DNA of 64,000 bases from Rhodococcus sp. HM1 (GTDB lineage Bacteria > Actinomycetota > Actinomycetes > Mycobacteriales > Mycobacteriaceae), in contig NZ_JALPTB010000007.1 in assembly GCF_023218075.1 (NCBI RefSeq), forward strand, positions 62,001 to 126,000. The letters run 5' to 3'. Positions 1 through 64,000 of this stretch are shown in pieces. The notes below the pieces were generated by a model that worked only from the letters and a program-made list of their open reading frames with translations, ran no database searches and had not been told where the DNA came from. The translations under genes were made by a program, and so were the position numbers. How positions within the stretch are numbered: position 1 is the first letter of the stretch; each line of letters starts with the position of its first letter.

Positions 1-136
1 CCGACAGGACGAGATATCCGCGGACGGACGCCGAATAGCGCCACAGCCGCGGATCGATCGGGCGACGACGCCCCCGCGCACCGCCGGATTCCGCGGAATC
101 GGGACGGTGCGCGGGGGTGACGTCGGGGGTGGTCAC
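1..136 (-). CDS. cydD: CydD, cytochrome bd assembly ABC exporter subunit (5' end only)
   Basis: Only the first 45 codons lie in the window; the gene runs off its left edge. The GTG start (136-134) overlaps the cydB stop in a GTGA, which implies translational coupling. The peptide has a polar N-terminus, then a stretch beginning at about residue 29 (IDPRLWRYSASVRGYLVLS) that looks like the run-in to the first membrane helix of CydD-type half-transporters. CydDC exports thiols needed to mature the bd oxidase. The identification rests mainly on position after cydAB and on this short N-terminus, because no ATPase motif is visible. Confidence 0.75.
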   Translation of the reverse strand, partial: MTTPDVTPAHRPDSAESGGARGRRRPIDPRLWRYSASVRGYLVLS

Positions 137-1176
137 GACCGGCCCGCTCCGATCGGCAGGCCGATCGACTTCGGGATGTGATGGGTCGAGATGCGCTGGC
201 GGAAGACCCAGTACGTCCAGCCCTGGTAGATCAGGACGACCGGGGTGACGAGGACGGCTGCCCACGTCATGATCTTCAGCGTGTACGGGCTCGACGACGC
301 GTTCTCGATCGTCAGCGACCACGCCTCGTTCAGCGTCGACGGCATGACGTTCGGGAACAGCGAGCCGAAGAGCAGCACGATCGTGCCCGCGATCGCGACG
401 GTCGTGAACACGAACGCCCAGCCTTCCCGCTCGACGCGGGTGAGTGCGACGACGGCGAGCAACGCGGCCGCGGCGATCGCCACGAGGATCCACGTCCAGG
501 TCTTGCCGTAGGCCAGTTGCGTCCACAGCACGAACGCGCCGGCCACGACGACCGTCGGAATCGACAGGCGGTGCGCGAGTTTCACCGCGTCACCGCGGAC
601 CTCGTCACCGGTCTTGAGTGCGAGGAACACCGCGCCGTGCAAGGCGAACACGAGTGCCGTGGTGACACCACCGAGCAGCGCGTACGGGTTCAGCAGCGCG
701 AAGAACCCGCCGACGTACTGCTTGTCCTCGTCGATCGCGACGCCGCGGACGATGTTGGCGAACGCCACACCCCACAGGACGGCCGGCACCCAGGATCCGA
801 CGATGATGCCGAGGTCCCAGCGGCGACGCCAGGTCGGGTCGTCGATCTTGCCGCGGTACTCGATCGCGCAGACCCGCACGATGAGCGCGAGCAGGATCAG
901 CAGCAGCGGCAGGTAGAACCCGGAGAACAACGTCGCGTACCACTCGGGGAACGCCGCGAAGAGCGCACCCCCGGCGGTGAGCAGCCACACCTCGTTGCCG
1001 TCCCACACCGGCCCGATCGTGTTGAGCAGCACGCGCCGCCGGGTGTCGGCGACCTCGTCCCCGCCCCGTCCGAGGACGGGCATGAGCATGCCGACGCCGA
1101 AGTCGAAGCCTTCGAGCACGAAGTATCCGGTGAACAGCACCGCGATGAGGACGAACCAGAGCTCTTGAAGTCCCAT
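133..1176 (-). CDS. cydB: Cytochrome bd ubiquinol/menaquinol oxidase subunit II
   Basis: The 347-residue polytopic membrane protein is the usual CydB length. It opens with a hydrophobic helix ending in an EGFDFG motif (about residues 22-27), followed by the conserved WDGNEVWL stretch near residue 58, both typical of subunit II. It pairs with CydA in the high-affinity terminal oxidase that reduces oxygen with quinol electrons and conserves charge without pumping protons. The ATG lies 12 bases after the cydA stop, and the gene ends in a GTGA overlap with cydD. The three genes therefore form one minus-strand operon. Expression under low oxygen is inferred from the family. Confidence 0.96.
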   Translation of the reverse strand: MGLQELWFVLIAVLFTGYFVLEGFDFGVGMLMPVLGRGGDEVADTRRRVLLNTIGPVWDGNEVWLLTAGGALFAAFPEWYATLFSGFYLPLLLILLALIVRVCAIEYRGKIDDPTWRRRWDLGIIVGSWVPAVLWGVAFANIVRGVAIDEDKQYVGGFFALLNPYALLGGVTTALVFALHGAVFLALKTGDEVRGDAVKLAHRLSIPTVVVAGAFVLWTQLAYGKTWTWILVAIAAAALLAVVALTRVEREGWAFVFTTVAIAGTIVLLFGSLFPNVMPSTLNEAWSLTIENASSSPYTLKIMTWAAVLVTPVVLIYQGWTYWVFRQRISTHHIPKSIGLPIGAGRS

Positions 1177-1188
1177 GATCGTGCTCTC

Positions 1189-2682
1189 CTAGTACGCGAA
1201 GGACAGTTGCTTGGGCCGGCCGTCGTCGGGTTCGTCGTGCTCGCCCGGCGGGTGCGCGTCGTGCGGCAGGGGCCCTTCGATCGTGTAGCGGCGGATCAGC
1301 CAGAACCACACCACGCCCAGGGCGGCGTACACGAGGGTGAACGCAACCAGCGACGTGATGACGGTGGCACCGGCATTGTCGGAGACGCCCTGGTCGACGG
1401 TGAGCCGGATCATGTCCACACCGGTCGGGTTGGGGTGCACGACCCAGGGCTGGCGTCCCATCTCGGTGAAGATCCAGCCTGCGCTGTTGGCCAGGAACGG
1501 GGTCGGGATCGCGAGGACGCTGAGCCACCCGAACCACTTCTGGTCGGGGACACGGCCGCCGCGCGTGACCCACAGTCCCGCCAGCGCCAGGGCCAGCGAG
1601 CCCGCACCGAGCCCGATCATGGCGCGGAACGACCAGTACGTCACGAACAGGTTGGGCCGGTAGTTGCCGGGACCGAACTGATCCTCGTACTGCTCCTGCA
1701 GATCCTGCACACCCTGCAGTTCGACGCCGGAGAAGTCGCCCTCGGCGAGGTAGGACAGGACGAACGGAACCTCGATGAGGTGGGTGACGCCGTCGCAGTC
1801 GTTGTGCGTGCCGATGGTCAGAACAGAGAAGTTCGGGTCGACCTCGGTGTGGCACAACGATTCCGCGGAGGCCATCTTCATCGGCTGCTGCTCGAACATC
1901 AGCTTGGCCTGGACGTCGCCGGTGAGGATCACGGCGACGCCGGAGATCATCATCACGAGCATGCCGAGCCGCGCGGCCGGACGGAAGATGCCCCGCGCGT
2001 CGCCCTCGAGCCGGTCCGCCTCGACGGCGTCGTCGGAGTCCTTGGCGCGCCTCATGTTCCGGACCATCCACCAACCGGCGATGCCCGCCACGAAGGTGCC
2101 CGCGGTGAGGAAGGCGCCGGCGACGGCGTGCGGGAACGCGGCCAGGGCCGTGTTGTTGGTCAGGAGCGTCCAGATGCTGGTGAGTTCGGCGCGCCCGGTC
2201 TCCGGATTGTAGATCGCGCCGACGGGGTGCTGCATGAACGAGTTCGCGGAGATGATGAAGAACGCCGACGCGTTCACGCCGATCGCGACCAGCCAGATCG
2301 TCGCGAGGTGAAGCAGTTTCGGCAGCCGGGTCCACCCGAAGATCCACAGGCCGAGGAACGTGGACTCGAGGAAGAACGCGACGAGGCCTTCGAGGGCCAG
2401 CGGCGCACCGAAGACGTCACCGACGAACCGGGAGTACTCGCTCCAGTTCATGCCGAACTGGAACTCCTGGACGATGCCGGTGGCGACACCGAGTGCGAAG
2501 TTGATGAGGAACAGCTTGCCGAAGAACTTGGTCAGCCGATACCAGTGGTCCTTCTTCGTGACCACCCACATCGTCTGCATGATCGCGATCATCGGCGCGA
2601 GGCCGATGGTCAGCGGGACGAGGATGAAGTGATAGACGGTGGTGATGCCGAACTGCCACCGGGACAGGTCCAACACATCCAT
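1189..2682 (-). CDS. cydA: Cytochrome bd oxidase subunit I
   Basis: The 497-residue multi-helix protein carries hemes b558, b595 and d. The N-terminus (MDVLDLSRWQFG) matches CydA, with the predicted axial His at residue 18 in TTVYHF. A glutamate-rich helix (LEGLVAFFLEST) and the later FPHAVAGAF histidine correspond to heme and proton-path residues. The ATG at 2682 was chosen over an in-frame GTG 57 bases upstream because GGAG sits just before it and family alignments begin there. It is the first gene of cydA-cydB-cydD. The 223-base upstream gap holds two dyads listed separately, which are likely control sites. Confidence 0.96.
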   Translation of the reverse strand: MDVLDLSRWQFGITTVYHFILVPLTIGLAPMIAIMQTMWVVTKKDHWYRLTKFFGKLFLINFALGVATGIVQEFQFGMNWSEYSRFVGDVFGAPLALEGLVAFFLESTFLGLWIFGWTRLPKLLHLATIWLVAIGVNASAFFIISANSFMQHPVGAIYNPETGRAELTSIWTLLTNNTALAAFPHAVAGAFLTAGTFVAGIAGWWMVRNMRRAKDSDDAVEADRLEGDARGIFRPAARLGMLVMMISGVAVILTGDVQAKLMFEQQPMKMASAESLCHTEVDPNFSVLTIGTHNDCDGVTHLIEVPFVLSYLAEGDFSGVELQGVQDLQEQYEDQFGPGNYRPNLFVTYWSFRAMIGLGAGSLALALAGLWVTRGGRVPDQKWFGWLSVLAIPTPFLANSAGWIFTEMGRQPWVVHPNPTGVDMIRLTVDQGVSDNAGATVITSLVAFTLVYAALGVVWFWLIRRYTIEGPLPHDAHPPGEHDEPDDGRPKQLSFAY

Positions 2683-2797
2683 GGCAACTCCGTGGTGACG
2701 CCCAGGAACAATCGCCGAATCCGGGCTGTGGGCAGACACACCCGAATTCAGTGCACAACGTATCGGCCCCGCGACGCGCGCGAGGACGATCCGGTGT

Positions 2798-2814
2798 TAC
2801 TACGAACTGTAGTA
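2798..2814. promoter_or_regulatory. Candidate operator dyad upstream of cydA
   Basis: TACTAC, a 5-base centre, then GTAGTA form a perfect 6+6 inverted repeat about 115 bases upstream of the cydA ATG. TACTAC/GTAGTA half-sites resemble operators of BlaI/MecI-type winged-helix repressors, but I cannot confirm the regulator. No such regulator gene lies next to it. Confidence 0.5.
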
Positions 2815-2832
2815 GCTATTTGCCCCGGATAC

Positions 2833-2845
2833 GGACACGGTGTCC
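2833..2845. promoter_or_regulatory. Second candidate operator dyad upstream of cydA
   Basis: GGACAC-G-GTGTCC is a perfect 13-base palindrome lying 18 bases further from cydA than the TACTAC dyad. On the minus strand a TTGTGG (-35-like) element sits just upstream of it and an AAATAG stretch downstream. The dyad could therefore overlap the core promoter. The binding protein is unknown. Confidence 0.4.
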
Positions 2846-2905
2846 ACAAACACAGTCGTCCCGAATGAGGCCCCCGGCTCACCCGGAGCCTGCCGCCCGC
2901 GGTCT

Positions 2906-3760
2906 CTAGTCGATCGTGTCGACCGCCAGATCGACCAGTTCCTCGACCTCGCGGTCCAGAGCCCGCCGCTCGAGAGGATGCCCGTCGAGGGTGTGGACAC
3001 GCGCCGCGAGCGCCACACTCGACACCAGCCACACCCCGTCGGCGACGATGAGGTCGGCCGGGCGCAGGGTTTCGTACCGGACGGAGAAATCGCGTTGTTC
3101 CGCGACCTCGAACAGCGCCTGCTGCGTGGTTCCCGGCAGGATCCCCTGCGCCGGGGGCGGGGTCAGCAACGTCCGGCCGCGGGCGATCACGACGGTCGAA
3201 CGCGGACCCTCGAGCACGCATCCCTCGCTGCTGACGAAGATCACGTCGTCCACACCCAGGGACTCGGCGTGCCGCAGCGCCGCCATGTTCGTCGCATACG
3301 ACAGCGTCTTCGCGCCGAGGAGCTGCCACGGTGCCCGCGACGCCAGATCCACCGAGAATCCCCGTTCGAGGGACACCACCGACACGCCGTCGCGCCGCGC
3401 CGCCTCGATCCGCTCCGCGACCGGGGTGACCAGCAGGAAGGCGGTCGGACCACCGCCGGTCTCGCGGCCCCGGGTGTACACCAGCCGCAGCGCGCCCTCA
3501 CGGTCCTTGCCCCACTGTTCGACGGCCAAGTCGATCGCCGGCCGCCAGTCGTCGCGATCCGGTTCGGGCAGGCCCGCCGCCTCGGCGGACGCCGCCAGCC
3601 GGGCCAGGTGCCGATCGACGGTCCGTGCCCGCCCCTCCCGCACCAGCAATGTCTCGAAGACGCCGTCCCCCCGCAGCACACCGAAATCATCGGCATGGAG
3701 CAGCGGCGCATCCGCGTCCCGCACCTCGCCGTCCAGCGTCACCAGCACCCGATCAGCCAT
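2906..3760 (-). CDS. pabC: 4-amino-4-deoxychorismate lyase (class IV aminotransferase fold)
   Basis: The 284-residue PLP-dependent fold-type IV protein has the LLHADDFGVLRGDGVFE N-terminal signature (about residues 19-35) and the PLP-lysine region LLGAKTLSYATNMAA. SSEGCVLEGPRSTVV follows further on. The family removes pyruvate from aminodeoxychorismate to give p-aminobenzoate for folate. Branched-chain or D-amino acid aminotransferases share the fold, so the exact substrate is inferred. The neighbouring folate-binding YgfZ-like gene on the opposite strand supports a folate role, as does the equivalent pairing recalled from mycobacteria (Rv0811c/Rv0812). The ATG at 3760 begins MADRVLV; an in-frame ATG six codons upstream is possible. 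Confidence 0.85.
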   Translation of the reverse strand: MADRVLVTLDGEVRDADAPLLHADDFGVLRGDGVFETLLVREGRARTVDRHLARLAASAEAAGLPEPDRDDWRPAIDLAVEQWGKDREGALRLVYTRGRETGGGPTAFLLVTPVAERIEAARRDGVSVVSLERGFSVDLASRAPWQLLGAKTLSYATNMAALRHAESLGVDDVIFVSSEGCVLEGPRSTVVIARGRTLLTPPPAQGILPGTTQQALFEVAEQRDFSVRYETLRPADLIVADGVWLVSSVALAARVHTLDGHPLERRALDREVEELVDLAVDTID

Positions 3761-3803
3761 GGCGCCCACCCTATCCATTGGCGGTCCACGACCTTGTTCC
3801 CCA

Positions 3804-3809
3804 TAGACT
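3804..3809 (+). promoter_or_regulatory. -10 element of a probable leaderless promoter for the ygfZ-like gene
   Basis: TAGACT fits the actinobacterial TAnnnT -10 consensus and ends six bases before the GTG at 3816. Transcription would thus begin at or next to the start codon. No Shine-Dalgarno is visible, consistent with a leaderless mRNA. A TTGGCG at 3778-3783 is too distant for an ideal -35. Confidence 0.5.
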
Positions 3810-3815
3810 GGTGTC

Positions 3816-4946
3816 GTGGCCGAGTTTCCGATCGTGACCGAAAGCCCACTGCTCGCGCTCCCCGACGCCGTCGCCGCCCCCGCAGGCACACCCGATGCCG
3901 GACTTCCCTGGCACCACGGCGATCCCCTCGGTGAACAGCGCGCCGCGACGCTCGGAGCGGCGGTGATCGACCGGTCGACGCGGTTCGTCATCGCGATCTC
4001 CGGCGAGGAACGGCTCTCGTGGCTGCACACGATCTCGAGCCAGCACGTCGCAGCGCTGCCCGACGGCACCTCCGCCGAGAACCTGAGCCTGGACGCCAAC
4101 GGGCGCATCGAACACCACTTCGTGCAGACCGATCTGGACGGTGTCACGTGGATCGACACCGAACCCGGGCGCGGACCCGATCTGCTGGCGTTCCTCACCA
4201 AGATGGTCTTCTGGGCCAAGGCCGAACCCCGCGACGGGAACGAGCTGGCGGTGCTGAGCCTGCTCGGACCGGAGTCCGGCGACCCGCGCATCCTCGCCGC
4301 GCTGGGTCTCGAGGCGCTGCCGGCCCGGCCGTACGACGCGGTCGCGCTGCCCGGCGGCGGGTTCGTGCGGCGCATGCCGTGGCCGACCGGCCATTCGTAC
4401 GACCTGCTGGTGCCCCGGGAGAAGCTCACCGAGGTGTTCGGGGCGCTCACCGCAGCCGGCGCCCGCGCCGCCGGCACGTGGGCGTTCGAGGCGCTGCGCG
4501 TCGAGGCCGTGCGCCCGCGCATCGGACTCGACACCGACGAGCGCACCATCCCGCACGAGGCCCGCTGGATCGGCGGGCCCGACCGCTTCGGTGCCGTGCA
4601 TCTCGACAAGGGGTGCTATCGGGGCCAGGAGACGGTGGCGCGGGTCGAGAATCTCGGCAAGCCGCCTCGGCACCTGGTGCTGCTGCACCTCGACGGTTCC
4701 GCCGACGGACGGCCCGAGCCCGGCGATCCGGTGACCGCCGACGGCCGGACCGTGGGCCGTCTGGGCACCGTCGTCGACCACCACGAACTCGGCCCGATCG
4801 CGCTCGCATTGATCAAGCGCACCGTTCCCGCCGGAACCGCGTTGGTCGCCGGACCCTGCGCCGCGGCGATCGACGCGGACTCCGTTCCGGACGACACCGG
4901 TGTCCAGGCGGGCCGCCTGGCCGTCGAACGGCTGCGCGGCCGGTGA
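3816..4946 (+). CDS. YgfZ/GcvT-family folate-binding protein
   Basis: The 376-residue protein carries the diagnostic KGCYRGQE motif (family signature KGC-x-GQE) at about residue 268 and a GcvT-like N-terminal fold. YgfZ proteins bind tetrahydrofolate and help repair or assemble certain iron-sulfur clusters, for example in MiaB-type enzymes. The start is a GTG with no Shine-Dalgarno but a -10-like TAGACT immediately upstream, suggesting a leaderless message. The gene is divergent from pabC with a 55-base gap. It overlaps the MOSC gene by four bases (GTGA), so the two are probably co-translated. Confidence 0.88.
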   Translation: MAEFPIVTESPLLALPDAVAAPAGTPDAGLPWHHGDPLGEQRAATLGAAVIDRSTRFVIAISGEERLSWLHTISSQHVAALPDGTSAENLSLDANGRIEHHFVQTDLDGVTWIDTEPGRGPDLLAFLTKMVFWAKAEPRDGNELAVLSLLGPESGDPRILAALGLEALPARPYDAVALPGGGFVRRMPWPTGHSYDLLVPREKLTEVFGALTAAGARAAGTWAFEALRVEAVRPRIGLDTDERTIPHEARWIGGPDRFGAVHLDKGCYRGQETVARVENLGKPPRHLVLLHLDGSADGRPEPGDPVTADGRTVGRLGTVVDHHELGPIALALIKRTVPAGTALVAGPCAAAIDADSVPDDTGVQAGRLAVERLRGR

Positions 4947-5617
4947 CCGCCGCAGACATCCGGCTCGGCCGGGTGGACGCGGTGTGTGTGGTGCATGCGA
5001 TCCGGGACAGCGGTAGCCGCCGGGTTCCCGTCACGGCCATCGACAAGCGTCCTGTGTCCGATCCGGTGCACGTCGGCCCGCACGGCCTCACCGGCGACCG
5101 TCAGTGCGACACCGAGCACCACGGCGGCCGTTACAAGGCCGTGTACGTCTACGGCGAGGACGAGGCGCAGCGCTGGGTGTCCGAACTCGGCCGGGACCTG
5201 CCCGCGGGCTGGTTCGGTGAGAACCTGCGGCTGAGCGGCATCCCGACGACCGACGCGGTGATCGGCGAACGGTGGGCGGTCGGCACCGGTGGTCTGGTGC
5301 TCGAGGTGACCGAGCCGCGCACCCCCTGCGGAACCTTCGGAAGGTGGGCGGCCGAACCGCGCTGGGTCAAACGCTTCACCGAGCGCGGCGACACCGGCGC
5401 CTACCTGAAGGTCGTCGCCGAGGGCCCGGTCGCTGCGGGCGACCCGATCGAAGTGCTGTCCGTTCCCGCACACGGCGTCACCGTCCGGGATATGTTCACC
5501 GGACGCGACCCGGATCGGCTCGCGGTGCTGCTCGAACAGCAGCAGGATCTGTCGCCGACCCTCGTCGAGAAGGTCCGCCGGCGGCTCGCCGTACGACAGG
5601 TGCAGGGGGCGATGTGA
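4943..5617 (+). CDS. MOSC domain-containing protein
   Basis: The 224-residue protein resembles the YiiM/MOSC family. It shows the early GLTGDRQCDTEHHGG segment (about residues 51-65), the WFGENLRLSG segment, and a conserved cysteine in EPRTPCGTF (near residue 130). MOSC domains resemble the molybdenum cofactor sulfurase C-terminus and act in sulfur or N-hydroxylated-substrate chemistry with Moco. The exact substrate here is unknown. The GTG start overlaps the upstream ygfZ-like stop by GTGA, and its own stop overlaps the asparaginase start the same way, giving a three-gene coupled operon. Confidence 0.85.
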   Translation: MTAADIRLGRVDAVCVVHAIRDSGSRRVPVTAIDKRPVSDPVHVGPHGLTGDRQCDTEHHGGRYKAVYVYGEDEAQRWVSELGRDLPAGWFGENLRLSGIPTTDAVIGERWAVGTGGLVLEVTEPRTPCGTFGRWAAEPRWVKRFTERGDTGAYLKVVAEGPVAAGDPIEVLSVPAHGVTVRDMFTGRDPDRLAVLLEQQQDLSPTLVEKVRRRLAVRQVQGAM

Positions 5618-6570
5618 GCGTCGAACTGGTGGAGGTCGTGCGGTCCGGGTTCCGCGAGTGCGTGCACCGCGGGTCCCTGATCGTCCTGGACCCGCGCGGC
5701 GAGGTGCTGATCTCGCTGGGCGAGGTGCACACGCCGATCTATCCGCGGTCGTCGAACAAGCCGCTGCAGGCCACGGCACTGCTGCGAAACGGTTTCGTCC
5801 CGCGCACCACGGCCGAGCTGGCCATCGCGACCGCGTCGCACGAAGGCGAGTCCGAGCACGTCGAGCTCGTCGAGGACCTGCTCGACGAGTACGGCTTCGA
5901 CGAGACCGACCTGCAGTGCCCGGCGGACCTGCCGGGCAACGAACTGGCCCGCGCCGAGGTCCTCGCGTCCGGGCGGCCGCCGCGGACGGTGTACATGAAC
6001 TGCTCCGGCAAGCACGCCGCGATGCTCGCCGCGTGCGCCGCGAGCGACTGGGATCCGCGCACCTACCTCGACCCGGCCCATCCGCTGCAGCAGGCCGTCG
6101 TCGACACCGTCCTGGACCTGGCCGGCGACTTCGAGGACGCCGAACTCGGCATCGACGGCTGCGGCCTGCCCATCGTTCCACTGCCGTTGTTCAACCTCGC
6201 GAGCGCGTACTCGCGGCTCGTCACCGCGGCCCCGGACACTCCCGAGCGGGCGGTCGCCGACGCGCTGCGCGCCCACCCGTTCCTGATCTCCGGAACCGGC
6301 AAGGACGACGTCCGCCTGATGACCGCGGTGCCGGGCCTGATGTGCAAGGCAGGGGCCGACGGTATCCACGCCGGCGCGCTGCCGGACGGCACCGCGTTCG
6401 CGTTCAAGATCGACGACGGTCACGAACGCGCCCGGCTGCCGTTGACCGCGGCGCTGCTGCACCGTCTCGGTGTCGACTTGTCGGAGGAACTCGCGACGCT
6501 CGCCTCGCAGCCGGTGCTCGGTGGAGGCAAGCGTGTGGGCACCGTTCGCGCGATTCCGGGGGTGTTCTGA
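5614..6570 (+). CDS. Asparaginase II-type amidohydrolase
   Basis: The 318-residue protein belongs to the asparaginase II family (Pfam Asparaginase_II type), distinct from the classical AnsA/AnsB fold. Visible conserved blocks are RSGFRECVHRGS at the N-terminus, a YPRSSNKPLQA block (about residue 46), an MNCSGKHAAML block (about residue 129), GIDGCGLP, and a C-terminal GKRVGTVRA. It likely hydrolyses L-asparagine or a related amide in the cytoplasm. The GTG start at 5614 sits in a GTGA overlap with the MOSC gene; an ATG at 5612 is out of frame. Confidence 0.88.
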   Translation: MSVELVEVVRSGFRECVHRGSLIVLDPRGEVLISLGEVHTPIYPRSSNKPLQATALLRNGFVPRTTAELAIATASHEGESEHVELVEDLLDEYGFDETDLQCPADLPGNELARAEVLASGRPPRTVYMNCSGKHAAMLAACAASDWDPRTYLDPAHPLQQAVVDTVLDLAGDFEDAELGIDGCGLPIVPLPLFNLASAYSRLVTAAPDTPERAVADALRAHPFLISGTGKDDVRLMTAVPGLMCKAGADGIHAGALPDGTAFAFKIDDGHERARLPLTAALLHRLGVDLSEELATLASQPVLGGGKRVGTVRAIPGVF

Positions 6571-6773
6571 CCTCCGATCGCCAGACGAACCCCCGACGAA
6601 CCGCGCTGTCGCCGCAGGTCGTGCCCAGGTGAGACGCATCGGACACGGCCCTGGAGGGGTGTGTGGAGGCGGAACGAACTTTTCCACGCTAGAGTGGAGC
6701 GCAGGAAAATACTCACATCACCGGGGCCGCCAAATTCCCCAGGCCGCCCCGTCAAAGCGCGAGGGGGTTAGCC
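6571..6773 (+). other. 203-base leader between the asparaginase gene and the DUF3073 gene
   Basis: No gene is seen. A CCAC-GCTAGA-GTGG dyad (about 6680-6693) contains a TAGAGT -10-like hexamer, so a promoter for the DUF3073 gene probably lies here. The remaining roughly 75 bases would be a 5' UTR. It has GC-rich imperfect arms near 6720-6750 that could fold. No known riboswitch was recognised. Confidence 0.35.
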
Positions 6774-6965
6774 ATGGGCCGCGGCCGGGCTAAGGCAAAG
6801 CAGACCAAGGTTGCACGGCAACTCAAGTACAGCTCGCCGTCCACCGACTTCGAGAGCCTCCAGCGAGAGTTGTCTGGTGGTGAACCCATCTCGCACCGGG
6901 ACGAAGTCTTCGCTGAACAACGCTCCGGTTGGGACGACGACTCGGACGACGACTGGCGTCGCTGA
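6774..6965 (+). CDS. Small DUF3073 protein
   Basis: The 63-residue protein starts MGRGRAKAKQTKVARQLKY, highly basic, and ends in an acidic tail (DDDSDDDWRR). This is the pattern of the actinobacterial DUF3073 family (recalled M. tuberculosis member Rv0810c). The function is unknown; the basic head and acidic tail could suit nucleic-acid or ribosome contacts, but that is speculation. The ATG has a purine-rich GAGGGGG upstream. A strong hairpin follows at 6991. Its place next to purM matches the mycobacterial arrangement. Confidence 0.85.
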   Translation: MGRGRAKAKQTKVARQLKYSSPSTDFESLQRELSGGEPISHRDEVFAEQRSGWDDDSDDDWRR

Positions 6966-6990
6966 CCCAGAGTAATCCCACGCACGGATC

Positions 6991-7015
6991 GGGGAGCCGG
7001 CAACACCGGCTCCCC
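6991..7015 (+). terminator. Intrinsic terminator after the DUF3073 gene
   Basis: A perfect 10-bp stem, GGGGAGCCGG and CCGGCTCCCC, has a 5-base loop and starts 26 bases after the DUF3073 stop. No long U-run follows, as is usual in high-GC actinobacteria. Confidence 0.75.
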
Positions 7016-7118
7016 TTACTGGCGCACGACGCACCCGCGCACGGTGTGTCGTCCGGGTTCCGCACCCGCCGGCGCGGATGCTCCCCGGTACCGGGATCTC
7101 AGCCACGCACCTGAGCAC

Positions 7119-7164
7119 AAAGCGCTGCGCCCGGGCCATCCAGGTGGCCCGGGCGCAGCGCTTT
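7119..7164. terminator. Strong bidirectional hairpin between DUF3073 and purM
   Basis: A perfect 20-bp inverted repeat (7119-7138 with 7145-7164) has a 6-base loop. Its outer ends are AAA/TTT, so a short U-tract exists in either direction. It lies 20 bases past the purM stop and most likely ends the purF-purM transcript. Confidence 0.85.
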
Positions 7165-7183
7165 GCTTTGGAAGCCGATCCGG

Positions 7184-8257
7184 CTAGAACCGCGGGTGGT
7201 CGCCGAGCAGCACGGCCCGCACGTCGTCCTGGTCCTGCGCCTTGCGGACGGTACCGAGGGTCCAGCAGTCGATGTGCCGGGCGGTGAGCACGGCCAGCGC
7301 GCGGTCGACGTCCTCCGGCGCGACGATCGCGACCATGCCGACGCCCATGTTGAACGTCTTCTCCATCTCGGCGCGCTCGACGCGACCGCGCTGGGCGATC
7401 ATCCCGAACACCGGCGCCGGGCTCCACGTCGTGCGGTCCAGCTCGGCGACGAGGCCCTTCGGCATGACGCGCGCGAGGTTCGCGGCGAGGCCACCACCGG
7501 TGACGTGGCAGAACGTGCGGACCTCGGTCTCGGCGGCGAGCGCCAGGCAGTCCTTGGCGTAGATGCGGGTCGGCTCGAGCAGTTCCTCGCCGAGCGTGCG
7601 GCTGAACTCGTCGACGTGCGCCGTCAGGCTCATCTTGCCGATCTCGAGCAGCACCTTGCGGGCGAGCGAGTAGCCGTTCGAATGCAGACCCGAGGAGCCC
7701 ATGGCGATGACCACGTCGCCCGGACGGACCCGGTCGGGGCCGAGCAGCTTGTCGGCCTCGACGACACCGACACCGGTCGCGGACAGGTCGTAGTCGCCGT
7801 CCGCCATCACACCGGGATGCTCGGCCGTCTCGCCGCCGAGCAGCGCGCAACCGGCCTGGATGCAGCCCTCGGCGATACCGCCGACGATCTCCGCGACCCG
7901 CTCGGGAACGACCCGGCCGACGGCGATGTAGTCCTGGAGGAACAGCGGCTCCGCGCCGCACACGACCAGGTCGTCGACGACCATCGCGACGAGGTCGAGA
8001 CCGACGGTGTCGTGCTTGTCGAGCGCCTGCGCGACCGCGAGCTTCGTGCCGACCCCGTCGGTGGACGACGCCAGCAGGGGCTCCTTGTAGTCACCCTTGA
8101 GCGCGAACAGGCCCGCGAATCCACCGAGGCCGCCGAGCACCTCCGGTCGGGTCGCCTTCTTCGCGAGCGGCGCGAACAGTTCGACGGCTCGGTCGCCTGC
8201 CTCGATGTCCACGCCCGCCGCTGCGTAGGAAGCTCCGGGGGTTGTGTCCTCGGTCAT
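7184..8257 (-). CDS. purM: Phosphoribosylformylglycinamidine cyclo-ligase
   Basis: The 357-residue AIR synthetase catalyses ATP-dependent ring closure of FGAM to AIR in de novo purine synthesis. It shows the GASYAAAGVDIEAGD start, the ATP-site loop STDGVGTKL (about residue 65), DLVAMVVDDLVVCGAEPLF, and the glycine-rich HVTGGGLAANLARV. The ATG at 8257 (MTEDTTPGASY) was preferred to an in-frame upstream codon because the family begins there. It follows purF by about 150 bases on the same strand and ends before a strong terminator. Confidence 0.97.
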   Translation of the reverse strand: MTEDTTPGASYAAAGVDIEAGDRAVELFAPLAKKATRPEVLGGLGGFAGLFALKGDYKEPLLASSTDGVGTKLAVAQALDKHDTVGLDLVAMVVDDLVVCGAEPLFLQDYIAVGRVVPERVAEIVGGIAEGCIQAGCALLGGETAEHPGVMADGDYDLSATGVGVVEADKLLGPDRVRPGDVVIAMGSSGLHSNGYSLARKVLLEIGKMSLTAHVDEFSRTLGEELLEPTRIYAKDCLALAAETEVRTFCHVTGGGLAANLARVMPKGLVAELDRTTWSPAPVFGMIAQRGRVERAEMEKTFNMGVGMVAIVAPEDVDRALAVLTARHIDCWTLGTVRKAQDQDDVRAVLLGDHPRF

Positions 8258-8408
8258 GGGTTGTCGGCTCCAGCCTCGAGTTGTGGTGAACAGGTGTGCC
8301 GGCACCGTCGTTCGGGCGCGCGTGTGCACGCCGAAAGCAGCCGGCCGCGCACCTACGGTACCGGACCGGCCGGGACCGTCGGTGCGCGAGGAGAGAAAAG
8401 TCCGGACC

Positions 8409-9998
8409 TCAGGGACGGCTCAACGCGTCCGCGTTGTCGTTGTCGAGGACCGTAGGGGTGTCCGATTCGACGTCGACGACGCCCTCGAGGACGTCCTTGC
8501 CGACGGCGTGCTCCTTCGGCAGCGCGATCGGGTAGCGACCGTCGAAGCAGGCCGCGCACAACCGTGAGGCGGGCTGCTCGGTCGCGCCGATCATGCCGTC
8601 GATGGAGATGTAGCCGAGCGAGTCGGCGCCGATCGAGCGGCGCACCATCTCGACCATCTCGTCGAAGTCGTGTTCGGAGACGTGTGCGGCGTCGTCGCGG
8701 GTGCCGCTGCCGTTGGCGATCAGCTCCGCCGGGGAGGCGAAGTCGATGCCGTAGAAGCAGGGCCACTTGACCGGCGGGGACGCGATCCGCACGTGGATCT
8801 CCAGAGCCCCTGCCTCGCGCAGCATCCGGATCAGGGCGCGCTGGGTGTTGCCGCGCACGATCGAGTCGTCGACGACGACGAGCCGCTTGCCGCGGATCAC
8901 CTCGCGCAACGGGTTGAGCTTGAGCCGGATACCGAGCTGACGGATCGTCTGGCTGGGCTGGATGAAGGTGCGGCCCACGTAGGCGTTCTTCATCAGGCCC
9001 TGCCCGTAGGGCACGCCCGAACCCTGCGCGTAACCGACCGCGGCGGGTGTCCCGGACTCGGGCACCGGGATCACCAGATCCGCGTCGACCGGGTGTTCCT
9101 TCGCGAGACGACGGCCGATCTCGACACGCGTCGCGTGCACCGACCGGCCGGCGATCGTGGAGTCGGGACGGGCGAGGTAGACGTACTCGAAGACGCAGCC
9201 CTTGGGCTCGGGGTTCGCGAACCGCGACGACCGCACGCCGTCGGCGTCGATCGCGAGCAGCTCACCGGGCTCGATGTCGCGGACGAAGGATGCGCCGACG
9301 ATGTCGAGGGCCGCGGTCTCGCTCGCGACGACCCAGCCGCGGTCGAGGCGGCCCAGACACAGCGGGCGGATGCCCCACGGGTCGCGCGCCGCGTACAGGG
9401 TGTGCTCGTCCATGAAGGTCAGGCAGAACGCGCCGCGCAGCTTCGGGAAGAGCTTCATCGCGGCCTGCTCGAGGGTGCCTTCGGCGACGGTGTGGGCGAG
9501 GAGCGCACCGACGATGTCGGAGTCCGAGGTCGCGGCACCGGGCCGGGCGGGGTCGATGATGCCCAGTTCACGGGCTCGCTGGGCGAGTTCCGCGGTGTTG
9601 ACGAGGTTGCCGTTGTGGCCGAGCGCGACACCGGTGCCGGCGGCGGTCGTCCGGAAGATCGGCTGTGCGTTCTCCCAGGTCGTCGAACCGGTCGTCGAGT
9701 AGCGGCAGTGGCCGACGGCGATGTGGCCGGGCATCGCGGCGAGCGTCTGCTCGTCGAACACCTGGCTCACCAGGCCGAGATCCTTGAAGACGAGCACCTG
9801 CGAGCCGTCCGCGACGGCGATGCCGGCCGCTTCCTGTCCGCGGTGCTGCAGCGCGTAGAGGCCGTAGTACGTGAGCTTCGCCACGTCCTCGCCGGGAGCC
9901 CAGACTCCGAAGACGCCGCACTCCTCGCGAGGCTCGTTTTCGGGTTCATCGGAGGCGAGAAGATTGCGAGTGTGGACCGACAGATCGGCACTGGTCAC
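8409..9998 (-). CDS. purF: Amidophosphoribosyltransferase
   Basis: The 529-residue enzyme transfers glutamine amide nitrogen to PRPP, the first step of purine synthesis. It is a Bacillus-type enzyme. A propeptide precedes the catalytic Cys (REECGVFGV, residue 27 from the chosen start). The PRPP loop is VVVDDSIVRGNT, and the C-terminal ASRLCAACFDG holds Fe-S cysteines. The GTG at 9998 is preferred because AGGGAG lies seven bases upstream. An in-frame ATG at 10040 would add 14 residues but lacks a ribosome site. Confidence 0.96.
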   Translation of the reverse strand: MTSADLSVHTRNLLASDEPENEPREECGVFGVWAPGEDVAKLTYYGLYALQHRGQEAAGIAVADGSQVLVFKDLGLVSQVFDEQTLAAMPGHIAVGHCRYSTTGSTTWENAQPIFRTTAAGTGVALGHNGNLVNTAELAQRARELGIIDPARPGAATSDSDIVGALLAHTVAEGTLEQAAMKLFPKLRGAFCLTFMDEHTLYAARDPWGIRPLCLGRLDRGWVVASETAALDIVGASFVRDIEPGELLAIDADGVRSSRFANPEPKGCVFEYVYLARPDSTIAGRSVHATRVEIGRRLAKEHPVDADLVIPVPESGTPAAVGYAQGSGVPYGQGLMKNAYVGRTFIQPSQTIRQLGIRLKLNPLREVIRGKRLVVVDDSIVRGNTQRALIRMLREAGALEIHVRIASPPVKWPCFYGIDFASPAELIANGSGTRDDAAHVSEHDFDEMVEMVRRSIGADSLGYISIDGMIGATEQPASRLCAACFDGRYPIALPKEHAVGKDVLEGVVDVESDTPTVLDNDNADALSRP

Positions 9999-10078
9999 CG
10001 GGGTGCTCCCTGGGGCTGGACAAGGGCGGGGCATACCCATTCTACGAGCAGGTTCCGGTAAGCCCTATCCGGGACTCG

Positions 10079-10468
10079 TCACACGACCCGCATCAGCGGC
10101 AGCCAGTGGGCGATCTCCGCGGCCCGGCTCCCGGACGCATCGAGCTTCCCGGACGCGACCGCGTCGTCGTATCCGAGGAGGCCGGTCGCGAGCAGCAGCC
10201 AGGTGCGGGGCTCGGTTTCGACGACGTTCGGCGGTGTGCCGCGGGTGTGCCGCAGCCCCTCGATGCACTGCACCGCCACGAACGGCGGTACCCGCACCTC
10301 CACGCTGGCTCCCGGCGCCACCTGCTCGAGGGTGCGAGCGCTGAGCCGGACCGCCGCGGCGAGATCCGCCCGCGCCGGCCGGTCGTCGCTTTCGCCGCGC
10401 AGCCACGGCGCGACCCGGAGCAGGGCGTCTCTGAGTTCGGCGGGGTCGACGGGTTTGCGGGGTGCCAC
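10079..10468 (-). CDS. Sterol carrier (SCP2-like) family protein
   Basis: The 129-residue protein starts at a GTG (MAPRKPVDPAEL) and has the actinobacterial sterol-carrier-family pattern. A short helical N-terminus is followed by VEVRVPPFVAVQCIEG and a C-terminal SGKLDASGSRAAEIAHWLPL. The equivalent next to purF in M. tuberculosis is, as I recall, Rv0807. Lipid binding is inferred from the family name, and no ligand can be deduced. It ends 80 bases upstream of the purF start on the same strand. Confidence 0.7.
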   Translation of the reverse strand: MAPRKPVDPAELRDALLRVAPWLRGESDDRPARADLAAAVRLSARTLEQVAPGASVEVRVPPFVAVQCIEGLRHTRGTPPNVVETEPRTWLLLATGLLGYDDAVASGKLDASGSRAAEIAHWLPLMRVV

Positions 10469-10479
10469 GGGTAGGCAGC

Positions 10480-11118
10480 CTAGGACACGCGCAGGCGGCG
10501 CCGGGTCCCCATCAGACGTGCCGCGGCCGCTCCCCCGGTGTTGATCGCCAGGTGCGCGAGGGCGGGCGCGAGGACGCTGCCGCTGCGCCGGCGCAACCAG
10601 TCGAAACCGAGCGCGGCCAGGCCGGTCACCGCGACCGTCCCGACGACGCTGTCCCCCGCGATCATCGCCGGCCGCACGTGCCACAACCCGAACGCGGTGG
10701 CGTGCACCGCGGGGCTCACCAGCGGTGTCAGGACCCCGCGGAACAGCAGTTCCTCCGCGAGCACGGTCCCCACCGGGATGTGCAACGTGATCCAGGTCCA
10801 GAAGTCGTCGCGGCCGGCTCCGGCCGAGTCCGCGATCCGGTCGCGTACCACGGGTACGGTCAGGGCGAGCACGTAGCCACCGAGGACCGCCGCCGCGACC
10901 GCACCGCCCCAGCGCAATCCGGACGGGACGCGGGCGGGGTCGAGCCCCAGCTCGGTGCGGTTCATGCCCGACGCGCGGGCGGCGACCACCGCGCACACGC
11001 CCACCCCTGCCGACGCCCACGTGCGCCCGTGCGCGCCGAGCGGTGCCGACGGCAGGGTCGCGCTCCACACGACCGCTCCCGCCGCGACAGCCGGTCCCAC
11101 GAGGCCGAAGCGGGTCAC
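10480..11118 (-). CDS. CPBP-family intramembrane metalloprotease
   Basis: The 212-residue membrane protein has about six hydrophobic segments. The three signature motifs of the CAAX protease/bacteriocin-processing (Rce1-like) family are present: EELLFRG (about residue 120), FGLWHV (about residue 145) and HLAIN near the C-terminus. These supply the glutamate and histidine catalytic residues. Substrates are unknown in most bacteria. The GTG start overlaps the upstream hydrolase stop as GTGA, and the sterol-carrier-like gene follows 11 bases downstream, so the genes are co-transcribed. Confidence 0.85.
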   Translation of the reverse strand: MTRFGLVGPAVAAGAVVWSATLPSAPLGAHGRTWASAGVGVCAVVAARASGMNRTELGLDPARVPSGLRWGGAVAAAVLGGYVLALTVPVVRDRIADSAGAGRDDFWTWITLHIPVGTVLAEELLFRGVLTPLVSPAVHATAFGLWHVRPAMIAGDSVVGTVAVTGLAALGFDWLRRRSGSVLAPALAHLAINTGGAAAARLMGTRRRLRVS

Positions 11119-12887
11119 TTCTCCGGCCCCTGGGTGCCGGCGAGCGCCTCGAGCGCGAACCGCACCCGTTCGGTGTCGGTGGAGGTCCAGCCCTCCGGCT
11201 GGGTCACCGCGACCCATCCGTCGAGCACCTCGGTGCCGTAGTTGTGGCCGTGTCCGTCGGGTACGCCGGCCGCGTTCGTCAGATCCGCCGAAACCTGCCA
11301 GAACGTGACGATCGGGAACCAGCGCATCTGCGGCAGCCGGTCCGGCCCGGGGGGTTCGGACAGCCAGTCGGGCCGTGTGAACAGCAGGTCGGTCGACCAC
11401 CACACCACCGGGTCGGACGCGTGCTGGATGTACAGCACGCGCGGGTTCAACCACGGGCTGGGCGGGTTGTCGAGGTCTTCCGCGTCGTCGGTGAACCGCA
11501 CGACCATGCCGTCGGCGTACACCGGCTGCACCTCGGGCGTGCCGGGGTCGCGGCGATCGACGAGCTGATGCCACAGCCGGTTGGCGTTGGGCGGCCCCAC
11601 CCACAGCACCCCGTCCACGGTCTCGCGGATGTCGGCGAGGGTGTCGAAAGCCCCCTCCCCCGACTGGGTTCCGAGGCTCTCCCCGTAGACGTACAGCTCG
11701 GGTCGCCGGTCGGGCGGCTGGGCGAGCCAGCGTTCGTGGACACGGTCGACGAGGATCCGGCCGGCTTCGGCGGCCTTGTCCCGGTCGGCGAGGAACGAGA
11801 TCCAGCTGGGCAGGAACGAGTACTGCCACGCGACCATCGCGAGATCGCCGTTGTGGACCAATTCCATGGCCTGCGCGGCGGTGGGGTTCACCCAGCCCGT
11901 ACCGGTCGTCGGGATGATCACCAGCACCTTGCGGTCGAAGGCTCCGGTGCGTTCGAGTTCGTCGATCACCAGGTCCGCGCGTTTCTCGACGGTGTCGGCG
12001 GTGCCGAGCCCGACGTACACGCGGATGGGTTCCTTCGCGGGGGTGCCGTTGACGGCTTCGAGTTCGCCGGCGTGGAGTCCGCGGGAGACGAAGTTGCGCC
12101 CCTCGAAACCGAGGGTGTCCCACGGGGCCAGCGATTCGGGACTGCCGGACTTCTCCGGGTTCATCGGCTGGACGGCACCGGGCCGGGTCTCGGCGTCCTG
12201 GATGCTGAACGCGGAGTTGACGATCGCGTACGTCCCCCGGATCAGGACGCCGTCGATGAGCATGGCCGTCACCAGCACGACCACGAGCACGCCGAGGGTG
12301 CGCGCGAGACCGGCCGGAAGGTGACGCCGGATCAGTTGCCACGCAATCCATCTGCCGATGTCGCGCAGACCGCGCCAGAGGGCCACGAGCAGGCCGGAGA
12401 CCGCGAGCGCCAGCGCCAGGGTGCGCAGGTAGCCGCTGGTCGTCGTGCCCTCCGCGCCCATCAGCGCCGCGAGCTGACGCTGCTGGACCGCCGAGAACAC
12501 CAACGCCATCAGAGACGCGACGATCGCGGCGACCGGCACCGCGACCTTGATCGCCCGCAGCACGGGGATCGGCGGCGGCCACCAACGCGCCCACGACAAC
12601 ACGAACCGGTAGACGGCCCAGCCCACCGCACATCCGACGCCGTAGCCGATCGCCGCATTGATACCGCCGATGAGACCCTGGAACAACCAGTCGCGCGGCA
12701 GCAGCGACGGCGACAGCGACCAGCAGAAGAACAACGCCGCGAAGGCGATACCGGTGAAATCCAGGCTCAGCCACCCCCACACCCGCGCGGTGAGGGGGTG
12801 ACGGTCACCGAAATCGGTGACCGCGGCGATGACCCGGCCCTGGCGAGCCTCGATCAACGCCAACCGATCGACCTGGGTACTGGCCAT
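11115..12887 (-). CDS. Membrane-anchored alpha/beta-hydrolase (Abhydrolase_9 type)
   Basis: The 590-residue protein has five to six N-terminal transmembrane segments (about residues 25-210). A catalytic domain follows with the nucleophile elbow GESLG in YVYGESLGTQSGEGAF (about residue 395) and a C-terminal histidine in GHGHNYG. This two-part architecture is the Abhydrolase_9_N/Abhydrolase_9 pair common in mycolic-acid bacteria. The substrate is unknown; a cell-envelope ester is possible. The ATG at 12887 follows the purL stop by two bases, and the 3' end overlaps the protease start, so it is in the purL operon. Confidence 0.85.
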   Translation of the reverse strand: MASTQVDRLALIEARQGRVIAAVTDFGDRHPLTARVWGWLSLDFTGIAFAALFFCWSLSPSLLPRDWLFQGLIGGINAAIGYGVGCAVGWAVYRFVLSWARWWPPPIPVLRAIKVAVPVAAIVASLMALVFSAVQQRQLAALMGAEGTTTSGYLRTLALALAVSGLLVALWRGLRDIGRWIAWQLIRRHLPAGLARTLGVLVVVLVTAMLIDGVLIRGTYAIVNSAFSIQDAETRPGAVQPMNPEKSGSPESLAPWDTLGFEGRNFVSRGLHAGELEAVNGTPAKEPIRVYVGLGTADTVEKRADLVIDELERTGAFDRKVLVIIPTTGTGWVNPTAAQAMELVHNGDLAMVAWQYSFLPSWISFLADRDKAAEAGRILVDRVHERWLAQPPDRRPELYVYGESLGTQSGEGAFDTLADIRETVDGVLWVGPPNANRLWHQLVDRRDPGTPEVQPVYADGMVVRFTDDAEDLDNPPSPWLNPRVLYIQHASDPVVWWSTDLLFTRPDWLSEPPGPDRLPQMRWFPIVTFWQVSADLTNAAGVPDGHGHNYGTEVLDGWVAVTQPEGWTSTDTERVRFALEALAGTQGPEK

Positions 12888-12889
12888 GG

Positions 12890-15169
12890 CTACCCGAACA
12901 AAGCGGGAAGAGTGCCCTCGTAGACCTCTCGCAGCTCGGCCAGGGTCACCGCGAACCGACCCTGCACCTCCACGGAATCCGAACCCTCGTCGACGACACC
13001 GATCCGCACCCACGGCAGGTCGCGCGCCGAGCACATCCCCGTGAAGCGGGACTCCTCGGTGCGCGGCACCGCGACCAGCACCCGGCCGGCGGATTCGGAG
13101 AACAGCGTGACGAACGGGTCCGCGTCCTCGGGAAGCAGGATCCGGCAACCGGTCTCACCGGCGAGCGCCGCTTCGACGACCGCCTGGGCGAGGCCGCCCT
13201 CGGACAGGTCGTGGGCCGCCGAGATCAGGCCGTCGCGCGAACCGGCGACGAGGATCTCCGCGATGAGCCGCTCGCGCTCGAGGTCCACCTTCGGGGGCAC
13301 ACCACCGAGGTGGTTGTGCTCGACCTGCGCCCAGATCGATCCGTCGAACTCGTCGCGGGTCTCGCCGAGCAGGATGAGCGTCTCGCCGGGCTCGAGGCCC
13401 AGGCCGGTCGGGATACGACGATGCACGTCGTCGATGACGCCGAGCACCGCGACGACCGGGGTCGGCAGGATCGCGGTCGAGCCGGTCTGGTTGTAGAAGC
13501 TGACGTTGCCGCCGGTCACCGGGATGCCGAGCTGGGCGCATCCGTCGGCGAGGCCGCGCACCGCCTGCTGGAACTGCCACATCACGGCCGGATCCTCCGG
13601 CGAACCGAAGTTGAGGCAGTTGGACACGGCCTTGGGGGTCGCGCCCGTGGTGGCGACGTTGCGGTACGCCTCGGCGAGCGCGAGCTGCGCGCCCGCGTAC
13701 GGGTCGAGCTGGGTGTAGCGGCCCGACGCGTCGGTCGCCAGGGCGATACCGCGGCCGGTCTCCTCGTCGATGCGGACCACACCGGCGTCGGCGTTCTCCG
13801 CCAGCACGGTGTTGCCGCGCACGTAGCGGTCGTACTGCTCGGTGATCCACTTGCGGCTGCACAGCGCCGGCGACGCGAGCATCTTCAGCAGCGTGGCCTT
13901 CAGTTCGTCGGCCGTCTCCGGGCGCTTCAGGCCGGCGGTGGTGTCGGCGATCAGCGCGTCCTGCGAGTCCGGACGCTGCACGGGACGCTCGTAGACCGGG
14001 CCCTCGTGTGCGACGGTGCGCGGCGGCACGTCCACGACGGTCTCGCCGTGCCAGGTGATAACCAGGCGGTCGCCGTCGGTGACCTCACCGATGTCGGTCG
14101 CCAGCACGTCCCACTTCTTGCAGACCGCCATGAACGCCTCGACGTTCTCGGGCGCGACGACCGCGCACATGCGTTCCTGCGACTCGGAGGACAGCACCTC
14201 GGCGGGGGTCATGCCCTTCGCACGGGTCGGGACCCGGTCGAGGTGGATGCGCATGCCGCCGTCACCGGCGGCGGCGAGCTCGGAGGTCGCGCAGGACAGG
14301 CCGGCGCCGCCGAGGTCCTGAATGCCGACGACCAGCTTCTCGCGGTACAGGTCGAGGCAGCACTCGATGAGCACCTTCTCGGTGAACGGGTCGCCGACCT
14401 GCACGCTCGGCAGCTTCTTCGGGCGGCCGCCTGCACTGTCGTCGAACGTCTCGGACGCGAGGACGGAGACGCCGCCGATGCCGTCGAGGCCGGTGCGGGC
14501 ACCGAACAGGATGATGCGGTTGCCGGTGCCGGACGCGAACGCCAGGTGCAGGTCCTCGACGCGCATCGCGCCCGCGCACAGCGCGTTGACCAGCGGGTTG
14601 CCCTGGTAGGAGGCGTCGAACACGGTCTCGCCGCCGACGTTCGGAAGGCCGAGGGAGTTGCCGTAGCCACCGACACCGCGCACCACGCCGTCGACGACGC
14701 GGCGGGTGTCGGGATGGTCCGCGGCACCGAAACGCAACTGGTCCATGACCGCGATCGGGCGCGCACCCATCGCCATGATGTCGCGGACGATGCCGCCGAC
14801 ACCGGTGGCCGCGCCCTGGTAGGGCTCGATGTACGAGGGGTGGTTGTGCGACTCGACCTTGAAGGTCACCGCCCAGCCGTCGCCGATGTCGACGACACCG
14901 GCGTTCTCGCCGATGCCGGCCAGCATCGAGGAACGCATCTCGTCGGTGGTGGTCTCCCCGAAGTAGCGCAGGTGGACCTTCGACGACTTGTAGGAGCAGT
15001 GCTCGGACCACATCACGGAGTACATCGCCAGTTCGGCGTCCGTGGGACGGCGGCCCAGGATCTCCTTGATGCGGGCGTACTCGTCGTCCTTCAGACCCAG
15101 CTCGGCGTACGGCTGAGCAAGATCGGAAGTCTCGGCGGCGTGGGTGACGGTATCCACCTGCGGTGACAC
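12890..15169 (-). CDS. purL: Phosphoribosylformylglycinamidine synthase, large subunit
   Basis: The 759-residue small-type PurL works with PurS and PurQ, which lie 4.6 kb away, to convert FGAR to FGAM. Motifs include [12 protein letters not shown] (about residue 51), VESHNHPS with [11 protein letters not shown] for ATP binding, [18 protein letters not shown], and [10 protein letters not shown] near the C-terminus. The longest frame begins at a GTG (15169) with GGGA about 11 bases upstream; a second GTG four codons later is possible. It heads a run with the hydrolase, protease and sterol-carrier-like genes. Confidence 0.96.
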
Positions 15170-15234
15170 TGGGCGTCGGGTCCCTTCACTCTGGGATCGA
15201 AACGGCAGGCCGGGCGCGCACTGCCGCGGCCAGT

Positions 15235-15861
15235 CTATCGGGGGGGACCGTCATCGGGTGCCACCGGTGCGTCGGCGGACACGCCCCGGGTGTTCGCCCG
15301 CATGAGGGTGAGCGCTTCCAGGTCCACGCTCACGTCACGACCGGCCACGGGCAGCGTCATCGTTCCCGCCTGTTCGCCGTCGAATCGGTACCACCCGTTT
15401 TCGAGGGTGAACGCCGCGAGCACGGCCGGTTCGGTGAGATCGACGATCCAGTACTGCGGAATCCCGCTCTCCGCGTATTCGGAGAACTTCGTGACCCGGT
15501 CGGTCCGTCCGCTTCCGGCGGTCGTCACCTCGACCACGAGCCGCACATCGGCGGCGGTCGCACGGTCCGGATCGGCCTCGACGAGGGCCCGGTCGACGAC
15601 GATCACGTCCGGGCAGCGGACCGTCGGCGGCTCGCCGGGGAGCAGCACCTCGACGTCACCGAGGACGCACAGCTCGTCGGGGAGTTGCTCGGCGAGCGCG
15701 TCGACCAGTGCGAACGTGACGTGCTGGTGCAGGTACCCGGGGTGCGGGGACACGACGAGGACCCCTTCGGAGAGCTCGAGCCGGTAGCGCTCGTACTCGG
15801 GCAGGGCCGCCCACTCGTCGACCGTCAGCAGATGGTCGGGGAACGACGGACCGCTCATCAT
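15235..15861 (-). CDS. Uma2-family putative endonuclease (DUF820)
   Basis: The 208-residue protein matches the Uma2/DUF820 PD-(D/E)xK fold. It has [24 protein letters not shown] at the N-terminus, CPDVIVVD (about residue 83), [35 protein letters not shown] and a beta-rich tail. The second acidic site reads EVT rather than ExK. Such proteins are abundant in cyanobacteria and actinobacteria, and their biological role is unsettled. Start is the first of two adjacent ATGs (15861 or 15858). It stands alone between purL and a regulator. Confidence 0.75.
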
Positions 15862-15931
15862 CGATCACCACCGTTCGTCCTCGGCGGGAAGGTGCACTCA
15901 GTCTCGCATCGCGGACGGCTCCACGTGGGCC

Positions 15932-16612
15932 TTAGGCGGGGTCGATCCGGTCGGACGGCACCAATCGGACGCAGCAGAAACCCGGCGCGGGATCCAGGCA
16001 CGCGCGCAGCGTGCGGTCGCCCAGGCCCTCGAGCAGCGCCGTGAGCAGGTCGAGGTTCATGCCGCACACCAGGTCGGTGTGCCCGTCGACCAGCGCATGG
16101 AACGGGCAGTTGCCGAGGCGGATGGCGCCCCCGTCGTCGAGCGGTTCGAATCCGTGATCCGCGAGGACCTCGGCCGTCCGCTCGCCGGCGGCGTCCTCCC
16201 CGATCCGCCGGCCGAGTTCGGCCGCGCGCCGCGACAGGATCGCGCGCGGCGATTCGCCGGTGCGGTCGGACTCGTCGACCGCATCCGCCAGCAACCGGCC
16301 CGCCAATTCGTAGCGCCGCGCGGGCAGGGTTACGTCGATCTGCCGGGCGGCCCGGCGATACAACTTCGCGGGGCGTCCGGCTCCCGGCCCGGTGCGCCCG
16401 CTCCGGCGGGCGAACTCGACCTCGAGCAACCCCTCTTCGACGAGCCGGTCGAGATGGAAGGCTGCGGTCGTGCGGGCGATACCCAGGGCGGCGGCGACCT
16501 CGTCGCGTCCCACCGGTTCGCGACGGCTCACGACGTAGTCGTAGAGCCGGCTCCGGGCGGGTTCGCCGAGTGCCGCGAGGGCGGCGATCCCCGATTGCTG
16601 CGCGCGATCCAT
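15932..16612 (-). CDS. SufR-like winged-helix regulator with a cysteine cluster
   Basis: The 226-residue regulator of the COG2345/SufR type has an N-terminal helix-turn-helix (about residues 10-75: LGEPARSRLYDYV... GIARTTAAFHLDRLVEEGLL). A C-terminal sensor region holds cysteines in GNCPFHALV, DLVCGMNLDLL and ACLDPAPGFCC, like those that bind an iron-sulfur cluster in SufR. No suf genes are nearby. The divergent DoxX-like membrane gene 98 bases away is the obvious target. The ATG at 16612 was chosen; an upstream TTG adds 11 residues. Confidence 0.75.
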   Translation of the reverse strand: MDRAQQSGIAALAALGEPARSRLYDYVVSRREPVGRDEVAAALGIARTTAAFHLDRLVEEGLLEVEFARRSGRTGPGAGRPAKLYRRAARQIDVTLPARRYELAGRLLADAVDESDRTGESPRAILSRRAAELGRRIGEDAAGERTAEVLADHGFEPLDDGGAIRLGNCPFHALVDGHTDLVCGMNLDLLTALLEGLGDRTLRACLDPAPGFCCVRLVPSDRIDPA

Positions 16613-16623
16613 CCCTCGATTGT

Positions 16624-16686
16624 AAAACCGATTTTCGTTGACCAAATGTCGCCGCCGATTCTAAAATCAGTGCAGATAGTTTTTAG
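16624..16686. promoter_or_regulatory. AT-rich intergenic control region with two inverted repeats
   Basis: Between the SufR-like gene and the DoxX-like gene lie AAAA-CCGA-TTTT (16624-16635) and CTAAAA...TTTTAG (16661-16666 with 16681-16686). The AT-richness contrasts with the surroundings. These are plausible operators for the divergent regulator, but no experiment or consensus supports them. Confidence 0.4.
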
Positions 16687-16710
16687 AACTCGGACAGAGG
16701 GAGACCCGTC

Positions 16711-17133
16711 ATGTCCACCACCTCATCCCCCACCGCCATCACCGCGCGCACAGACCTCCACGACCCCGGCTACCAGGCGTTTCTGGCACTGCGCACGGTC
16801 TTCACCGTCGCCCCGATCCTGTTCGGGCTCGACAAGTTCACCAACCTGCTGACCGACTGGCCCGGCTACCTGGCCACGTGGATCGACGACATCCTCCCCG
16901 GCACCGCGCAGCAGGCCATGTACCTCGTCGGTGTCATCGAGATCGCGGCCGGCATCCTCGTCGCCGTCGCACCCCGGATCGGAGCCTGGGTCGTCGCCGC
17001 ATGGCTCGCCGGGATCATCGTCAACCTGCTGACCTACTCCGGCTACTACGACATCGCGCTGCGCGATTTCGGTCTGCTCGTCGGAGCCGTGGCACTCGCA
17101 CGACTCGCGGTCGCGTACCACCGCCGGACGTGA
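16711..17133 (+). CDS. DoxX-like integral membrane protein
   Basis: The 140-residue protein has four predicted membrane helices (about residues 25-45, 66-86, 89-110 and 113-135). The layout is the compact DoxX/DoxD-like type, with LRTVFTVAPILFGLDKF before the first loop. Related proteins take part in thiol or quinone-linked redox homeostasis, but the role here is unknown. The ATG has GAGGGAG upstream. The gene is divergent from the cysteine-rich SufR-like regulator and probably controlled by it. Confidence 0.7.
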   Translation: MSTTSSPTAITARTDLHDPGYQAFLALRTVFTVAPILFGLDKFTNLLTDWPGYLATWIDDILPGTAQQAMYLVGVIEIAAGILVAVAPRIGAWVVAAWLAGIIVNLLTYSGYYDIALRDFGLLVGAVALARLAVAYHRRT

Positions 17134-17158
17134 GCCCGATCCGGCCGGACCGGATCGG

Positions 17159-18469
17159 TCAGGCCGCCGGTGTCAGGAAGGCGGTCAGAGCGTCCGCGTA
17201 GGAGCCGACATCGGCGGCGCCCATCAGCTCGCGGGCCGAGTGCATCGCGAGCTGCGGGGCGCCCACGTCGACCGTGGTCAGCCCGGTGCGCGACGCGGTG
17301 ATCGGCCCGATCGTCGAACCGCACGGCAGGTCGGCGCGGTGCACGTAGCGTTGCAGCGGCACCCCGGCCTGGTCGCAGGCCAGGGCGAACGCCGCGGCGC
17401 CGGCCGCATCCGTCGCGTACCGCAGGTTCTGGTTGACCTTGAGGACCGGTCCGCCGTTCACCTCGATCCGATGCGACGGCTCGTGCCGCTCCGCATAGTT
17501 CGGGTGCGTCGCGTGCGCCATGTCCCCGGAGGCGACGATCGACCCGGCCAGGGTGCGCAGGAACTCCTCGCGACCTCCGCCGCGCGCGAGCACGATCCGC
17601 TCGAGCACCGAGTTCAACAGGTCGGAGAACGCCCCGCGGTCCGACATGCTGCCGACCTCCTCGTGGTCGAACAGCACGAGCATCGGGGACGGGCCCGGGT
17701 TCCGGACGACGTGCTCGGCCGCGGCGAGCAGCGCGTGCACGCCCGCGTAGCAGGTGCCCTGGTTGTCCAGGCGCGGTGCGCTGACCAGATCGCCGTCCAC
17801 CCCGACCAGCGAACTCGGCGCCAGGTCGTGGGTCATGAGTTCCCAGCCGAGCACCGCGTCCGCGGCCACCCCGGCCCGGTCGGCGAGATAGCCGATGAAC
17901 GACCGCGGTTCGGTACCCACGCCCCACACGGCGTTCACGTGGCGTTGCGGGTCGAGCTGCACGCCCTTGCGGTCTTCCGACAGGTGGATCGCGAGCTGCG
18001 GAACCCGCAGGATCGGGTCGTCGACGTGCACGAGCACGTCCGAGGCGGTCGCGCCGTTGCGCACCGTCAGGCGGCCGGAGACACCGAGGTCGCGGTCCAG
18101 CCACGAGTTCAGCCACGCCCCGCCGTACGGTTCGAGGCCGACGGTCCGCCAGCCGGCCGACACCAGGTCCGGATGCTGCTTGACCCGAAGGTTGGGGCTG
18201 TCGGTGTGCCCGCCGACGATCCGGAACGGCCGGGTCGTGCCGGACGCGTCCGTCGCGCCCTCCCCCTCGGTGGTCCACGCGATGAGCGAGCCACCGCGGA
18301 TCACGTAGTACCGCCCGGGCTCGGTCGGCCAGGGCTGCGTCTCGGCCAGTTCGTCGAAGTCGGCGTCGGCGAGCATGGCCGCGACGGTCGCGCACACGTG
18401 GAACGGTGACGGTGACAGGTCGACGAAATTGCACAGCCCCTGGGCGTCGGCGCGTGTGAGAGAAGACAT
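17159..18469 (-). CDS. M18-family aminopeptidase
   Basis: The 436-residue zinc aminopeptidase of the M18 family (yeast aminopeptidase I/DAPEP type) has metal ligands visible in [15 protein letters not shown] (His/Asp, about residue 82), [22 protein letters not shown] (Glu-Glu) and the C-terminal [11 protein letters not shown] histidine. It removes N-terminal acidic or neutral residues from peptides in the cytoplasm. The ATG at 18469 starts [10 protein letters not shown]; a longer reading frame extends upstream into the repeat hairpin and is unlikely. It is tail-to-tail with the DoxX-like gene. Confidence 0.93.
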
Positions 18470-18507
18470 TCCTGCATCCTCGCACCACCGCGAGGAATCC
18501 ACACCAG

Positions 18508-18566
18508 GTGAAGCTGCCGCTTCCGGTGTTGCGTTGTGGCGCCTGGGACCGCCACAACGCAACACC
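18508..18566 (-). repeat. 59-bp structured repeat, copy 1
   Basis: It lies 39 bases upstream of the M18 peptidase start. It contains a small GAAGC-TGCC-GCTTC dyad and a perfect 19-bp stem (18523-18541 with 18550-18568) with the 8-base loop CCTGGGAC. It is 51/59 identical to copy 2 at 18930-18988 in the same orientation. The hairpin may also end the VOC gene transcript, whose stop is at 18576. Confidence 0.75.
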
Positions 18567-18575
18567 GGCAAATAG

Positions 18576-18926
18576 TCAGTGACCGGAGGCGACGCAGAAG
18601 TGGTTGCCGTCCGGGTCGGTCAGCGTCACCCAGCGGAACGCGCCCATGTCCTCGCGGTGCACCTCGGTCGCACCGGCGGCCACGAGCCGCGCGACCTCGT
18701 CGTCGAGGTTCTCGGTGCCGAGGTCGAGGTGGACGCGGTTCTTGCCCGGCGTGGGGTCGGCGACCTTCTGGAAGCCGAGCCGCTGCGGCGAGTCCGGCAG
18801 GGCGACGATGTAGAAGAATCCACCGTTGTCCTGGTCGATGCGCCCGCCCGTCTGCTCGGCCCACCAGGTGGCGAGCGGTCCGGGATCGGTGCTGTCGAAT
18901 GTGATCATGCCGATGCTGAGTGCCAT
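18576..18926 (-). CDS. VOC (glyoxalase-like) family protein
   Basis: The 116-residue single-module protein has one pair of beta-alpha-beta repeats. It begins [15 protein letters not shown], has [20 protein letters not shown] in the middle and ends [18 protein letters not shown], typical of the glyoxalase/bleomycin-resistance/dioxygenase superfamily. The metal-ligand pattern is incomplete, so the activity cannot be assigned. Copies of the 59-bp repeat flank it on both sides. The ATG is only three bases from copy 2. A TAGCTT -10-like hexamer there suggests a leaderless message. Confidence 0.8.
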
Positions 18927-18929
18927 GCA

Positions 18930-18988
18930 GTGAAGCTAACGCTTCCCGTGTGCCTTTGTGGCGCCTGGGACCGCCACAAGGAAACACC
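18930..18988 (-). repeat. 59-bp structured repeat, copy 2
   Basis: This is a direct copy of the element at 18508-18566, with the same GAAGC/GCTTC dyad, the same CCTGGGAC loop and the TTGTGGCG/CGCCACAA stem core. Substitutions in the outer arms shorten the hairpin to about 10 bp. It sits immediately upstream of the VOC start, so it may supply promoter or operator sequence. Confidence 0.75.
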
Positions 18989-19043
18989 ACAAAGATGCGT
19001 ATTCCTACTCAGGAAACTGGTGGGTGAAGCGGGCAGAATGATC

Positions 19044-19081
19044 ATCGATACCGCGCCTTGGGGGAGGATTCCGGTATCGAT
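19044..19081. repeat. Inverted repeat in the 255-base gap upstream of the VOC gene
   Basis: ATCGATACCG (19044-19053) and CGGTATCGAT (19072-19081) form a perfect 10-bp dyad with an 18-base spacer. It could be an operator or a structural hairpin. No gene was found in 18989-19120. Confidence 0.4.
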
Positions 19082-19120
19082 CCGGGACCCGATCGGGGGG
19101 TCGGCTCCCGGACACTCGGG

Positions 19121-19165
19121 ACGAGGGGCTTTGCCGCTGATCGGGACAGCGACGGAGCCCCTCGT
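19121..19165 (-). terminator. Terminator downstream of the SnoaL-like gene
   Basis: ACGAGGGGCT (19121-19130) pairs with AGCCCCTCGT (19156-19165) around a 25-base loop. It starts 16 bases after the SnoaL-like stop on the minus strand. Confidence 0.6.
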
Positions 19166-19181
19166 CCTTGTCTCGGGATCT

Positions 19182-19628
19182 CTAGTTCTGCCGAGCCGGC
19201 GGGTTGACGAACCAGAGGTTCTCCTCGACCAGGTGCTCGCTCTTCCAGCCGTCGGCGGTGCGTACGACGCGATGGTGGTAGTTGCCGCCGCAGAACGACA
19301 GCGCGTCCATTCCGGGCAGTTGCATGGGGTTGTAGAACATCGCGGTCACGTCGGCGCGGTCGCCGTCGAGGCTGATCTGGATGTTGCTGATGAAGTGCTG
19401 CGTCATGGGCACCGCGTCGAGCGCGCGGGACAGGATCGCGACGACCTCGTCACGTGAGCCCGGCGGATATCCGACGGAGCTGTAGTCGAGGTGCGCGTCG
19501 TCGGTGAAGACCGAGGCGAGCGCCTTCCAGTCCTTGGTGTCGACGGACCGCGCGTAGCGGTAGAGAAGCTCCTTGATTTCGAGCTTGTCGTGAACGGCCT
19601 GAACATCCATCACGCGAGAATAAGACAT
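19182..19628 (-). CDS. SnoaL/NTF2-like fold protein
   Basis: The 148-residue protein begins a SnoaL_4-type domain with VHDKLEIKELLYRYARSVDTKDWKALASVFTDDAHLDY. It continues through ISNIQISLDGDRADVTAMFYNP to HHRVVRTADGWKSEHLVEENLWF. Members act as small hydratases, isomerases or dehydratases, or bind ligands in a cone-shaped cavity; no substrate can be read here. The ATG at 19628 (MSYSRV) is chosen; ATG at 19610 (MDVQAV) is nearly as good. It is flanked by terminators, so it is monocistronic. Confidence 0.8.
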   Translation of the reverse strand: MSYSRVMDVQAVHDKLEIKELLYRYARSVDTKDWKALASVFTDDAHLDYSSVGYPPGSRDEVVAILSRALDAVPMTQHFISNIQISLDGDRADVTAMFYNPMQLPGMDALSFCGGNYHHRVVRTADGWKSEHLVEENLWFVNPPARQN

Positions 19629-19679
19629 CCACTTCAGGAGAGGAACATTTCCACCGGCGTTCACCGCCGCCGAAACGAG

Positions 19680-19724
19680 CGATGGGTGCCTCCCCGTCGT
19701 CGAACGACGGAGAGGCACCCATCG
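19680..19724 (-). terminator. Terminator downstream of purQ
   Basis: CGATGGGTGCCTC (19680-19692) pairs perfectly with GAGGCACCCATCG (19712-19724). An inner CCGTCGT/ACGACGG stem makes a long near-continuous hairpin. It lies 19 bases past the purQ stop and may also act against readthrough from the opposite side. Confidence 0.85.
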
Positions 19725-19742
19725 CCGGGGTACCGGATTCGG

Positions 19743-20417
19743 TCAGGCGGAGACGACCGCGTCCAGAACGCTGTAGAACATGCCGAGACCGTCGTCGCTG
19801 GGGCCGGTGAGCGGCTCGGTCGCGTGCTCGGGGTGCGGCATCAGGCCGACGACGCGACCGTTCGCCGACGCGATGCCGGCGATTCCGCGCTGCGAGCCGT
19901 TCGGGTTGTCGCCGGCGTACCGGAACACGACGCGACCCTCGCCCTCGAGTTCGTCGAGCACTTCCTGCGACGCCTGGTAGCGGCCTTCCCCGGACTTGAG
20001 GGGAACGAGGATCTCGGCCCCGGCCTCGTAGCGGGAGGTCCATGCGGTCGAGTTCGACTCGACCTTGAGCCACTGGTCGCGGCAGATGAAGTGCAGGCCC
20101 TCGTTGCGGGTGAGCGCGCCGGGCAGCAGGCCCGCCTCGCACAGCACCTGGAAGCCGTTGCAGATACCCAGCACCGGCATGCCGCCCTTGGCCGCCTCGA
20201 CGACCTTGCCCATCACGGGCGCGAAGCGCGCGATCGCGCCGCAACGCAGGTAGTCGCCGTAGGAGAAGCCGCCGGGCACGATGACCGCGTCGACACCCTT
20301 GAGGTCGGCGTCGCCGTGCCACAGGCTCACGGCCTCACCGCCGGCGAGCTTGACCGCGCGGGCCGCGTCGACGTCGTCGAGCGTGCCCGGGAAGGTGATG
20401 ACTCCGATGCGGCTCAT
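19743..20417 (-). CDS. purQ: Phosphoribosylformylglycinamidine synthase, glutaminase subunit
   Basis: The 224-residue class I glutamine amidotransferase supplies ammonia to PurL. It shows [19 protein letters not shown], the nucleophile elbow LGICNGFQ (Cys near residue 86), and the His/Glu dyad in [10 protein letters not shown] close to the C-terminus. The ATG start overlaps the purS stop (ATGA), so the pair is translationally coupled. A strong hairpin ends the operon just after the stop. Confidence 0.97.
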
Positions 20418-20659
20418 GCTTCACCGTCGATCCGGCGCACCGTCCAGTCCTCGATCACGGTGTTGGCGAGCAGACCCTCCGCGATCTTCTCGAGCTCGGC
20501 GTCGTCGACGCTGCCGTCGATCTCGAGCTCGAAGCGCTTCCCCTGGCGGACATCGGATACGCCCGGGAAGCCCAGCCGCGACAGCGCCCCGACAATGGCC
20601 TGGCCCTGGGGGTCGAGAATCTCGGCCTTGGGCATGACTTCGACGACGACACGAGCCAC
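20414..20659 (-). CDS. purS: Phosphoribosylformylglycinamidine synthase subunit PurS
   Basis: The 81-residue bridging subunit of the PurSQL complex has the typical [19 protein letters not shown] start, [15 protein letters not shown], and a helix ending with [10 protein letters not shown]. The GTG at 20659 is supported by GAGGAG six bases upstream. Its stop overlaps purQ. The gene is divergent from the copper ATPase gene with a 158-base gap that holds the CsoR-like operator on the ATPase side. Confidence 0.96.
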
Positions 20660-20766
20660 GTGCTGCTCCTCGGTAGTAGTGCTGGCGCCCGGGGACGGAC
20701 ACCGGACGAACAGCAGTTTACCGGGAGGGCCTCGAACACCGGGCACCGGTCGACGCACTTCACAGA

Positions 20767-20785
20767 TATACCCCCAGGGGGTATA
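20767..20785. promoter_or_regulatory. CsoR-type copper operator upstream of the P1B-ATPase gene
   Basis: TATACCCCC-A-GGGGGTATA is a perfect 19-base palindrome 33 bases upstream of the ATPase ATG. It fits the pseudo-palindromic TACCCC/GGGGTA pattern of Cu(I)-responsive CsoR repressors. Copper would release CsoR and induce the pump. No csoR gene is next to it, so the repressor must be encoded elsewhere. Confidence 0.8.
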
Positions 20786-20817
20786 AAGGAGGAGTGTCCA
20801 CACAAAAGGAGGAGCCG

Positions 20818-23055
20818 ATGACCACCGGCGACACCCTGCACGAGGTCGAGCTTTCGATCGGCGGCATGACGTGCGCCTCGTGCGCCGCCCGCATCGAGAA
20901 GAAGCTCAACCGGATGGACGGCGTCACCGCGACCGTCAACTACGCGACCGAAACCGCGAAGGTCAGCTACACCGGAGAGGTCGCCCCGGAGGACCTCGTC
21001 GCGACCGTCGAAGCCACCGGTTACAGCGCGACGTTGTCCCCTCCCCCGACGCCTGCCGGGACCGAGCCGGCCCCGGAAACCGCCGAGCCCGACGAGGCGG
21101 CGGCATGGCGGCAGCGGCTGATCGTGTCCGCGACCCTCACCGTCCCGGTCGTGCTGCTGTCGATGATTCCGGCGCTGCAGTTCGACAACTGGCAGTGGAT
21201 CGCCCTGACGCTCGCCTCCCCGGTCGTGGTGTGGGGTGCGCTGCCGTTCCATCGCGCCGCATGGACCAACCTTCGTCACGGCGCGGCCACGATGGACACC
21301 CTCATCTCGGTCGGTGTGATCGCCGCATACCTGTGGTCGCTGTGGGCCCTGCTGTTCACCCACGCCGGCATGCCCGGCATGCGGATGGCGTTCGATCTGT
21401 TCCCCTCCGGCGACGGCGACACGCACATCTATCTGGAGGTCGCGGCGGCGGTCACGACGTTCATCCTCGCCGGCCGGTACTTCGAGGCCCGCGCCAAGCG
21501 GCAGTCCGGCGCGGCGCTGCGGGCCCTGCTGGACATGGGCGCCAAGGACGTCGCCGTGCTGCGGAACGGCACCGAGACACGCATCCCGATCGGGCAGCTC
21601 GCAGTCGGCGACGTGTTCGTGGTGCGGCCCGGCGAAAAGGTCGCGACCGACGGTGTCGTCACCTCCGGCACCTCGGCGGTCGACGCCTCGATGCTCACGG
21701 GTGAATCCGTCCCGGTGGAGGTCGGTCCCGGCGACAGCGTCGTCGGCGCGACCGTCAACGCCGGTGGACGGCTCGAGGTCCGCGCGACCCGGGTCGGCGC
21801 GGACACCCAGCTCGCGCAGATGGCGCGGCTGGTCACCGAGGCACAGAACGGCAAGGCCGAGGTGCAGCGTCTCGCCGACCGGGTGTCGGCGGTGTTCGTC
21901 CCGATCGTGATCGGACTGTCCCTGCTCACCCTCGTCGGCTGGCTCCTGTTCACCGACGATCCCGTCTCCTCGGCCTTCACCGCAGCCGTCGCCGTGCTGA
22001 TCATCGCGTGCCCGTGCGCGCTCGGCCTGGCCACGCCCACCGCGCTGCTCGTCGGCACCGGACGCGGCGCCCAGCTCGGCATCCTCATCAAGGGACCGCA
22101 GATCCTCGAATCGACGCGCCGCGTCGACACGGTCGTGCTCGACAAGACCGGGACCGTGACGAGCGGTCGCATGAGCGTCGACTCGGTGCACGTGGCCGAC
22201 GGCGAATCCGAAACGGAGACACTGCATCTCGCCGGATCGCTCGAGCACGCGTCGGAGCACCCGATCGCGCGGGCCGTCGCGGAACGCGCCGGGACCCTCT
22301 CCGACGTCGAGAGCTTCGAGAACCACGGGGGCCGAGGCGTTTCCGGGGTCGTCGACGGCCACGCGGTGCTGGCCGGGCGGCTGTCCTGGCTGCGCGACGA
22401 ATGGTCGCTGACGGCACCGGAGTCGCTGCGCCTGGCCGCCGACGAGGCCGAGACCGCGGGACGCACCCCGGTGTGGGTCGCGTGGGACGGGACGATCCGT
22501 GCCGTGGTGGTCGTCTCCGACACGATCAAGGAGACCTCGGCGGACGCGATCGCCGAACTGCGGGCGCTGGGTCTGCATCCGGTGCTGCTCACCGGCGACA
22601 ACCATCGCGCCGCCGAGTCGGTCGCCGCGCAGGTCGGCATCGACGACGTGATCGCGGAGGTTCTGCCGGGCGACAAGGTCGCCGTCGTCGAGCGGCTGCA
22701 GCGGGAGGGCCGGGTCGTCGCGATGGTCGGCGACGGCGTCAACGACGCGGCGGCGCTCGCGCAGGCGGACCTGGGCCTGGCCATGGGTACCGGTACCGAC
22801 GTCGCGATCGAGGCATCCGATCTGACGCTGGTGCGCGGCGACCTCACGTCGGCGCCCGACGCGATCCGGCTCGCCCGCGCCACCCTGGGCACCATCAAGG
22901 GAAATCTGTTCTGGGCGTTCGCCTACAACGTGGCGGCGTTGCCGCTGGCCGCGCTCGGGCTGCTGAATCCGCTGATCGCGGGAGCGGCGATGGCGTTCAG
23001 CTCGGTGTTCGTGGTGAGCAACAGCCTGCGGTTGCGCCGCTTCTCACCACGCTAG
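20818..23055 (+). CDS. copA: Copper-translocating P1B-type ATPase
   Basis: The 745-residue pump exports Cu(I) across the membrane. One N-terminal heavy-metal domain carries GMTCASC (Cys19 and Cys22). Eight membrane helices are expected. The TGES actuator loop, the CPC ion site (ACPCALG, about residue 398), the phosphorylation motif DKTGT (Asp about residue 442), SEHP in the nucleotide domain and GDGVNDA (about residue 638) are all present. ATG 20818 is chosen because AAAGGAGG lies seven bases upstream; a GTG at 20794 is too close to its own GGAGGA. The CsoR-like palindrome just upstream supports copper rather than silver or zinc. Confidence 0.95.
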
Positions 23056-23129
23056 GCAGCGTTCGAAGGTTCGATCGCTGACGAGGCGGCAGAAGTAAGA
23101 CACGTGATAATATTTTCTGATCGTTTCGG

Positions 23130-23135
23130 TATATT
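23130..23135 (+). promoter_or_regulatory. -10 element of the GntR gene promoter
   Basis: TATATT sits seven bases before the ATG at 23142 in a markedly AT-rich stretch (23105-23140). The transcript is probably leaderless or nearly so. No good -35 or Shine-Dalgarno is seen. Confidence 0.45.
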
Positions 23136-23141
23136 GTTCTC

Positions 23142-23813
23142 ATGGCGCGTACAGACAAATGGGCTTCTCTCAGCACGCAAACACGGGAGGCTCTGCGCTC
23201 GGACCTCCTGAGCGGGAGGTGGGAACCCGGAAAGAGGCTGCAGGTCGGCGAGCTCTCCAAACTGTACGGCGCCAGTACTACCGTCATGCGCGAGGCTCTG
23301 ACCAGGCTCGCCGGCGAGCAGCTCGTCTCCTTCGTTCCCAATCGCGGCTTCTTCGTCGCCCAGTTGACGCTGGACGAACTCCAGGATCTCACCGAACTGC
23401 GCTGCCGGATCGAGGGGTTCGGCGTCGCTCTCGCCATCGAGCGCGGGAGCCTGGCCTGGGAATCGGAGTTGATCGGCGCCCACCACAGGCTGGAGCGGAC
23501 ACCTCGCCGCAGGGCCGACGACCCTCACCACATCAGCCCCGAGTGGCTCGAAGCCCACCAGGACTTCCATGCAAAGATCTTGGAACCCTGCCGTATCTCG
23601 GCACTCATCGACCTTGCGGCAACCCTCGCCGACGCCACCGTTCTCTACCGCCAGTGGACGGCACCCTCACAGGCTGCAGAATCACGCGATATCGAAGCAG
23701 AGCACCGGGAGATCCTCGAGTCCGTACTTGCTCGGGACGCAGTAACCGCCGAGAAGCTGCTGCGCGAGCACTACGAGCTCACCACGAGGATCATCACGCA
23801 GTCGCTCGGCTGA
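23142..23813 (+). CDS. GntR-family (FadR/FCD type) transcriptional regulator
   Basis: The 223-residue protein has an N-terminal winged helix (about residues 8-72, with RLQVGELSKLYGASTTVMREALTRLAGEQL) and an FCD ligand domain. Metal-binding histidines of FCD domains may correspond to HQDFHAKIL (about residue 140) and the C-terminal EHREILESV. Such regulators typically bind carboxylate catabolites. It lies at the downstream end of the aromatic catabolic island, convergent with the SDR gene, and is a candidate regulator of one of the island promoters. Confidence 0.9.
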   Translation: MARTDKWASLSTQTREALRSDLLSGRWEPGKRLQVGELSKLYGASTTVMREALTRLAGEQLVSFVPNRGFFVAQLTLDELQDLTELRCRIEGFGVALAIERGSLAWESELIGAHHRLERTPRRRADDPHHISPEWLEAHQDFHAKILEPCRISALIDLAATLADATVLYRQWTAPSQAAESRDIEAEHREILESVLARDAVTAEKLLREHYELTTRIITQSLG

Positions 23814-23855
23814 GCCCGCGAGAGCAGCCGCCGGACACAGCCGCCCGGACGGACC

Positions 23856-24563
23856 TCAGACGCTGCGGGTGACCCCGCCGTCGACGCGAATGTTCTGTCC
23901 GGTGATGTAGCTCGCTTCCTCGCCGGCAAGGAAGCGCACGGCACGAGCGATCTCCTGCGTGCTGGCGGCCCTGCGCAGCGGGATGCGCTGGGTCCACTCG
24001 GGGGCGACCGCGGAGGGGTCGGCGACGGTCCACCCCGGTAGGACGTTGTTCATGCGGATACCCGAGGGGCCGTACTCGTCGGAGTAGAGCTTGGTGAACG
24101 AAGCGAGCCCGGCCCGGAATGTCGCAGAAACCGGGTACCGAGGGTTCGGTTCGAACGGCGAACTGGTGGAGATGTTCACGATGCTGCCGCCCCCGGCCTC
24201 CAGGAAATGGGGGGTCACCACACGCGCCATCCGGACGACATTGAGCAGGTAGCCCTCCATACCGTCCTGCCAGTCGCTGTCCGTCAAATCGAGCACACCA
24301 CCGGTGGCACCGTGCCCGGAATTGTTGACCACCGTGTCGATCCGGCCGAACTCCGACAAGGCCAGGTCGACGACGGCCCGAAGATCTTCCTCGGAGCGGT
24401 TCGTCCCGTCCAGCCCCACACCGCCGAGTTCCTCGGCGAGTTTGCGCCCACGTCCGGACGGCGACAGGATCGCCACCCGATATCCGTGTTCGTGCAACTC
24501 CGTGGCGACGGCAGCACCGATGCCGGAACCACCTCCGACCACAACGGCTGTCTTCTGCGTCAT
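23856..24563 (-). CDS. Short-chain dehydrogenase/reductase lacking the active-site lysine
   Basis: The 235-residue SDR has a Rossmann cofactor loop (VVVGGGSGIGAAVA, residues 7-20), the NNSG strand motif and an active-site serine in VNISTSSPF. The usual YxxxK reads Y-P-V-S-A (RYPVSATFRAG), so the catalytic lysine is replaced by alanine. Similar YPVSA SDRs exist as a subfamily to my recollection, so this need not be a dead enzyme. ATG at 24563 overlaps the tetR stop as ATGA. It is the last gene of the transporter/monooxygenase transcript. Confidence 0.85.
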   Translation of the reverse strand: MTQKTAVVVGGGSGIGAAVATELHEHGYRVAILSPSGRGRKLAEELGGVGLDGTNRSEEDLRAVVDLALSEFGRIDTVVNNSGHGATGGVLDLTDSDWQDGMEGYLLNVVRMARVVTPHFLEAGGGSIVNISTSSPFEPNPRYPVSATFRAGLASFTKLYSDEYGPSGIRMNNVLPGWTVADPSAVAPEWTQRIPLRRAASTQEIARAVRFLAGEEASYITGQNIRVDGGVTRSV

Positions 24564-25198
24564 GAATTCCGTTCCTTGCTCAGTTGTTCGGCACGGCGCG
24601 CGATGAGCGCCTCGACTGCGGTTGCCGACAGGTCCGCGAATTCGGCGAAGTCGATGTCGTCTCCTGCGCACGCGGCGATATAGAAGCCGTCGGTCAGAGC
24701 ACGGCCGAGCACGACCATCTTTCGGCCGAACTCCGGATCCTCGGCAAGTACCTCCGCCGGGATCAGCGGTTCGACCCGCCGCACCATGTGCTCGAACATC
24801 TCCTTGCGGACTTCGAGGTACTTCTTGCGCGCCAGATTGTCCTCGAGGCGGCGATCCAGCGCGAACATCAGGGCGAGGATCCAGAAAGCCTCGGCCTTGT
24901 TCTCCGGATCCGCCGAACCACCCGCCGACCCGGCGATGCTACGGCGCAGCAGGTCCCGGTTCGTCGGACCTGTATGGTCCTTCTTCCAGATTTCGAAACA
25001 GAACTCGATGAGTTCCGCAAACAACTTCTCTTTGTTCTCGAAATGGTAGTAAATGGATCCGTTCGGCAGTCCGGAAAGCCTGGCCACCTCGGACATCGTG
25101 GTGCCCTCGTAGCCCGCCGTCACGGCCAGGGACAACGCCGCATCGAGGATCGCCCGCTCGTTTTCCGGGGTCGACTGATGAACTCGACGCCTCGCCAT
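24560..25198 (-). CDS. TetR-family transcriptional regulator
   Basis: The 212-residue regulator has an N-terminal helix-turn-helix (AILDAALSLAVTAGYEGTTMSEVARLSGLPNGSIYYHFENKEKLF, about residues 15-60). A helical ligand domain follows, resembling AcrR-type C-terminal domains. The ATG at 25198 is set by AAAGGAG five bases upstream. It lies 39 bases after the esterase stop and overlaps the SDR start by ATGA. It is thus co-transcribed with the genes it may control, a common autoregulatory layout. Confidence 0.92.
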   Translation of the reverse strand: MARRRVHQSTPENERAILDAALSLAVTAGYEGTTMSEVARLSGLPNGSIYYHFENKEKLFAELIEFCFEIWKKDHTGPTNRDLLRRSIAGSAGGSADPENKAEAFWILALMFALDRRLEDNLARKKYLEVRKEMFEHMVRRVEPLIPAEVLAEDPEFGRKMVVLGRALTDGFYIAACAGDDIDFAEFADLSATAVEALIARRAEQLSKERNS

Positions 25199-25237
25199 CT
25201 CAACTCCTTTCACCGCGACGCGACCACAAAGTGATCC

Positions 25238-26692
25238 CTATCGCTTTCTACCAGTGCGGCCGACCGAACCTTCGGTCACCGCTGTGACAGTGAGGTCGCC
25301 GGGAGCGACCACACGAGCACCGTCCCCCTCGACAGCGAGGAGTCGTGGGCTCTCCGGTCGCCACACCGGAGCAGTCCCGGAACCGTCACGCACGAACGGG
25401 ACGATCGCGTCCCGGAACGCCGCCCGCACACACTCGAACGTGTCCCGATCGACACCTTCCATCATCGGCGCACCGCGCCAAGCGTGGCGGTCGCCGAAGA
25501 CGAACGGGAGCGTGAAGCAGTGCGGCGACAACGCCCGTTCCAGGGAGCTGCGAACATCGAGGCGCATCAGTCTCGTTGGGACTGCGGCACTTCGGGCGAG
25601 GTCGTACGCCACCGATCGGAACTGCCACAGTGTCGTGGCGAGCACCATCTGCTCGTATCCCGACTCCCGCTCGGCCGTGTGGTCGAGCACCGCCTCCGGA
25701 GCGCTGAACGAGCGCGCCACGAAGTCCTCCAGCTTCTCTCGAGAGAAGGACTCGGCAGGTTGTGTTCTGAGGAAGGCCGCGGTCTCCTCGGCGGTGGTGA
25801 CCACCAGTAGCGCCGAGGTGTGCAGCCGAGCGGCACTCAGCTTCGGCTCCCCCAACCATCCGGGCATCCGCGGCCCGGCGGCCGGGGCGAAGGCGAATCC
25901 CGCACCGCGGTAGTTCAGCGCAGTGGTGCGCTGCGCGGCCAGGATCGACTCGACCGGAGCGGTGGCGAACCGTTCCGGTGCCAGTGCATCCTCGAATGCC
26001 GCGCGCCGCGCCTCGTGGTCGCACTCGGACAACGGGGCCAGGCGCGGCATGCTGAGTAACAGCGTGCGGGCGAACATTCCTCCGGTCTGCGGCAGGACAC
26101 TCAGCGCATGCGCGTACCACGCGCCGGCGGAGTCCCCGGCAATGGTGATGTTGGCCGGATCGCCGCCGAACGCGGCGATGTTGTCCCGTACCCAACGCGC
26201 TGCCACCTCGAGATCCCGTAGCGGCTGCGCCGAGGCATCGGCGTCGCCCGAGCCACCGAGGTGGCCGAGCGCGCCGATCCTGTAGCCGACCGTGACGAGC
26301 ACAATCCGTCCGCTGCGGACTAGGTCGTGCGCGTCGTACCAGCGCGACTCGCCGGAACCCGTTGTGAATCCACCACCGTGAACGAACAACAGCACCGGAA
26401 GCCCGGCCGAGTCGGCAGGTGCCTGGATCCTCAGAGAGAAGGAATCCTCGTGCTGGGGCAGTTCACCGAGTGCCTGCCCGAGGATCCCGTCGAGCATCCC
26501 GCCGATCTGGGGAAAGGCGGTAGGCGGCGACTGCGCGGTGGTCGGCGGTCCCAGCGCGGAACCACGGTCGGCTCGATCGAGCCGCGCGCCGTACCGCACA
26601 CCCCGGGCGTCGACGACCCCTTCGACGACTTCGGCACGGACGACACCGGTGTCGACCGCGAACTCTCCCGTATCCGCACTCACGGAGGTCAT
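25238..26692 (-). CDS. Carboxylesterase (type B family)
   Basis: The 484-residue alpha/beta-hydrolase has an oxyanion-hole HGGGF (VLLFVHGGGFTTGSG, about residue 100) and the nucleophile elbow GDSAGAW (ITIAGDSAGAWYAHAL, about residue 177). Carboxylesterase/lipase type B sequence follows. The ATG overlaps the stop of the Baeyer-Villiger monooxygenase (ATGA). The pairing suggests it hydrolyses the ester made by that monooxygenase, as in 4-hydroxyacetophenone-type pathways. This role is inferred from context, not from substrate-specific residues. Confidence 0.88.
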   Translation of the reverse strand: MTSVSADTGEFAVDTGVVRAEVVEGVVDARGVRYGARLDRADRGSALGPPTTAQSPPTAFPQIGGMLDGILGQALGELPQHEDSFSLRIQAPADSAGLPVLLFVHGGGFTTGSGESRWYDAHDLVRSGRIVLVTVGYRIGALGHLGGSGDADASAQPLRDLEVAARWVRDNIAAFGGDPANITIAGDSAGAWYAHALSVLPQTGGMFARTLLLSMPRLAPLSECDHEARRAAFEDALAPERFATAPVESILAAQRTTALNYRGAGFAFAPAAGPRMPGWLGEPKLSAARLHTSALLVVTTAEETAAFLRTQPAESFSREKLEDFVARSFSAPEAVLDHTAERESGYEQMVLATTLWQFRSVAYDLARSAAVPTRLMRLDVRSSLERALSPHCFTLPFVFGDRHAWRGAPMMEGVDRDTFECVRAAFRDAIVPFVRDGSGTAPVWRPESPRLLAVEGDGARVVAPGDLTVTAVTEGSVGRTGRKR

Positions 26693-28656
26693 GGCAGAAA
26701 GTCGTAGTCGTCCGGGTTCACGTGCTCGGTGATCTTCCAGTATTCGGCGTTGGTGTAGGGCCACACCTGTGAGACCCGGCCGACGCTGTTCTGGTACCAA
26801 CTGCGCACGTAGGGCTGACCCCACGCCATCAGACGGTTCTCCCGGTCGACCCACTCCACGAAGCGATCCAGGGCCTCGGGGGTGACGTCGAGAGCCTTGA
26901 CGCCCCGGTCGAGGACCTCACGGATCGCCTCGAGCGAGTACTCCCCGGCGCGCTCGAGCATGAAGTGCAGGCTGCCGGCGACGACACCACCGATGTTCGG
27001 CCCGTACAGCATGAAGAAGTTCGGGTAGCCCGGCACAGTGATGCCGTTGTACGCGCGGGCGTCGCCCTTCCAGAATTCGTGGATCTCCACCCCGCCTCGA
27101 CCGATCACCTCGACACCGTCGAGGTAGTCCGACGGCTTGAATCCGGTGGCGTAGACGATGAGGTCGACCTCGTGGTGCGTCCCGTCGGCGGTACGGATTC
27201 CGGTCTCGGTCAACTCCACGATGGCGTGCGTCGACACCGTAGTGCTTTCGGCCATCAGCGCTTTCGCCCACACGCCGTTGTCGCGCAGCATCCGCTTCGC
27301 ACCGGGCGGGTAGGACGGGACGGCGATCTCCAACAGGTCCGGTCGTCCCTCGAACTGCTCCGTCAGCCGCGCGATCAGTTCGTCGCGCACCTTCCGGTTC
27401 GTGGCGGAGACACTCAACGGCGCACCGGGCCAGTCCTTTTCGGCGCGGACGGTGTGGAATCGTCCGGGGATTCCCTGCGTGATGACCCACAACCGGTACC
27501 ACTGACCGTAGTAGGGGACCTTGCGCACCAGCCAGGCGAACGCCTCGGAATGGTTGTCGTGGTAGGTCGGGGCGGGCAGCATCCACGGGGCACTGCGCTG
27601 GAAGACGGTGAGCGAAGCCACCTCTTCGTAGATGGCAGGCACGATCTGATAGGCACTGGCACCGGTACCGATGACCGCGACCCGCTTGCCACGCCAGTCG
27701 TAGGAGTCGTCCCACTCCTGCGAGTGCATGGTGACTCCGCGGAAGCGTTCGGCTCCCGGGAAGTCGGGGATGTTCGGGATGTCGAGCTGCCCGACCGCGC
27801 TGACGATCGCCTGGAACGTGCGGGTGCGTTCGACGCCCTGCGCGTCCCGAGTCACCACGATCCACGCGCCGGCCTCGTCGTCCCAGCGTGAACTCACCAG
27901 TCGGGTGCCGAACTCGATCAGGTCGATGAGTCCGGCGCGCTCGGCGACCGTGTTCAGATAGTCGTCGATCTCCCCACCCTCGGCGAACTGGTGGGGCCAG
28001 TCGACCCGCTGCGCGAACGAGTAGGAATACCCGAAAGTCGGTGTGTCCAGGCGCACTCCAGGGTAGTGGTTCTTCTGCCAGGTACCACCCAGCCGATCGG
28101 CGGCGTCGATCATCGTGAAGGGCACACCGGCCTGACGGTAACGGTGCCCGGCGGCGATACCCGAGACACCCGCACCGACGATGAGCACCTCGAAGCGGCG
28201 CCCCTCGGCGACGTCCTCGAAGCGCCAGTCGGGAGCGGCACTCTTGTCCTCGGCCAGATCGAGTTCGTGCTTGAGCGAGTCGGACCAGTCGGCGTTGCCG
28301 CCGGTGAGGTAGCCCAGGACGTCGGTGACCGCGGTGTCGGAAAGCATGCCGACGCTGGTGATCCGTTCGTCGCGAAGGCGGCGCAGCCCTGCGAGCGCGA
28401 GCTCGCGGGCCTTGTGCTGCTGGGCTTCCGACATCCCCCCGTGCGGGTGCCCGATCGTGTCGACGGGCGTCAGCGGCGGGCGCAGGTCCTCGGTGAGGAC
28501 AGCGGTGTCACCCGTGGCCGCGGCGATGGCCACCAGCAGCGAGGGAAGATCGGCCTTGTCGGCGATCTCCTGCAGGAAGTCGTCGGATTCGGTGATCGGC
28601 TCGTACTCGTCGCGCCAGAACAGGTCGTCGTAGCGGTCGATACCTGAAGTGCTCAT
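26689..28656 (-). CDS. Type I Baeyer-Villiger monooxygenase, HAPMO-like
   Basis: The 655-residue FAD/NADPH enzyme inserts oxygen next to a ketone to give an ester. The FAD loop GAGVSG is at residues 161-166, the NADPH loop GTGAS follows, and the type I fingerprint FxGxxxHxxxW is present as FRGVTMHSQEW near residues 303-313. The extra roughly 150-residue N-terminal domain and overall length match 4-hydroxyacetophenone monooxygenase (about 640 residues) rather than cyclohexanone-type enzymes (about 540). It overlaps both neighbours by ATGA, the hydroxylase before and the esterase after. An aryl ketone substrate is likely but unproven. Confidence 0.9.
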   Translation of the reverse strand: MSTSGIDRYDDLFWRDEYEPITESDDFLQEIADKADLPSLLVAIAAATGDTAVLTEDLRPPLTPVDTIGHPHGGMSEAQQHKARELALAGLRRLRDERITSVGMLSDTAVTDVLGYLTGGNADWSDSLKHELDLAEDKSAAPDWRFEDVAEGRRFEVLIVGAGVSGIAAGHRYRQAGVPFTMIDAADRLGGTWQKNHYPGVRLDTPTFGYSYSFAQRVDWPHQFAEGGEIDDYLNTVAERAGLIDLIEFGTRLVSSRWDDEAGAWIVVTRDAQGVERTRTFQAIVSAVGQLDIPNIPDFPGAERFRGVTMHSQEWDDSYDWRGKRVAVIGTGASAYQIVPAIYEEVASLTVFQRSAPWMLPAPTYHDNHSEAFAWLVRKVPYYGQWYRLWVITQGIPGRFHTVRAEKDWPGAPLSVSATNRKVRDELIARLTEQFEGRPDLLEIAVPSYPPGAKRMLRDNGVWAKALMAESTTVSTHAIVELTETGIRTADGTHHEVDLIVYATGFKPSDYLDGVEVIGRGGVEIHEFWKGDARAYNGITVPGYPNFFMLYGPNIGGVVAGSLHFMLERAGEYSLEAIREVLDRGVKALDVTPEALDRFVEWVDRENRLMAWGQPYVRSWYQNSVGRVSQVWPYTNAEYWKITEHVNPDDYDFLP

Positions 28657-30305
28657 CTGTTCTCTTTCCTCCGGGAGCGGTCGACGCTGCGCGAGAGGTC
28701 GACGTAGGTCCGTAGTGCGGCGACGACCCGTGCCTCGTCGGCAGCGGTGAACACAGCCGCGACGTAGCGGTCCGGGCGAACGACGACGGCATGGGGCACC
28801 CCGAGCGGGCGGGCCGGGTCGACGAACGCGCCGGTGAGGTCGGTCAGATCGGAGGGCCCTGTCTCCTGCGGGCCACGATGGTGGCCGCGTGGGAGAAGAC
28901 GCACCCGTGGGACGCCGTTCCAGAACGGATCGCGCGCAACCTGCCCGGCACCTGTGGTGCCGAGTTCGAGGATCGCCCATCCGGTTCCGAGATGCGCGTC
29001 GAGGGGCGAGGTGGTGCCCTCGGCGGTCTCGACCGTCGGCTGGCTCATGGCCTTGCCGACGGCTTCTGCGAAGCGGGAGTCCACTTCACGTGCCGGTTCG
29101 ACGGCGACGCCCTTGGAGTAGTCCGGCGGGGTGATGAACCGCATGGAGGACAGATAGGCGTGGACCGGCGGGAACAGTCGCGCCACGGAGAAGACGACGT
29201 CGCGGGCGGCGGCTGCGACGCCGCGGGCCATGACGATCGAGCCGGTGATGTGCGAGATGCGCACCATCTTCTTGGCATGGGTACGACGTTCGGACTCGTA
29301 GCTGTCGAGCAGACGGTCGGTGCCCACACCGTCGAGTGCCGCCCGCAGCTTCCAGGCCAGGTTCGACGCGTCGCGAAGACCGGCATTGAGTCCCTGGCCG
29401 GAGAACGGGGGCATGAGATGGCCGGCGTCACCGACGAGGAATGCGCGTCCGGCCCGGTAGGTCTTGGCGAGCCGGCGGTGGGCGACGTAGACGACTGCGC
29501 GGCGGATGTCCTCCGGGGTCACCTGTGGGTGGAACGGAAGGACCAGTTCGCGGATCTTGTCCGGGCGGGTGATCTCCTCGGCGTCGTCGCCGGGAAGCAT
29601 CATGAATTCCAGACGCAGTCGTCCCTTGATGCCGGGGACGTAGACGTACGGCCGGGCGCCGTTGCCGTGGAACTCGGCGTAGGGCTCTTTCTCGCGGGTC
29701 GTGTTCAGCAGGTCGACGACCACCCAGCGTTCTTCCTGGGTCGATCCGACCAGGGGCACACCGAGGGCATCGCGGGTGAAGCTTCGGCCACCGTCCGCGC
29801 CGGCCAGCCACGATCCGACGACGGTCGAGGTGACGCCGTCCTCGGAGCGGGTGGTCACCGTGACGGTCGTGCCGTCCTGGGTGATCGCGACCGCGCGCTG
29901 GCCCGTTCGGAAGTCGATGTCGGGATGTTCGACCGCCCTGTCCCACAGCAGCTGTTCGAGGACGGGTTGATCGAACTGCGACTTCGCGGGGTGTCCGGTA
30001 CGGGAGGGAACGGGCTTGGACTGGGCGAGCAAGCGGTCGCCGAGACCGAAATAGCGTGCCCCGGTGTCCAGATAGGACTCCGCCTTGAGGTCGTCCGCCA
30101 AGCCCAGACGCTCGAGGATGCGGAATGACTCGTCGGCGATGCTGATGGCGCGGGGCAGGTCCCCGGGGGCGGTCATCGGTTCGATCACCGAGACCCGGGC
30201 ACCTTCGTCGGCGAGAAGCAGGGCGAGGGTGAGCCCCACGGGACCTCCGCCGACGACGACAACGTCTGCATCGATGTTGTTCTGCTGCATGTTCATCGCG
30301 GTCAC
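28653..30305 (-). CDS. FAD-dependent aromatic-ring monooxygenase (PheA/MhpA group)
   Basis: The 550-residue class A flavoprotein hydroxylase has a GGGPVG dinucleotide loop (residues 19-24), a DG motif (LAGADGGRSFTRDALG) and the flavin ribityl motif VGDAGHLMPPFSGQGLNAGLRDA. A C-terminal thioredoxin-like extension is typical of phenol, resorcinol and 3-hydroxyphenylpropionate hydroxylases. It likely hydroxylates a phenol ortho to an existing OH. Start GTG 30305 makes a GTGA overlap with the ABC ATPase; in-frame ATGs three and five codons later are alternatives. Substrate unknown. Confidence 0.88.
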   Translation of the reverse strand: MTAMNMQQNNIDADVVVVGGGPVGLTLALLLADEGARVSVIEPMTAPGDLPRAISIADESFRILERLGLADDLKAESYLDTGARYFGLGDRLLAQSKPVPSRTGHPAKSQFDQPVLEQLLWDRAVEHPDIDFRTGQRAVAITQDGTTVTVTTRSEDGVTSTVVGSWLAGADGGRSFTRDALGVPLVGSTQEERWVVVDLLNTTREKEPYAEFHGNGARPYVYVPGIKGRLRLEFMMLPGDDAEEITRPDKIRELVLPFHPQVTPEDIRRAVVYVAHRRLAKTYRAGRAFLVGDAGHLMPPFSGQGLNAGLRDASNLAWKLRAALDGVGTDRLLDSYESERRTHAKKMVRISHITGSIVMARGVAAAARDVVFSVARLFPPVHAYLSSMRFITPPDYSKGVAVEPAREVDSRFAEAVGKAMSQPTVETAEGTTSPLDAHLGTGWAILELGTTGAGQVARDPFWNGVPRVRLLPRGHHRGPQETGPSDLTDLTGAFVDPARPLGVPHAVVVRPDRYVAAVFTAADEARVVAALRTYVDLSRSVDRSRRKENR

Positions 30306-31129
30306 AACACCGCAGCCTGTCGCGAGGTGACCATTCCGGTCTTGTTGGTCTTGGCGATCTGCACCTGCTCGTAGACATGGGCGCGCAGTTCGCTGAAGCG
30401 GGTGAGCGAGCGTGTGCCGAGCTGGTCCCGCTCGTCCGGCAGGTCGATCTTCACGTCGTCCTGGATCACCGTGGGCGAGCTCGACAACACCAGGACCCGC
30501 TCACCGAGGTAGACGGACTCCTCGATGTCGTGGGTGACGAAGAGGATGGTCATGTTGTGCCGCTTCCACACCGAGCGGACGAGGTCCTCGAGGTCGGCCC
30601 GGGTCTGCGCATCGACCGCGGCGAACGGTTCGTCCATGAGCAGGACGCTCGGGTGCGTGGCGACCGCGCGGGCGATGGCGACGCGCTGTTGCATGCCCCC
30701 GGACAACTGCCAGGGGTAGCTGTTGCGAGCCTGCTCGAGGCCGACCGAGTGCAAAGCTTCGTCGACACGCGCGCGACGCTCCGCCTTGGACAGCTTGGCG
30801 ATCTTGAGCGGCAGTTCGATGTTGGCGGCCACCGTCATCCAGGGATAGAGGCTGCGACCGTACTCCTGGAACACCACGGCCATACCCCTGGCCGGCCCGT
30901 TGACGGGCCTGCCGTCGAGCACGACCGCACCCGAGGTCGGCGCCATGAGACCGGCGATGCACTTGAGCAGTGTGGTCTTGCCGCTTCCCGACGGGCCGAC
31001 GAGGCAGGCGAATTCACCCTGGTGCAGGTCGAAGGTGAGGGACTTGACCGCTTCGAACTCTTTGCCGTCCCGGCTGTATACCTTCTTGACCTTGTCGACG
31101 CGGAGTCGAACGTCTTGGTGATCAGTCAT
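30302..31129 (-). CDS. ABC importer ATPase, nitrate/sulfonate/taurine (SsuB/TauB) type
   Basis: The 275-residue ATPase has Walker [10 protein letters not shown] (about residue 44), Q-loop [11 protein letters not shown], signature [14 protein letters not shown] and Walker [13 protein letters not shown]. It energises the two permeases encoded just upstream. ATG 31129 is chosen because AAGGAAA precedes it; a GTG two codons upstream is possible. Members of this transporter class also import aromatic acids such as phthalate in rhodococci, which fits this catabolic setting. Confidence 0.93.
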
Positions 31130-31892
31130 TCGCACTTTCCTTCAATCCTTCGTACCAGCCGAGGACTCGGCCCTGGACGATCTGGAACAACACGGACAGC
31201 GCCACGCCGAGCAGCCCGAGCAGCACGATGCCGCTCCACATCTCGGGGATGTCGATCCGATTCTGGAAGTTGATGATGGCGTAGCCGATTCCTTCTGTGG
31301 CCGCGAACATCTCGGAGACGACCATCAGGACGAGGCCGACCGCGAGGCTCTGGCGGATGCCGGCGAAGATCTGCGGTGACGCGGCCGGGAGTACGAGATA
31401 CCGCATCCGGTCGATGCCGGTGAGTCCGTAGACCCGGCCGGTGTCGCTCTGAACCTCGTCGATGGAGGCGACGCCCTTGATGGTGTTGAGGAGGATGGGC
31501 CACAGACATCCGAGGACGATGACGGTGACCTTCATGGCGTCGTTGATGCCGATCAGCAGGAGCAGGACCGGGATCATGATCGTCGACGGGACCGCGCGGA
31601 GGAACTCGAGCAGCGGACTGAGCAGCCATCGCACCCAGTCGATCGAACCGATGGCGATACCGAGACCGACGCCGAGGACGATGGACAGCGCCAGGCCGAC
31701 CAGCAGACGCGCGATACTGGGGAGAGCGTCCTGCGTGAATCCGTCGCCGAGCCACACGGTGCGGAACGCGGTGACGAGTTGGTCCGGGTCGGGAACGTAG
31801 AAGCTGCCACCACCCTGCGTGGCCGCCCACCACGCTGCGATCAGCACGATCGGCAGGCCGACGAAATATCCGAGACTCTTCAGTGTTTTCAC
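31122..31892 (-). CDS. ABC importer permease, SsuC/TauC type (second subunit)
   Basis: The 256-residue protein has six predicted helices and a BPD_transp_1 fold. The coupling-helix EAA-type loop is in GRVYGLTGIDRMRYLVLPAASPQIFAGIRQSL (about residues 155-186). The GTG start overlaps the first permease stop by GTGA. Its 3' end nearly abuts the ATPase gene. With the other permease it should form a heterodimeric channel. Confidence 0.92.
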   Translation of the reverse strand: MKTLKSLGYFVGLPIVLIAAWWAATQGGGSFYVPDPDQLVTAFRTVWLGDGFTQDALPSIARLLVGLALSIVLGVGLGIAIGSIDWVRWLLSPLLEFLRAVPSTIMIPVLLLLIGINDAMKVTVIVLGCLWPILLNTIKGVASIDEVQSDTGRVYGLTGIDRMRYLVLPAASPQIFAGIRQSLAVGLVLMVVSEMFAATEGIGYAIINFQNRIDIPEMWSGIVLLGLLGVALSVLFQIVQGRVLGWYEGLKESAND

Positions 31893-32743
31893 GACTTCAC
31901 ACCTCCACGCACCGAGGCGTGCCAGAAGAGAACCTTGCGTTCGATCGTTCCCATCAGCCAGTTGACGAGCATGCCGAGCACGCCGCTGGTGACGATGAGG
32001 GCGAACATCGCCGGCGCGTCGTCGTTGATCTGTGCGAGTGCGACGTCCTGGCCGAGACCCGGGGTGCCGATGATCAGCTCGACGCCGACGGACAGGATCA
32101 GCGCGACCGTGGCGGCCAGGCGTATGCCGGTCATGAGGAAGGGAAGCAGGGTCGGGAAGAGCAGGTAGCGGACCCTCTGCCAGAAGTTCATCTGCAGGGT
32201 CAGGGCGGTGTCCGTGGCGACCTTGTCGACGTCGGCCACGCCGTAGAGCACCTGGACCAGCACGATCCAGAAGCAGGCGTAGACGACGATCAGAAGCTCG
32301 GCGCTGAGGGCAGGTCCGTACAGGAGCGCGGCCAGCGGGATGAGCGCGACCGCGGGGATGGGCCGAAGGAACTCGATGGTCGAGTGGGTCGCCCGCCTGA
32401 GGAACGTACTGGAGCCGATGATCACGCCGACCACGATGGCGGCGACGCTGGAGACCACCAGACCGATCAGCCAGGCACGCAGTGTGTAGCCGACCGAGGT
32501 CCAGAAATCGGGATCGGACAGGTTCTCGACGAATTCCGCGAACACCACCGTCGGGGGTGGCAGATAGTGCGAACCGACCGGTCCGATGGCAGAGAACACC
32601 TGCCAGATCAGGAGAAAGCCCAGACTGCCGGCCACGCCGAGGAGAAGCGGCTTGTACGGGGCGACTGCACTGGGTGTTCGGGAACTGTCCCGTTGCGGCG
32701 GAACCGCCACGGGCTTCTCCAGTTCTCGCTGTGCCACGCTCAT
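31889..32743 (-). CDS. ABC importer permease, SsuC/TauC type (first subunit)
   Basis: The 284-residue permease has a polar N-terminal tail of about 30 residues, then six helices. The coupling loop lies around ALTLQMNFWQRVRYLLFPTLLPFLMTGIRLA (about residues 180-210). ATG 32743 is supported by AAAGG upstream. It is separated from the substrate-binding gene by 67 bases containing a 12-bp hairpin, which may set lower expression than for the binding protein. Confidence 0.92.
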   Translation of the reverse strand: MSVAQRELEKPVAVPPQRDSSRTPSAVAPYKPLLLGVAGSLGFLLIWQVFSAIGPVGSHYLPPPTVVFAEFVENLSDPDFWTSVGYTLRAWLIGLVVSSVAAIVVGVIIGSSTFLRRATHSTIEFLRPIPAVALIPLAALLYGPALSAELLIVVYACFWIVLVQVLYGVADVDKVATDTALTLQMNFWQRVRYLLFPTLLPFLMTGIRLAATVALILSVGVELIIGTPGLGQDVALAQINDDAPAMFALIVTSGVLGMLVNWLMGTIERKVLFWHASVRGGVKS

Positions 32744-32778
32744 GGCAGGCAACCTTTCGAGTGTTGCGGAGGCATGGG

Positions 32779-32806
32779 GTGGGTCGGGCCTCGCGGCCCG
32801 ACCCAC
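32779..32806 (-). terminator. Intra-operon hairpin after the substrate-binding protein gene
   Basis: GTGGGTCGGGCC (32779-32790) and GGCCCGACCCAC (32795-32806) form a perfect 12-bp stem with loop TCGC, four bases after the stop codon. No U-tract follows. It probably attenuates transcription or protects the 3' end of the upstream message, so that binding protein exceeds permease. Confidence 0.65.
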
Positions 32807-32810
32807 GCGG

Positions 32811-33782
32811 TCAGTGGTTCCAGACGACGTTCTCGCCGGGCTCCTTGTTCATGACGTTGTACTTCACCAGCAGGGTGCTGAACTGGTCGATCGCGTCGGC
32901 GTCCAACTTCGCATCCCACTGGATGAACTCGGTCTTCGCAGCGACCTCGGGGGCGGTGCCGATCACCTTCGGCAACAGGGCGCGGACGTCGTCCTGATGT
33001 GCTTCGGCGTAGGTGAGAGTTTCGTCGAGGGCTTCCGTAAACCGTTCGACCAGATCGGGTTTGGTGTCGATGAGCTTCCTGCCGGCCACCATGACCAGCT
33101 CGGCGCCATCGAGGCCCGCCGCCGGGATGAAGTCGCTGACGACGGCGCCACCGTTGTTCAGGATCTGCCCGATGAACGGCGGTCCGGCCATTCCGGCATC
33201 GATCTGCCCGCTCTCGAGCTGCGCGGCGACCTGGTCGAACCCGAGCTGGACGAAGGTGATCGACTCGGGATCGCCGCCGTCCTTCGCGACCGCTTCCTTG
33301 ATGCCGATCTCGCCGATGCTCCCGAGGGCATTGATCGCGACCCGCTTACCTTCGAGGTCCTTCGCCGACTTGATATCCGAGCCCGAGCCGACGAGCACGG
33401 CGACGGAGTCACCCAGGGTGCCGGGGCGGTTCTTGGCGTAGCCGGACACGATCGGCACGTCGAGGCCCTTGCTGCTCGCGACCAGCGGCGTGGTCGGGCT
33501 GGCCAGGATGAAGTCGAGGCTCCCGGAATTCACGGCCGGCAACTGCGCAGCACTCGACTGGCCCATGACGAGTTCGATCTCGATTCCCTGCTCGGCGAAA
33601 AAGCCCTGGTCGATGCCGATCTGGAAGGCACCCACCGCCGACGAGGGGAAAAGCCCCACCTTCACGATGTCGAGACCGCTGTCCGATTTCGATGCGGCGC
33701 CGTCGTTCGATCCGTTGGAGCACGCGGTCAACGCAAGTGCCAACGCCGCGCTTCCGGCGAGCACAGACAAGGTCCGCTTCAT
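32811..33782 (-). CDS. ABC transporter substrate-binding lipoprotein (NMT1/THI5, SsuA-like)
   Basis: The 323-residue secreted lipoprotein has a KRT N-region, a hydrophobic core and lipobox LTAC with lipidated Cys21. The mature part matches nitrate/sulfonate/taurine-type binding proteins (VKVGLFPSSAVGAFQIGIDQGFFAEQGIEIEL). It presents the solute to the permeases encoded next. It is probably transcribed from its own promoter at 33874-33901. The ligand may be an aromatic acid or sulfonate, judged by the neighbouring ring-cleavage genes only. Confidence 0.92.
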   Translation of the reverse strand: MKRTLSVLAGSAALALALTACSNGSNDGAASKSDSGLDIVKVGLFPSSAVGAFQIGIDQGFFAEQGIEIELVMGQSSAAQLPAVNSGSLDFILASPTTPLVASSKGLDVPIVSGYAKNRPGTLGDSVAVLVGSGSDIKSAKDLEGKRVAINALGSIGEIGIKEAVAKDGGDPESITFVQLGFDQVAAQLESGQIDAGMAGPPFIGQILNNGGAVVSDFIPAAGLDGAELVMVAGRKLIDTKPDLVERFTEALDETLTYAEAHQDDVRALLPKVIGTAPEVAAKTEFIQWDAKLDADAIDQFSTLLVKYNVMNKEPGENVVWNH

Positions 33783-33799
33783 GAATTCCTTCTTCCCTG

Positions 33800-33831
33800 A
33801 ATCCGGCTGTTCCGGAATCCGACTGTTCCGG
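33800..33831. repeat. 16-bp tandem repeat between the promoter and the binding-protein gene
   Basis: AATCCGGCTGTTCCGG (33800-33815) and AATCCGACTGTTCCGG (33816-33831) are adjacent, with one mismatch. CCGGAA and TTCCGG within them also form an inverted pair. The placement just downstream of the promoter suggests an operator. Confidence 0.55.
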
Positions 33832-33873
33832 GCGATCTTGATGGGTCGTGCAGATGTGACGCCCGCAACATCG

Positions 33874-33901
33874 ACTATGTCACAGATTTAATATTGGTCA
33901 A
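33874..33901 (-). promoter_or_regulatory. Promoter for the ABC transporter/monooxygenase operon
   Basis: On the minus strand TTGACC (complement of 33896-33901) and CATAGT (complement of 33874-33879) are spaced by 16 bases in an AT-rich stretch. They lie about 92 bases upstream of the binding-protein ATG and just past the MhpA-like stop. This divides the island into at least two transcription units. Confidence 0.55.
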
Positions 33902-33915
33902 GCTTTATTGCATTT

Positions 33916-35556
33916 TCACTGAGGAATGCATTCTGCTGGCCGCAGTCGGGCAGCGGAAAACACCGACTCCAAGGTCGAGTCGAGATCCTGAGCGAGACAT
34001 TCGGCCGCGATGACATGGTCCGGTCGCACAACCACCGCCGAGAACGGCCGCTGATGGAACCAGGACTTGAGCACGCCCGACGGATCGCCCACTACGTGCA
34101 CACCGTCCCCCGCGTTCTCCATTGCCCACGGAAGCTGGGAGGCAGGTACCAGATGCACCAGGCGTGCGCCGAGCGACTCCAGTCGCTCCAGGTTCTCCTT
34201 GTCGACGAGCTGCCGTGGATCGTTGTTCCACACGAAGATTCGCCAGCCGGACCCCGTCACATCGTCGAGCAGCCGATCGGTCGCGGCCGTCGTGCACACC
34301 CGCGGCTGCGGGAACAACGTACCGACAGCCGACTTGAAGTCCTCCGCAACGGGTACCGACTTCAACCGGGGCACCCGCGCCGGCACCACGACGCCGCGCT
34401 CGTAGCGCGGCATGGGCTTGAAGCCCTGCCCGGAGACATACGCCTTCAGTCGCGGCAACCGGTCGACGACCACTGCTGCGGCATCACGTGCCGCAGAACG
34501 CAGTTTGCTGCGGTTGGTGACCAGGTTGGCCATGCCGACCGACAGGTCGACCATTGCCTTCACATGGTCGCGACGCTCTTCCGCGTAGGTGTCGAGCAAC
34601 GCATCGTCGGCTTGCCCCTTCACCACCGCAGCCAGCTTCCAACCGAGATTCATCGCGTCACGAATGCACGAATTCCATCCCTGCCCGGCGACCACCGGCA
34701 TGACGTGGGCGGCATCGCCGGCCAGGAGGATCGGTCCTTCCCGGAACCGGGACGCCAACCGCGCGTGATGGGTGTAGACACGTCGACGGATGATGTTCAG
34801 CCGCTTCGGGTCGGGCACGTGATCGGCGAGGAGACCGTAGATGAACTCGTCCGATTCGACGAGCTCCTCCCCCTCGTCGTCGAGCATCATGAACTCCCAG
34901 CGCCGAATCCCGTGCGGGAGGCTCAAAGTGGCGTAGCCACGCGTAGGGTCACCGCCGAACACCGCGTGCGGCGTGCCGATCGGGTCGTCGGCGACGTCGA
35001 TCACGAGACCGCGTTGCTTGCGGGTCTCGCCTTCGAACTCGATGCCGAGACGGGTCCGGGTGAAGGACCGGCCGCCCTCGCACCCGATGACGTAGCGCGC
35101 CGTGATCTGCGAGGTCACCTCCCCCGACTTGACGGTGACCGTCGCTTCGTCGTCGGTGTAGGTGAGGTCGATCGCTTCGGTCCCGAGCCGGACGTCGACC
35201 GTCTCGAAACGCTCCAAGCCCGCCAACAGGACCTGGTCCACCAGCGGCTGAACGAAGCCGTTGCGCCGCGGCCATCCGAATTCACGTGTCGTGGGGTTGA
35301 TCTCGGCGATGACCTTCATCTCGCCGTTGACGATCCGGACCTGCTGGTCGGGGACCGTGTGCGGCAGCACCTTGTCCACGAGGCCGATCGACTGCATGAC
35401 CCGCAGGGCCTCGTCGTCGATACCGACCGCCCGCGGATAGTCGATGAGCTCGTCGAGTGCCTCGATCAGCACCGTGCGCACACCGTGCTGGCCGAGCAGG
35501 TTCGCGAGCGTGAGACCGGTGGGGCCCGCGCCGATGATCAGGACGTCCGTGTTCAC
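33916..35556 (-). CDS. MhpA-like 3-(3-hydroxyphenyl)propionate-type hydroxylase
   Basis: The 546-residue class A flavoprotein monooxygenase is close in length to E. coli MhpA (about 554). The FAD loop is GAGPTG (residues 9-14), the DG-type motif reads IGCEGGRSFTRTRLG, and LLAGDAAHVMPVVAGQGWNSCIRDA is the ribityl-binding motif. The family adds a hydroxyl to a 3-hydroxyphenyl acid to give a catechol for MhpB. The GTG start overlaps the aldolase stop (GTGA) and has GAGGAG upstream. Its position with MhpB, MhpC and MhpD homologues supports a meta-pathway hydroxylase; the actual ring substrate is not known. Confidence 0.88.
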   Translation of the reverse strand: MNTDVLIIGAGPTGLTLANLLGQHGVRTVLIEALDELIDYPRAVGIDDEALRVMQSIGLVDKVLPHTVPDQQVRIVNGEMKVIAEINPTTREFGWPRRNGFVQPLVDQVLLAGLERFETVDVRLGTEAIDLTYTDDEATVTVKSGEVTSQITARYVIGCEGGRSFTRTRLGIEFEGETRKQRGLVIDVADDPIGTPHAVFGGDPTRGYATLSLPHGIRRWEFMMLDDEGEELVESDEFIYGLLADHVPDPKRLNIIRRRVYTHHARLASRFREGPILLAGDAAHVMPVVAGQGWNSCIRDAMNLGWKLAAVVKGQADDALLDTYAEERRDHVKAMVDLSVGMANLVTNRSKLRSAARDAAAVVVDRLPRLKAYVSGQGFKPMPRYERGVVVPARVPRLKSVPVAEDFKSAVGTLFPQPRVCTTAATDRLLDDVTGSGWRIFVWNNDPRQLVDKENLERLESLGARLVHLVPASQLPWAMENAGDGVHVVGDPSGVLKSWFHQRPFSAVVVRPDHVIAAECLAQDLDSTLESVFSAARLRPAECIPQ

Positions 35557-36287
35557 GATTCACTCCTCAGGGATGCGATGTTCTGGCGTGCCTGGGCCCC
35601 GACCATGACAAGGTCGATCCCGAGCCCCACGTAATCGATCAGCTCGGCACGAGCCAGAGCGGCTGCGTAAGTGGGGGAACCGGCGTAGATTCCACAGGTT
35701 CGTCCGTATGCTCGTGCGACCTTTGCGATCTCGACGATCGCGTCGTACACCGGACCGTCCGCCCAGTCGGCCCCGCCTCCGAGACCGAAGGACACGGCCA
35801 GATCCGCCGGTCCGATGTAGACGGACCCGACACCGTCCACCGAAAGGATCTCCTCGGCGGCGTCGAGGCCACGGCGCGTCTCGATCTGCACGATGCACTC
35901 GACCGCGTCGTTCCCGGCCTCGGTGTAGCTGCTGCCGGAATACAGCTGGGGGCGGCTGGGCCCCAGGCTGCGGCGACCCAGCGGCGGATACTTGGTCGCC
36001 GCCACGAGTGCTCTTGCCTCATCGGCACTTTCGACGGTCGGAGCGATGATGCCGCGCGCGCCGCTGTCCATCAGGCGACCGATCGGACCGGAGTCGATGC
36101 TCGCCACGCGCACGTACCGGTATCGGACGTCGCGCGGGATCGCCCGAAGCATCGTGCAGGCGGTCTCCAACCCGACTTCACCGTGCTGCAGATCGATGAC
36201 AACCCCGTCGTACCCGTTGAACAAGCCGCTTTCGACGATGCTCAACGACGGCGTGGCGACGTGGAGGAGGGCGGGGATGCTCGTCAC
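35553..36287 (-). CDS. HpcH/HpaI-family class II aldolase
   Basis: The 244-residue metal-dependent aldolase of the HpcH/HpaI group has a catalytic His in LQHGEVGLE (about residue 33) and metal ligands Glu in IVQIETRRGLDAAEEI and Asp in IGPADLAVSFG. Such enzymes split 4-hydroxy-2-oxo acids to pyruvate plus an aldehyde, the last step of a meta pathway. MhpE/MhpF-type aldolase-dehydrogenase genes are absent, so it may replace them. The GTG start overlaps the SnoaL-like gene and the stop overlaps the hydroxylase gene. Confidence 0.88.
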   Translation of the reverse strand: MTSIPALLHVATPSLSIVESGLFNGYDGVVIDLQHGEVGLETACTMLRAIPRDVRYRYVRVASIDSGPIGRLMDSGARGIIAPTVESADEARALVAATKYPPLGRRSLGPSRPQLYSGSSYTEAGNDAVECIVQIETRRGLDAAEEILSVDGVGSVYIGPADLAVSFGLGGGADWADGPVYDAIVEIAKVARAYGRTCGIYAGSPTYAAALARAELIDYVGLGIDLVMVGAQARQNIASLRSES

Positions 36288-36766
36288 TTGTCGGCCTCGG
36301 CCAGCCGACGAGCGTGCGCCGCTGCGTTCTCGCCGCCGAAGACCGGAACGATCTCCCGGCGGCGAATGCGCCATTCCCCGTCCACCTGGACGTACTCCTC
36401 GCGGAACTCGCCGACGCTGGCGGGGCGCAGCGGATCGTCCTGCGTGCTGCGGAACGTCGTGTAGTAGGTCGTGCCCGTGAGGACTCCGTCCTTCCAGGCG
36501 AGTCGGGTGCCGCCCGAGAAGTGGCGGACCGTTCCCGCGTCCTGGGTGACCCGGCGTTCCCCCCACGCCTTGATGGCGTCGCGGCCGTTCATGGTGCCGA
36601 GCGGCCCGACCGAGACCGCATCCTCGGCATACAGGGTGTAGAGCCGGTCGGCGTGACCGTGGTCGAGCAGCCAATGATGCTCCGCCACCAATTGTTCGAT
36701 GGCGACGCGAATCTCGGTGGTGACGGCGGGTGTCGACCCGGAAGTGTTCTCGGTGTTCTCGGTCAT
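36284..36766 (-). CDS. SnoaL-like protein of the catabolic operon
   Basis: The 160-residue NTF2-fold protein contains EIRVAIEQLVAEHHWLLDHGHADRLYTLYAEDAVSVGPLGTMNGRDAI (residues 18-64), FREEYVQVDGEWRIRRREIVPVF and a charged tail. The fold covers hydratases and isomerases as well as ring-hydroxylating dioxygenase small subunits, but no large subunit is nearby. It sits between the hydratase gene (5-base gap) and the aldolase gene (GTGA overlap). It may act on a ring-cleavage intermediate. It is only distantly similar to the SnoaL-like protein at 19182. Confidence 0.78.
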   Translation of the reverse strand: MTENTENTSGSTPAVTTEIRVAIEQLVAEHHWLLDHGHADRLYTLYAEDAVSVGPLGTMNGRDAIKAWGERRVTQDAGTVRHFSGGTRLAWKDGVLTGTTYYTTFRSTQDDPLRPASVGEFREEYVQVDGEWRIRRREIVPVFGGENAAAHARRLAEADK

Positions 36767-36770
36767 CGGT

Positions 36771-37565
36771 TCATGCCTTCGAATCGAGGGTTGCGCGCAC
36801 GCAACCCAGTCCGGTGATGGTGGCGGTGCATTCGACGTCGGCCGGCCAGGGCTCGATGTATCCGATCGAACCCGAGAGCAGGATCTCGCCGGCCCGCAAC
36901 GGATGCCCGATCCGCAGTGCCGTCTCGGCGAGCCATTGCACCGCCTTGATCGGGTGGCCGAGCACGTTGCTTCCGATGCCCCGGGTGATCTCGTCACCGG
37001 TCGCGGTGGTGATCGACATCTCGACACCGGTGAGATCGACCTCGCCGTAGGCGTGTCGTTCCTCGCCGAGGACGACCCCGTCGCACCCTGCGTTGTCGGC
37101 AATGGTGTCGACGATCTTCCCGACATTGCCGGCAAAGCGGAAATCGACGAGTTCGAATGCGGGAGTGATGTATTCGATCGCGTCCTCGATCGCATCGGGG
37201 TCGGCAACGAGGATGTCCTTCGCCAGGACGAAGGCGACCTCGGCCTCGATGCGCAGGAAGTTGTGCGCGGACGCGGGGATCACGACGCCCGAGGAGTGGA
37301 CCATGTCGTCGTGGATGATGCCGTAGTCGGGTTCGAAGACCCCGACCCGCTTCTGCACGAGCGGGTTCGTCAGACCGACCTTACGGCCGACACGACGCAC
37401 ACCGAGTTCGGCCTCCCGCCGGGCCGCGACGAGCTCGGAGATGCTGTACGCCGCATCGAGATCACGCTCGGGCAGCCGCGGACTGACGAAGTCCATGGTG
37501 GTGACGTCGCGGCGGGCGCGATAGAGCTCGTCGGCGATCTGTTCGATGACGCTGGTCTCTGTCAT
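36771..37565 (-). CDS. MhpD-like 2-oxopent-4-enoate hydratase
   Basis: The 264-residue member of the hydratase/4-oxalocrotonate decarboxylase family (FAH superfamily) contains GRKVGLTNPLVQKRVGVFEPDYG (about residues 61-83). The metal-site EAEVAFVL is near residue 107, FELVDFRF follows, and the C-terminus is typical. It adds water to the dienoate released by the MhpC-like hydrolase. It lies three bases after mhpC and five before the SnoaL-like gene, with an ATG at 37565. Confidence 0.9.
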   Translation of the reverse strand: MTETSVIEQIADELYRARRDVTTMDFVSPRLPERDLDAAYSISELVAARREAELGVRRVGRKVGLTNPLVQKRVGVFEPDYGIIHDDMVHSSGVVIPASAHNFLRIEAEVAFVLAKDILVADPDAIEDAIEYITPAFELVDFRFAGNVGKIVDTIADNAGCDGVVLGEERHAYGEVDLTGVEMSITTATGDEITRGIGSNVLGHPIKAVQWLAETALRIGHPLRAGEILLSGSIGYIEPWPADVECTATITGLGCVRATLDSKA

Positions 37566-37568
37566 GGT

Positions 37569-38444
37569 TCAGCCTTTTCGTGCGAGGAAGTCGAGGACGG
37601 TGGCGTTGAAGGTTTCGGGGTCCTCCCACTGCGGCCAGTGCGCCGCATTCTCGATGAGCAGGAACTGGCCGTCCGGAATCGACTCGGCGAGTTCCTTTCC
37701 CACCTCGGGTCCGCCGCTGGGCTCGTGGTCGGTCCATACCAGCAATGCAGGTACGGGGATCGCCGCGAAGTCCTCGTCGGTGACCCGGTTGCGGTAGCGG
37801 GTCTCCGGCTGACGCAGCACCGCGATGTGGTGCATGGCGTCGCCGAAGCCGTCGCGGGAGTACACCGCCTGCCGGATGTGGACCAGTTCGTCGGTGATCT
37901 TGCCGGGGTCGTGGATGACGACCTGCAGCCGCTTCTTGACGTTGTCGTAGGTCGGTTCGGTGACGGCCTGGCGGCTGACCGACTGGGCACGGTCGACCCG
38001 CTCGGCGGTCGTGACGCGACCGCCCGGGGCACTGAGGATCACCGTCCGCACCCGATCGGGGTGGTGGCCGGCGAACTTGATCGCGATCCAGCCGCCGAGG
38101 GACTCGCCGCACAGGTGCGCGCGGTCCAGGCCGAGCACGTCGAGCAGGGCGAGCAGGTGTTCCTCGTATTCGGGGATCTCGAGGTCGTGGTCGGTCAGGG
38201 TGGTGAAGCCGTGACCGGGATAGTCGTATCCCACCACCCGGTACTTCGAGGCCAGAGCACGGATGTTCTGGGTGAAGGCCTCGATGTGGCCGGTGGTTCC
38301 GTTGAGCAGGACCACGGTCTGCTCGTCGGGTCCGCCGGGGCCGTCGACGGTGAGTACGCGGGTGCGCCAGCCGTTCACCTCGAGATATTCGAGGCGGTGC
38401 GGCAGGTCGGCGACGGCTTCCCAGAAGGTCTTGAACTCGTACAT
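37569..38444 (-). CDS. MhpC-like meta-cleavage product hydrolase
   Basis: The 291-residue alpha/beta-hydrolase cleaves the C-C bond of a ring-fission product. The oxyanion segment is VVLLNGTTGHIEAF, the nucleophile elbow HLCGESLGG (Ser near residue 100), the acid in LLVWTDHEP, and the histidine in NAAHWPQWEDPETF near the C-terminus. The last resembles the E. coli MhpC ending. It starts four bases after the second MhpB-type gene, from ATG 38444 (MYEFKTFWEA). The neighbourhood makes a carbon-carbon hydrolase far likelier than a lipase. Confidence 0.88.
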   Translation of the reverse strand: MYEFKTFWEAVADLPHRLEYLEVNGWRTRVLTVDGPGGPDEQTVVLLNGTTGHIEAFTQNIRALASKYRVVGYDYPGHGFTTLTDHDLEIPEYEEHLLALLDVLGLDRAHLCGESLGGWIAIKFAGHHPDRVRTVILSAPGGRVTTAERVDRAQSVSRQAVTEPTYDNVKKRLQVVIHDPGKITDELVHIRQAVYSRDGFGDAMHHIAVLRQPETRYRNRVTDEDFAAIPVPALLVWTDHEPSGGPEVGKELAESIPDGQFLLIENAAHWPQWEDPETFNATVLDFLARKG

Positions 38445-38448
38445 GTCC

Positions 38449-39384
38449 TCACGCTCCGATCGCGGCCTGGATACCGAAGCCGGCGCCCCAGGTCTCCACG
38501 GCCCAGTAGTGGTCGACGGTGAGCCGGTAGGGGCCGGCGGTGGACAGGGCGGCGTACGCCGCGATCCAGCTGCGCATCTCGTGGGCCGCGCTGCCCCCTT
38601 CGGCGACGAACCGGTCGTTGTCCCAACCGTCGACGGCGGACAGCTCACCGGAGCGGAAGGTGTTCAGCACCAGCGCGTCCCAGGCTTCGTTGAGCGGTGC
38701 GCTCGAGGCCTTGCCGTCGGCGATGGCCTGGATACCCTTCACGATCGCCTGTTCGCGGGCGGCGCGCTCCTCCCGACTGGGGGCGTACTCGACGAGGCGC
38801 CGGCGCACCGGTTCCGGGGCGTCGTCCCAGCGCGGGACGGGCGGGTTGTGCGAGATGCCGCCGGAGGCCACCAGCAGAACTCGCTTGTCGAGCTGCTGCG
38901 CCGCCCGGCCCACGGCCTCCCCGAACAACCGGACACGCTGCATCGGCGTGAGCGGGAATCCGAGAGCGTTGACGAAGATCGGAACGATGGGCCGGCTCAA
39001 GGGGTGGCCGTAGATGAATTCGAGCGGTTGCAGGATGCCGTGGTCCACCGTCATCCGCTCGGACCGGCCGATGTCGATTCCCTGTTCGAGGACCAGTGCG
39101 TGCAGGGTTCGGGCGATGTCCCCGTCGACGGGCACCGGGCCTGCTGTGGTGCCGTAGTCACCGACACCGACGGCCTCGGCTCCGATCGCCCAGGGGGTAA
39201 TCAGCGAGTACAGCTGACCGTTGAAGTGATCGGGGCCCAGTGCGACGACCACCTCGGGGTCGAAGCTCTCGACGAAGGAGCGCACTTCACCGATTGCGGC
39301 CTCGATTTCCGCCATCGTCGTGCCTCCCGGGTCGACATTGCCGAATGACGGCGCATGGGACAGGGCGGCGACTGCCAAAGGCAT
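38449..39384 (-). CDS. MhpB-like class III extradiol ring-cleavage dioxygenase (copy 2)
   Basis: The 311-residue LigB-type iron dioxygenase aligns well with E. coli MhpB (314 residues). The N-terminal ALSHAPSFGNVDP, GPDHFNGQLY (about residue 53), TVDHGILQPLEF and ASGGISHNPPVPR carry the metal and catalytic histidines. It opens a catechol ring next to the hydroxyls. ATG 39384 (MPLAVAALSHAP) is chosen from the family N-terminus and AAAGGA nine bases upstream; ATG 39402 is less likely. It is the first gene of the main ring-cleavage operon, just below the nested palindrome. Confidence 0.92.
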   Translation of the reverse strand: MPLAVAALSHAPSFGNVDPGGTTMAEIEAAIGEVRSFVESFDPEVVVALGPDHFNGQLYSLITPWAIGAEAVGVGDYGTTAGPVPVDGDIARTLHALVLEQGIDIGRSERMTVDHGILQPLEFIYGHPLSRPIVPIFVNALGFPLTPMQRVRLFGEAVGRAAQQLDKRVLLVASGGISHNPPVPRWDDAPEPVRRRLVEYAPSREERAAREQAIVKGIQAIADGKASSAPLNEAWDALVLNTFRSGELSAVDGWDNDRFVAEGGSAAHEMRSWIAAYAALSTAGPYRLTVDHYWAVETWGAGFGIQAAIGA

Positions 39385-39442
39385 GACAGGAGTTCCTTTC
39401 ATAGGGCACCCGCACGTGGGCAGGATCGAGGACGGGAAAAAA

Positions 39443-39482
39443 GACTCTAGTCTCTAGAGTCGTCACTCTAGAGACTAGAGTC
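39443..39482. promoter_or_regulatory. Nested double-palindrome operator (or attenuator) of the ring-cleavage operon
   Basis: Two 17-base palindromes, ACTCTAG-TCT-CTAGAGT (39444-39460) and ACTCTAG-AGA-CTAGAGT (39465-39481), are separated by CGTC. Together they form one perfect 18-bp inverted repeat. On the minus strand a TTGCGG -35-like element lies upstream, and TAGAGT inside the repeat could be the -10. Six T residues follow the repeat on the minus strand. It is 58 bases upstream of the copy 2 dioxygenase start. Confidence 0.75.
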
Positions 39483-39553
39483 ACATGACCGCAACCACAC
39501 TTCGCCCCAATTAGTGACTCCGGCTATTCGCCGGGCGCGATGGGCATGAAGAG

Positions 39554-39595
39554 AGCCACCCCGGTATGGACAGATCTGCCCGTACCGGGGTGGCT
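39554..39595 (-). terminator. Terminator after the first MhpB-like gene
   Basis: AGCCACCCCGGTA (39554-39566) pairs with TACCGGGGTGGCT (39583-39595), a perfect 13-bp stem with a 16-base loop. It starts 39 bases past the stop at 39634. It separates the FAH/dioxygenase pair from the next operon. Confidence 0.8.
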
Positions 39596-39633
39596 GGAGA
39601 GGCAACACATTGTGCCGCCCAGAAGATCGGAGC

Positions 39634-40578
39634 TCAGGAACCGACCGGATCGGTCAGCATGATGCCGAAACCGGCACCCCATTCGTGGACCGGCCAGTAC
39701 CAGCGGCCTGCGACCGTCGGGGTGTCGACGGCGTTGACCGCCGCGAAGGCGGCGACCCACGCACGGATCTCGTGCGCCGATCCCCCACCCTCACGCGCCA
39801 TCCAGTCGGTGGCCCATCCGTCGACCGCGTCGAGACGACCCTCGGCGAAGGTGTCCATGACGAGCCGGTCGAACTCCTCGTTGAGGGGCTGCTGACCGGT
39901 GCCGGTGCGCACGTGCTCGCGCGCGGCCTCGATGACCCGGCGCTGCCGTTCCTCCCGCTGCTCGGGGGTGTAGTGACGACCGTCGATCAGACGCTCACGC
40001 AGCTGCTCCGGCGCCCCCTCGAGCTTCGGGACCGGCGGATCGTGCGACAGACCTCCGGATCCGACGATCAGCACCCGCTTGTTCCAGCGGGCGGCCTCGC
40101 GGCCGATCGCCTCACCGAACCTGCGCACGCGGCGCATCGGCACCAGCGGCAGACCGACCGCGTTGACGAACACCGGCACGATGGGACGCTCGTAGTCCAC
40201 GCCGTAGAGCATCTCGAGCGTCTGCGTCATGCCGTGGTCGACATACAGCCGCTCGGACTGGGCGACGTCGATCTCCTCGTCGAACACCGCCTGCACGAGC
40301 CGGGCGGCATGCTCCCGGTCGACCGGCAACGCGCGTTGCTGCGTGCTCCAGTCCCCGACGCCGATGGCCTCGGAGCCGATGCAGAACGGCGGCATCATGT
40401 CGTAGAAGACACCGTTGAAATGATCGGGTCCGAAGACGATCGTGATCTCGGGATCGAAGTCCTCGATCGCCTTCCGAATCTCGTCCGTCGCCGCATCGAT
40501 CTCACCCAGCACGCCACCGGCGGGCTCGATCTCGCCGATGAGCGGCGAGTGCGACATCGTGCAGACCGCGATGGCCAT
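39634..40578 (-). CDS. MhpB-like class III extradiol ring-cleavage dioxygenase (copy 1)
   Basis: The 314-residue LigB-type enzyme has the same length as E. coli MhpB. It shows TMSHSPLIGEIEP at the N-terminus, FGPDHFNGVFYDMMPPFCIG (about residues 49-68), LYVDHGMTQTLEM and GSGGLSHDPPVPK with the expected histidines. It cleaves a 2,3-dihydroxyphenyl compound at the meta position. It starts three bases after the FAH-family stop, so the two are cotranscribed, and is followed by a terminator. It is clearly related to copy 2 at 38449 but diverged, so different substrate ranges are possible. Confidence 0.93.
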   Translation of the reverse strand: MAIAVCTMSHSPLIGEIEPAGGVLGEIDAATDEIRKAIEDFDPEITIVFGPDHFNGVFYDMMPPFCIGSEAIGVGDWSTQQRALPVDREHAARLVQAVFDEEIDVAQSERLYVDHGMTQTLEMLYGVDYERPIVPVFVNAVGLPLVPMRRVRRFGEAIGREAARWNKRVLIVGSGGLSHDPPVPKLEGAPEQLRERLIDGRHYTPEQREERQRRVIEAAREHVRTGTGQQPLNEEFDRLVMDTFAEGRLDAVDGWATDWMAREGGGSAHEIRAWVAAFAAVNAVDTPTVAGRWYWPVHEWGAGFGIMLTDPVGS

Positions 40579-40581
40579 CGG

Positions 40582-41427
40582 CTACTGCTCCGCGACGATC
40601 TCGTTGCGCAGGACCCCGAGGCCGGTGATCTCGACCTCGACCACATCGCCGGGATTCAGCAGCGCCGGCGGGTCCATGAACAGGCCCACACCACCCGGGG
40701 TTCCGGTGACGATGATGTCGCCGGGCGCGAGCGGGGTGAAGGTCGAGATGTGCTCGATCAACCGGTCGATCGGGCAGCGCATGTCCGCAATCGTGGCCTT
40801 CTGGCGCTGCTCACCGTTGACCCGCGTCTCGAGGGTGCATTCCTGAATGTCCTCGATGTCGGCGGCCGGCACGAAGTACGGGCCCATCGCGCCGGTGCGC
40901 GGGAAGTTCTTCCCCGGGATCCACTGCGTCGTGGCGCGCTGCCAGTCACGCACGGTGAAATCGTTGTAGATGCTGTAGCCCGCGATCACCGACTGCGCCT
41001 CGGCAGCGGGAACCTTGAAGGCCGGAGCGCCGATGACCACGGCGAGCTCACCCTCGTAGTCGAACTGGGTGCCCACCGCCGGGATCTCGACCGGGACCAG
41101 GTGACCGGTCTGGGAGTCGGCAAACCGCGTGAACAGGGTCGGGGCACCGACCTCGGCCTTACCGGTCTCCTCCAGATGCGACCGGTAGTTGACGCCCACG
41201 CAGATGATCTTGGCGGGGTTCGGCACGGCCGGCAGGAAGGAAACCTCGGACTCCTCGGCAACGGGCTCGAGGCCGTCGACCAGCGAATCGCGCAGCAGAC
41301 CCGCGGCTATGGCGTCGCGCAGGGAAGCGGCCACGTCGGCGCCGTTCACGCCCAGGTCGTAGACCTGCCCGTCGACCACGGCACCCCAACTCTGACGACC
41401 CTCAACCTCGAAACTCACGTACTTCAC
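40582..41427 (-). CDS. Fumarylacetoacetate hydrolase-family protein
   Basis: The 281-residue FAH-superfamily enzyme has metal ligands in DYEGELAVVIG (about residue 125), YNDFTVRDWQ and the VTGTPGGVG loop near the C-terminus. Relatives hydrolyse or isomerise oxo-dienoates such as fumarylpyruvate or HpaG substrates. GTG 41427 (MKYVSFEVEG) is favoured because GAGGAG is eight bases upstream; a GTG two codons earlier is possible. It heads a two-gene unit with the first MhpB-like dioxygenase, so it may act on a ring-cleavage product not handled by the MhpC-like hydrolase. Confidence 0.88.
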   Translation of the reverse strand: MKYVSFEVEGRQSWGAVVDGQVYDLGVNGADVAASLRDAIAAGLLRDSLVDGLEPVAEESEVSFLPAVPNPAKIICVGVNYRSHLEETGKAEVGAPTLFTRFADSQTGHLVPVEIPAVGTQFDYEGELAVVIGAPAFKVPAAEAQSVIAGYSIYNDFTVRDWQRATTQWIPGKNFPRTGAMGPYFVPAADIEDIQECTLETRVNGEQRQKATIADMRCPIDRLIEHISTFTPLAPGDIIVTGTPGGVGLFMDPPALLNPGDVVEVEITGLGVLRNEIVAEQ

Positions 41428-41543
41428 AATCACATCTCCTCTGAAGAATGTATTTTCACCACAATAGTACGTCAGTAGTTAAGCAAAATATAGTCGATCG
41501 CGGAAGGTGCCGGGCGGCGAGCAGGTGGGAGATACTTGCGCCC
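41428..41543. promoter_or_regulatory. Divergent AT-rich promoter region at the edge of the catabolic island
   Basis: This gap is AT-rich between 41440 and 41495 and separates the FAH-family gene (minus) from the metallo-beta-lactamase gene (plus). TACTAT on the minus strand is a possible -10 for the FAH unit. GATACT close to the ATG at 41544 suggests a leaderless plus-strand message. No copy of the 39443 palindrome is present here. Confidence 0.4.
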
Positions 41544-42188
41544 ATGCGACTGACCCACTTCGGACACTCCTGCCTGCTCGTCGAACACCGCGGCGCGAAG
41601 ATCCTGTTCGACCCGGGCACCTTCTCGCACGGCTTCGAGGGCATCACCGGGCTCGACGCGATCCTGGTCACGCACCAGCATCCCGACCACGCCGACGCCG
41701 CGCGCCTGCCCGCCCTGCTCGACGCGAACCCCGACGCGAAGCTGTTCTCGGATCCGCAGTCCGCGGACCTGCTCGAGGGTGGCTGGACCGCGGTGCGTCC
41801 GGGCGACACGTTCGAGATCGGCGAGGTGACCGTCCGCGGCACGGGCGGCCGGCACGCCGTCATCCATCCGGATCTGCCGGTCATCGACAACACCGCGTTC
41901 CTGCTCGGCGACGACGAGAACCCGTCCCGGCTGCTGCATCCCGGTGACTCGCTGTACATCCCGCACGAGCGCGTCGACGTCCTCGCACTCCCGTCCGCGG
42001 CGCCGTGGCTGAAGATCTGGGAGGCAGTCGATTACCTGCGCGCGGTGAATCCGCGGGTCGCCGTCCCGATCCACCAGGCCATCATCGCCGAGCAGGCCAA
42101 CGGCATCTTCTACGGTCGCTACAGCGAAATGGCGCCGGAGGGAACGGAATTCCGCGTCCTGCCGCACGAATCCGACATCGAGGTCTAG
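41544..42188 (+). CDS. Metallo-beta-lactamase-fold hydrolase
   Basis: The 214-residue protein is of the UlaG-like MBL type. It begins MRLTHFGHSCLLVEHRG and has the zinc motif HxHxDH (THQHPDHAD, about residue 45). LHPGDSLYIP follows (Asp ligand), then a C-terminal PIHQAI histidine. The substrate is unknown. It is not preceded by a good Shine-Dalgarno. It is convergent with the truncated NAD(P)-binding pseudogene, sharing three bases of stop codon. Confidence 0.85.
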   Translation: MRLTHFGHSCLLVEHRGAKILFDPGTFSHGFEGITGLDAILVTHQHPDHADAARLPALLDANPDAKLFSDPQSADLLEGGWTAVRPGDTFEIGEVTVRGTGGRHAVIHPDLPVIDNTAFLLGDDENPSRLLHPGDSLYIPHERVDVLALPSAAPWLKIWEAVDYLRAVNPRVAVPIHQAIIAEQANGIFYGRYSEMAPEGTEFRVLPHESDIEV

Positions 42189-42736
42189 GACACCGCGACC
42201 GTGGCGCGCCGGTAGGTGCCGTTTCCCGCCGCGTCCGCGAGGACGTTCCCCACGTCGCGGCGGGAAACATGCCACCTCGAGATCGCGCCGTCGACCGCGG
42301 CCGTGGCGGTGCCGTCGGCGGGTTCGTCGGTGAGGTTCACCGGCTGTACGACGGTCCAGTCGAGACCGCTGTCCCGCACGAGACCGTCCTGGACCTCGGT
42401 GTCGGCGATCCGGGGTCCGAGCAGGAGCTTGAACATCAGGCTGTACCGCAGGGGCAGCCTGCCCCGCGTCTCCCCCACGCCGTACGACGTCTGCACCACG
42501 AGCCGGGGCACACCGTGGCGGCGCATCGCGTCGATCACGTTGCGCGTTCCCCGCGAGCGCACGTCGAGAGGGGTGTGGGCCGGTCCGCGTGCCCGGACTC
42601 GCAGCGGGTTCTCGCTGATACCGAGCGTGACGACGACCGCGTCGTGGCCCTGCACGGCAGCGTCGACGTCCTCGGGTCGCGTCGCATCACCGCGTCGGAC
42701 GGATTCGCGCGGGCGTTCAAGCGGGTCACGGGCGTC
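42185..42736 (-). pseudogene. N-terminally truncated NAD(P)H-binding (NmrA/SDR-a5-like) gene
   Basis: The open frame runs 183 codons from just after a TGA (42739-42737). It reads like the C-terminal three quarters of an NAD(P)H-binding family protein: GDATRPEDVDAAV then GHDAVVVTLG, GTRNVIDAMRRHGVPRLVVQTSYGVGE, and LDWTVVQPVNLTDEP. The expected first strand and GxxGxxG dinucleotide loop (about 35-40 residues) are missing. The space upstream is occupied by the end of the FAD dehydrogenase gene. The only good start is a GTG at 42655, which would drop even more. A decayed or rearranged gene is likely. Confidence 0.6.
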
Positions 42737-42774
42737 TCACCCGGATCGATGCGACGCCCGGCTGCTGCGGAAAC

Positions 42775-44418
42775 CTAGCGGGCCGCGGCTCGACCCGCGG
42801 CGCGCCCGGAGAAGATGCAGCCGCCGAGGAACGTACCTTCCAGCGAGCGGTAGCCGTGCACGCCACCGCCGCCGAACCCGGCGACCTCCCCGGCGGCGAA
42901 CAGGCCGTCGAACACGCTGCCGTCGGATCGCAGGACCCGCGACGACAGGTCGGTTTCGAGACCGCCGAGGGTCTTGCGGGTGAGCAGATGCAGCTTCACC
43001 GCGATGAGCGGTCCGGCCTTCGGGTCGAGAATGCGGTGCGGCGCCGCGATCCGCGCGATCTTGTCGGGCAGGTAGGCGCGTGCCGCGCGCATCGCCGCGA
43101 CCTGCAGGTCCTTGGTGTACTTGTTGGCGATCTCGCGGTCGCGAGCCTCGACCACCGACCGCACCGTCGCGTAGTCGAGCGGGGCTTCGGGTGCCAGTTC
43201 GTTCATGCCGGCGACGAGGTCTGCGAGGTTGTCTCGCACCACGAAGTCGACGCCGCGCTGCTTGAACGCTTCGACCGGTCCGGGCGCGCCGGATCGGACG
43301 CGCTGCAGCAGCAGTTTGATGTTGCGACCGGTCAGGTCCGGGTTCTGTTCGGATCCGGACAGGCCGAATTCCTTCTCGATGATCTTCTGGTCGAGCACGA
43401 ACCAGGTGTGGTCGTGGCCGGTGGTGACGATGTGCTCGAGGGTGCCGAGCGTGTCGAATCCGGGGAACAGCGGCACCGGCAGGCGCTTGCCGGTGGCGTC
43501 GAGCCACAGCGACGACGGGCCGGGCAGGATGCGGATGCCGTGGTTCGGCCACACCGGGTCGTAGTTGGTGATGCCTTCGGTGTAGTGCCACATGCGATCT
43601 CGGTTGACGATGTTCCCGCCGGCCTTCTCGGTGATCTCGAGCATGCGGCCGTCGACGTGGGCGGGCACGCCGCTGAGCATGTGCTTCGGCGGGATACCGA
43701 GCCGCGTCGGCCAGTTCTTCTTGACCAGGTCGTAGTTGCCGCCGATGCCGCCGGACGTGACGATCACGGCGCCCGCGCCGAACTCGAAGTCGCCGACGGC
43801 GGTGCGGGACGACTTCACACCGCGCGCCGCGTCGGTCGGTTCGAGGACGGTGCCGCGCACGCCGGTGACCGCACCGTCGGTGACGACCAGTTCGTCGACC
43901 TGATGGCGGTACTTCAAAGTGACGAGGCCGCGGTCGGCGGCGGCGAGCACCTTGCGGGCGAAGATCTCGACGAGCCCGGGGCCGGTCCCCCACGTGATGT
44001 GGAATCGGGGCACCGAGTTGCCGTGGCCGCCGGCGTCGTAGCCGCCGCGTTCGGCCCAGTTGACCATCGGGAAGATCTTCAACCCGCGCTGCGCGAGCCA
44101 CGCGTGCTTCTCCCCCGCGGCGAACTCGACGTACGCCTGCGCCCAGCGGCGCGGCCAGCGGTCCTCGACCTCGCGGTCGAAGCCGGCTGTGCCCATCCAG
44201 TCCTGCAGCGCGAGGTCGTAGGAGTCCTTGATACCCATGCGACGTTGTTCGGGACTGTCGACGAAGAAGAGCCCACCGAACGACCAGAAGGCTTGTCCAC
44301 CAAGGTTGTTCGCGTTCTCCTGATCCACCAGGATCACCTTGCGCCCGGCGTCGATCAGCTCCCCGGTCGCCACCAGCCCGGCGAGACCCGCCCCCACCAC
44401 GATCACGTCTGCGTCCAT
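42775..44418 (-). CDS. FAD-binding dehydrogenase (fumarate reductase/KstD-like flavoprotein)
   Basis: The 547-residue flavoprotein has an N-terminal GAGLAG loop (residues 9-14) and VILVDQENANNLGGQAFWSFGG, typical of this actinobacterial group. The C-terminal AAGEVAGFGGGGVHGYRSLEGTFLGGCIFSGRAAG contacts FAD. It resembles Rv0785 of M. tuberculosis as I recall it. The reaction is likely dehydrogenation or reduction of an alkene next to a carbonyl, but the substrate is unknown. ATG 44418 was chosen; a GTG four codons upstream is possible. Confidence 0.88.
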   Translation of the reverse strand: MDADVIVVGAGLAGLVATGELIDAGRKVILVDQENANNLGGQAFWSFGGLFFVDSPEQRRMGIKDSYDLALQDWMGTAGFDREVEDRWPRRWAQAYVEFAAGEKHAWLAQRGLKIFPMVNWAERGGYDAGGHGNSVPRFHITWGTGPGLVEIFARKVLAAADRGLVTLKYRHQVDELVVTDGAVTGVRGTVLEPTDAARGVKSSRTAVGDFEFGAGAVIVTSGGIGGNYDLVKKNWPTRLGIPPKHMLSGVPAHVDGRMLEITEKAGGNIVNRDRMWHYTEGITNYDPVWPNHGIRILPGPSSLWLDATGKRLPVPLFPGFDTLGTLEHIVTTGHDHTWFVLDQKIIEKEFGLSGSEQNPDLTGRNIKLLLQRVRSGAPGPVEAFKQRGVDFVVRDNLADLVAGMNELAPEAPLDYATVRSVVEARDREIANKYTKDLQVAAMRAARAYLPDKIARIAAPHRILDPKAGPLIAVKLHLLTRKTLGGLETDLSSRVLRSDGSVFDGLFAAGEVAGFGGGGVHGYRSLEGTFLGGCIFSGRAAGRAAAR

Positions 44419-44470
44419 GTCCGCAGACACTACCGGCCGGTCCCGGTACGACGGGAGAGGTCGAACGGCA

Positions 44471-45178
44471 TCACGCGACGTGGCCGAGAGCCCGCGGCTG
44501 CCAGCGGTACACGGTCGGCTGCGCGTCGTGGTGCAGCGCGATGTCGACGGCGTCGACGATGGCCTGCCGCGGTCCGGGTTTGCTCAGTTGCGGCCCGGAG
44601 ATCGCCAGGCGCAGCAGTCCGCCGCGCCGCGCGACCCGCGCGGCGCCGATGACCATGGCGCGGCACCACCACGGTTCGGCGCGCGCCCCGTCGCCGATCC
44701 CGAACACGCGCGCCTGCTCCACGGTGCCCCGGTCGAGGTCGTGCACGCCGGTGGCGTCGGCCAGGAGGCGGAACCCGGTCTGCGGCAGTGCGGCGACCGC
44801 CCCGGCCGAGGCGACCCAGCGGGGCGGGGCGAACAGCCGGGTGCGCAGTCCCGTTGCCTCGAGCACGCGATCGGCGGCGAGCAGCCGCAGCCGCGCCTCG
44901 TGCTCGCGCAGCGCCGAGAATTCGGCGCGGCGGCGTTTCGTCGCGGCCTGGTCGTAGCCGTGCAGCACGATCGCGTCGCCGTCTTCCCGGCGTTCGAGGA
45001 GCCATTCCTGGGTCGCCGGGTCGCGCACCAGCCGGTAGTGGTCCTTCAGCCGCGGCGCCACGAGCAGCGACAGCGGCACTCCGCGCGCATCCATCTCGCG
45101 GGCGAACCTGTCGACCGCTTCGCGGGTGACATCCCGGATTCCCGACACCGACACGATCAGTTCCGTGCTCACGACCAT
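44471..45178 (-). CDS. DUF2334-type polysaccharide-deacetylase-like protein
   Basis: The 235-residue protein has the DUF2334 layout. LIVSVSGIRDVTREAVDRFAREMDARGVPLSLLVAPRLKD is at the N-terminus, DGDAIVLHGYDQ in the middle (about residue 78), and LRTRLFAPPRWVASAGAVAALPQTGFRLLAD follows. These correspond to NodB-homology motifs with an H-G-Y/D catalytic region. The true substrate is unknown. It lies 52 bases upstream of the FAD dehydrogenase gene on the same strand, as in mycobacterial synteny. ATG 45178 was chosen over a GTG-region extension. Confidence 0.78.
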   Translation of the reverse strand: MVVSTELIVSVSGIRDVTREAVDRFAREMDARGVPLSLLVAPRLKDHYRLVRDPATQEWLLERREDGDAIVLHGYDQAATKRRRAEFSALREHEARLRLLAADRVLEATGLRTRLFAPPRWVASAGAVAALPQTGFRLLADATGVHDLDRGTVEQARVFGIGDGARAEPWWCRAMVIGAARVARRGGLLRLAISGPQLSKPGPRQAIVDAVDIALHHDAQPTVYRWQPRALGHVA

Positions 45179-45291
45179 CACGATGCCCGGCGCGGATGAA
45201 CGGAGATCGTCCTCCGGTTGAAACCTGCGCGACGAGAGCAGCGCGGTGGGCACACTGGGATCGGATCCGTTGCCGACCGGAGCGAGGTGTC

Positions 45292-46452
45292 ATGTCCGAT
45301 CAGAGCGAACCGCACGTGGATTGGGACCCGCGTTCCCCACAGGTGCAGGCGGATCAGATCACCGCGTACGACGAGATGCGCGCCCGCTGCCCCGTCGCCT
45401 ACAGCGCCTACCGCGATTGGACGGTGTTCCGTCACACCGATGTCGTGGCAATCCTCGACGACCCCGCGACCTTCAACAATGCGGTGTCGTCGCATCCGTC
45501 GGTGCCCAACGGCATGGACCCGCCGGAGCACACGTCGTTCCGGGCGATCAACGACCGGTACTTCACGCCCGACCGCATGCGCGCGTTCGAACCGGCGTGC
45601 CGCGAGGTGGCCCGCGACCTGATCGACGCACTCGGGCCCGGCGAGGCCGAGATCATGTCCGGCCTGGCCGAACCGTTCGCGAACCGGATCCAGTGCCGGT
45701 TCATGGGGTGGCCGGACCGTCTGCACGAGCCGCTGCGCGAATGGACGCGCAAGAACCGGGAGGCGACGCGCGCCCTCGACCGGGCGGCGATGTCGGCGAT
45801 CGCGCTGGAGTTCGACGGCTACATCCGCGAACAGCTCGACGAGCGCCGTGGTCGGCCGGCGACCGGGACTCCCGACGTGACCGCGGAGCTGCTCGGCGAG
45901 CGGGTCGACGGCAGGCCGCTCACCGATGCCGAGCTGGTGTCGATGATCCGCAACTGGACGGTCGGCGAGCTGAGCACGATCGCTGCGTGCGTCGGCATCC
46001 TGGTCGCGTTCCTCGCGTCGAATCCGGAGGTCCAGAAGCATCTGCGGGCCGAACCCGACCGGATCGGTGCCGCGTGCGACGAGATCCTGCGGATGCAGGC
46101 ACCGCTGATCGCGAACCGCCGTCGCACCACCCGGGAGGTGACCGTCGCGGACCGCCGCATCCCGGCCGGGGAACGGATCATAGTGCTGTGGGCGTCGGCG
46201 AACCGCGACGAGGCCGTCTTCGGTGACCCCGACGAGTTCCGCCTCGACCGCGACCCGGCCGCGAACCTGCTTTACGGACGCGGCATCCACAACTGTCCGG
46301 GTGCGCCGCTCGCGCGACTCGAGCTCACCGCACTGGTCGACGAACTGCTCGCCGCGACCACGAACATCACCGCGACCGGCGCGGTTCCGGAGCACGCGGC
46401 GTATCCGGCGGGCGGGTTCACGCGGGTGCCGGTCGTGCTGACCCGCCACTGA
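45292..46452 (+). CDS. Cytochrome P450
   Basis: The 386-residue P450 has the heme loop YGRGIHNCPG (Cys near residue 334) and the K-helix ExxR as EILR. The meander reads DPDEFRLDRDP. The I-helix is unusual: VGELST appears where (A/G)Gx(D/E)T is expected, so the acid-alcohol pair for oxygen activation is altered. No ferredoxin gene is adjacent. ATG 45292 (MSDQSEPHVDW) is chosen; a longer frame upstream overlaps the divergent DUF2334 gene. Confidence 0.93.
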   Translation: MSDQSEPHVDWDPRSPQVQADQITAYDEMRARCPVAYSAYRDWTVFRHTDVVAILDDPATFNNAVSSHPSVPNGMDPPEHTSFRAINDRYFTPDRMRAFEPACREVARDLIDALGPGEAEIMSGLAEPFANRIQCRFMGWPDRLHEPLREWTRKNREATRALDRAAMSAIALEFDGYIREQLDERRGRPATGTPDVTAELLGERVDGRPLTDAELVSMIRNWTVGELSTIAACVGILVAFLASNPEVQKHLRAEPDRIGAACDEILRMQAPLIANRRRTTREVTVADRRIPAGERIIVLWASANRDEAVFGDPDEFRLDRDPAANLLYGRGIHNCPGAPLARLELTALVDELLAATTNITATGAVPEHAAYPAGGFTRVPVVLTRH

Positions 46453-46532
46453 ACAACTCCCACCGAACGACGAGGTCCCGTTCACCAAGACGGCCGTCCT
46501 GCCCCGGCGCCGACGCGGTTTAGCGTCGGCCC

Positions 46533-48650
46533 GTGACGACCCGCCAGAAGACGTACCCGCATCTGCTCTCCCCCGGCACCATCGGCCCGCTCACCCTGGC
46601 CAACCGGGTGGTGCTGCCCGCGATGGACATGAATCTGTGCGTGGACGGCGAGATCGAGCAGGGCGACATCGATCATTTCGCGGCGCGCGCCGCGGGCGGC
46701 ACCGGATTGATCATCACCGGATGCTGCGCGGTCGCGTATCCGATCGGGTGCGCGAGCACCAAGGAACCGGGCCTGTCCGAGGACCGGTTCATCCCCGGGC
46801 TGAAGGCGCTGGCGGACGCCGTGCACGTGTCCGGCAGCAAACTGTGCGTGCAGATGACCCACCACGGCAAGGTCGCCCGGATCGACACCGTCCAGGACCG
46901 TCCGCTGCTGGTGCCGTCGACGCCGCAGGCCGGCCCCGACATGAGCGCGCTCGCCGACAACACCGGCGAGGAACTGCAGAAGATGGCGAGCGTCGTGCAG
47001 GGCAAGCAGGCCACTTTCCACGAGGCCGACGCCGACGACATCCCTTGGCTGATCAAGTGTTTCGCCGAGGCCGCGGCCCGCGTGAAGGCTGCCGGCGGCG
47101 ACGCGGTCGAAATCCATTGCGCGCACGGCTATGTGCTCGGTGCGTTCCTGTCCCGCGCCGACAACCGGCGCACCGACGAGTACGGCGGCTCGCTCGAGAA
47201 CCGGGCACGGCTGGCGTGCGAGGTGATCCGGGCCGTCAAGGACGAGGTGGGCGACTCGCTGGCGGTGATCGTGCGTGTCGCCGGACGCGAGTACGGGGAG
47301 GCCGGCGCATTGACCACCGCCGAGGCCGTGCAGGCGTCGGTGCTGTTCGAGAAGGCCGGCGCGGACGCCATCCATGTCACCGGATGGGCCCGGAATCCGT
47401 TCTCCAACTTCACCGACGGTCCGCTTCCGAACACGGTGGGCGCGTACACCGACCTGGCCGCGGAGGTGAAGCGGGCGGTGTCGATCCCGGTGATCGCGGT
47501 GGGCCGGATGCTTCCCGAGGTGGGTGAGCAGACCATCGCCGACGGCAAGGCGGATTTCGTCGCGATGGGCCGCCAGCTGCTGGCCGATCCCGATCTCGTC
47601 GGCAAACTGAAGGCCGGAACCCCGGAGCAGGTGCGTCCCTGCATCAATTGCTATGTGTGCGTTCAGGAGAACTTCTGGGACGGTACCCCCGTGTGCGCGG
47701 TGAATCCGGCGCTGGGCAACGAGACGCTGGTGCCGTTCGTGCGGACCGCCGCCGCGAAGCGGGTCGTCGTCGTGGGTGCCGGGCCCGCGGGTCTCGAGGT
47801 TGCGCGCATCGCAACCGAACGCGGCCATCACGTCACGGTGCTCGACAAGACTGATCGGCTCGGCGGCACCCTGTGGTTCTCGACGCTGACCACCCCCGAC
47901 AACGAGCGCCTGCTGAACTGGCTGACCGCCGAGGTCCGGCGGCTCGGCATCGACGTCCGGTTGAAGACCGAGGCCACCGCGGCGTCGATCCAGGCACTGA
48001 ACCCCGATGTCGTGGTGATCGCGACCGGCGCGGTGCGCGAGCGCCCGGGTGTGCCCGGGGGCGATCTGCCGCACGTGCACACCGGCGACACGCTGCGGGC
48101 GTTGATGACCGGCAGCGGTGATGTTTCCGGTCAGCCGTGGTTCCTGCGGACGGCGGGCAAGCTCGGTGCGCTGTCGGGAATCACGAAGCGGCCCGGTGCA
48201 GTTCGCTCGGTGACCCGCAAGTTCCTGCCCGTGGGCCGGAACGTCGTGGTGATCGGTGGCTCGCTGGTGGGCCTCGAACTCGCCGAGTTCCTGGCCGAGC
48301 GGGGCCGGCAGGTGACGCTGCTGGAAGAAGGTCAGCAGCTGGGTGTGCCGATGGCGATGCCGCGGCGCTGGACCGCGGTTCGTCATGCCGGGGAGGTCGG
48401 GGTGACCGTCCACCGGCACGCGACCGTCCAGCGCATCACCCCGGACGCGGTCGAGTTCCAGGTCGGTACCGAAACCCTCACCGCCCCTGCCGATCTGGTC
48501 GTGATGGCGTCGGGAGTGTCGGCGGCGGCGCCGCTCGCCGACGACCTCGCCGGGTCCGGGACGGACGTGCGGGTCGTCGGCGATGCGGGCGACGTCGGAT
48601 ACATCGAGGGCGCGATCCGTTCGGCCTGGAAGGTCGCGACCGCGCTGTGA
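46533..48650 (+). CDS. FadH-like NADH:flavin oxidoreductase/2,4-dienoyl-CoA reductase family protein
   Basis: The 705-residue enzyme is modular. An Old Yellow Enzyme TIM barrel (about residues 1-340, with HCAHGYVLGAFLSRADNRRTDEYGGS) comes first. Cysteines for a 4Fe-4S cluster are in CINCYVCVQENFWDG (about residue 370), and two Rossmann domains follow (VVVVGAGPAGLEVA near residue 412 and VVVIGGSLVGLELA near residue 570). The order matches 2,4-dienoyl-CoA reductase and trimethylamine dehydrogenase. It starts at GTG 46533, about 80 bases after the P450 gene. The true substrate is not determined. Confidence 0.92.
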   Translation: MTTRQKTYPHLLSPGTIGPLTLANRVVLPAMDMNLCVDGEIEQGDIDHFAARAAGGTGLIITGCCAVAYPIGCASTKEPGLSEDRFIPGLKALADAVHVSGSKLCVQMTHHGKVARIDTVQDRPLLVPSTPQAGPDMSALADNTGEELQKMASVVQGKQATFHEADADDIPWLIKCFAEAAARVKAAGGDAVEIHCAHGYVLGAFLSRADNRRTDEYGGSLENRARLACEVIRAVKDEVGDSLAVIVRVAGREYGEAGALTTAEAVQASVLFEKAGADAIHVTGWARNPFSNFTDGPLPNTVGAYTDLAAEVKRAVSIPVIAVGRMLPEVGEQTIADGKADFVAMGRQLLADPDLVGKLKAGTPEQVRPCINCYVCVQENFWDGTPVCAVNPALGNETLVPFVRTAAAKRVVVVGAGPAGLEVARIATERGHHVTVLDKTDRLGGTLWFSTLTTPDNERLLNWLTAEVRRLGIDVRLKTEATAASIQALNPDVVVIATGAVRERPGVPGGDLPHVHTGDTLRALMTGSGDVSGQPWFLRTAGKLGALSGITKRPGAVRSVTRKFLPVGRNVVVIGGSLVGLELAEFLAERGRQVTLLEEGQQLGVPMAMPRRWTAVRHAGEVGVTVHRHATVQRITPDAVEFQVGTETLTAPADLVVMASGVSAAAPLADDLAGSGTDVRVVGDAGDVGYIEGAIRSAWKVATAL

Positions 48651-48681
48651 CCCGGGCGGCTGCGACTCGGGCTGCCGTGAC

Positions 48682-49353
48682 TCAGGCTTCGGCGGTGTCC
48701 GGCGTGTCGTAGGCGCCGCCGAAGCGGTCGCGGTGCACGGCGTCGGTCAGCGGACGGCCGCGGCGCCAGCCGAAGCGTTCCAGGTCCGGTACCTCCTGGA
48801 GACGGGTGACCGGCCCGACGCACAGCCACGCGATCGGCCGCACCGCGCCTTCCGCACCGATGAACTCGGTGAGGAACGGTTCGTCGTAGAACGACACCCA
48901 TCCGACGCCGAGCCCTTCCGCGGTCGCGGCGAGCCACAGGTTCTGGATCGCGAGGACCGCGGAGAACAACCCGGAGTCGTCGATGGTGTGCCGGCCCAGG
49001 ATGTGCTTACCGCCGCGTTCCGGGTCGTAGGTGACGACGATGCCGGTACGGGACTCGACGATCCCCTCGATCTTGATGGGGTCGAAGGTGCGGCGGCGGT
49101 CCTCCGGGAGCGAATCGGCGAACGCCTGGCGGCATCCGGCGACGTGCTCGGCGAACGCTTCGAGCCGCTGCCGGTCCTGCACGACGACGAAGTCCCAGGG
49201 CTGGGTGTTGCCGACGCTGGGCGCGTGGTGGGCCGCGGCGAGGATGCGCCACAGCACATCCTCGTCGACGGTTTCACCGGCGAACTCGGCGCGCACGTCA
49301 CGGCGCATGCGGATGATGTCGTACAGCGCGTCGCGCGCTTCGTTCGAGAACAT
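48682..49353 (-). CDS. bluB: 5,6-dimethylbenzimidazole synthase (BluB)
   Basis: The 223-residue nitroreductase-fold flavoenzyme cleaves reduced FMN to form the lower ligand of vitamin B12. The N-terminal IIRMRRDVRAEF, HHAPSVGNTQPWDFVVV (about residues 41-57), a GLGVGWVSFYD loop and RPIAWLCVGPV are characteristic of BluB. ATG 49353 is 9 bases after the glutathione peroxidase stop on the same strand. No other cobalamin genes are nearby. Confidence 0.88.
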   Translation of the reverse strand: MFSNEARDALYDIIRMRRDVRAEFAGETVDEDVLWRILAAAHHAPSVGNTQPWDFVVVQDRQRLEAFAEHVAGCRQAFADSLPEDRRRTFDPIKIEGIVESRTGIVVTYDPERGGKHILGRHTIDDSGLFSAVLAIQNLWLAATAEGLGVGWVSFYDEPFLTEFIGAEGAVRPIAWLCVGPVTRLQEVPDLERFGWRRGRPLTDAVHRDRFGGAYDTPDTAEA

Positions 49354-49362
49354 GGCTTCAGG

Positions 49363-49857
49363 TCAGACCGGCAGCACGGCCTCGATCGCGGCGACGACCT
49401 CGGGGGCGTCCGGTTCGGTGCGCGGACGGAACCGGTCGACGACGGTGCCGTCGGGTGCGATCACGAACTTCTCGAAGTTCCACTGGATGTCCCCGGCCTC
49501 GCCGTCTGCGTCGGCGTGCTTGGTCAGCTCCGCGTACAGGGGGTGCCGGTTCTCGCCGTTGACCTCGATCTTCTCGAGCAGCGGGAAGGTGACTCCGTAG
49601 GTGGTGGAGCAGAACTCCTGGATCTCCTCGGCGGTGCCCGGTTCCTGGCCCATGAACTGGTTGCAGGGCACACCCACCACGATCAGGCCGCGGTCCGCGT
49701 AGTTCTTCGCCAGCTGTTCCAGCGCCGTGTACTGCGGCGTCAGGCCGCACTTGGAGGCGACGTTGACGACGAGCAGCGCGTGGCCGTCGAATGCGGCGAG
49801 GGACGTGGGCTCACCGGCGAGGGTGTTGATCGCGATGTCCTGAAGAGGTGTGGTCAT
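49363..49857 (-). CDS. Glutathione peroxidase-family thiol peroxidase
   Basis: The 164-residue protein has the peroxidatic cysteine in NVASKCGLTPQY (about residue 37). GVPCNQFMGQEPG (Gln and a possible resolving Cys) follows, then WNFEKFVI, the three GPx signatures. It uses cysteine rather than selenocysteine. Since actinobacteria lack glutathione, thioredoxin or mycothiol systems are the likely reductants. ATG 49857 begins MTTPLQD. It is cotranscribed with bluB. Confidence 0.95.
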   Translation of the reverse strand: MTTPLQDIAINTLAGEPTSLAAFDGHALLVVNVASKCGLTPQYTALEQLAKNYADRGLIVVGVPCNQFMGQEPGTAEEIQEFCSTTYGVTFPLLEKIEVNGENRHPLYAELTKHADADGEAGDIQWNFEKFVIAPDGTVVDRFRPRTEPDAPEVVAAIEAVLPV

Positions 49858-50112
49858 GCGGACCAACGTAGTCGGCCCGCTGTGATTGCGGAGTTTGCTC
49901 GGTGCACGAATCCCGGCCACGTTCCCGGTCGCATCGGTTTCCTCCCGGCCGGCGGATCGACTCACAGCGCGGCACGATCGGATACGCTCCGGCGGTCACC
50001 AGGTATCTCGACCGGTACCGCGAACTGCCCGATCCGGTCCGGCCCACCTACCGTGCCAGCCGCACCCAGGTCGACAGCGCACAGCCCGGACAACCACACC
50101 GCAAGGAAGTTC

Positions 50113-50574
50113 ATGGAGATCAAGGAACTGGGCCATGTCGTCCTCTACGTCCGCGACATCACCCGCTCGGCGCACTTCTACGGCGAGGTCCTCGGCTGGC
50201 GCCGGCTGACGGCGGACGGTGCACCCGCGATGCCGGTCGCCGCGTTCTCCGCACCGTCGAACCGAACCCATCACGAACTGCTGCTCATCGAGGTCGGGCC
50301 CGACGCCGCCGCCCTGCCCGCCGGACGCCGGGTGGGGATGTACCACTTCGGCCTGAAGATCGGCGACAGCGACGACGAACTGCGCGCGGCCCTGGCCCAG
50401 TTGCGGGAAGCCGGGGTTCCGATCCTCGGGGCCAGCGATCACGGCATCACCCACAGCCTCTACATCGCAGATCCCGACGGCAACGAGATCGAGCTGTACA
50501 TCGACGTTCCCGACGTCGACTGGCGCTCCGACCCGTCCCTCCTCTACTCCCCCGTCAAGCCGCTGCGCCTGTGA
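50113..50574 (+). CDS. VOC-family protein (extradiol dioxygenase/CatE-like)
   Basis: The 153-residue glyoxalase/dioxygenase superfamily protein has two beta-alpha-beta modules. The metal ligands fit His in LGHVVLYVRD (residue 7), His in SDHGITHSLYIADPDGN, and Glu in EIELYID. It may be a single-domain catechol dioxygenase-like or glyoxalase-like enzyme, but the substrate is unknown. AAGGAAG precedes ATG 50113. A strong hairpin follows its stop. Confidence 0.85.
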   Translation: MEIKELGHVVLYVRDITRSAHFYGEVLGWRRLTADGAPAMPVAAFSAPSNRTHHELLLIEVGPDAAALPAGRRVGMYHFGLKIGDSDDELRAALAQLREAGVPILGASDHGITHSLYIADPDGNEIELYIDVPDVDWRSDPSLLYSPVKPLRL

Positions 50575-50592
50575 CCGGACCCCGGACACAGG

Positions 50593-50626
50593 CGCGGCCC
50601 GGACTCCGTGGGGAGTCCGGGCCGCG
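50593..50626. terminator. Bidirectional terminator between the VOC gene and dctA
   Basis: A perfect 15-bp GC-rich stem (50593-50607 with 50612-50626) has a 4-base loop. It lies 18 bases past the plus-strand VOC stop and 20 bases past the minus-strand dctA stop, and serves both convergent genes. Confidence 0.85.
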
Positions 50627-50646
50627 GCGGGCGGATACGGGTCGCG

Positions 50647-52026
50647 CTACACGGCGACCTTCTGCAGCTGCGGTTCCTTCTCCGGGACCGGGTGACCGTC
50701 GTCGTCGCCGAGCATCGACTCGTCGAACGGCAACCGGCCGGCCAGCACCTCGTCGACGCGGGCACGGTCCACGGTCTTGGTCCACGTGCCGATCAGCAGG
50801 GTCGCGATGGCGTTGCCGGAGAAGTTCGTGACGGCACGCGCCTCGGACATGAACCGGTCGACACCGACGATCAGGCCGACCCCGTCGACGAGGTCCGGGC
50901 GGTGGCTCTGCAGCCCACCGGCGAGGGTGGCGAGCCCGGCGCCGGTCACCCCGGCCGCACCCTTCGACGCGATGATCATGAACACCAGCAGCGACAGCTG
51001 CTCGGCCAGCGCGAGCGGGCGGCCCATCGCGTCGGCGACGAACAGCGCGGCCATCGTCAGGTAGATCGCGGTGCCGTCGAGGTTGAAGGAGTAGCCGGTG
51101 GGTACGACGACACCGACGGTGGTGCGCTGCACGCCCAGGTGCTCCATCTTGGCGATCAGGCGCGGCAGCGCCGACTCGGACGAGGACGTCGCGAAGATGA
51201 GCAGGTATTCGCGGGCCAGGTAGCGGACCAGCTTGAACACCGAGACCCCGGCGACCGCGCGCAGCAACGTGCCGAGGACACCGAACACGAACACCAGGCA
51301 CGTCAGGTAGAACGCGAGCATCAGCGCACCGAGCTGGAGGACCGCGCTCAGGCCGGTCTGCCCGACCACATTGGCGATCGCGCCGAACGCGCCGATCGGG
51401 GCCAGCCACAGGATCATCGTCAGGATCTTGAACACGAGCTTCTGCACGTGCGCGACGCCACGCAGGATCGGCTCACCGGACTTGCCGATGCCCTGGATCG
51501 CGAAGCCCACGAGCAGCGCGACGAACAGGGTCTGCAGCACGCTGCCGGAAGTGAGCGCGGACAGCATCGAGGTCGGGATGATCCCGGAGATGAACTCGGC
51601 GGTGCCGCCGGCTTCGTGGGCCTTCTCGGCCAGTGCCGCACCGGAGGATGCGGTGGATGCGTCCAGGGTCAGACCGCTGCCCGGGTCGAGCAGGTTGCCG
51701 ACGAACAGGCCGATGCCGAGCGCGACCGTCGACATGCCGACGAAGTAGATCAGGGCGAGACCACCGATGCGGCCGACGCTGGCGGCCGCGCGCACCGAGC
51801 CGATTCCCAGCACGATGGTGCAGAAGATGACCGGGCTGATCATCATCTTGATGAGGTCGACGAACGTGGTGCCGAGGATGCCGAGAGACTTGCCGACGTC
51901 CGGTGCCTGCCAGCCGACCAGCACACCGGCGACAACGGCGACGACGACGCCGATGTACAGCCAGTGGGTCCGGTCCTTGCGCCGGGACGCCCGGTCCTTG
52001 CGCAGAGACACTGCTGTGGTGCTCAT
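50647..52026 (-). CDS. dctA: C4-dicarboxylate/H+ symporter (DAACS family)
   Basis: The 459-residue transporter of the DctA/GltP family has the serine-rich TSSSESALPRL hairpin motif (about residue 277), TGYSFNLDGTAIY and the ASKGAAGVTGAG loop. It imports succinate, fumarate and malate with protons. The ATG at 52026 (MSTTAVSLRK) is taken because upstream codons read into the promoter region. The divergent two-component genes at 52231 are its expected regulators, and a CRP-like site lies between. Confidence 0.92.
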   Translation of the reverse strand: MSTTAVSLRKDRASRRKDRTHWLYIGVVVAVVAGVLVGWQAPDVGKSLGILGTTFVDLIKMMISPVIFCTIVLGIGSVRAAASVGRIGGLALIYFVGMSTVALGIGLFVGNLLDPGSGLTLDASTASSGAALAEKAHEAGGTAEFISGIIPTSMLSALTSGSVLQTLFVALLVGFAIQGIGKSGEPILRGVAHVQKLVFKILTMILWLAPIGAFGAIANVVGQTGLSAVLQLGALMLAFYLTCLVFVFGVLGTLLRAVAGVSVFKLVRYLAREYLLIFATSSSESALPRLIAKMEHLGVQRTTVGVVVPTGYSFNLDGTAIYLTMAALFVADAMGRPLALAEQLSLLVFMIIASKGAAGVTGAGLATLAGGLQSHRPDLVDGVGLIVGVDRFMSEARAVTNFSGNAIATLLIGTWTKTVDRARVDEVLAGRLPFDESMLGDDDGHPVPEKEPQLQKVAV

Positions 52027-52139
52027 GGGTTGCCCTTCGATCACGGATACGGATTCGGTGGCAGCCGGTAGGACTCGGGATTCGACCGTGGTACGGCCGG
52101 CTGCTGCGGGACCCTGGTAGGGATGTTCCACGCCCGGGT

Positions 52140-52155
52140 GGTGACCGGTATCACT
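52140..52155. promoter_or_regulatory. CRP/GlxR-like site in the dctA-dctS gap
   Basis: GGTGA-CCGGTA-TCACT keeps both GTGA and TCAC half-sites of the TGTGA-N6-TCACA consensus used by actinobacterial CRP/GlxR proteins. The 204-base gap otherwise has only a CCACC/GGTGG imperfect repeat downstream (52157-52182), possibly for the response regulator. Confidence 0.5.
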
Positions 52156-52230
52156 TCCACCTACCAAAATGGTGATGGTGGGTCGGCGCACGGAGAAGAT
52201 TGCGTACATAGTGTTCACGGGAGGTCGCCG

Positions 52231-53811
52231 GTGAACCGTCACGGCACACGCCGGCCGATGAGCGTGGCGGGGCAGCTACTGATCCTGCAGCTCGTGGTGT
52301 TCACCGTGGTCACGATCGCCGCAGGGGCGCTGTTCGTCGTCGACGAACGCCGCGACGCCGACGCCACGACCCGCCTGGCCGTGACCGATGTCGCGGTGAC
52401 CACCGCCCAGCTCCCCGACGTCGCCGAAGGTCTGCGGTCCCCCGATCCGACCGCGGCGCTGCAGCCGCTCGCCGAGCGGATCCGCACCTCCACGGGCGTC
52501 GATTTCGTCGTGGTCGTCGACCCGGACGGGATCCGGGTGACCCATCCCGTGCCCGAGCAGATCGGGCTTCCCTACACCGGCCACATCGAGCAGGCCCGTG
52601 CCGGGCAGACGTACAGCGAGACGTACACCGGCAGTCTCGGGCCGTCGATCCGGACGATCGCCCCGGTGTACGCGGACGACGGCACGCTCGCCGGGTTCGT
52701 GTCGGTCGGGGTGACCCGGGAGCGCATCTCCGAGGCCTTCCTGCGCGGCCTGCCCGGCATCGTCGCGGTCGTCGCGGCGGGGCTGGCGGTGACCGCGGCC
52801 GGCGCCGTGCTCATCGCCCGCCGGCTGCGGCGGCAGACGCTGGGGCTGAATCCGGACCAGTTGCTGCGCATGTACGAGCATCACGACGCGGTGCTGCGCG
52901 CGATCGGTGAGGGCCTGGTCGTGTTCGGCACGTCGGGCGGTGGGACACCGCGCGTCGACGTCGTCAACGACGAGGCCCGCAGGTTGCTCGGCCTCCGGTC
53001 CGGGCCGGTGTCGTTCGAGTCGCTGCCGGAGACCCTGCGCAGGCTCGCGACCGGCGAGGAGGTGCGTGACGAGGTGCACCTGACCCGGGACCGGGTGCTG
53101 GTGGTGGGCAGCGACGCGGTGCAGTGGGAGGGCCGGCGGATCGGGACAGTCGTGACCCTGCGCGATCACACCGAGTTGCGCGGCGCGCTCGGAGAGCTGG
53201 ATTCGGTGCGCGGGTTCGCCGAGTCGCTGCGGGCCCAGGCCCACGAGTCGGCGAACCGGTTGCACACGATCATCACGATGGTCGAGCTGGGCCGGTCCGA
53301 GGAGGCCGTGGCGTTCGCGACGCGCGAGCTGGCGGTGTCCCAGAACCTCATCGACCGGTTGACCGCCGACGTCGCCGAACCGGCGCTCGCGGCGCTGCTG
53401 CTCGGCAAGGTCGACGAGGCCGCCGAGCGCGGCGTCGAACTGACCGTCACGGAGGACACCGCGCTCGGTCCGGTGCCGTCGGTGCCGTCCCGCGACCTCG
53501 TCACTCTCGTCGGGAACCTGATCGACAACGCGATCGACGCGTCCCGCGCCGCCGACGAACCGTGGGTGGAAGTCACTGTTCGTGAAGAGGATTCGACGAT
53601 GATCGTCGAGGTCGCCGACAGCGGGCCGGGAATGTCGCCGGACACCCTGGCGCAGGCGATGCAGCGCGGATATTCGACGAAATCCGAACATCGCGGACTC
53701 GGGCTGGCACTGGTCGCGCAGGTCGTCGCCCGCCACCGCGGGGTCCTGCGCACCGAACCGTCCCTCGGCGCCATGATCGTCGCGGAAATTCCCCTCGGGG
53801 GTCGCTCGTGA
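52231..53811 (+). CDS. Sensor histidine kinase of the CitA/DcuS family
   Basis: The 526-residue kinase has an N-terminal helix (about residues 13-36), an extracytoplasmic PDC/PAS sensor (about residues 40-170) and a second helix (about 175-200). A cytoplasmic PAS follows, then a phosphoacceptor region AQAHESANRLHTI (His near residue 345) and a HATPase domain with NLIDNAIDAS and DSGPGMSP. GTG 52231 is set by GGGAGG six bases upstream. It probably senses C4-dicarboxylates or citrate. Its stop overlaps the response regulator start (GTGA). Confidence 0.92.
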   Translation: MNRHGTRRPMSVAGQLLILQLVVFTVVTIAAGALFVVDERRDADATTRLAVTDVAVTTAQLPDVAEGLRSPDPTAALQPLAERIRTSTGVDFVVVVDPDGIRVTHPVPEQIGLPYTGHIEQARAGQTYSETYTGSLGPSIRTIAPVYADDGTLAGFVSVGVTRERISEAFLRGLPGIVAVVAAGLAVTAAGAVLIARRLRRQTLGLNPDQLLRMYEHHDAVLRAIGEGLVVFGTSGGGTPRVDVVNDEARRLLGLRSGPVSFESLPETLRRLATGEEVRDEVHLTRDRVLVVGSDAVQWEGRRIGTVVTLRDHTELRGALGELDSVRGFAESLRAQAHESANRLHTIITMVELGRSEEAVAFATRELAVSQNLIDRLTADVAEPALAALLLGKVDEAAERGVELTVTEDTALGPVPSVPSRDLVTLVGNLIDNAIDASRAADEPWVEVTVREEDSTMIVEVADSGPGMSPDTLAQAMQRGYSTKSEHRGLGLALVAQVVARHRGVLRTEPSLGAMIVAEIPLGGRS

Positions 53812-54536
53812 TCCGAGTGCTCATCGTCGAGGACGAACCGCTCATCGCGCAGGCCCACCGCGAATACCTCGGGCGGATACCGGGATTCGAGGTGGTCGAC
53901 GAGGTGCACACCGGCACCGCCGCACTGCGGGCGGCGACGGCGGCCGTACGCCGTGGCGAACCGATCGACCTGGTCCTGCTCGACATCGGCCTGCCCGACA
54001 TGAGCGGGCTCGACGTGGCGGCATCACTGGGAGGGTTGCGGCCGAGCCCGGACATCATCGCCGTGACCTCGGCCCGGGATCTCGAAGTGGTCCGCACCGC
54101 CGTGTCCCGCGGCATCGTGCTGTATCTGCTCAAGCCGTTCACGTTCGCCGCGCTGCGCGACAAGCTCGAGCACTACGTCGCCTACCGCACCGCGCTGGGT
54201 TCAGCGGAAACCGCAGTCGCGCAACACGATATCGATCGGGCGATGGCCGCGCTGCGCACGTCGAACACAAAGGCGTCCGCGCCGAAGGGCATCTCCCCCG
54301 CGACCCTCGACCGGATCGCCGGGTTCCTCCGCGAGGCGGACGGTCCCCGCACCGCCGCCGAGGTCGGGACAGCGGTCGGGGTATCGCGTGTGACGGCGTG
54401 GCGGTACCTCGAACGTCTTGCCGACGACGGTCTGCTCGTCCGCATCACCGAGTACGGCCGGGCCGGCCGCCCTCAGGTCCGCTACGCCCGCAATCCCCGC
54501 CCCACCCCGGGTGACGGGAACCGGCATCCGGGCTGA
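53808..54536 (+). CDS. CitB/DcuR-family response regulator
   Basis: The 242-residue regulator has a receiver domain with phospho-acceptor Asp59 in LVLLDIGLPDMSG and the switch lysine in LYLLKPF. A C-terminal helix-turn-helix reads TAAEVGTAVGVSRVTAWRYLERLADDGLL (about residues 182-210). It pairs with the kinase through a GTGA overlap and likely activates the divergent dctA. The last codons lie inside a 16-bp terminator stem. Confidence 0.93.
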   Translation: MIRVLIVEDEPLIAQAHREYLGRIPGFEVVDEVHTGTAALRAATAAVRRGEPIDLVLLDIGLPDMSGLDVAASLGGLRPSPDIIAVTSARDLEVVRTAVSRGIVLYLLKPFTFAALRDKLEHYVAYRTALGSAETAVAQHDIDRAMAALRTSNTKASAPKGISPATLDRIAGFLREADGPRTAAEVGTAVGVSRVTAWRYLERLADDGLLVRITEYGRAGRPQVRYARNPRPTPGDGNRHPG

Positions 54537-54557
54537 CCCGGTGCCGGTTCCCGTCAC
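54511..54557 (+). terminator. Terminator overlapping the 3' end of the response regulator gene
   Basis: GTGACGGGAACCGGCA (54511-54526) pairs perfectly with TGCCGGTTCCCGTCAC (54542-54557), with an inner CCGGG/CCCGG stem. The left arm is coding and the stop codon is in the loop region (54534-54536). It also faces the small ORF ending at 54580 on the minus strand. Confidence 0.75.
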
Positions 54558-54579
54558 GGGAGGGGCAGGGATTACCGGC

Positions 54580-54750
54580 TCAGTCCCGGTCCCGTCGTGC
54601 TGCATCCAGGTCCCGAGCCGACCGCGCCGAATCGGTGTAGGACACATCGTTTCGGTTGCACGCCTGGACGAACATGTCGAGGAAACTCCTCTCGGTCCGG
54701 ACAGGGCGGGATTCCTTGCCGGGTTGGGCGTTACCGCTCGCAGCAGTCAT
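54580..54750 (-). CDS. Small ORF encoding a 56-residue unknown protein
   Basis: A 56-codon reading frame starts at ATG 54750, eight bases after GAAGGAGAA, a strong ribosome site. The product is hydrophilic with a central RSFLDMFVQACNRNDVSYTD segment containing its one cysteine, and a basic/acidic tail. I recognise no family. It follows the 29-codon frame at 54821-54910 on the same strand, which has the same GAAGGAGAAC sequence. Real translation is supported only by the ribosome site. Confidence 0.45.
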   Translation of the reverse strand: MTAASGNAQPGKESRPVRTERSFLDMFVQACNRNDVSYTDSARSARDLDAARRDRD

Positions 54751-54820
54751 GGAGCGTTCTCCTTCCGATCGTCGACGGGACACCGGGGCGATTCCGCCGT
54801 GGGCCGAGGAGTGCCGGTTC

Positions 54821-54910
54821 CTACATCGGCACCACCGACAGCAGCCAGGTGTAGGCCTCGACGAGAGGCGTGTGGACAGCGAGGAAAGCAGCTTCGACCA
54901 GGGCTCGCAC
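54821..54910 (-). CDS. Small ORF encoding a 29-residue hydrophobic peptide
   Basis: A 29-codon frame starts at GTG 54910, six bases after GAAGGAGAAC, and ends TAG. The peptide begins MRALVEAAFLAVHTPLVEAY and ends TWLLSVVPM, which is short and amphipathic or membrane-seeking. No homologue is known to me. It could be a leader peptide, a RiPP precursor, a small membrane peptide or chance. It precedes the 56-residue ORF by about 70 bases. Confidence 0.4.
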   Translation of the reverse strand: MRALVEAAFLAVHTPLVEAYTWLLSVVPM

Positions 54911-55061
54911 GAATGGGTTCTCCTTCTCGTTCCCACACGTCGATCGGATCGACGCGCAAACGCTCCTCCGAGCGTCCATCAGCGATTCGGAGCCGGTGCA
55001 CAGGAGGATGGGTCGGATTCCTGCACCGGTTGTGACAGCGGACGCTGTACCTCACCGAGGC

Positions 55062-55286
55062 GATCGGCGGCAGCGGCTGCTCGGCTTCGAACGCGTCGAG
55101 TTACAACCCGGCACATCGCACCGAGTGACCTTGGTTGCCGAGCCGCGACTCCTCGCGCGCTTCGACGGCACTGCCGGCAAGTGGCGCATCACCGAAGGGA
55201 CGTACGAGGTCGCGGTGGGCAAGTCCGCCGACGGCCTCGATCTCACGGCCGAGACGACGTTGACGAACGCGCTGTTCGGCAGCTGA
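55062..55286 (+). pseudogene. C-terminal remnant of a GH3 beta-glucosidase (fibronectin III-like domain)
   Basis: The roughly 74 in-frame codons before the TGA at 55284-55286 read LLGFERVELQPGTSHRVTLV, AEPRLLARFD, KWRITEGTYEVAVGKSADGL. This is the Fn3-like C-terminal domain of family 3 glycoside hydrolases. The catalytic domains are absent, because upstream sequence shows no GH3 similarity and holds small ORFs on the other strand. It is therefore a deletion remnant, left by recombination at about 55060. Confidence 0.6.
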
Positions 55287-55410
55287 CCCGAGAACCGACG
55301 AGCCACGACCGTCCCCGAACCGGTGCGGAGGGCCGGTGTGATTCCCGGGTGGTCCGAGTCCGGTAGTAGTAGTGGGAACGCTCAGCCGGAGCCCCCAAGG
55401 AGAACGAACC

Positions 55411-56286
55411 GTGCGCATCGCCAACCTCGACAACCGTGCCGTCCTCGTCGTCGGTGATCCCGGCGACGAGCGCGCAGTCGATATCGCCACCGCGTCCGAC
55501 GACAGGTTCGGTCCGGATCTGCCCTCGGTCTTCACGTCGTGGGACGAGGTGCGGGCCTGGGCCTCCGAGGTGGACCCGGCAGGCACGACCACGACGGCGA
55601 TCGACCGCACCCGCCTCGGCGCCCCGTCGCCCGCACCGCGGCAGGTGTTCGCGATCGGACTGAACTATCGCGAGCACGCCGCCGAATCCGGTATGGAGGC
55701 GCCGACGCACCTGCCTCCGGTGTTCACCAAGTACGTCTCGTCGTTCTCCGGTCCCGATACCGAGGTCGTCATCCCGGACGGTGGCAACGTCGACTGGGAG
55801 GTCGAACTCGTCGTCGTCATCGGACGACAGGGGCACCGGATCGCCGAGACCGACGCGTGGTCGCACCTCGCCGGCGTGACCGTCGGACAGGACATCTCCG
55901 AACGCGTGGCCCAGATGCGTGGTCCCGCACCGCAGTTCGGTCTCGCCAAGTCGTTCCCGGGCTTCGCGCCGCAGGGTCCGTGGCTGGTCACCCCGGACGA
56001 GTTCGCCGACCCGGACGATCTCGAACTCGGGTGCCGGATCGACGGCGACGAGGTCCAGCGGGGCCGGACGCGGGACATGATCTTCCCGGTGCCCGCCCTG
56101 ATCGCCGCCCTGTCGGAGAACGTCACGCTGTATCCCGGAGACGTGATCTTCACCGGGACCCCTGCCGGCGTCGGCATGGGCCGCGACCCCCAGCGGTTCC
56201 TGCAGCCCGGCGAGACACTCGACACCTGGATCGAGGGCATCGGGGAACTGCACCAGCGGTTCGTCGCGGCAGGGCGGCCTCAGTAG
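55411..56286 (+). CDS. Fumarylacetoacetate hydrolase-family protein (second copy in window)
   Basis: The 291-residue FAH-superfamily enzyme contains RQVFAIGLNYREHAAESG (about residue 74), metal ligands in VDWEVELVVVIG, GQDISERVAQ, and FTGTPAGVGMG near the C-terminus. It is likely a 2-oxo-dienoate hydrolase or isomerase or an oxaloacetate-type decarboxylase; substrate not assignable. GTG 55411 is supported by AAGGAGAA seven bases upstream. It is tail-to-tail with the LivF-type gene, with stops overlapping by seven bases. It is unlike the island FAH gene in gene context. Confidence 0.88.
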   Translation: MRIANLDNRAVLVVGDPGDERAVDIATASDDRFGPDLPSVFTSWDEVRAWASEVDPAGTTTTAIDRTRLGAPSPAPRQVFAIGLNYREHAAESGMEAPTHLPPVFTKYVSSFSGPDTEVVIPDGGNVDWEVELVVVIGRQGHRIAETDAWSHLAGVTVGQDISERVAQMRGPAPQFGLAKSFPGFAPQGPWLVTPDEFADPDDLELGCRIDGDEVQRGRTRDMIFPVPALIAALSENVTLYPGDVIFTGTPAGVGMGRDPQRFLQPGETLDTWIEGIGELHQRFVAAGRPQ

Positions 56287-57014
56287 ACGACCGAGTCCGT
56301 GCCTGCCGCATGCCCGAGATAGGCCCGCTCGAGCACGTCCGGTGCCGCGGCGAGGTCGGCCGCGGCGCCGGTCGTGGTCACCTCGCCGTGCCGGAGCACC
56401 AGCGCGCGGTCGGCGACGGTGAGCGCCATGTGCACGTGCTGTTCGACCAGCACGGCGGCAACCTGCCGTTCGTCGACGAAGCGCCGGATCACCGGCAGCA
56501 GCGACTCGACGATCACCGGCGCCAGTCCCATGCTCAGCTCGTCGATCAGCAGGACCTTCGGTGCCTGCATGAACGCGCGCCCGATCGCGAGCATCTGCTG
56601 CTCCCCGCCGGACAGCAGGCCCGCCGACACGTCGAGCCGTTCGCCCAACTGCGGGAAGTAGTCGATCACCTCCGCGATCGTGGTGCCACCCGGCCTGCGC
56701 GCGAGGCGAAGGTTCTCGGTCACCGTCAGTCCGGTGAACAGCGCCCGATCGTCCGGGACGAGCACGATCCCCGCCTTCGATGCGGTTCGGGCGCTGCCCG
56801 GCTTGATCCGTACCCCGTCGAGTTCGACCGTCCCGGCGAGGGGCGTCAGCAACCCGGCGAGGGTGATCAGCAGGGTCGTCTTGCCCGCCCCGTTGGGCCC
56901 GAGCACGGCCATGATCTCGCCGGCCCGGAGCTCGAAGCCGACATCGCGCACACACGCCCTGCCCCGGACGTAGCCCGCAGAGAGACCGTCGCAGTTCATC
57001 ATCGTCGTCGTCAT
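56280..57014 (-). CDS. LivF-type branched-chain/amide ABC transporter ATPase
   Basis: The 244-residue ATPase has Walker A GPNGAGKTT (about residue 37), signature LLSGGEQQMLAIGRA, Walker B VLLIDELSMGLAP and switch His in VEQHV. The D-E-L-S-M-G-LAP ending is typical of LivF. The ATG overlaps the stop of the triple-fusion gene by ATGA. It supplies the second ATPase for the importer. Confidence 0.92.
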   Translation of the reverse strand: MTTTMMNCDGLSAGYVRGRACVRDVGFELRAGEIMAVLGPNGAGKTTLLITLAGLLTPLAGTVELDGVRIKPGSARTASKAGIVLVPDDRALFTGLTVTENLRLARRPGGTTIAEVIDYFPQLGERLDVSAGLLSGGEQQMLAIGRAFMQAPKVLLIDELSMGLAPVIVESLLPVIRRFVDERQVAAVLVEQHVHMALTVADRALVLRHGEVTTTGAAADLAAAPDVLERAYLGHAAGTDSVVY

Positions 57015-59791
57015 GTGCCCGATTCCGCCTTGCTCTGGGTCGCACCGAGATACGCCGCGACCACGTCCGCGTTCGTCCGGATCTCGGCCGGGGTACCGTT
57101 CGCGATCACCCGGCCGAGATCGAGGACCACGATGCGATCGCACAGTTCGAGGACCAGGTCCATGTCGTGGTCGACGATGACGATCGTCACGCCCGCATCC
57201 CGGACCACTTTCAATTTCTCTCCGAGCCAACGACTCTCGGCAGTCGCCAAACCTGCGGCGGGTTCGTCGAGCAGCAGCACCTGCGGTTGTCCCGCCAGCG
57301 CGCGGGCGACCGAGACCAATTGCTTGCGTCCCTGCGACAACTCACCGACCGGGCGGTCGACCAGCGCGGTGAGACCGAGCATCCGGAACAGGGAGTCTCT
57401 CCATTCGACCGACTCCTTCCCACGTCGCCACCCGCCGGCGGCGAACGTACCGACGGCGACATTCTCCCGAACCGAGAGATCGTCGTAGAGCGACATGTCC
57501 TGGAACGTCCGGCCCAGTCCGAGCCGACTCCGCCGGTGCGGTGGAAGGTCGTCGATCCGCTTGTCCCCGAGCGCAACCGACCCTCCAGCCTTCGCGAATC
57601 CGCTCAACGCGTCGATGCAGGTCGTCTTTCCCGCACCGTTGGGCCCGATGAGTCCGACGATCTCGCCGGACCGCACTTCGGTGGCGAAGTCGGCCAGTGC
57701 AGTGACGGCTCCGTGGGTCACCGTGAGGCCGTCCGCGGCGAGGACCACCTTCCCGGCGGTGTCGCTGTCCGCGGAGACCGTGGGCAACTCCGCCCCGGAC
57801 GCGGTCGCGCCGCTTCCGATATCGTCGAGATCTTCTGTCTTCGAGCCGGTTCCGGAACCGAACCGGCCTCGGAGCCGCTGCATCTGCACGACCACCTGAC
57901 CGGCGATGCCCTCGGGGTAACCGATCACCGTGAGGACCAGCAGGACACCGCCGATGAGCGCGTAGTAGTCCGCGAATCCCAGCAGCCGGTCCATGAGGAC
58001 GAACACCACACCGCCGGCACCGAGCACCCCCGAGAGGATGCCACCGCTCACCAGCGTGACGCCCGCGATGTAGATCATCGCGAACATCGCGATCCCGCCG
58101 ATGGTGGAGTACGACTCGGCGGTTGCCACCGTCTGCTGGTAGGCCATCAGGGATCCGCCGAGTCCGGCGATGAACGCGCCGATCGCGAACGCCGCGAGTT
58201 TCGTTCGCGCCACGTTGATCCCGGACGCGGCCGCGGCGCGCTCGTTGGCGCGAACGGCGAGCATGGCAGCACCCAACCGGCCCGTTCGCAATTTGACCAC
58301 CGCCAGCGCGACGATCACGAGGACGAATAGGCAGAGGAACCCGAACACCGTCCGCGGGTAGCCCGCCCCGGATCCGATCGACAGGTCGATTCCGAACAGG
58401 GTCGGTTTCGCGACCGGCGCTCCTCCCATTCCGCCGTTCAGCGCGGTGTTCCGGAACCACACGAATTCCAGGAACACCGCCAGGGCGAGAGTGACCACCG
58501 TGACCGGCAAGCCACGGATCCGGAGGGCGGGGAGCCCGACGATCACGCCGATCACCGTCGCCACCATAGCCGCGAGGATCGGCGCGATCGGGAACGGAAT
58601 GCCCAGATCGACCGTCAACCGGCTCAACGAGAATGCCCCGACACCGGCCAGGGTCAGCTGGGCCAGCGAGATCTGTCCCGCGAAACCCGTCACCACGACC
58701 TGCGACAGCCCCACGACCGCGAGGATGATACTGATGATGACCGCCCCGCGGAAGCTTCCCGAGGTGAGAAGTAGCGCCAGGACCGCGACAACGACGCCGG
58801 CGATCGCCGGCAGCAGGATCTTCTGCGGACGCGGCGCCCGTCCCAGGGTGGACTTCACGATCGCACCACGTGTCGGCAGTGGTTTTCCCCGGAAGACGAG
58901 GAAGACGAGAATGAGTGCGAGCGGCACGAGTTCGGCCATTCCCGCCCGCGGGAACCAGTCCACCGTCGCCTGCAGGTGGGTCATCTCCGACTGCAACATC
59001 CCGATGGCGAAACCGGCGGCCACGGTCAGTCCCATCGCGGTGAAGTTCCCGACCAGCGCGGCCGCGAGTGCGGGAATCACGAAGAGCGTGTAGGACACCG
59101 GGACGAGCGGAACGATCGGCGCGATGAGGATGCCGCTGATGCCCGCCACCACGGTGCTCAGCGCCCAGTTGCCGAGGGCGATCCGGTCGGGTGAGAGTCC
59201 GGTGACGAGCGCACCCTTCTCCGATTCGGCAGCCGCGCGAGTTGCCAAACCGAAACGGGTGTAACGGAACAGAGCGACGAGAATCACCGTCATCGCGACG
59301 ACGATCACCGCGAACCACAGACGATCCTCGGGAATCCGGACGCCGAGGAGCGTGACGGCACCGTTCGGCAGGATGGGCTTGACCGACACGGGTGTCGTCC
59401 CGACACGGATCGCCAGCAGCGCCTGGATGACCAGCATGACGCCGATCGACACCACCGCCTTGGCCACCGGGGGTGCGTTCCGCACGAGCCGGAACACGGC
59501 CGCGTAGAGGAACACTCCCAGCAGCGCCGCGATCAGGAGCGACAGGAGAGCCGCGGGGACGAATCCCCACGGCCCGCCCACGTCCACCGTCGTCGGCATT
59601 CCGGGAATCGGGTTGAGCAACTCACCTTTCCGGAGCAGCCCGTACGTGTAGGCCACGTACAGGGCGATCGCGCCGGTGGCGAAGTTGACCACGCCCGAGC
59701 TACGGAAGGTCATCACCAGGGCGAGCCCCAGCGCCGCGTACACGGCGCCGTTGCCCAACCCCAGTGCGAGGAAAGCGAAGTGCTCGGACAT
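57011..59791 (-). CDS. LivH-LivM-LivG triple-fusion ABC transporter protein
   Basis: A single 926-residue polypeptide holds three normally separate subunits. A LivH-like permease (about 1-290) comes first, then a LivM-like permease (about 315-630) and a flexible acidic/Ser-rich linker (about 640-685). A LivG-like ATPase follows with GPNGAGKTT near residue 710, signature LSQGRKQLVSVARAL and Walker B VLLLDEPAAGLA. It imports hydrophobic amino acids, amides or related acids. ATG 59791 is chosen; a GTG directly upstream gives one more residue. The binding-protein gene lies 65 bases upstream. Confidence 0.9.
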   Translation of the reverse strand: MSEHFAFLALGLGNGAVYAALGLALVMTFRSSGVVNFATGAIALYVAYTYGLLRKGELLNPIPGMPTTVDVGGPWGFVPAALLSLLIAALLGVFLYAAVFRLVRNAPPVAKAVVSIGVMLVIQALLAIRVGTTPVSVKPILPNGAVTLLGVRIPEDRLWFAVIVVAMTVILVALFRYTRFGLATRAAAESEKGALVTGLSPDRIALGNWALSTVVAGISGILIAPIVPLVPVSYTLFVIPALAAALVGNFTAMGLTVAAGFAIGMLQSEMTHLQATVDWFPRAGMAELVPLALILVFLVFRGKPLPTRGAIVKSTLGRAPRPQKILLPAIAGVVVAVLALLLTSGSFRGAVIISIILAVVGLSQVVVTGFAGQISLAQLTLAGVGAFSLSRLTVDLGIPFPIAPILAAMVATVIGVIVGLPALRIRGLPVTVVTLALAVFLEFVWFRNTALNGGMGGAPVAKPTLFGIDLSIGSGAGYPRTVFGFLCLFVLVIVALAVVKLRTGRLGAAMLAVRANERAAAASGINVARTKLAAFAIGAFIAGLGGSLMAYQQTVATAESYSTIGGIAMFAMIYIAGVTLVSGGILSGVLGAGGVVFVLMDRLLGFADYYALIGGVLLVLTVIGYPEGIAGQVVVQMQRLRGRFGSGTGSKTEDLDDIGSGATASGAELPTVSADSDTAGKVVLAADGLTVTHGAVTALADFATEVRSGEIVGLIGPNGAGKTTCIDALSGFAKAGGSVALGDKRIDDLPPHRRSRLGLGRTFQDMSLYDDLSVRENVAVGTFAAGGWRRGKESVEWRDSLFRMLGLTALVDRPVGELSQGRKQLVSVARALAGQPQVLLLDEPAAGLATAESRWLGEKLKVVRDAGVTIVIVDHDMDLVLELCDRIVVLDLGRVIANGTPAEIRTNADVVAAYLGATQSKAESGT

Positions 59792-59856
59792 CACTCACTC
59801 GTTTCCCGGTGCCCGAACGGCACGTCGCGCCACGATGTGTTCCCTTACCCAGCGGG

Positions 59857-61104
59857 TCATCCGACGACGACCGGCGAGGTGACCTGGCCGCCCTCGGCAA
59901 CAGTTGCCCGGATCATCTTGTTGCTGCACACGGTGGGCATCATCGGCATCGCCGTGCCGTCACAGGTGAACGTGATGCCGTCCGCCGCCGGCATGGGAAC
60001 GTCCTTGGCGGTCTTGATCGCCTCGTTCACCGCGGCCGCGGTCGGTTCACCCTGCACACCCTGTGCGGCACGGATCAATCCGAGCATCGCCGCATAGCCG
60101 GTGCTCGTGAATCCACCGATCTCCACATCGGGGGCGTACTCATCCATCACCGCACGGTAGAGGACCGCTTCGGGCCCGTCGGAATCGATGTCGGCGCCGA
60201 TGAAGACCAGCGACCCGTCGAGCGTATCGCCGACCGCGTCGACGACCGCGGGGTCGAGGCACGGCTGGATGACCATTTTCGCCTGGGTTGCACCGAGTGT
60301 CTGCAGGGACTTGAGCACGGACGTGCACATCGTCCCGTCACCGATCACCGCGACCGCCTCGGTCCCGTCCGCGAGCCCCGCGCTGACCTGCGGTGTGGAA
60401 TCGGGAGTTCCGGGTGTCACCGGAGCGACCTGCAGCTCCACACCCGCCGCGTCGAATGTGCCCTTACCCACCGCCTCCGTCGAGGCGATCACCGTACCGG
60501 TGTCGATCACGTACGCGGCGACCTTCTTGTACCCCTGTTCGGCAGCGTATGCCGCCATGCCCGCGAGGGCACCCGGGAAACCGGGGCTCAGCACGTAGGT
60601 TCCGGGTGTCGTCAGCTCCGCGGCGCTCGTCCCGGAAGTCGTGAGATACGGGATGCCGGCCCCGGTGATGATCGGGACCATCGCGGCACCGTTTCCGGAG
60701 GTGGTGACGACGACCGCCGAGACGCCCTGCTCCACCATCTGGTTGGCACAGTCCTGGTTGGACGCCGGGTCCTCCTTGGCCGCACAGGAAACGACCTCGA
60801 TCGGGTGCCCGGCGACGCCCCCGAGATGCGCATTGGCGTACTCGGCGGCCGCCTCCGCCGCCTGCCGGTTCTCCGGCATCGAAATCGCCGGTCCACCTTC
60901 GGGGTTGATCAGCCCGATCTTGATCGGTGTACCGGTGGCCGGGTTGTCGGCGAAGGCGCCCTCCGGCGCCTCGACCGAGCTGCCACCCGAGTCCTCGGCA
61001 CTGTCCGTGCCGCAGGCCGTCCCGGCGATCAGCGCGGGAATCGCGAGGAGCATGCCGGCCCGTAGGACCGAGGTTCGACCGGCGGATCTGCACGTCTTGG
61101 ACAT
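59857..61104 (-). CDS. LivJ/K-type ABC transporter substrate-binding lipoprotein
   Basis: The 415-residue type I periplasmic-binding protein has a signal peptide and lipobox GTAC, with lipidation Cys31. The mature part begins IKIGLINPEGGPAISMPENRQAAEAAAEYANAHLGG and continues through YKKVAAYVIDTGTVIASTEAV, the pattern of HAAT binding proteins. Ligand unknown; the adjacent FAH gene hints at an organic acid or amide rather than leucine. A CRP-like site lies 47-62 bases upstream of its ATG. Confidence 0.9.
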   Translation of the reverse strand: MSKTCRSAGRTSVLRAGMLLAIPALIAGTACGTDSAEDSGGSSVEAPEGAFADNPATGTPIKIGLINPEGGPAISMPENRQAAEAAAEYANAHLGGVAGHPIEVVSCAAKEDPASNQDCANQMVEQGVSAVVVTTSGNGAAMVPIITGAGIPYLTTSGTSAAELTTPGTYVLSPGFPGALAGMAAYAAEQGYKKVAAYVIDTGTVIASTEAVGKGTFDAAGVELQVAPVTPGTPDSTPQVSAGLADGTEAVAVIGDGTMCTSVLKSLQTLGATQAKMVIQPCLDPAVVDAVGDTLDGSLVFIGADIDSDGPEAVLYRAVMDEYAPDVEIGGFTSTGYAAMLGLIRAAQGVQGEPTAAAVNEAIKTAKDVPMPAADGITFTCDGTAMPMMPTVCSNKMIRATVAEGGQVTSPVVVG

Positions 61105-61150
61105 GAGGCTTCCATCCTTCGTTCACGACGCGGGCGTCGGATGCTGAGGT

Positions 61151-61166
61151 AGTGACATGGATCACA
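61151..61166. promoter_or_regulatory. CRP/GlxR-like site upstream of the binding-protein gene
   Basis: On the minus strand TGTGA-TCCATG-TCACT matches the TGTGA-N6-TCACA consensus at nine of ten positions. It is centred about 55 bases upstream of the ATG at 61104. Cyclic-AMP-dependent control of the uptake operon is plausible. Confidence 0.6.
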
Positions 61167-61222
61167 CAAAGCTCGGCTGAGCGTAGGACGGGCGACGCAC
61201 ATGTGTCAATAGGACAGCCTAG

Positions 61223-62098
61223 TTATCTAGGTGCGATACCTGACGACCGAATCTCCACGCCGAAGTCGGCGCGGTGGTCGCGCGCCCACTGTTCGAGGGT
61301 GCGGCCCGGCCGGCCGGTGAGGTCGGCGACGCCCGGGCGCACCGCGTCCGGGACCTCGACGGTGTCGCGCCAGTAGTCGAGGAGCATCCGCAGGATGCCG
61401 TCGTCGAGGAACTGCGCCGTCTCGGCGCGGAACTCGTCCGGGGAGATCTCGACCAGAGTGAGGGCGCGGCCCAGTCCGGCGCCGAGAGCCTCGACTTGCT
61501 GTGTGCGCGTGAGCGAGCGGGGACCGCTCAGCGCAACGGCCTGCCCGATCCAGCGGTCGTCGGTGAGGGCGGCGACGGCCGCATCGGCGACATCCGCCTC
61601 GTGGATCGGTGCCTGCGCGGAGCGCACGTACGGTGCCCGGATCGGCGCGCCGGACCGGATCGACCACGCCCAGGACAGCAGATTGGCCGCGAACGTGCCG
61701 GGGCGCAGGATCGTCCAGTTGTCGGTGCGCTCGGTCACCGCCGACTCGACCGCGCTGTGATGAACCTGGCTGGCGGACCCGACGTCACGCGGAAACTCCT
61801 GTGCCGCAGCGAGCGACGACAGCACCACGAACTTCTCGACGCCGTGCTCCACGGCGTCGTCCACGAACGCGTCGACGCCGGCCGCGGGAAACACGAACGC
61901 GCGGTCCACGCCGGTGAAGGCGGCCCCGGGGACTCCGCCCGGGATCGAGAGGTCGCCGCCGACGACCTCGACGGCGTCGGGCAGTGCAGCAGTGTCGGGG
62001 GTGCGGGTGATCGCGCGGACGGATTCGCCGCGCGCGAGGAGCGTATCGATGAGCAGGCGGCCGACGGATCCGGTTGCGCCGGTGACGAGGACGGTCAT
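61223..62098 (-). CDS. NmrA-like NAD(P)-binding protein
   Basis: The 291-residue Rossmann protein starts MTVLVTGATGSVGRLLIDTL, with the GATGSVG dinucleotide loop (residues 7-13). It continues with FVVLSSLAAAQEF and WTILRPGTFAANLL, as in the atypical SDR NmrA/QOR2-like group. These act as NADPH-dependent reductases or redox sensors. The ATG at 62098 was chosen on family N-terminus. It is transcribed away from the ptrB terminator and is probably monocistronic. Confidence 0.88.
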   Translation of the reverse strand: MTVLVTGATGSVGRLLIDTLLARGESVRAITRTPDTAALPDAVEVVGGDLSIPGGVPGAAFTGVDRAFVFPAAGVDAFVDDAVEHGVEKFVVLSSLAAAQEFPRDVGSASQVHHSAVESAVTERTDNWTILRPGTFAANLLSWAWSIRSGAPIRAPYVRSAQAPIHEADVADAAVAALTDDRWIGQAVALSGPRSLTRTQQVEALGAGLGRALTLVEISPDEFRAETAQFLDDGILRMLLDYWRDTVEVPDAVRPGVADLTGRPGRTLEQWARDHRADFGVEIRSSGIAPR

Positions 62099-62202
62099 GG
62101 GGCTCTCCTTCGGGTCGGGCACCGACGGTTCGGTGCGCACGCCCACGATCTCCGCAATCGCGGACGAATCCCGTCCTCGTCCACCGTGACCGCGAAAAGG
62201 AA

Positions 62203-62237
62203 CCGGCCGCCGCCGCGAAGATCGCGACGACGGCCGG
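62203..62237 (-). terminator. Intrinsic terminator of ptrB
   Basis: A 16-bp stem (62203-62218 with 62222-62237) has a 3-base loop. On the minus-strand RNA two positions pair as G-U, and the hairpin is followed by TTCCTTTT. It lies about 48 bases past the ptrB stop. Confidence 0.8.
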
Positions 62238-62238
62238 T

Positions 62239-62284
62239 GCGGCGAACGAAACTGCGGTGAACGAAACCGCTGGGGAACGAAACC
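62239..62284. repeat. Three-unit imperfect 15-bp tandem repeat
   Basis: GCGGCGAACGAAACT, GCGGTGAACGAAACC and GCTGGGGAACGAAACC follow one another between the ptrB stop and its terminator. This is non-coding and of uncertain role. Confidence 0.6.
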
Positions 62285-62285
62285 C

Positions 62286-64000
62286 TCAGGGCCGGTAGGC
62301 CCCCGAGGTGGCGAGCACCCATGCGAACTCGAACGCGACCTCGCGCCACTTCTCGTAGCGGCCCGACACTCCCCCGTGCCCGGCGCTCATCTCCGTCTTG
62401 AGGAGCAGCGGCGCATCGCCGGTCTTGGTGGCGCGCAGTTTGGCGACCCACTTGGCCGGTTCGACGTACAGCACCCGGGTGTCGTTGATGCTCGTGATCG
62501 CCAGGATCGCCGGGTAGTCCTTGGCCTCGACGTTCTCGTACGGGCTGTACGAGCGCATGTACGCGTACACCTCGGGATTGTCGAGCGGGTTGCCCCACTC
62601 GTCCCACTCGATGACGGTCAGCGGCAGCGACGGATCGAGGATCGAGGTCAGCGGATCGACGAACGGCACGTTCGCGAGGATGCCCGCGAACAACTCGGGC
62701 GCGAGGTTCGCGACCGCACCCATGAGCAGACCGCCCGCGCTGCCGCCGTCCGCGACCAGACGATCCGGGGACGTCACCCCGGTGTCGATCAGGTGCTGCG
62801 CGCACGCGACGAAATCGGTGAAGGTGTTCTTCTTGGTGAGCGCCTTGCCGTTCTCGTACCAGTGCCGGCCCATCTCGCCGCCGCCGCGGACGTGGGCGAC
62901 CGCGAACACCATGCCGCGGTCCAGCAGCGACAGCCGTGCCACCGAGAACCCGGGATCGATGCTGGCCTCGTACGAGCCGTAGCCGTAGAGCAGTGTCGGG
63001 GCGGGACCCTCGGGCAGGTCCTTGCGCTGCACGATCGACAGCGGAATCCGGGTGCCGTCTTCCGCGACCGCCCACTCCCGGCGCTGCTCGTACCGGGTGG
63101 GATCGAAGTCGCCCAGCACCGGTTGCGCCTTGCGCAGCAGCAGTTCGCCGGTGTCGACGACGAGGTCGTAGACCCGGCTCGGGGTGATGAACGACGTGAA
63201 CCCGAGGCGGAGCGTCGGCTGGTTCCACTCGGGGTTCGCGCCCGGTCCGACGGAGAACAGTTCCTCGTCGAATTCGATCTCCGTGAAATCGCCGTAGCCG
63301 TCGGCCGTCAGCGGCCACACCGCGAGCCGGGTCAGCGCCTCACGCCGGTACCCGATGACCAGGTGACCCGCGAACGCGTCGACGTCCTCGAGCCGCACGT
63401 CGTCGCGGTGCTCGATGAGGGTGTGCAGTGCGGACGGATCGTCGACGGGCGCCTCCGCGAGCACGAAGTTCTCGGCCTTCACGCCGGCGGGATCGACGTC
63501 GTTGTGCAGCACGAGGAATCGGTCCTCACCCGCGACGACGGCGTGCTCCGCGCTGTACTCGACACCCTCACGGCGTGGCAGCAGCACACGGAATTCGCCT
63601 GTCGGGTTCTCGGATTCGAGGACCCACCCTTCGGTGGTGATCTTCGATCCGACCCAGATCATCAGGTACTTCTCGCTGCGGGTCGAGCCCACCGACACCC
63701 AGAACCGCTCGTCCGGTTCGTGGAAGACCTTCACGTCCTCGCTGCGGTCGGTACCGAGGCGGTGCCGCCACACCGTGTCCGGCCGCCACGACTCGTCGAC
63801 GGTGAGATAGAAGACGTGGGTGTGGTCGATCGCCCACGTCGCGCCGGGCGCGGTGCCGGGAATCTCGTCGGGCAGCAGTTCACCGGAGACGAGGTTCTTG
63901 AACCGCAGCGTGTACCGCTCGTCGCCGACCACGTCGGTCGAGTAGGCGAGCAGCGTGCCGTCGTGGCTGACCGAGAACGCGCCGATGGAGAAGAACTCGT
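62286..64000 (-). CDS. ptrB: Oligopeptidase B/prolyl oligopeptidase family (5' end outside the window)
   Basis: About 571 codons are seen; the N-terminus runs past the right edge. The beta-propeller region is followed by the S9 catalytic domain. Nucleophile Ser is in DGGSAGGLLMG, Asp in SINDTRVLYVEPAKW, and His in EMSAGHGGVSGRYEKW. YGSYEASIDPGFS precedes the nucleophile. The absence of a signal cannot be judged. It hydrolyses peptides after basic residues in the cytoplasm. M. tuberculosis PtrB lies in the equivalent purine-gene neighbourhood. Confidence 0.93.
   Translation of the reverse strand, partial: EFFSIGAFSVSHDGTLLAYSTDVVGDERYTLRFKNLVSGELLPDEIPGTAPGATWAIDHTHVFYLTVDESWRPDTVWRHRLGTDRSEDVKVFHEPDERFWVSVGSTRSEKYLMIWVGSKITTEGWVLESENPTGEFRVLLPRREGVEYSAEHAVVAGEDRFLVLHNDVDPAGVKAENFVLAEAPVDDPSALHTLIEHRDDVRLEDVDAFAGHLVIGYRREALTRLAVWPLTADGYGDFTEIEFDEELFSVGPGANPEWNQPTLRLGFTSFITPSRVYDLVVDTGELLLRKAQPVLGDFDPTRYEQRREWAVAEDGTRIPLSIVQRKDLPEGPAPTLLYGYGSYEASIDPGFSVARLSLLDRGMVFAVAHVRGGGEMGRHWYENGKALTKKNTFTDFVACAQHLIDTGVTSPDRLVADGGSAGGLLMGAVANLAPELFAGILANVPFVDPLTSILDPSLPLTVIEWDEWGNPLDNPEVYAYMRSYSPYENVEAKDYPAILAITSINDTRVLYVEPAKWVAKLRATKTGDAPLLLKTEMSAGHGGVSGRYEKWREVAFEFAWVLATSGAYRP

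Follow-up and report, generated by a model that had tools for sequence, protein, structure and literature searches.

The 4-hydroxyacetophenone (hap) cluster combines the logic of a long Baeyer-Villiger monooxygenase (BVMO) and an esterase with genes for a hydroquinone dioxygenase and a maleylacetate reductase. The pairing of a BVMO with an esterase or hydrolase has been reported for acetophenone (PMC9618137) and bisphenol F (PMC12724174), the available text of the former proposing it from transcriptomics in Rhodococcus rhodochrous GD02 and that of the latter describing a characterised precedent for the splitting of a diaryl ketone. Splitting of a diaryl ketone by a BVMO and a hydrolase has also been proposed for anthraquinone from omics data, the first BVMO being thought, in the accessible part of that report, to belong to type II. 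One locus of Rhodococcus opacus 1CP carries an extradiol dioxygenase together with a phenylacetone monooxygenase, and another a BVMO, according to the available portion of PMC13101518. For flavonoids, the bacterial routes named in the available text of PMC11069340 are the A-ring-first and C-ring-cleaving routes; the same text reports IfcA homologs from Proteobacteria only, and the word 'Baeyer' is absent from its main text as available.

Our analysis of a 64,000-nucleotide window of the Rhodococcus sp. HM1 genome identified an 18,459 bp island of 18 genes (positions 23056-41514) that close relatives lack. A sister genome (G017) aligns up to position 23055 and again from 41515, with three bases separating the two alignment ends at its empty site, and the two genes flanking the island are neighbours in close relatives; this boundary alignment took in 8 of the 35 loci returned. 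The GC content is 65.9% in the island and 69.4% outside it. No tRNA genes were found in the 64-kb window, no integrase or transposase is among the family matches of the island genes, and a megablast search of 23856..41427 against 72,556 plasmid records returned three records with matches of only 53-73 bases, a result from which near records were possibly omitted. All 18 genes recur in identical order in G501, a genome from another family, which indicates that the gene set is not a chance assembly. The island is best explained as a horizontally acquired, transferable catabolic block. Genes for a P450, a flavoprotein that we label KstD-like, an MBL hydrolase and a P-type ATPase lie in the flanks, outside the insertion.

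From a short-chain (SDR) oxidoreductase (23856..24563; PF13561, 80% identical in G501) to a FAH-superfamily enzyme (40582..41427; PF01557), 17 genes lie on the minus strand, in line with the original prediction of at least 15; the total of 18 includes a plus-strand GntR/FCD regulator gene (23142..23813; PF00392/PF07729). With the start codons chosen, 7 of the 16 minus-strand junctions overlap, six by 4 bases and one by 14, and a further 6 are gaps of 3-5 bases. Every gene type in the earlier inventory was recovered by family matches where it had been placed, but the inventory lacked both the GntR/FCD gene and an internal TetR gene (24560..25198; PF00440). An ABC importer is encoded by genes for a substrate-binding protein of the SsuA/NMT1 type (32811..33782; PF09084, with TIGR01728 below its cut-off) and, by family matches, permease A (31889..32806), permease B (31122..31892) and an ATPase (30302..31135).

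Type I BVMOs are marked by an FxGxxxHxxxW fingerprint and two Rossmann motifs. The island's long-form enzyme (655 aa; 26689..28656) carries FRGVTMHSQEWD at residue 305, GAGVSG at 161 and GTGASA at 330, and by its sequence classifies as a type I BVMO. BVMOs in the PDB align with it only from about residue 150, indicating an N-terminal extension of some 150 residues, which is a trait of HAPMO; the extension is the one basis for the description 'HAPMO-like' and upholds it to that extent. The enzyme is one of six sequences with pairwise identities of 58-74%. G386 has the BVMO too, with no island in the 40 kb around it; the scan of genome contigs for the BVMO detects close relatives only. The BVMO gene overlaps by 4 bases that of a carboxylesterase (25238..26692; PF00135, GDSAG motif), whose counterparts are 51% identical in G501 and 44% in a Leucobacter metagenome-assembled genome (MAG); no esterase was found at E 1e-8 at the loci of Agromyces sp. 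H66, G276 and G496. Together with a phenol-type hydroxylase and extradiol enzymes, the pair would fit a conversion of aryl ketone to ester, phenol and catechol, followed by ring opening.

The island encodes two flavin hydroxylases that are 35% identical to each other: MhpA1 (33916..35556), of the 3-HPP-hydroxylase type and 45% identical to E. coli MhpA, falls with the latter in a 16-row clade (99/99) of the hydroxylase phylogeny, and MhpA2 (28653..30296; group A, PF01494) in a separate clade of seven rows (100/99). The two LigB-type extradiol dioxygenases, MhpB1 (39634..40578; PF02900, 44% identical to E. coli MhpB) and MhpB2 (38449..39384; PF02900), both retain the equivalents of His115 and His179, which we take to be the catalytic histidines of MhpB. 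The original prediction spoke of a 'duplicated' MhpB branch, a misleading term: at 47% identity to each other and with separate orthologs in G501 (73% for MhpB1 and 76% for MhpB2), the two dioxygenases are old paralogs, and we rejected a recent duplication. Next to MhpB2 lie genes for an alpha/beta C-C hydrolase of the MhpC/HsaD type (37569..38444; family match), an MhpD-type hydratase (36771..37565; family match, 38% identical to E. coli MhpD), a SnoaL-like protein (36284..36766; PF13577) and an HpcH/HpaI-type aldolase (35553..36287; PF03328), whose closest solved structures are HpcH/HpaI aldolases. The hydrolase has Asn at the position of His42 of E. coli MhpC, and structures of the HsaD/BphD types rank above E. 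coli MhpC for it. An open reading frame within its gene (37562..38032), which lacks a family match, was taken to be spurious. An E. coli MhpE query gave no match among island proteins at E 1e-10 and no MhpF-type family is among the island family matches, MhpF itself not being a query; with MhpE missing and extra modules present, we rejected a simple Mhp operon.

Partial versions of the island occur in Agromyces sp. H66, the Leucobacter MAG, G276 and G496, and their comparison points to two modules. Module 1 consists of MhpB2, MhpC, MhpD, SnoaL, HpcH and MhpA1, and module 2 of the BVMO, esterase, MhpA2, FAH and a second extradiol dioxygenase. The latter is either MhpB1 (the window and G501) or an unrelated VOC-type enzyme (Agromyces, Leucobacter and G276), the two being mutually exclusive. 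Five clusters combine module 1 with the BVMO (the window, G501, Agromyces, G276 and G496); all five retain both hydroxylase clades and four of the five neighbourhoods have two dioxygenases, the exception being G496, where both hydroxylases, a BVMO (44%) and FAH accompany a single ring-cleavage dioxygenase, with no VOC ortholog. FAH was found in all five other clusters compared (51-79% identity); in G276 the VOC gene adjoins a different FAH (34%) rather than the orthologous one. The Leucobacter contig, 13.9 kb of a MAG of unstated completeness, carries module 2 without module 1, and an HpaB-type hydroxylase gene nearby; the rest of the MAG has only a distant LigB match. Conversely, G1160 has a looser relative of module 1 (regulator 34% identical; MhpB 49% identical to both MhpB1 and MhpB2), with no BVMO, esterase or FAH match in the surrounding 32 kb; it adjoins an operon for an Acyl-CoA_dh_2 enzyme that is probably HsaA-like, a flavin reductase, a BphC-type dioxygenase and an MhpC homolog. 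With the E 1e-8 cut-off, the G276, G496 and Leucobacter loci yielded no ABC importer. A plasmid from a lentil Rhizobium carries relatives of MhpA2, FAH and VOC together with a cupin gene. The rarity of these arrangements refers to the genomes sampled (397 for the order, 394 for the class, 396 for the phylum and 340 for the family) and to the cut-offs used.

The GntR protein is 75% identical to that at the same end of the G501 island, 56% in Leucobacter and 54% in Agromyces, and the TetR protein is 72% identical in G501, 52-55% in Agromyces and G276 and 45% in G496. A palindrome, TCTAGA-N8-TCTAGA, occurs near module 1 in all six loci; in the window it lies upstream of MhpB2 (39453..39472), its longer arms also reading as a terminator-like hairpin. 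The palindrome is a candidate TetR operator and TetR its candidate binder, and GntR may govern module 2.

We put at roughly 40% the probability that the island serves to degrade an aromatic ketone with two rings, possibly a diaryl ketone of the plant type (dihydrochalcone, deoxybenzoin or flavonoid derivative), with each module opening one ring; we infer every reaction, their order and the substrate from the gene set. The substrate would enter through the ABC importer, the BVMO would insert oxygen beside the carbonyl, and the esterase would cleave the resulting ester into a phenolic and a hydroxyphenylalkanoate half. In module 2, the phenolic half would be hydroxylated by MhpA2, cleaved by MhpB1 and hydrolysed by FAH, and in module 1 the acid half would follow an Mhp-like meta route through MhpA1, MhpB2, the MhpC-type hydrolase, MhpD and HpcH, the latter in place of MhpE. 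This two-ring reading is favoured by the complete colinear island in G501, the separate occurrence of module 2 in Leucobacter and of a related module 1 in G1160, the exclusion between MhpB1 and VOC, the separate clades of MhpA1 and MhpA2, the grouping of MhpA2, FAH and VOC relatives in Rhizobium, and the bisphenol F and anthraquinone precedents as far as their available texts describe them. Against it stand the single dioxygenase of G496, the loci without esterase or importer, the isolated BVMO of G386, the non-orthologous FAH beside VOC in G276, and the divergence of the G1160 regulator and its equidistant MhpB. MhpA-type enzymes also want an ortho- or meta-hydroxylated ring, and most plant B rings are para-hydroxylated. 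A narrower version, a mobile pathway in which Baeyer-Villiger oxidation cuts a skeleton of the flavonoid type (dihydrochalcone, deoxybenzoin or a related compound) between its rings, with one dioxygenase per ring, appears doubtful to us; if true, this inter-ring route would differ from both the A-ring-first and the C-ring-cleaving ones.

The original prediction was of a substrate carrying an aryl ketone, taken from ketone through ester and phenol to catechol. Module 2 may work in this way, but a single acylphenol would call for just one enzyme of each kind, leaving a hydroxylase and a dioxygenase over, and with two separable modules, one of which has a relative without BVMO in G1160, a single-ring scheme is unsupported as stated. 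A form in which the extra hydroxylase and dioxygenase act on related substrates would draw on the overlap of the BVMO and esterase genes, the one-dioxygenase cluster of G496 and the R. rhodochrous pair proposed in the available text of PMC9618137; it is unlikely given the joint retention of both hydroxylase clades in all five clusters, the two dioxygenases in four of them, and G1160.

A benzo-fused cyclic ketone (indanone, tetralone or chromanone type) would join BVMO, esterase and MhpA-clade enzyme in a single line: the BVMO would form a lactone and the esterase a 3-(2-hydroxyphenyl)propionate-type acid, to be degraded by module 1, with module 2 handling a more hydroxylated analogue. The opened lactone would be ortho-hydroxylated, which suits MhpA-type enzymes, but MhpA2, MhpB1/VOC and FAH would have no necessary role and yet are kept with the BVMO in Leucobacter, and we find this substrate rather unlikely. 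In an A-ring-first flavonoid route, the A ring would be hydroxylated by MhpA2 and cleaved by MhpB1 or VOC while the flavonoid is still intact, FAH would trim the product and the BVMO would act later on the left-over ketone. Such a route would resemble the fde/ifc routes, where, in the available text of PMC11069340, a FAD monooxygenase is followed by a glyoxalase-fold protein; the Rhizobium plasmid points the same way. However, the closest VOC relative in the Rhodococcus sp. HM1 genome is only 30% identical and the cupin family is unmatched in the island, making this route improbable.

If the two-ring reading is right, the island would give bacteria an oxidative means of degrading aromatic ketones with two rings, perhaps of plant origin, and would be a lead to aryl-ketone BVMOs; if a single ring is degraded, it would still be a transferable combination of known enzymes, a combination that we did not find described in the open-licence literature. 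Either way, this compact cassette, with its modules, exchangeable dioxygenase and conserved palindrome, yields testable predictions on substrate and regulation. Our search of the open-licence literature, which turned up no paper on Agromyces H66 and also covered oxybenzone, indanone and phloretin, led to no matching cluster, in agreement with the original prediction that no described pathway has exactly this composition.

With the E. coli mhp system for 3-(3-hydroxyphenyl)propionate, the island shares an MhpA1 of the MhpA clade, homologs of MhpB (MhpB1 and MhpB2, histidines kept) and MhpD; it differs in its MhpC (27% identical, with Asn for His42), in its HpcH aldolase, SnoaL, FAH, BVMO, esterase and second hydroxylase, and in having no MhpE homolog (E 1e-10) or matched MhpF-type family. 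It has the long BVMO and esterase logic of the hap cluster, but the hydroquinone dioxygenase and maleylacetate reductase families of the latter are unmatched in the island. The acpAB genes for acetophenone in R. rhodochrous GD02 likewise pair a BVMO with an esterase, but form a two-gene cluster for a single ring, with co-induced cat/pca (beta-ketoadipate) genes, in the available text of PMC9618137. The fde/ifc flavonoid clusters, in the accessible parts of PMC11069340 and PMC11303751, resemble the island in having a FAD monooxygenase and an extradiol dioxygenase, there directed at a plant two-ring compound, but have cupin proteins and a dioxygenase of the glyoxalase type (FdeC/IfcB-like), which is absent from the window's island, a VOC enzyme being present in Agromyces, Leucobacter and G276. 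The bpf pathway for bisphenol F in Sphingobium yanoikuyae DN12, likened here by its published description, starts with a p-cresol-methylhydroxylase-like pair and has no Mhp-like module named in the available text (PMC12724174), but there too a BVMO and then an alpha/beta hydrolase take a diaryl ketone to two aromatic halves.

Our comparison showed that the 18-gene stretch at window positions 23056-41514, which lies between P-type ATPase and MBL hydrolase genes, is an island. These two flanking genes are neighbours in the sister genome G017, with 25 bases between the matched stretches, and the G017 DNA alignment reaches window positions 23055 and 41515 with 3 bases in between. With the cut-offs applied, all 17 genus relatives yielded the MBL gene and 16 the ATPase gene; the two are directly adjacent in three (G017, G004 and G008) and 1.5-3.4 kb apart in four (G001, G002, G007 and G013), and in the remaining 10 they are far apart, on separate contigs or not both detected. 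The GC content of the island is 65.9%, compared to 69.4% for the remainder of the window. This high GC, and the kinds of genome in which relatives turned up, suggest an actinobacterial host. An inverted repeat with 11-base arms (23057-23080) lies at its left edge, after the ATPase stop codon, and could be either a terminator or a relic of insertion.

The original prediction of an aromatic catabolic island, joining a HAPMO-like ketone branch to a duplicated MhpB-type branch, named or implied 17 minus-strand genes, all of which were confirmed within 23856-41427; the 18th gene, GntR/FCD, is on the plus strand (23142-23813). With the gene starts chosen, which were trimmed by judgement from gene overlaps (the first family searches used mostly the longest open frames), 7 of the 16 junctions between minus-strand genes overlap, and at 6 more the genes lie 3-5 bases apart. 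The remaining three intervals are longer and separate TetR from the esterase gene EST (39 bases), the substrate-binding protein gene from MhpA1 (133 bases) and MhpB2 from MhpB1 (249 bases).

The other 17 genus genomes contain no close relative of the Baeyer-Villiger monooxygenase (BVMO; best 41%). Among 397 order genomes, 8 match it at E 1e-140, three of them above 60% identity, its own included; among 396 phylum genomes, that of the window itself is the sole match at E 1e-200. For MhpA2, a search of 394 class genomes at E 1e-110 hit three (its own, G501 and G496), and for MhpB2 a search of 397 order genomes at E 1e-100 hit two (its own and G276). MhpA1-type enzymes are frequent across the family, where 60 of 340 genomes match at E 1e-150, with at most 54% identity outside the island among the matches listed. 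Elsewhere in the window's genome, contig C166 (64376-68633) carries a second MhpA-type match (50%) about 1.8 kb from a LigB-type match, possibly an ordinary Mhp pathway, and the FMO-like family is matched by 26 stretches, 25 of them above its cut-off.

The whole set recurs in G501, a genome of another family in the same class, with all 18 genes in identical order at about 51-86% identity, some genes being matched over part of their length and MhpA2 in two pieces (55 and 69%). There, the island lies between RNase J and sulfate-permease genes on one side and histidine-kinase and acetate-kinase genes on the other. Agromyces sp. H66 has SDR-TetR, then MFS-MhpB2-MhpC-MhpD-SnoaL-HpcH-MhpA1-ABC-MhpA2-BVMO, then GntR-VOC-FAH. 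G276 combines SDR-TetR with a run from MFS-MhpB2 to MhpA1, followed by BVMO (53%), MhpA2 and FAH; a second locus nearby holds a BVMO of higher identity (67%), MFS and VOC genes, and a further FAH (34%) and hydroxylase. In G496, the run from MhpB2 to MhpA1 continues into FAH-MhpA2-BVMO (44%), with TetR (45%), SDR (47%) and MFS genes nearby, and a Leucobacter MAG contig carries EST-MhpA2-FAH with GntR, VOC, BVMO, flavin-reductase-domain, MmgE/PrpD and HpaB-type hydroxylase genes. No ABC importer was found at E 1e-8 at the loci of G276, G496 and Leucobacter, and G386 has the BVMO with no island in the 40 kb fetched. On a Rhodococcus antarcticus plasmid (L012, 2314-13905), a BVMO relative (41%) directly follows a similar four-gene ABC importer in a gentisate-like setting, near cupin, FAH and maleylpyruvate-isomerase genes; a 47% relative in G336 (L047) lies about 3 kb from a similar importer.

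The genes fall into module 1 (MhpB2, MhpC, MhpD, SnoaL, HpcH and MhpA1) and module 2 (BVMO, EST, MhpA2, FAH and a second extradiol dioxygenase). MhpA1, 45% identical to E. coli MhpA, lies with it in a 16-row clade (99/99); the MhpA1 enzymes of the five clusters group together at 88/89, below the tool's starred level, and the four remaining without G496 at 100/100. The MhpA2 enzymes form a separate seven-member clade (100/99), one member of which is encoded on a plasmid of the lentil Rhizobium sp. NZLR1, where MhpA2 (53%), FAH (46%), VOC (59% to the Agromyces VOC) and a cupin gene lie within about 4 kb. The wider cluster on this plasmid, p5 (L065, 15881-26881), holds two VOC genes, two FAH genes, the MhpA2 relative, another FAD monooxygenase and the cupin gene, and possibly serves flavonoid catabolism.

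The best-scoring listed family match to MhpA1 outside the island (53%) sits in a related module 1 in G1160, with MhpB (49% to MhpB1 and MhpB2 alike), MhpC (51-64%), MhpD (48%), SnoaL (50%), HpcH (49%), MhpA1 (51% in the comparison of this locus) and TetR (34%). In the 32 kb fetched, BVMO, EST and FAH were unmatched at E 1e-6, and the search for an MhpA2-kind hydroxylase gave only cross-matches to MhpA1. Since the adjoining operon encodes a BphC-type dioxygenase, a flavin reductase, an MhpC homolog, an Acyl-CoA_dh_2 enzyme and MFS and SDR proteins, module 1 relatives couple to differing partner modules.

The second dioxygenase is exchangeable. LigB-type MhpB1 adjoins FAH in the window and G501, and the unrelated VOC enzyme neighbours FAH in Agromyces, the GntR-FAH pair in Leucobacter and a different FAH in G276. 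A VOC ortholog was found neither in the window's genome (best 30%) nor in G501 (nothing at E 1e-15). Searches of Agromyces, Leucobacter and G276 for an MhpB1 ortholog found none, the top matches being MhpB2 or distant LigB proteins. G496 has neither ortholog, only MhpB2 and distant relatives, which argues against a strict requirement for a second dioxygenase.

A TCTAGA-N8-TCTAGA palindrome, exact or with one mismatch, occurs at all six module 1 loci (window 39453-39472, G501, Agromyces, G276, G496 and G1160). At the first four loci it is upstream either of MhpB2 or of its preceding MFS gene; G496 carries the exact copy upstream of an MFS gene and only a two-mismatch copy beside MhpB2 and TetR. 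Allowing up to two mismatches, 787,004 bases of other loci gave six extra matches, all within these same cluster regions, present in overlapping copies, and window shuffles gave an expected 0.29 (24 of 100 with at least one); the actual window match is exact. We infer that the conserved TetR is a candidate binder, although a longer form of the window palindrome, followed by six T residues, also scores as a terminator, a caution on the operator reading. A further strong hairpin lies after MhpB1. The G1160 copies are placed between TetR and the BphC-type operon, with none upstream of MhpB, and one regulon possibly covers both ring-opening operons; three such sites fall within 12747-13003 of L140, the G1160 locus.

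The BVMO carries the type I fingerprint and is extended at its N-terminus by about 150 residues; the gene encoding it overlaps one for a COesterase-family protein that contains a GDSAG motif. MhpB1 and MhpB2 both keep the two histidine positions that we take to be catalytic in E. coli MhpB. Judging from sequence, the simplest scheme using both modules would be the splitting of a two-ring aryl ketone by Baeyer-Villiger oxidation and the esterase, the phenolic half passing to module 2 and the hydroxyphenylalkanoate half to module 1. Such a division of labour between two rings fits Leucobacter, where module 2 has an HpaB-type gene nearby and the search gave no close MhpB, and G1160, whose module 1 relative adjoins another ring-opening operon. 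A plant origin of the substrate would be a guess, by analogy, from the plasmid of the lentil Rhizobium and the parallel with the fde/ifc flavonoid clusters. The individual parts are known; within the open-licence literature searched, which leaves out most subscription journals, no description of this gene set was found, and neither the combination nor its transfer as one unit nor the interchangeable dioxygenase seems to have been described. A precedent for the split by a BVMO and a hydrolase is BpfC/BpfD acting on 4,4'-dihydroxybenzophenone (PMC12724174); another is the BVMO and hydrolase genes proposed for anthraquinone, the first of which is thought to encode a type II enzyme (PMC9836352).
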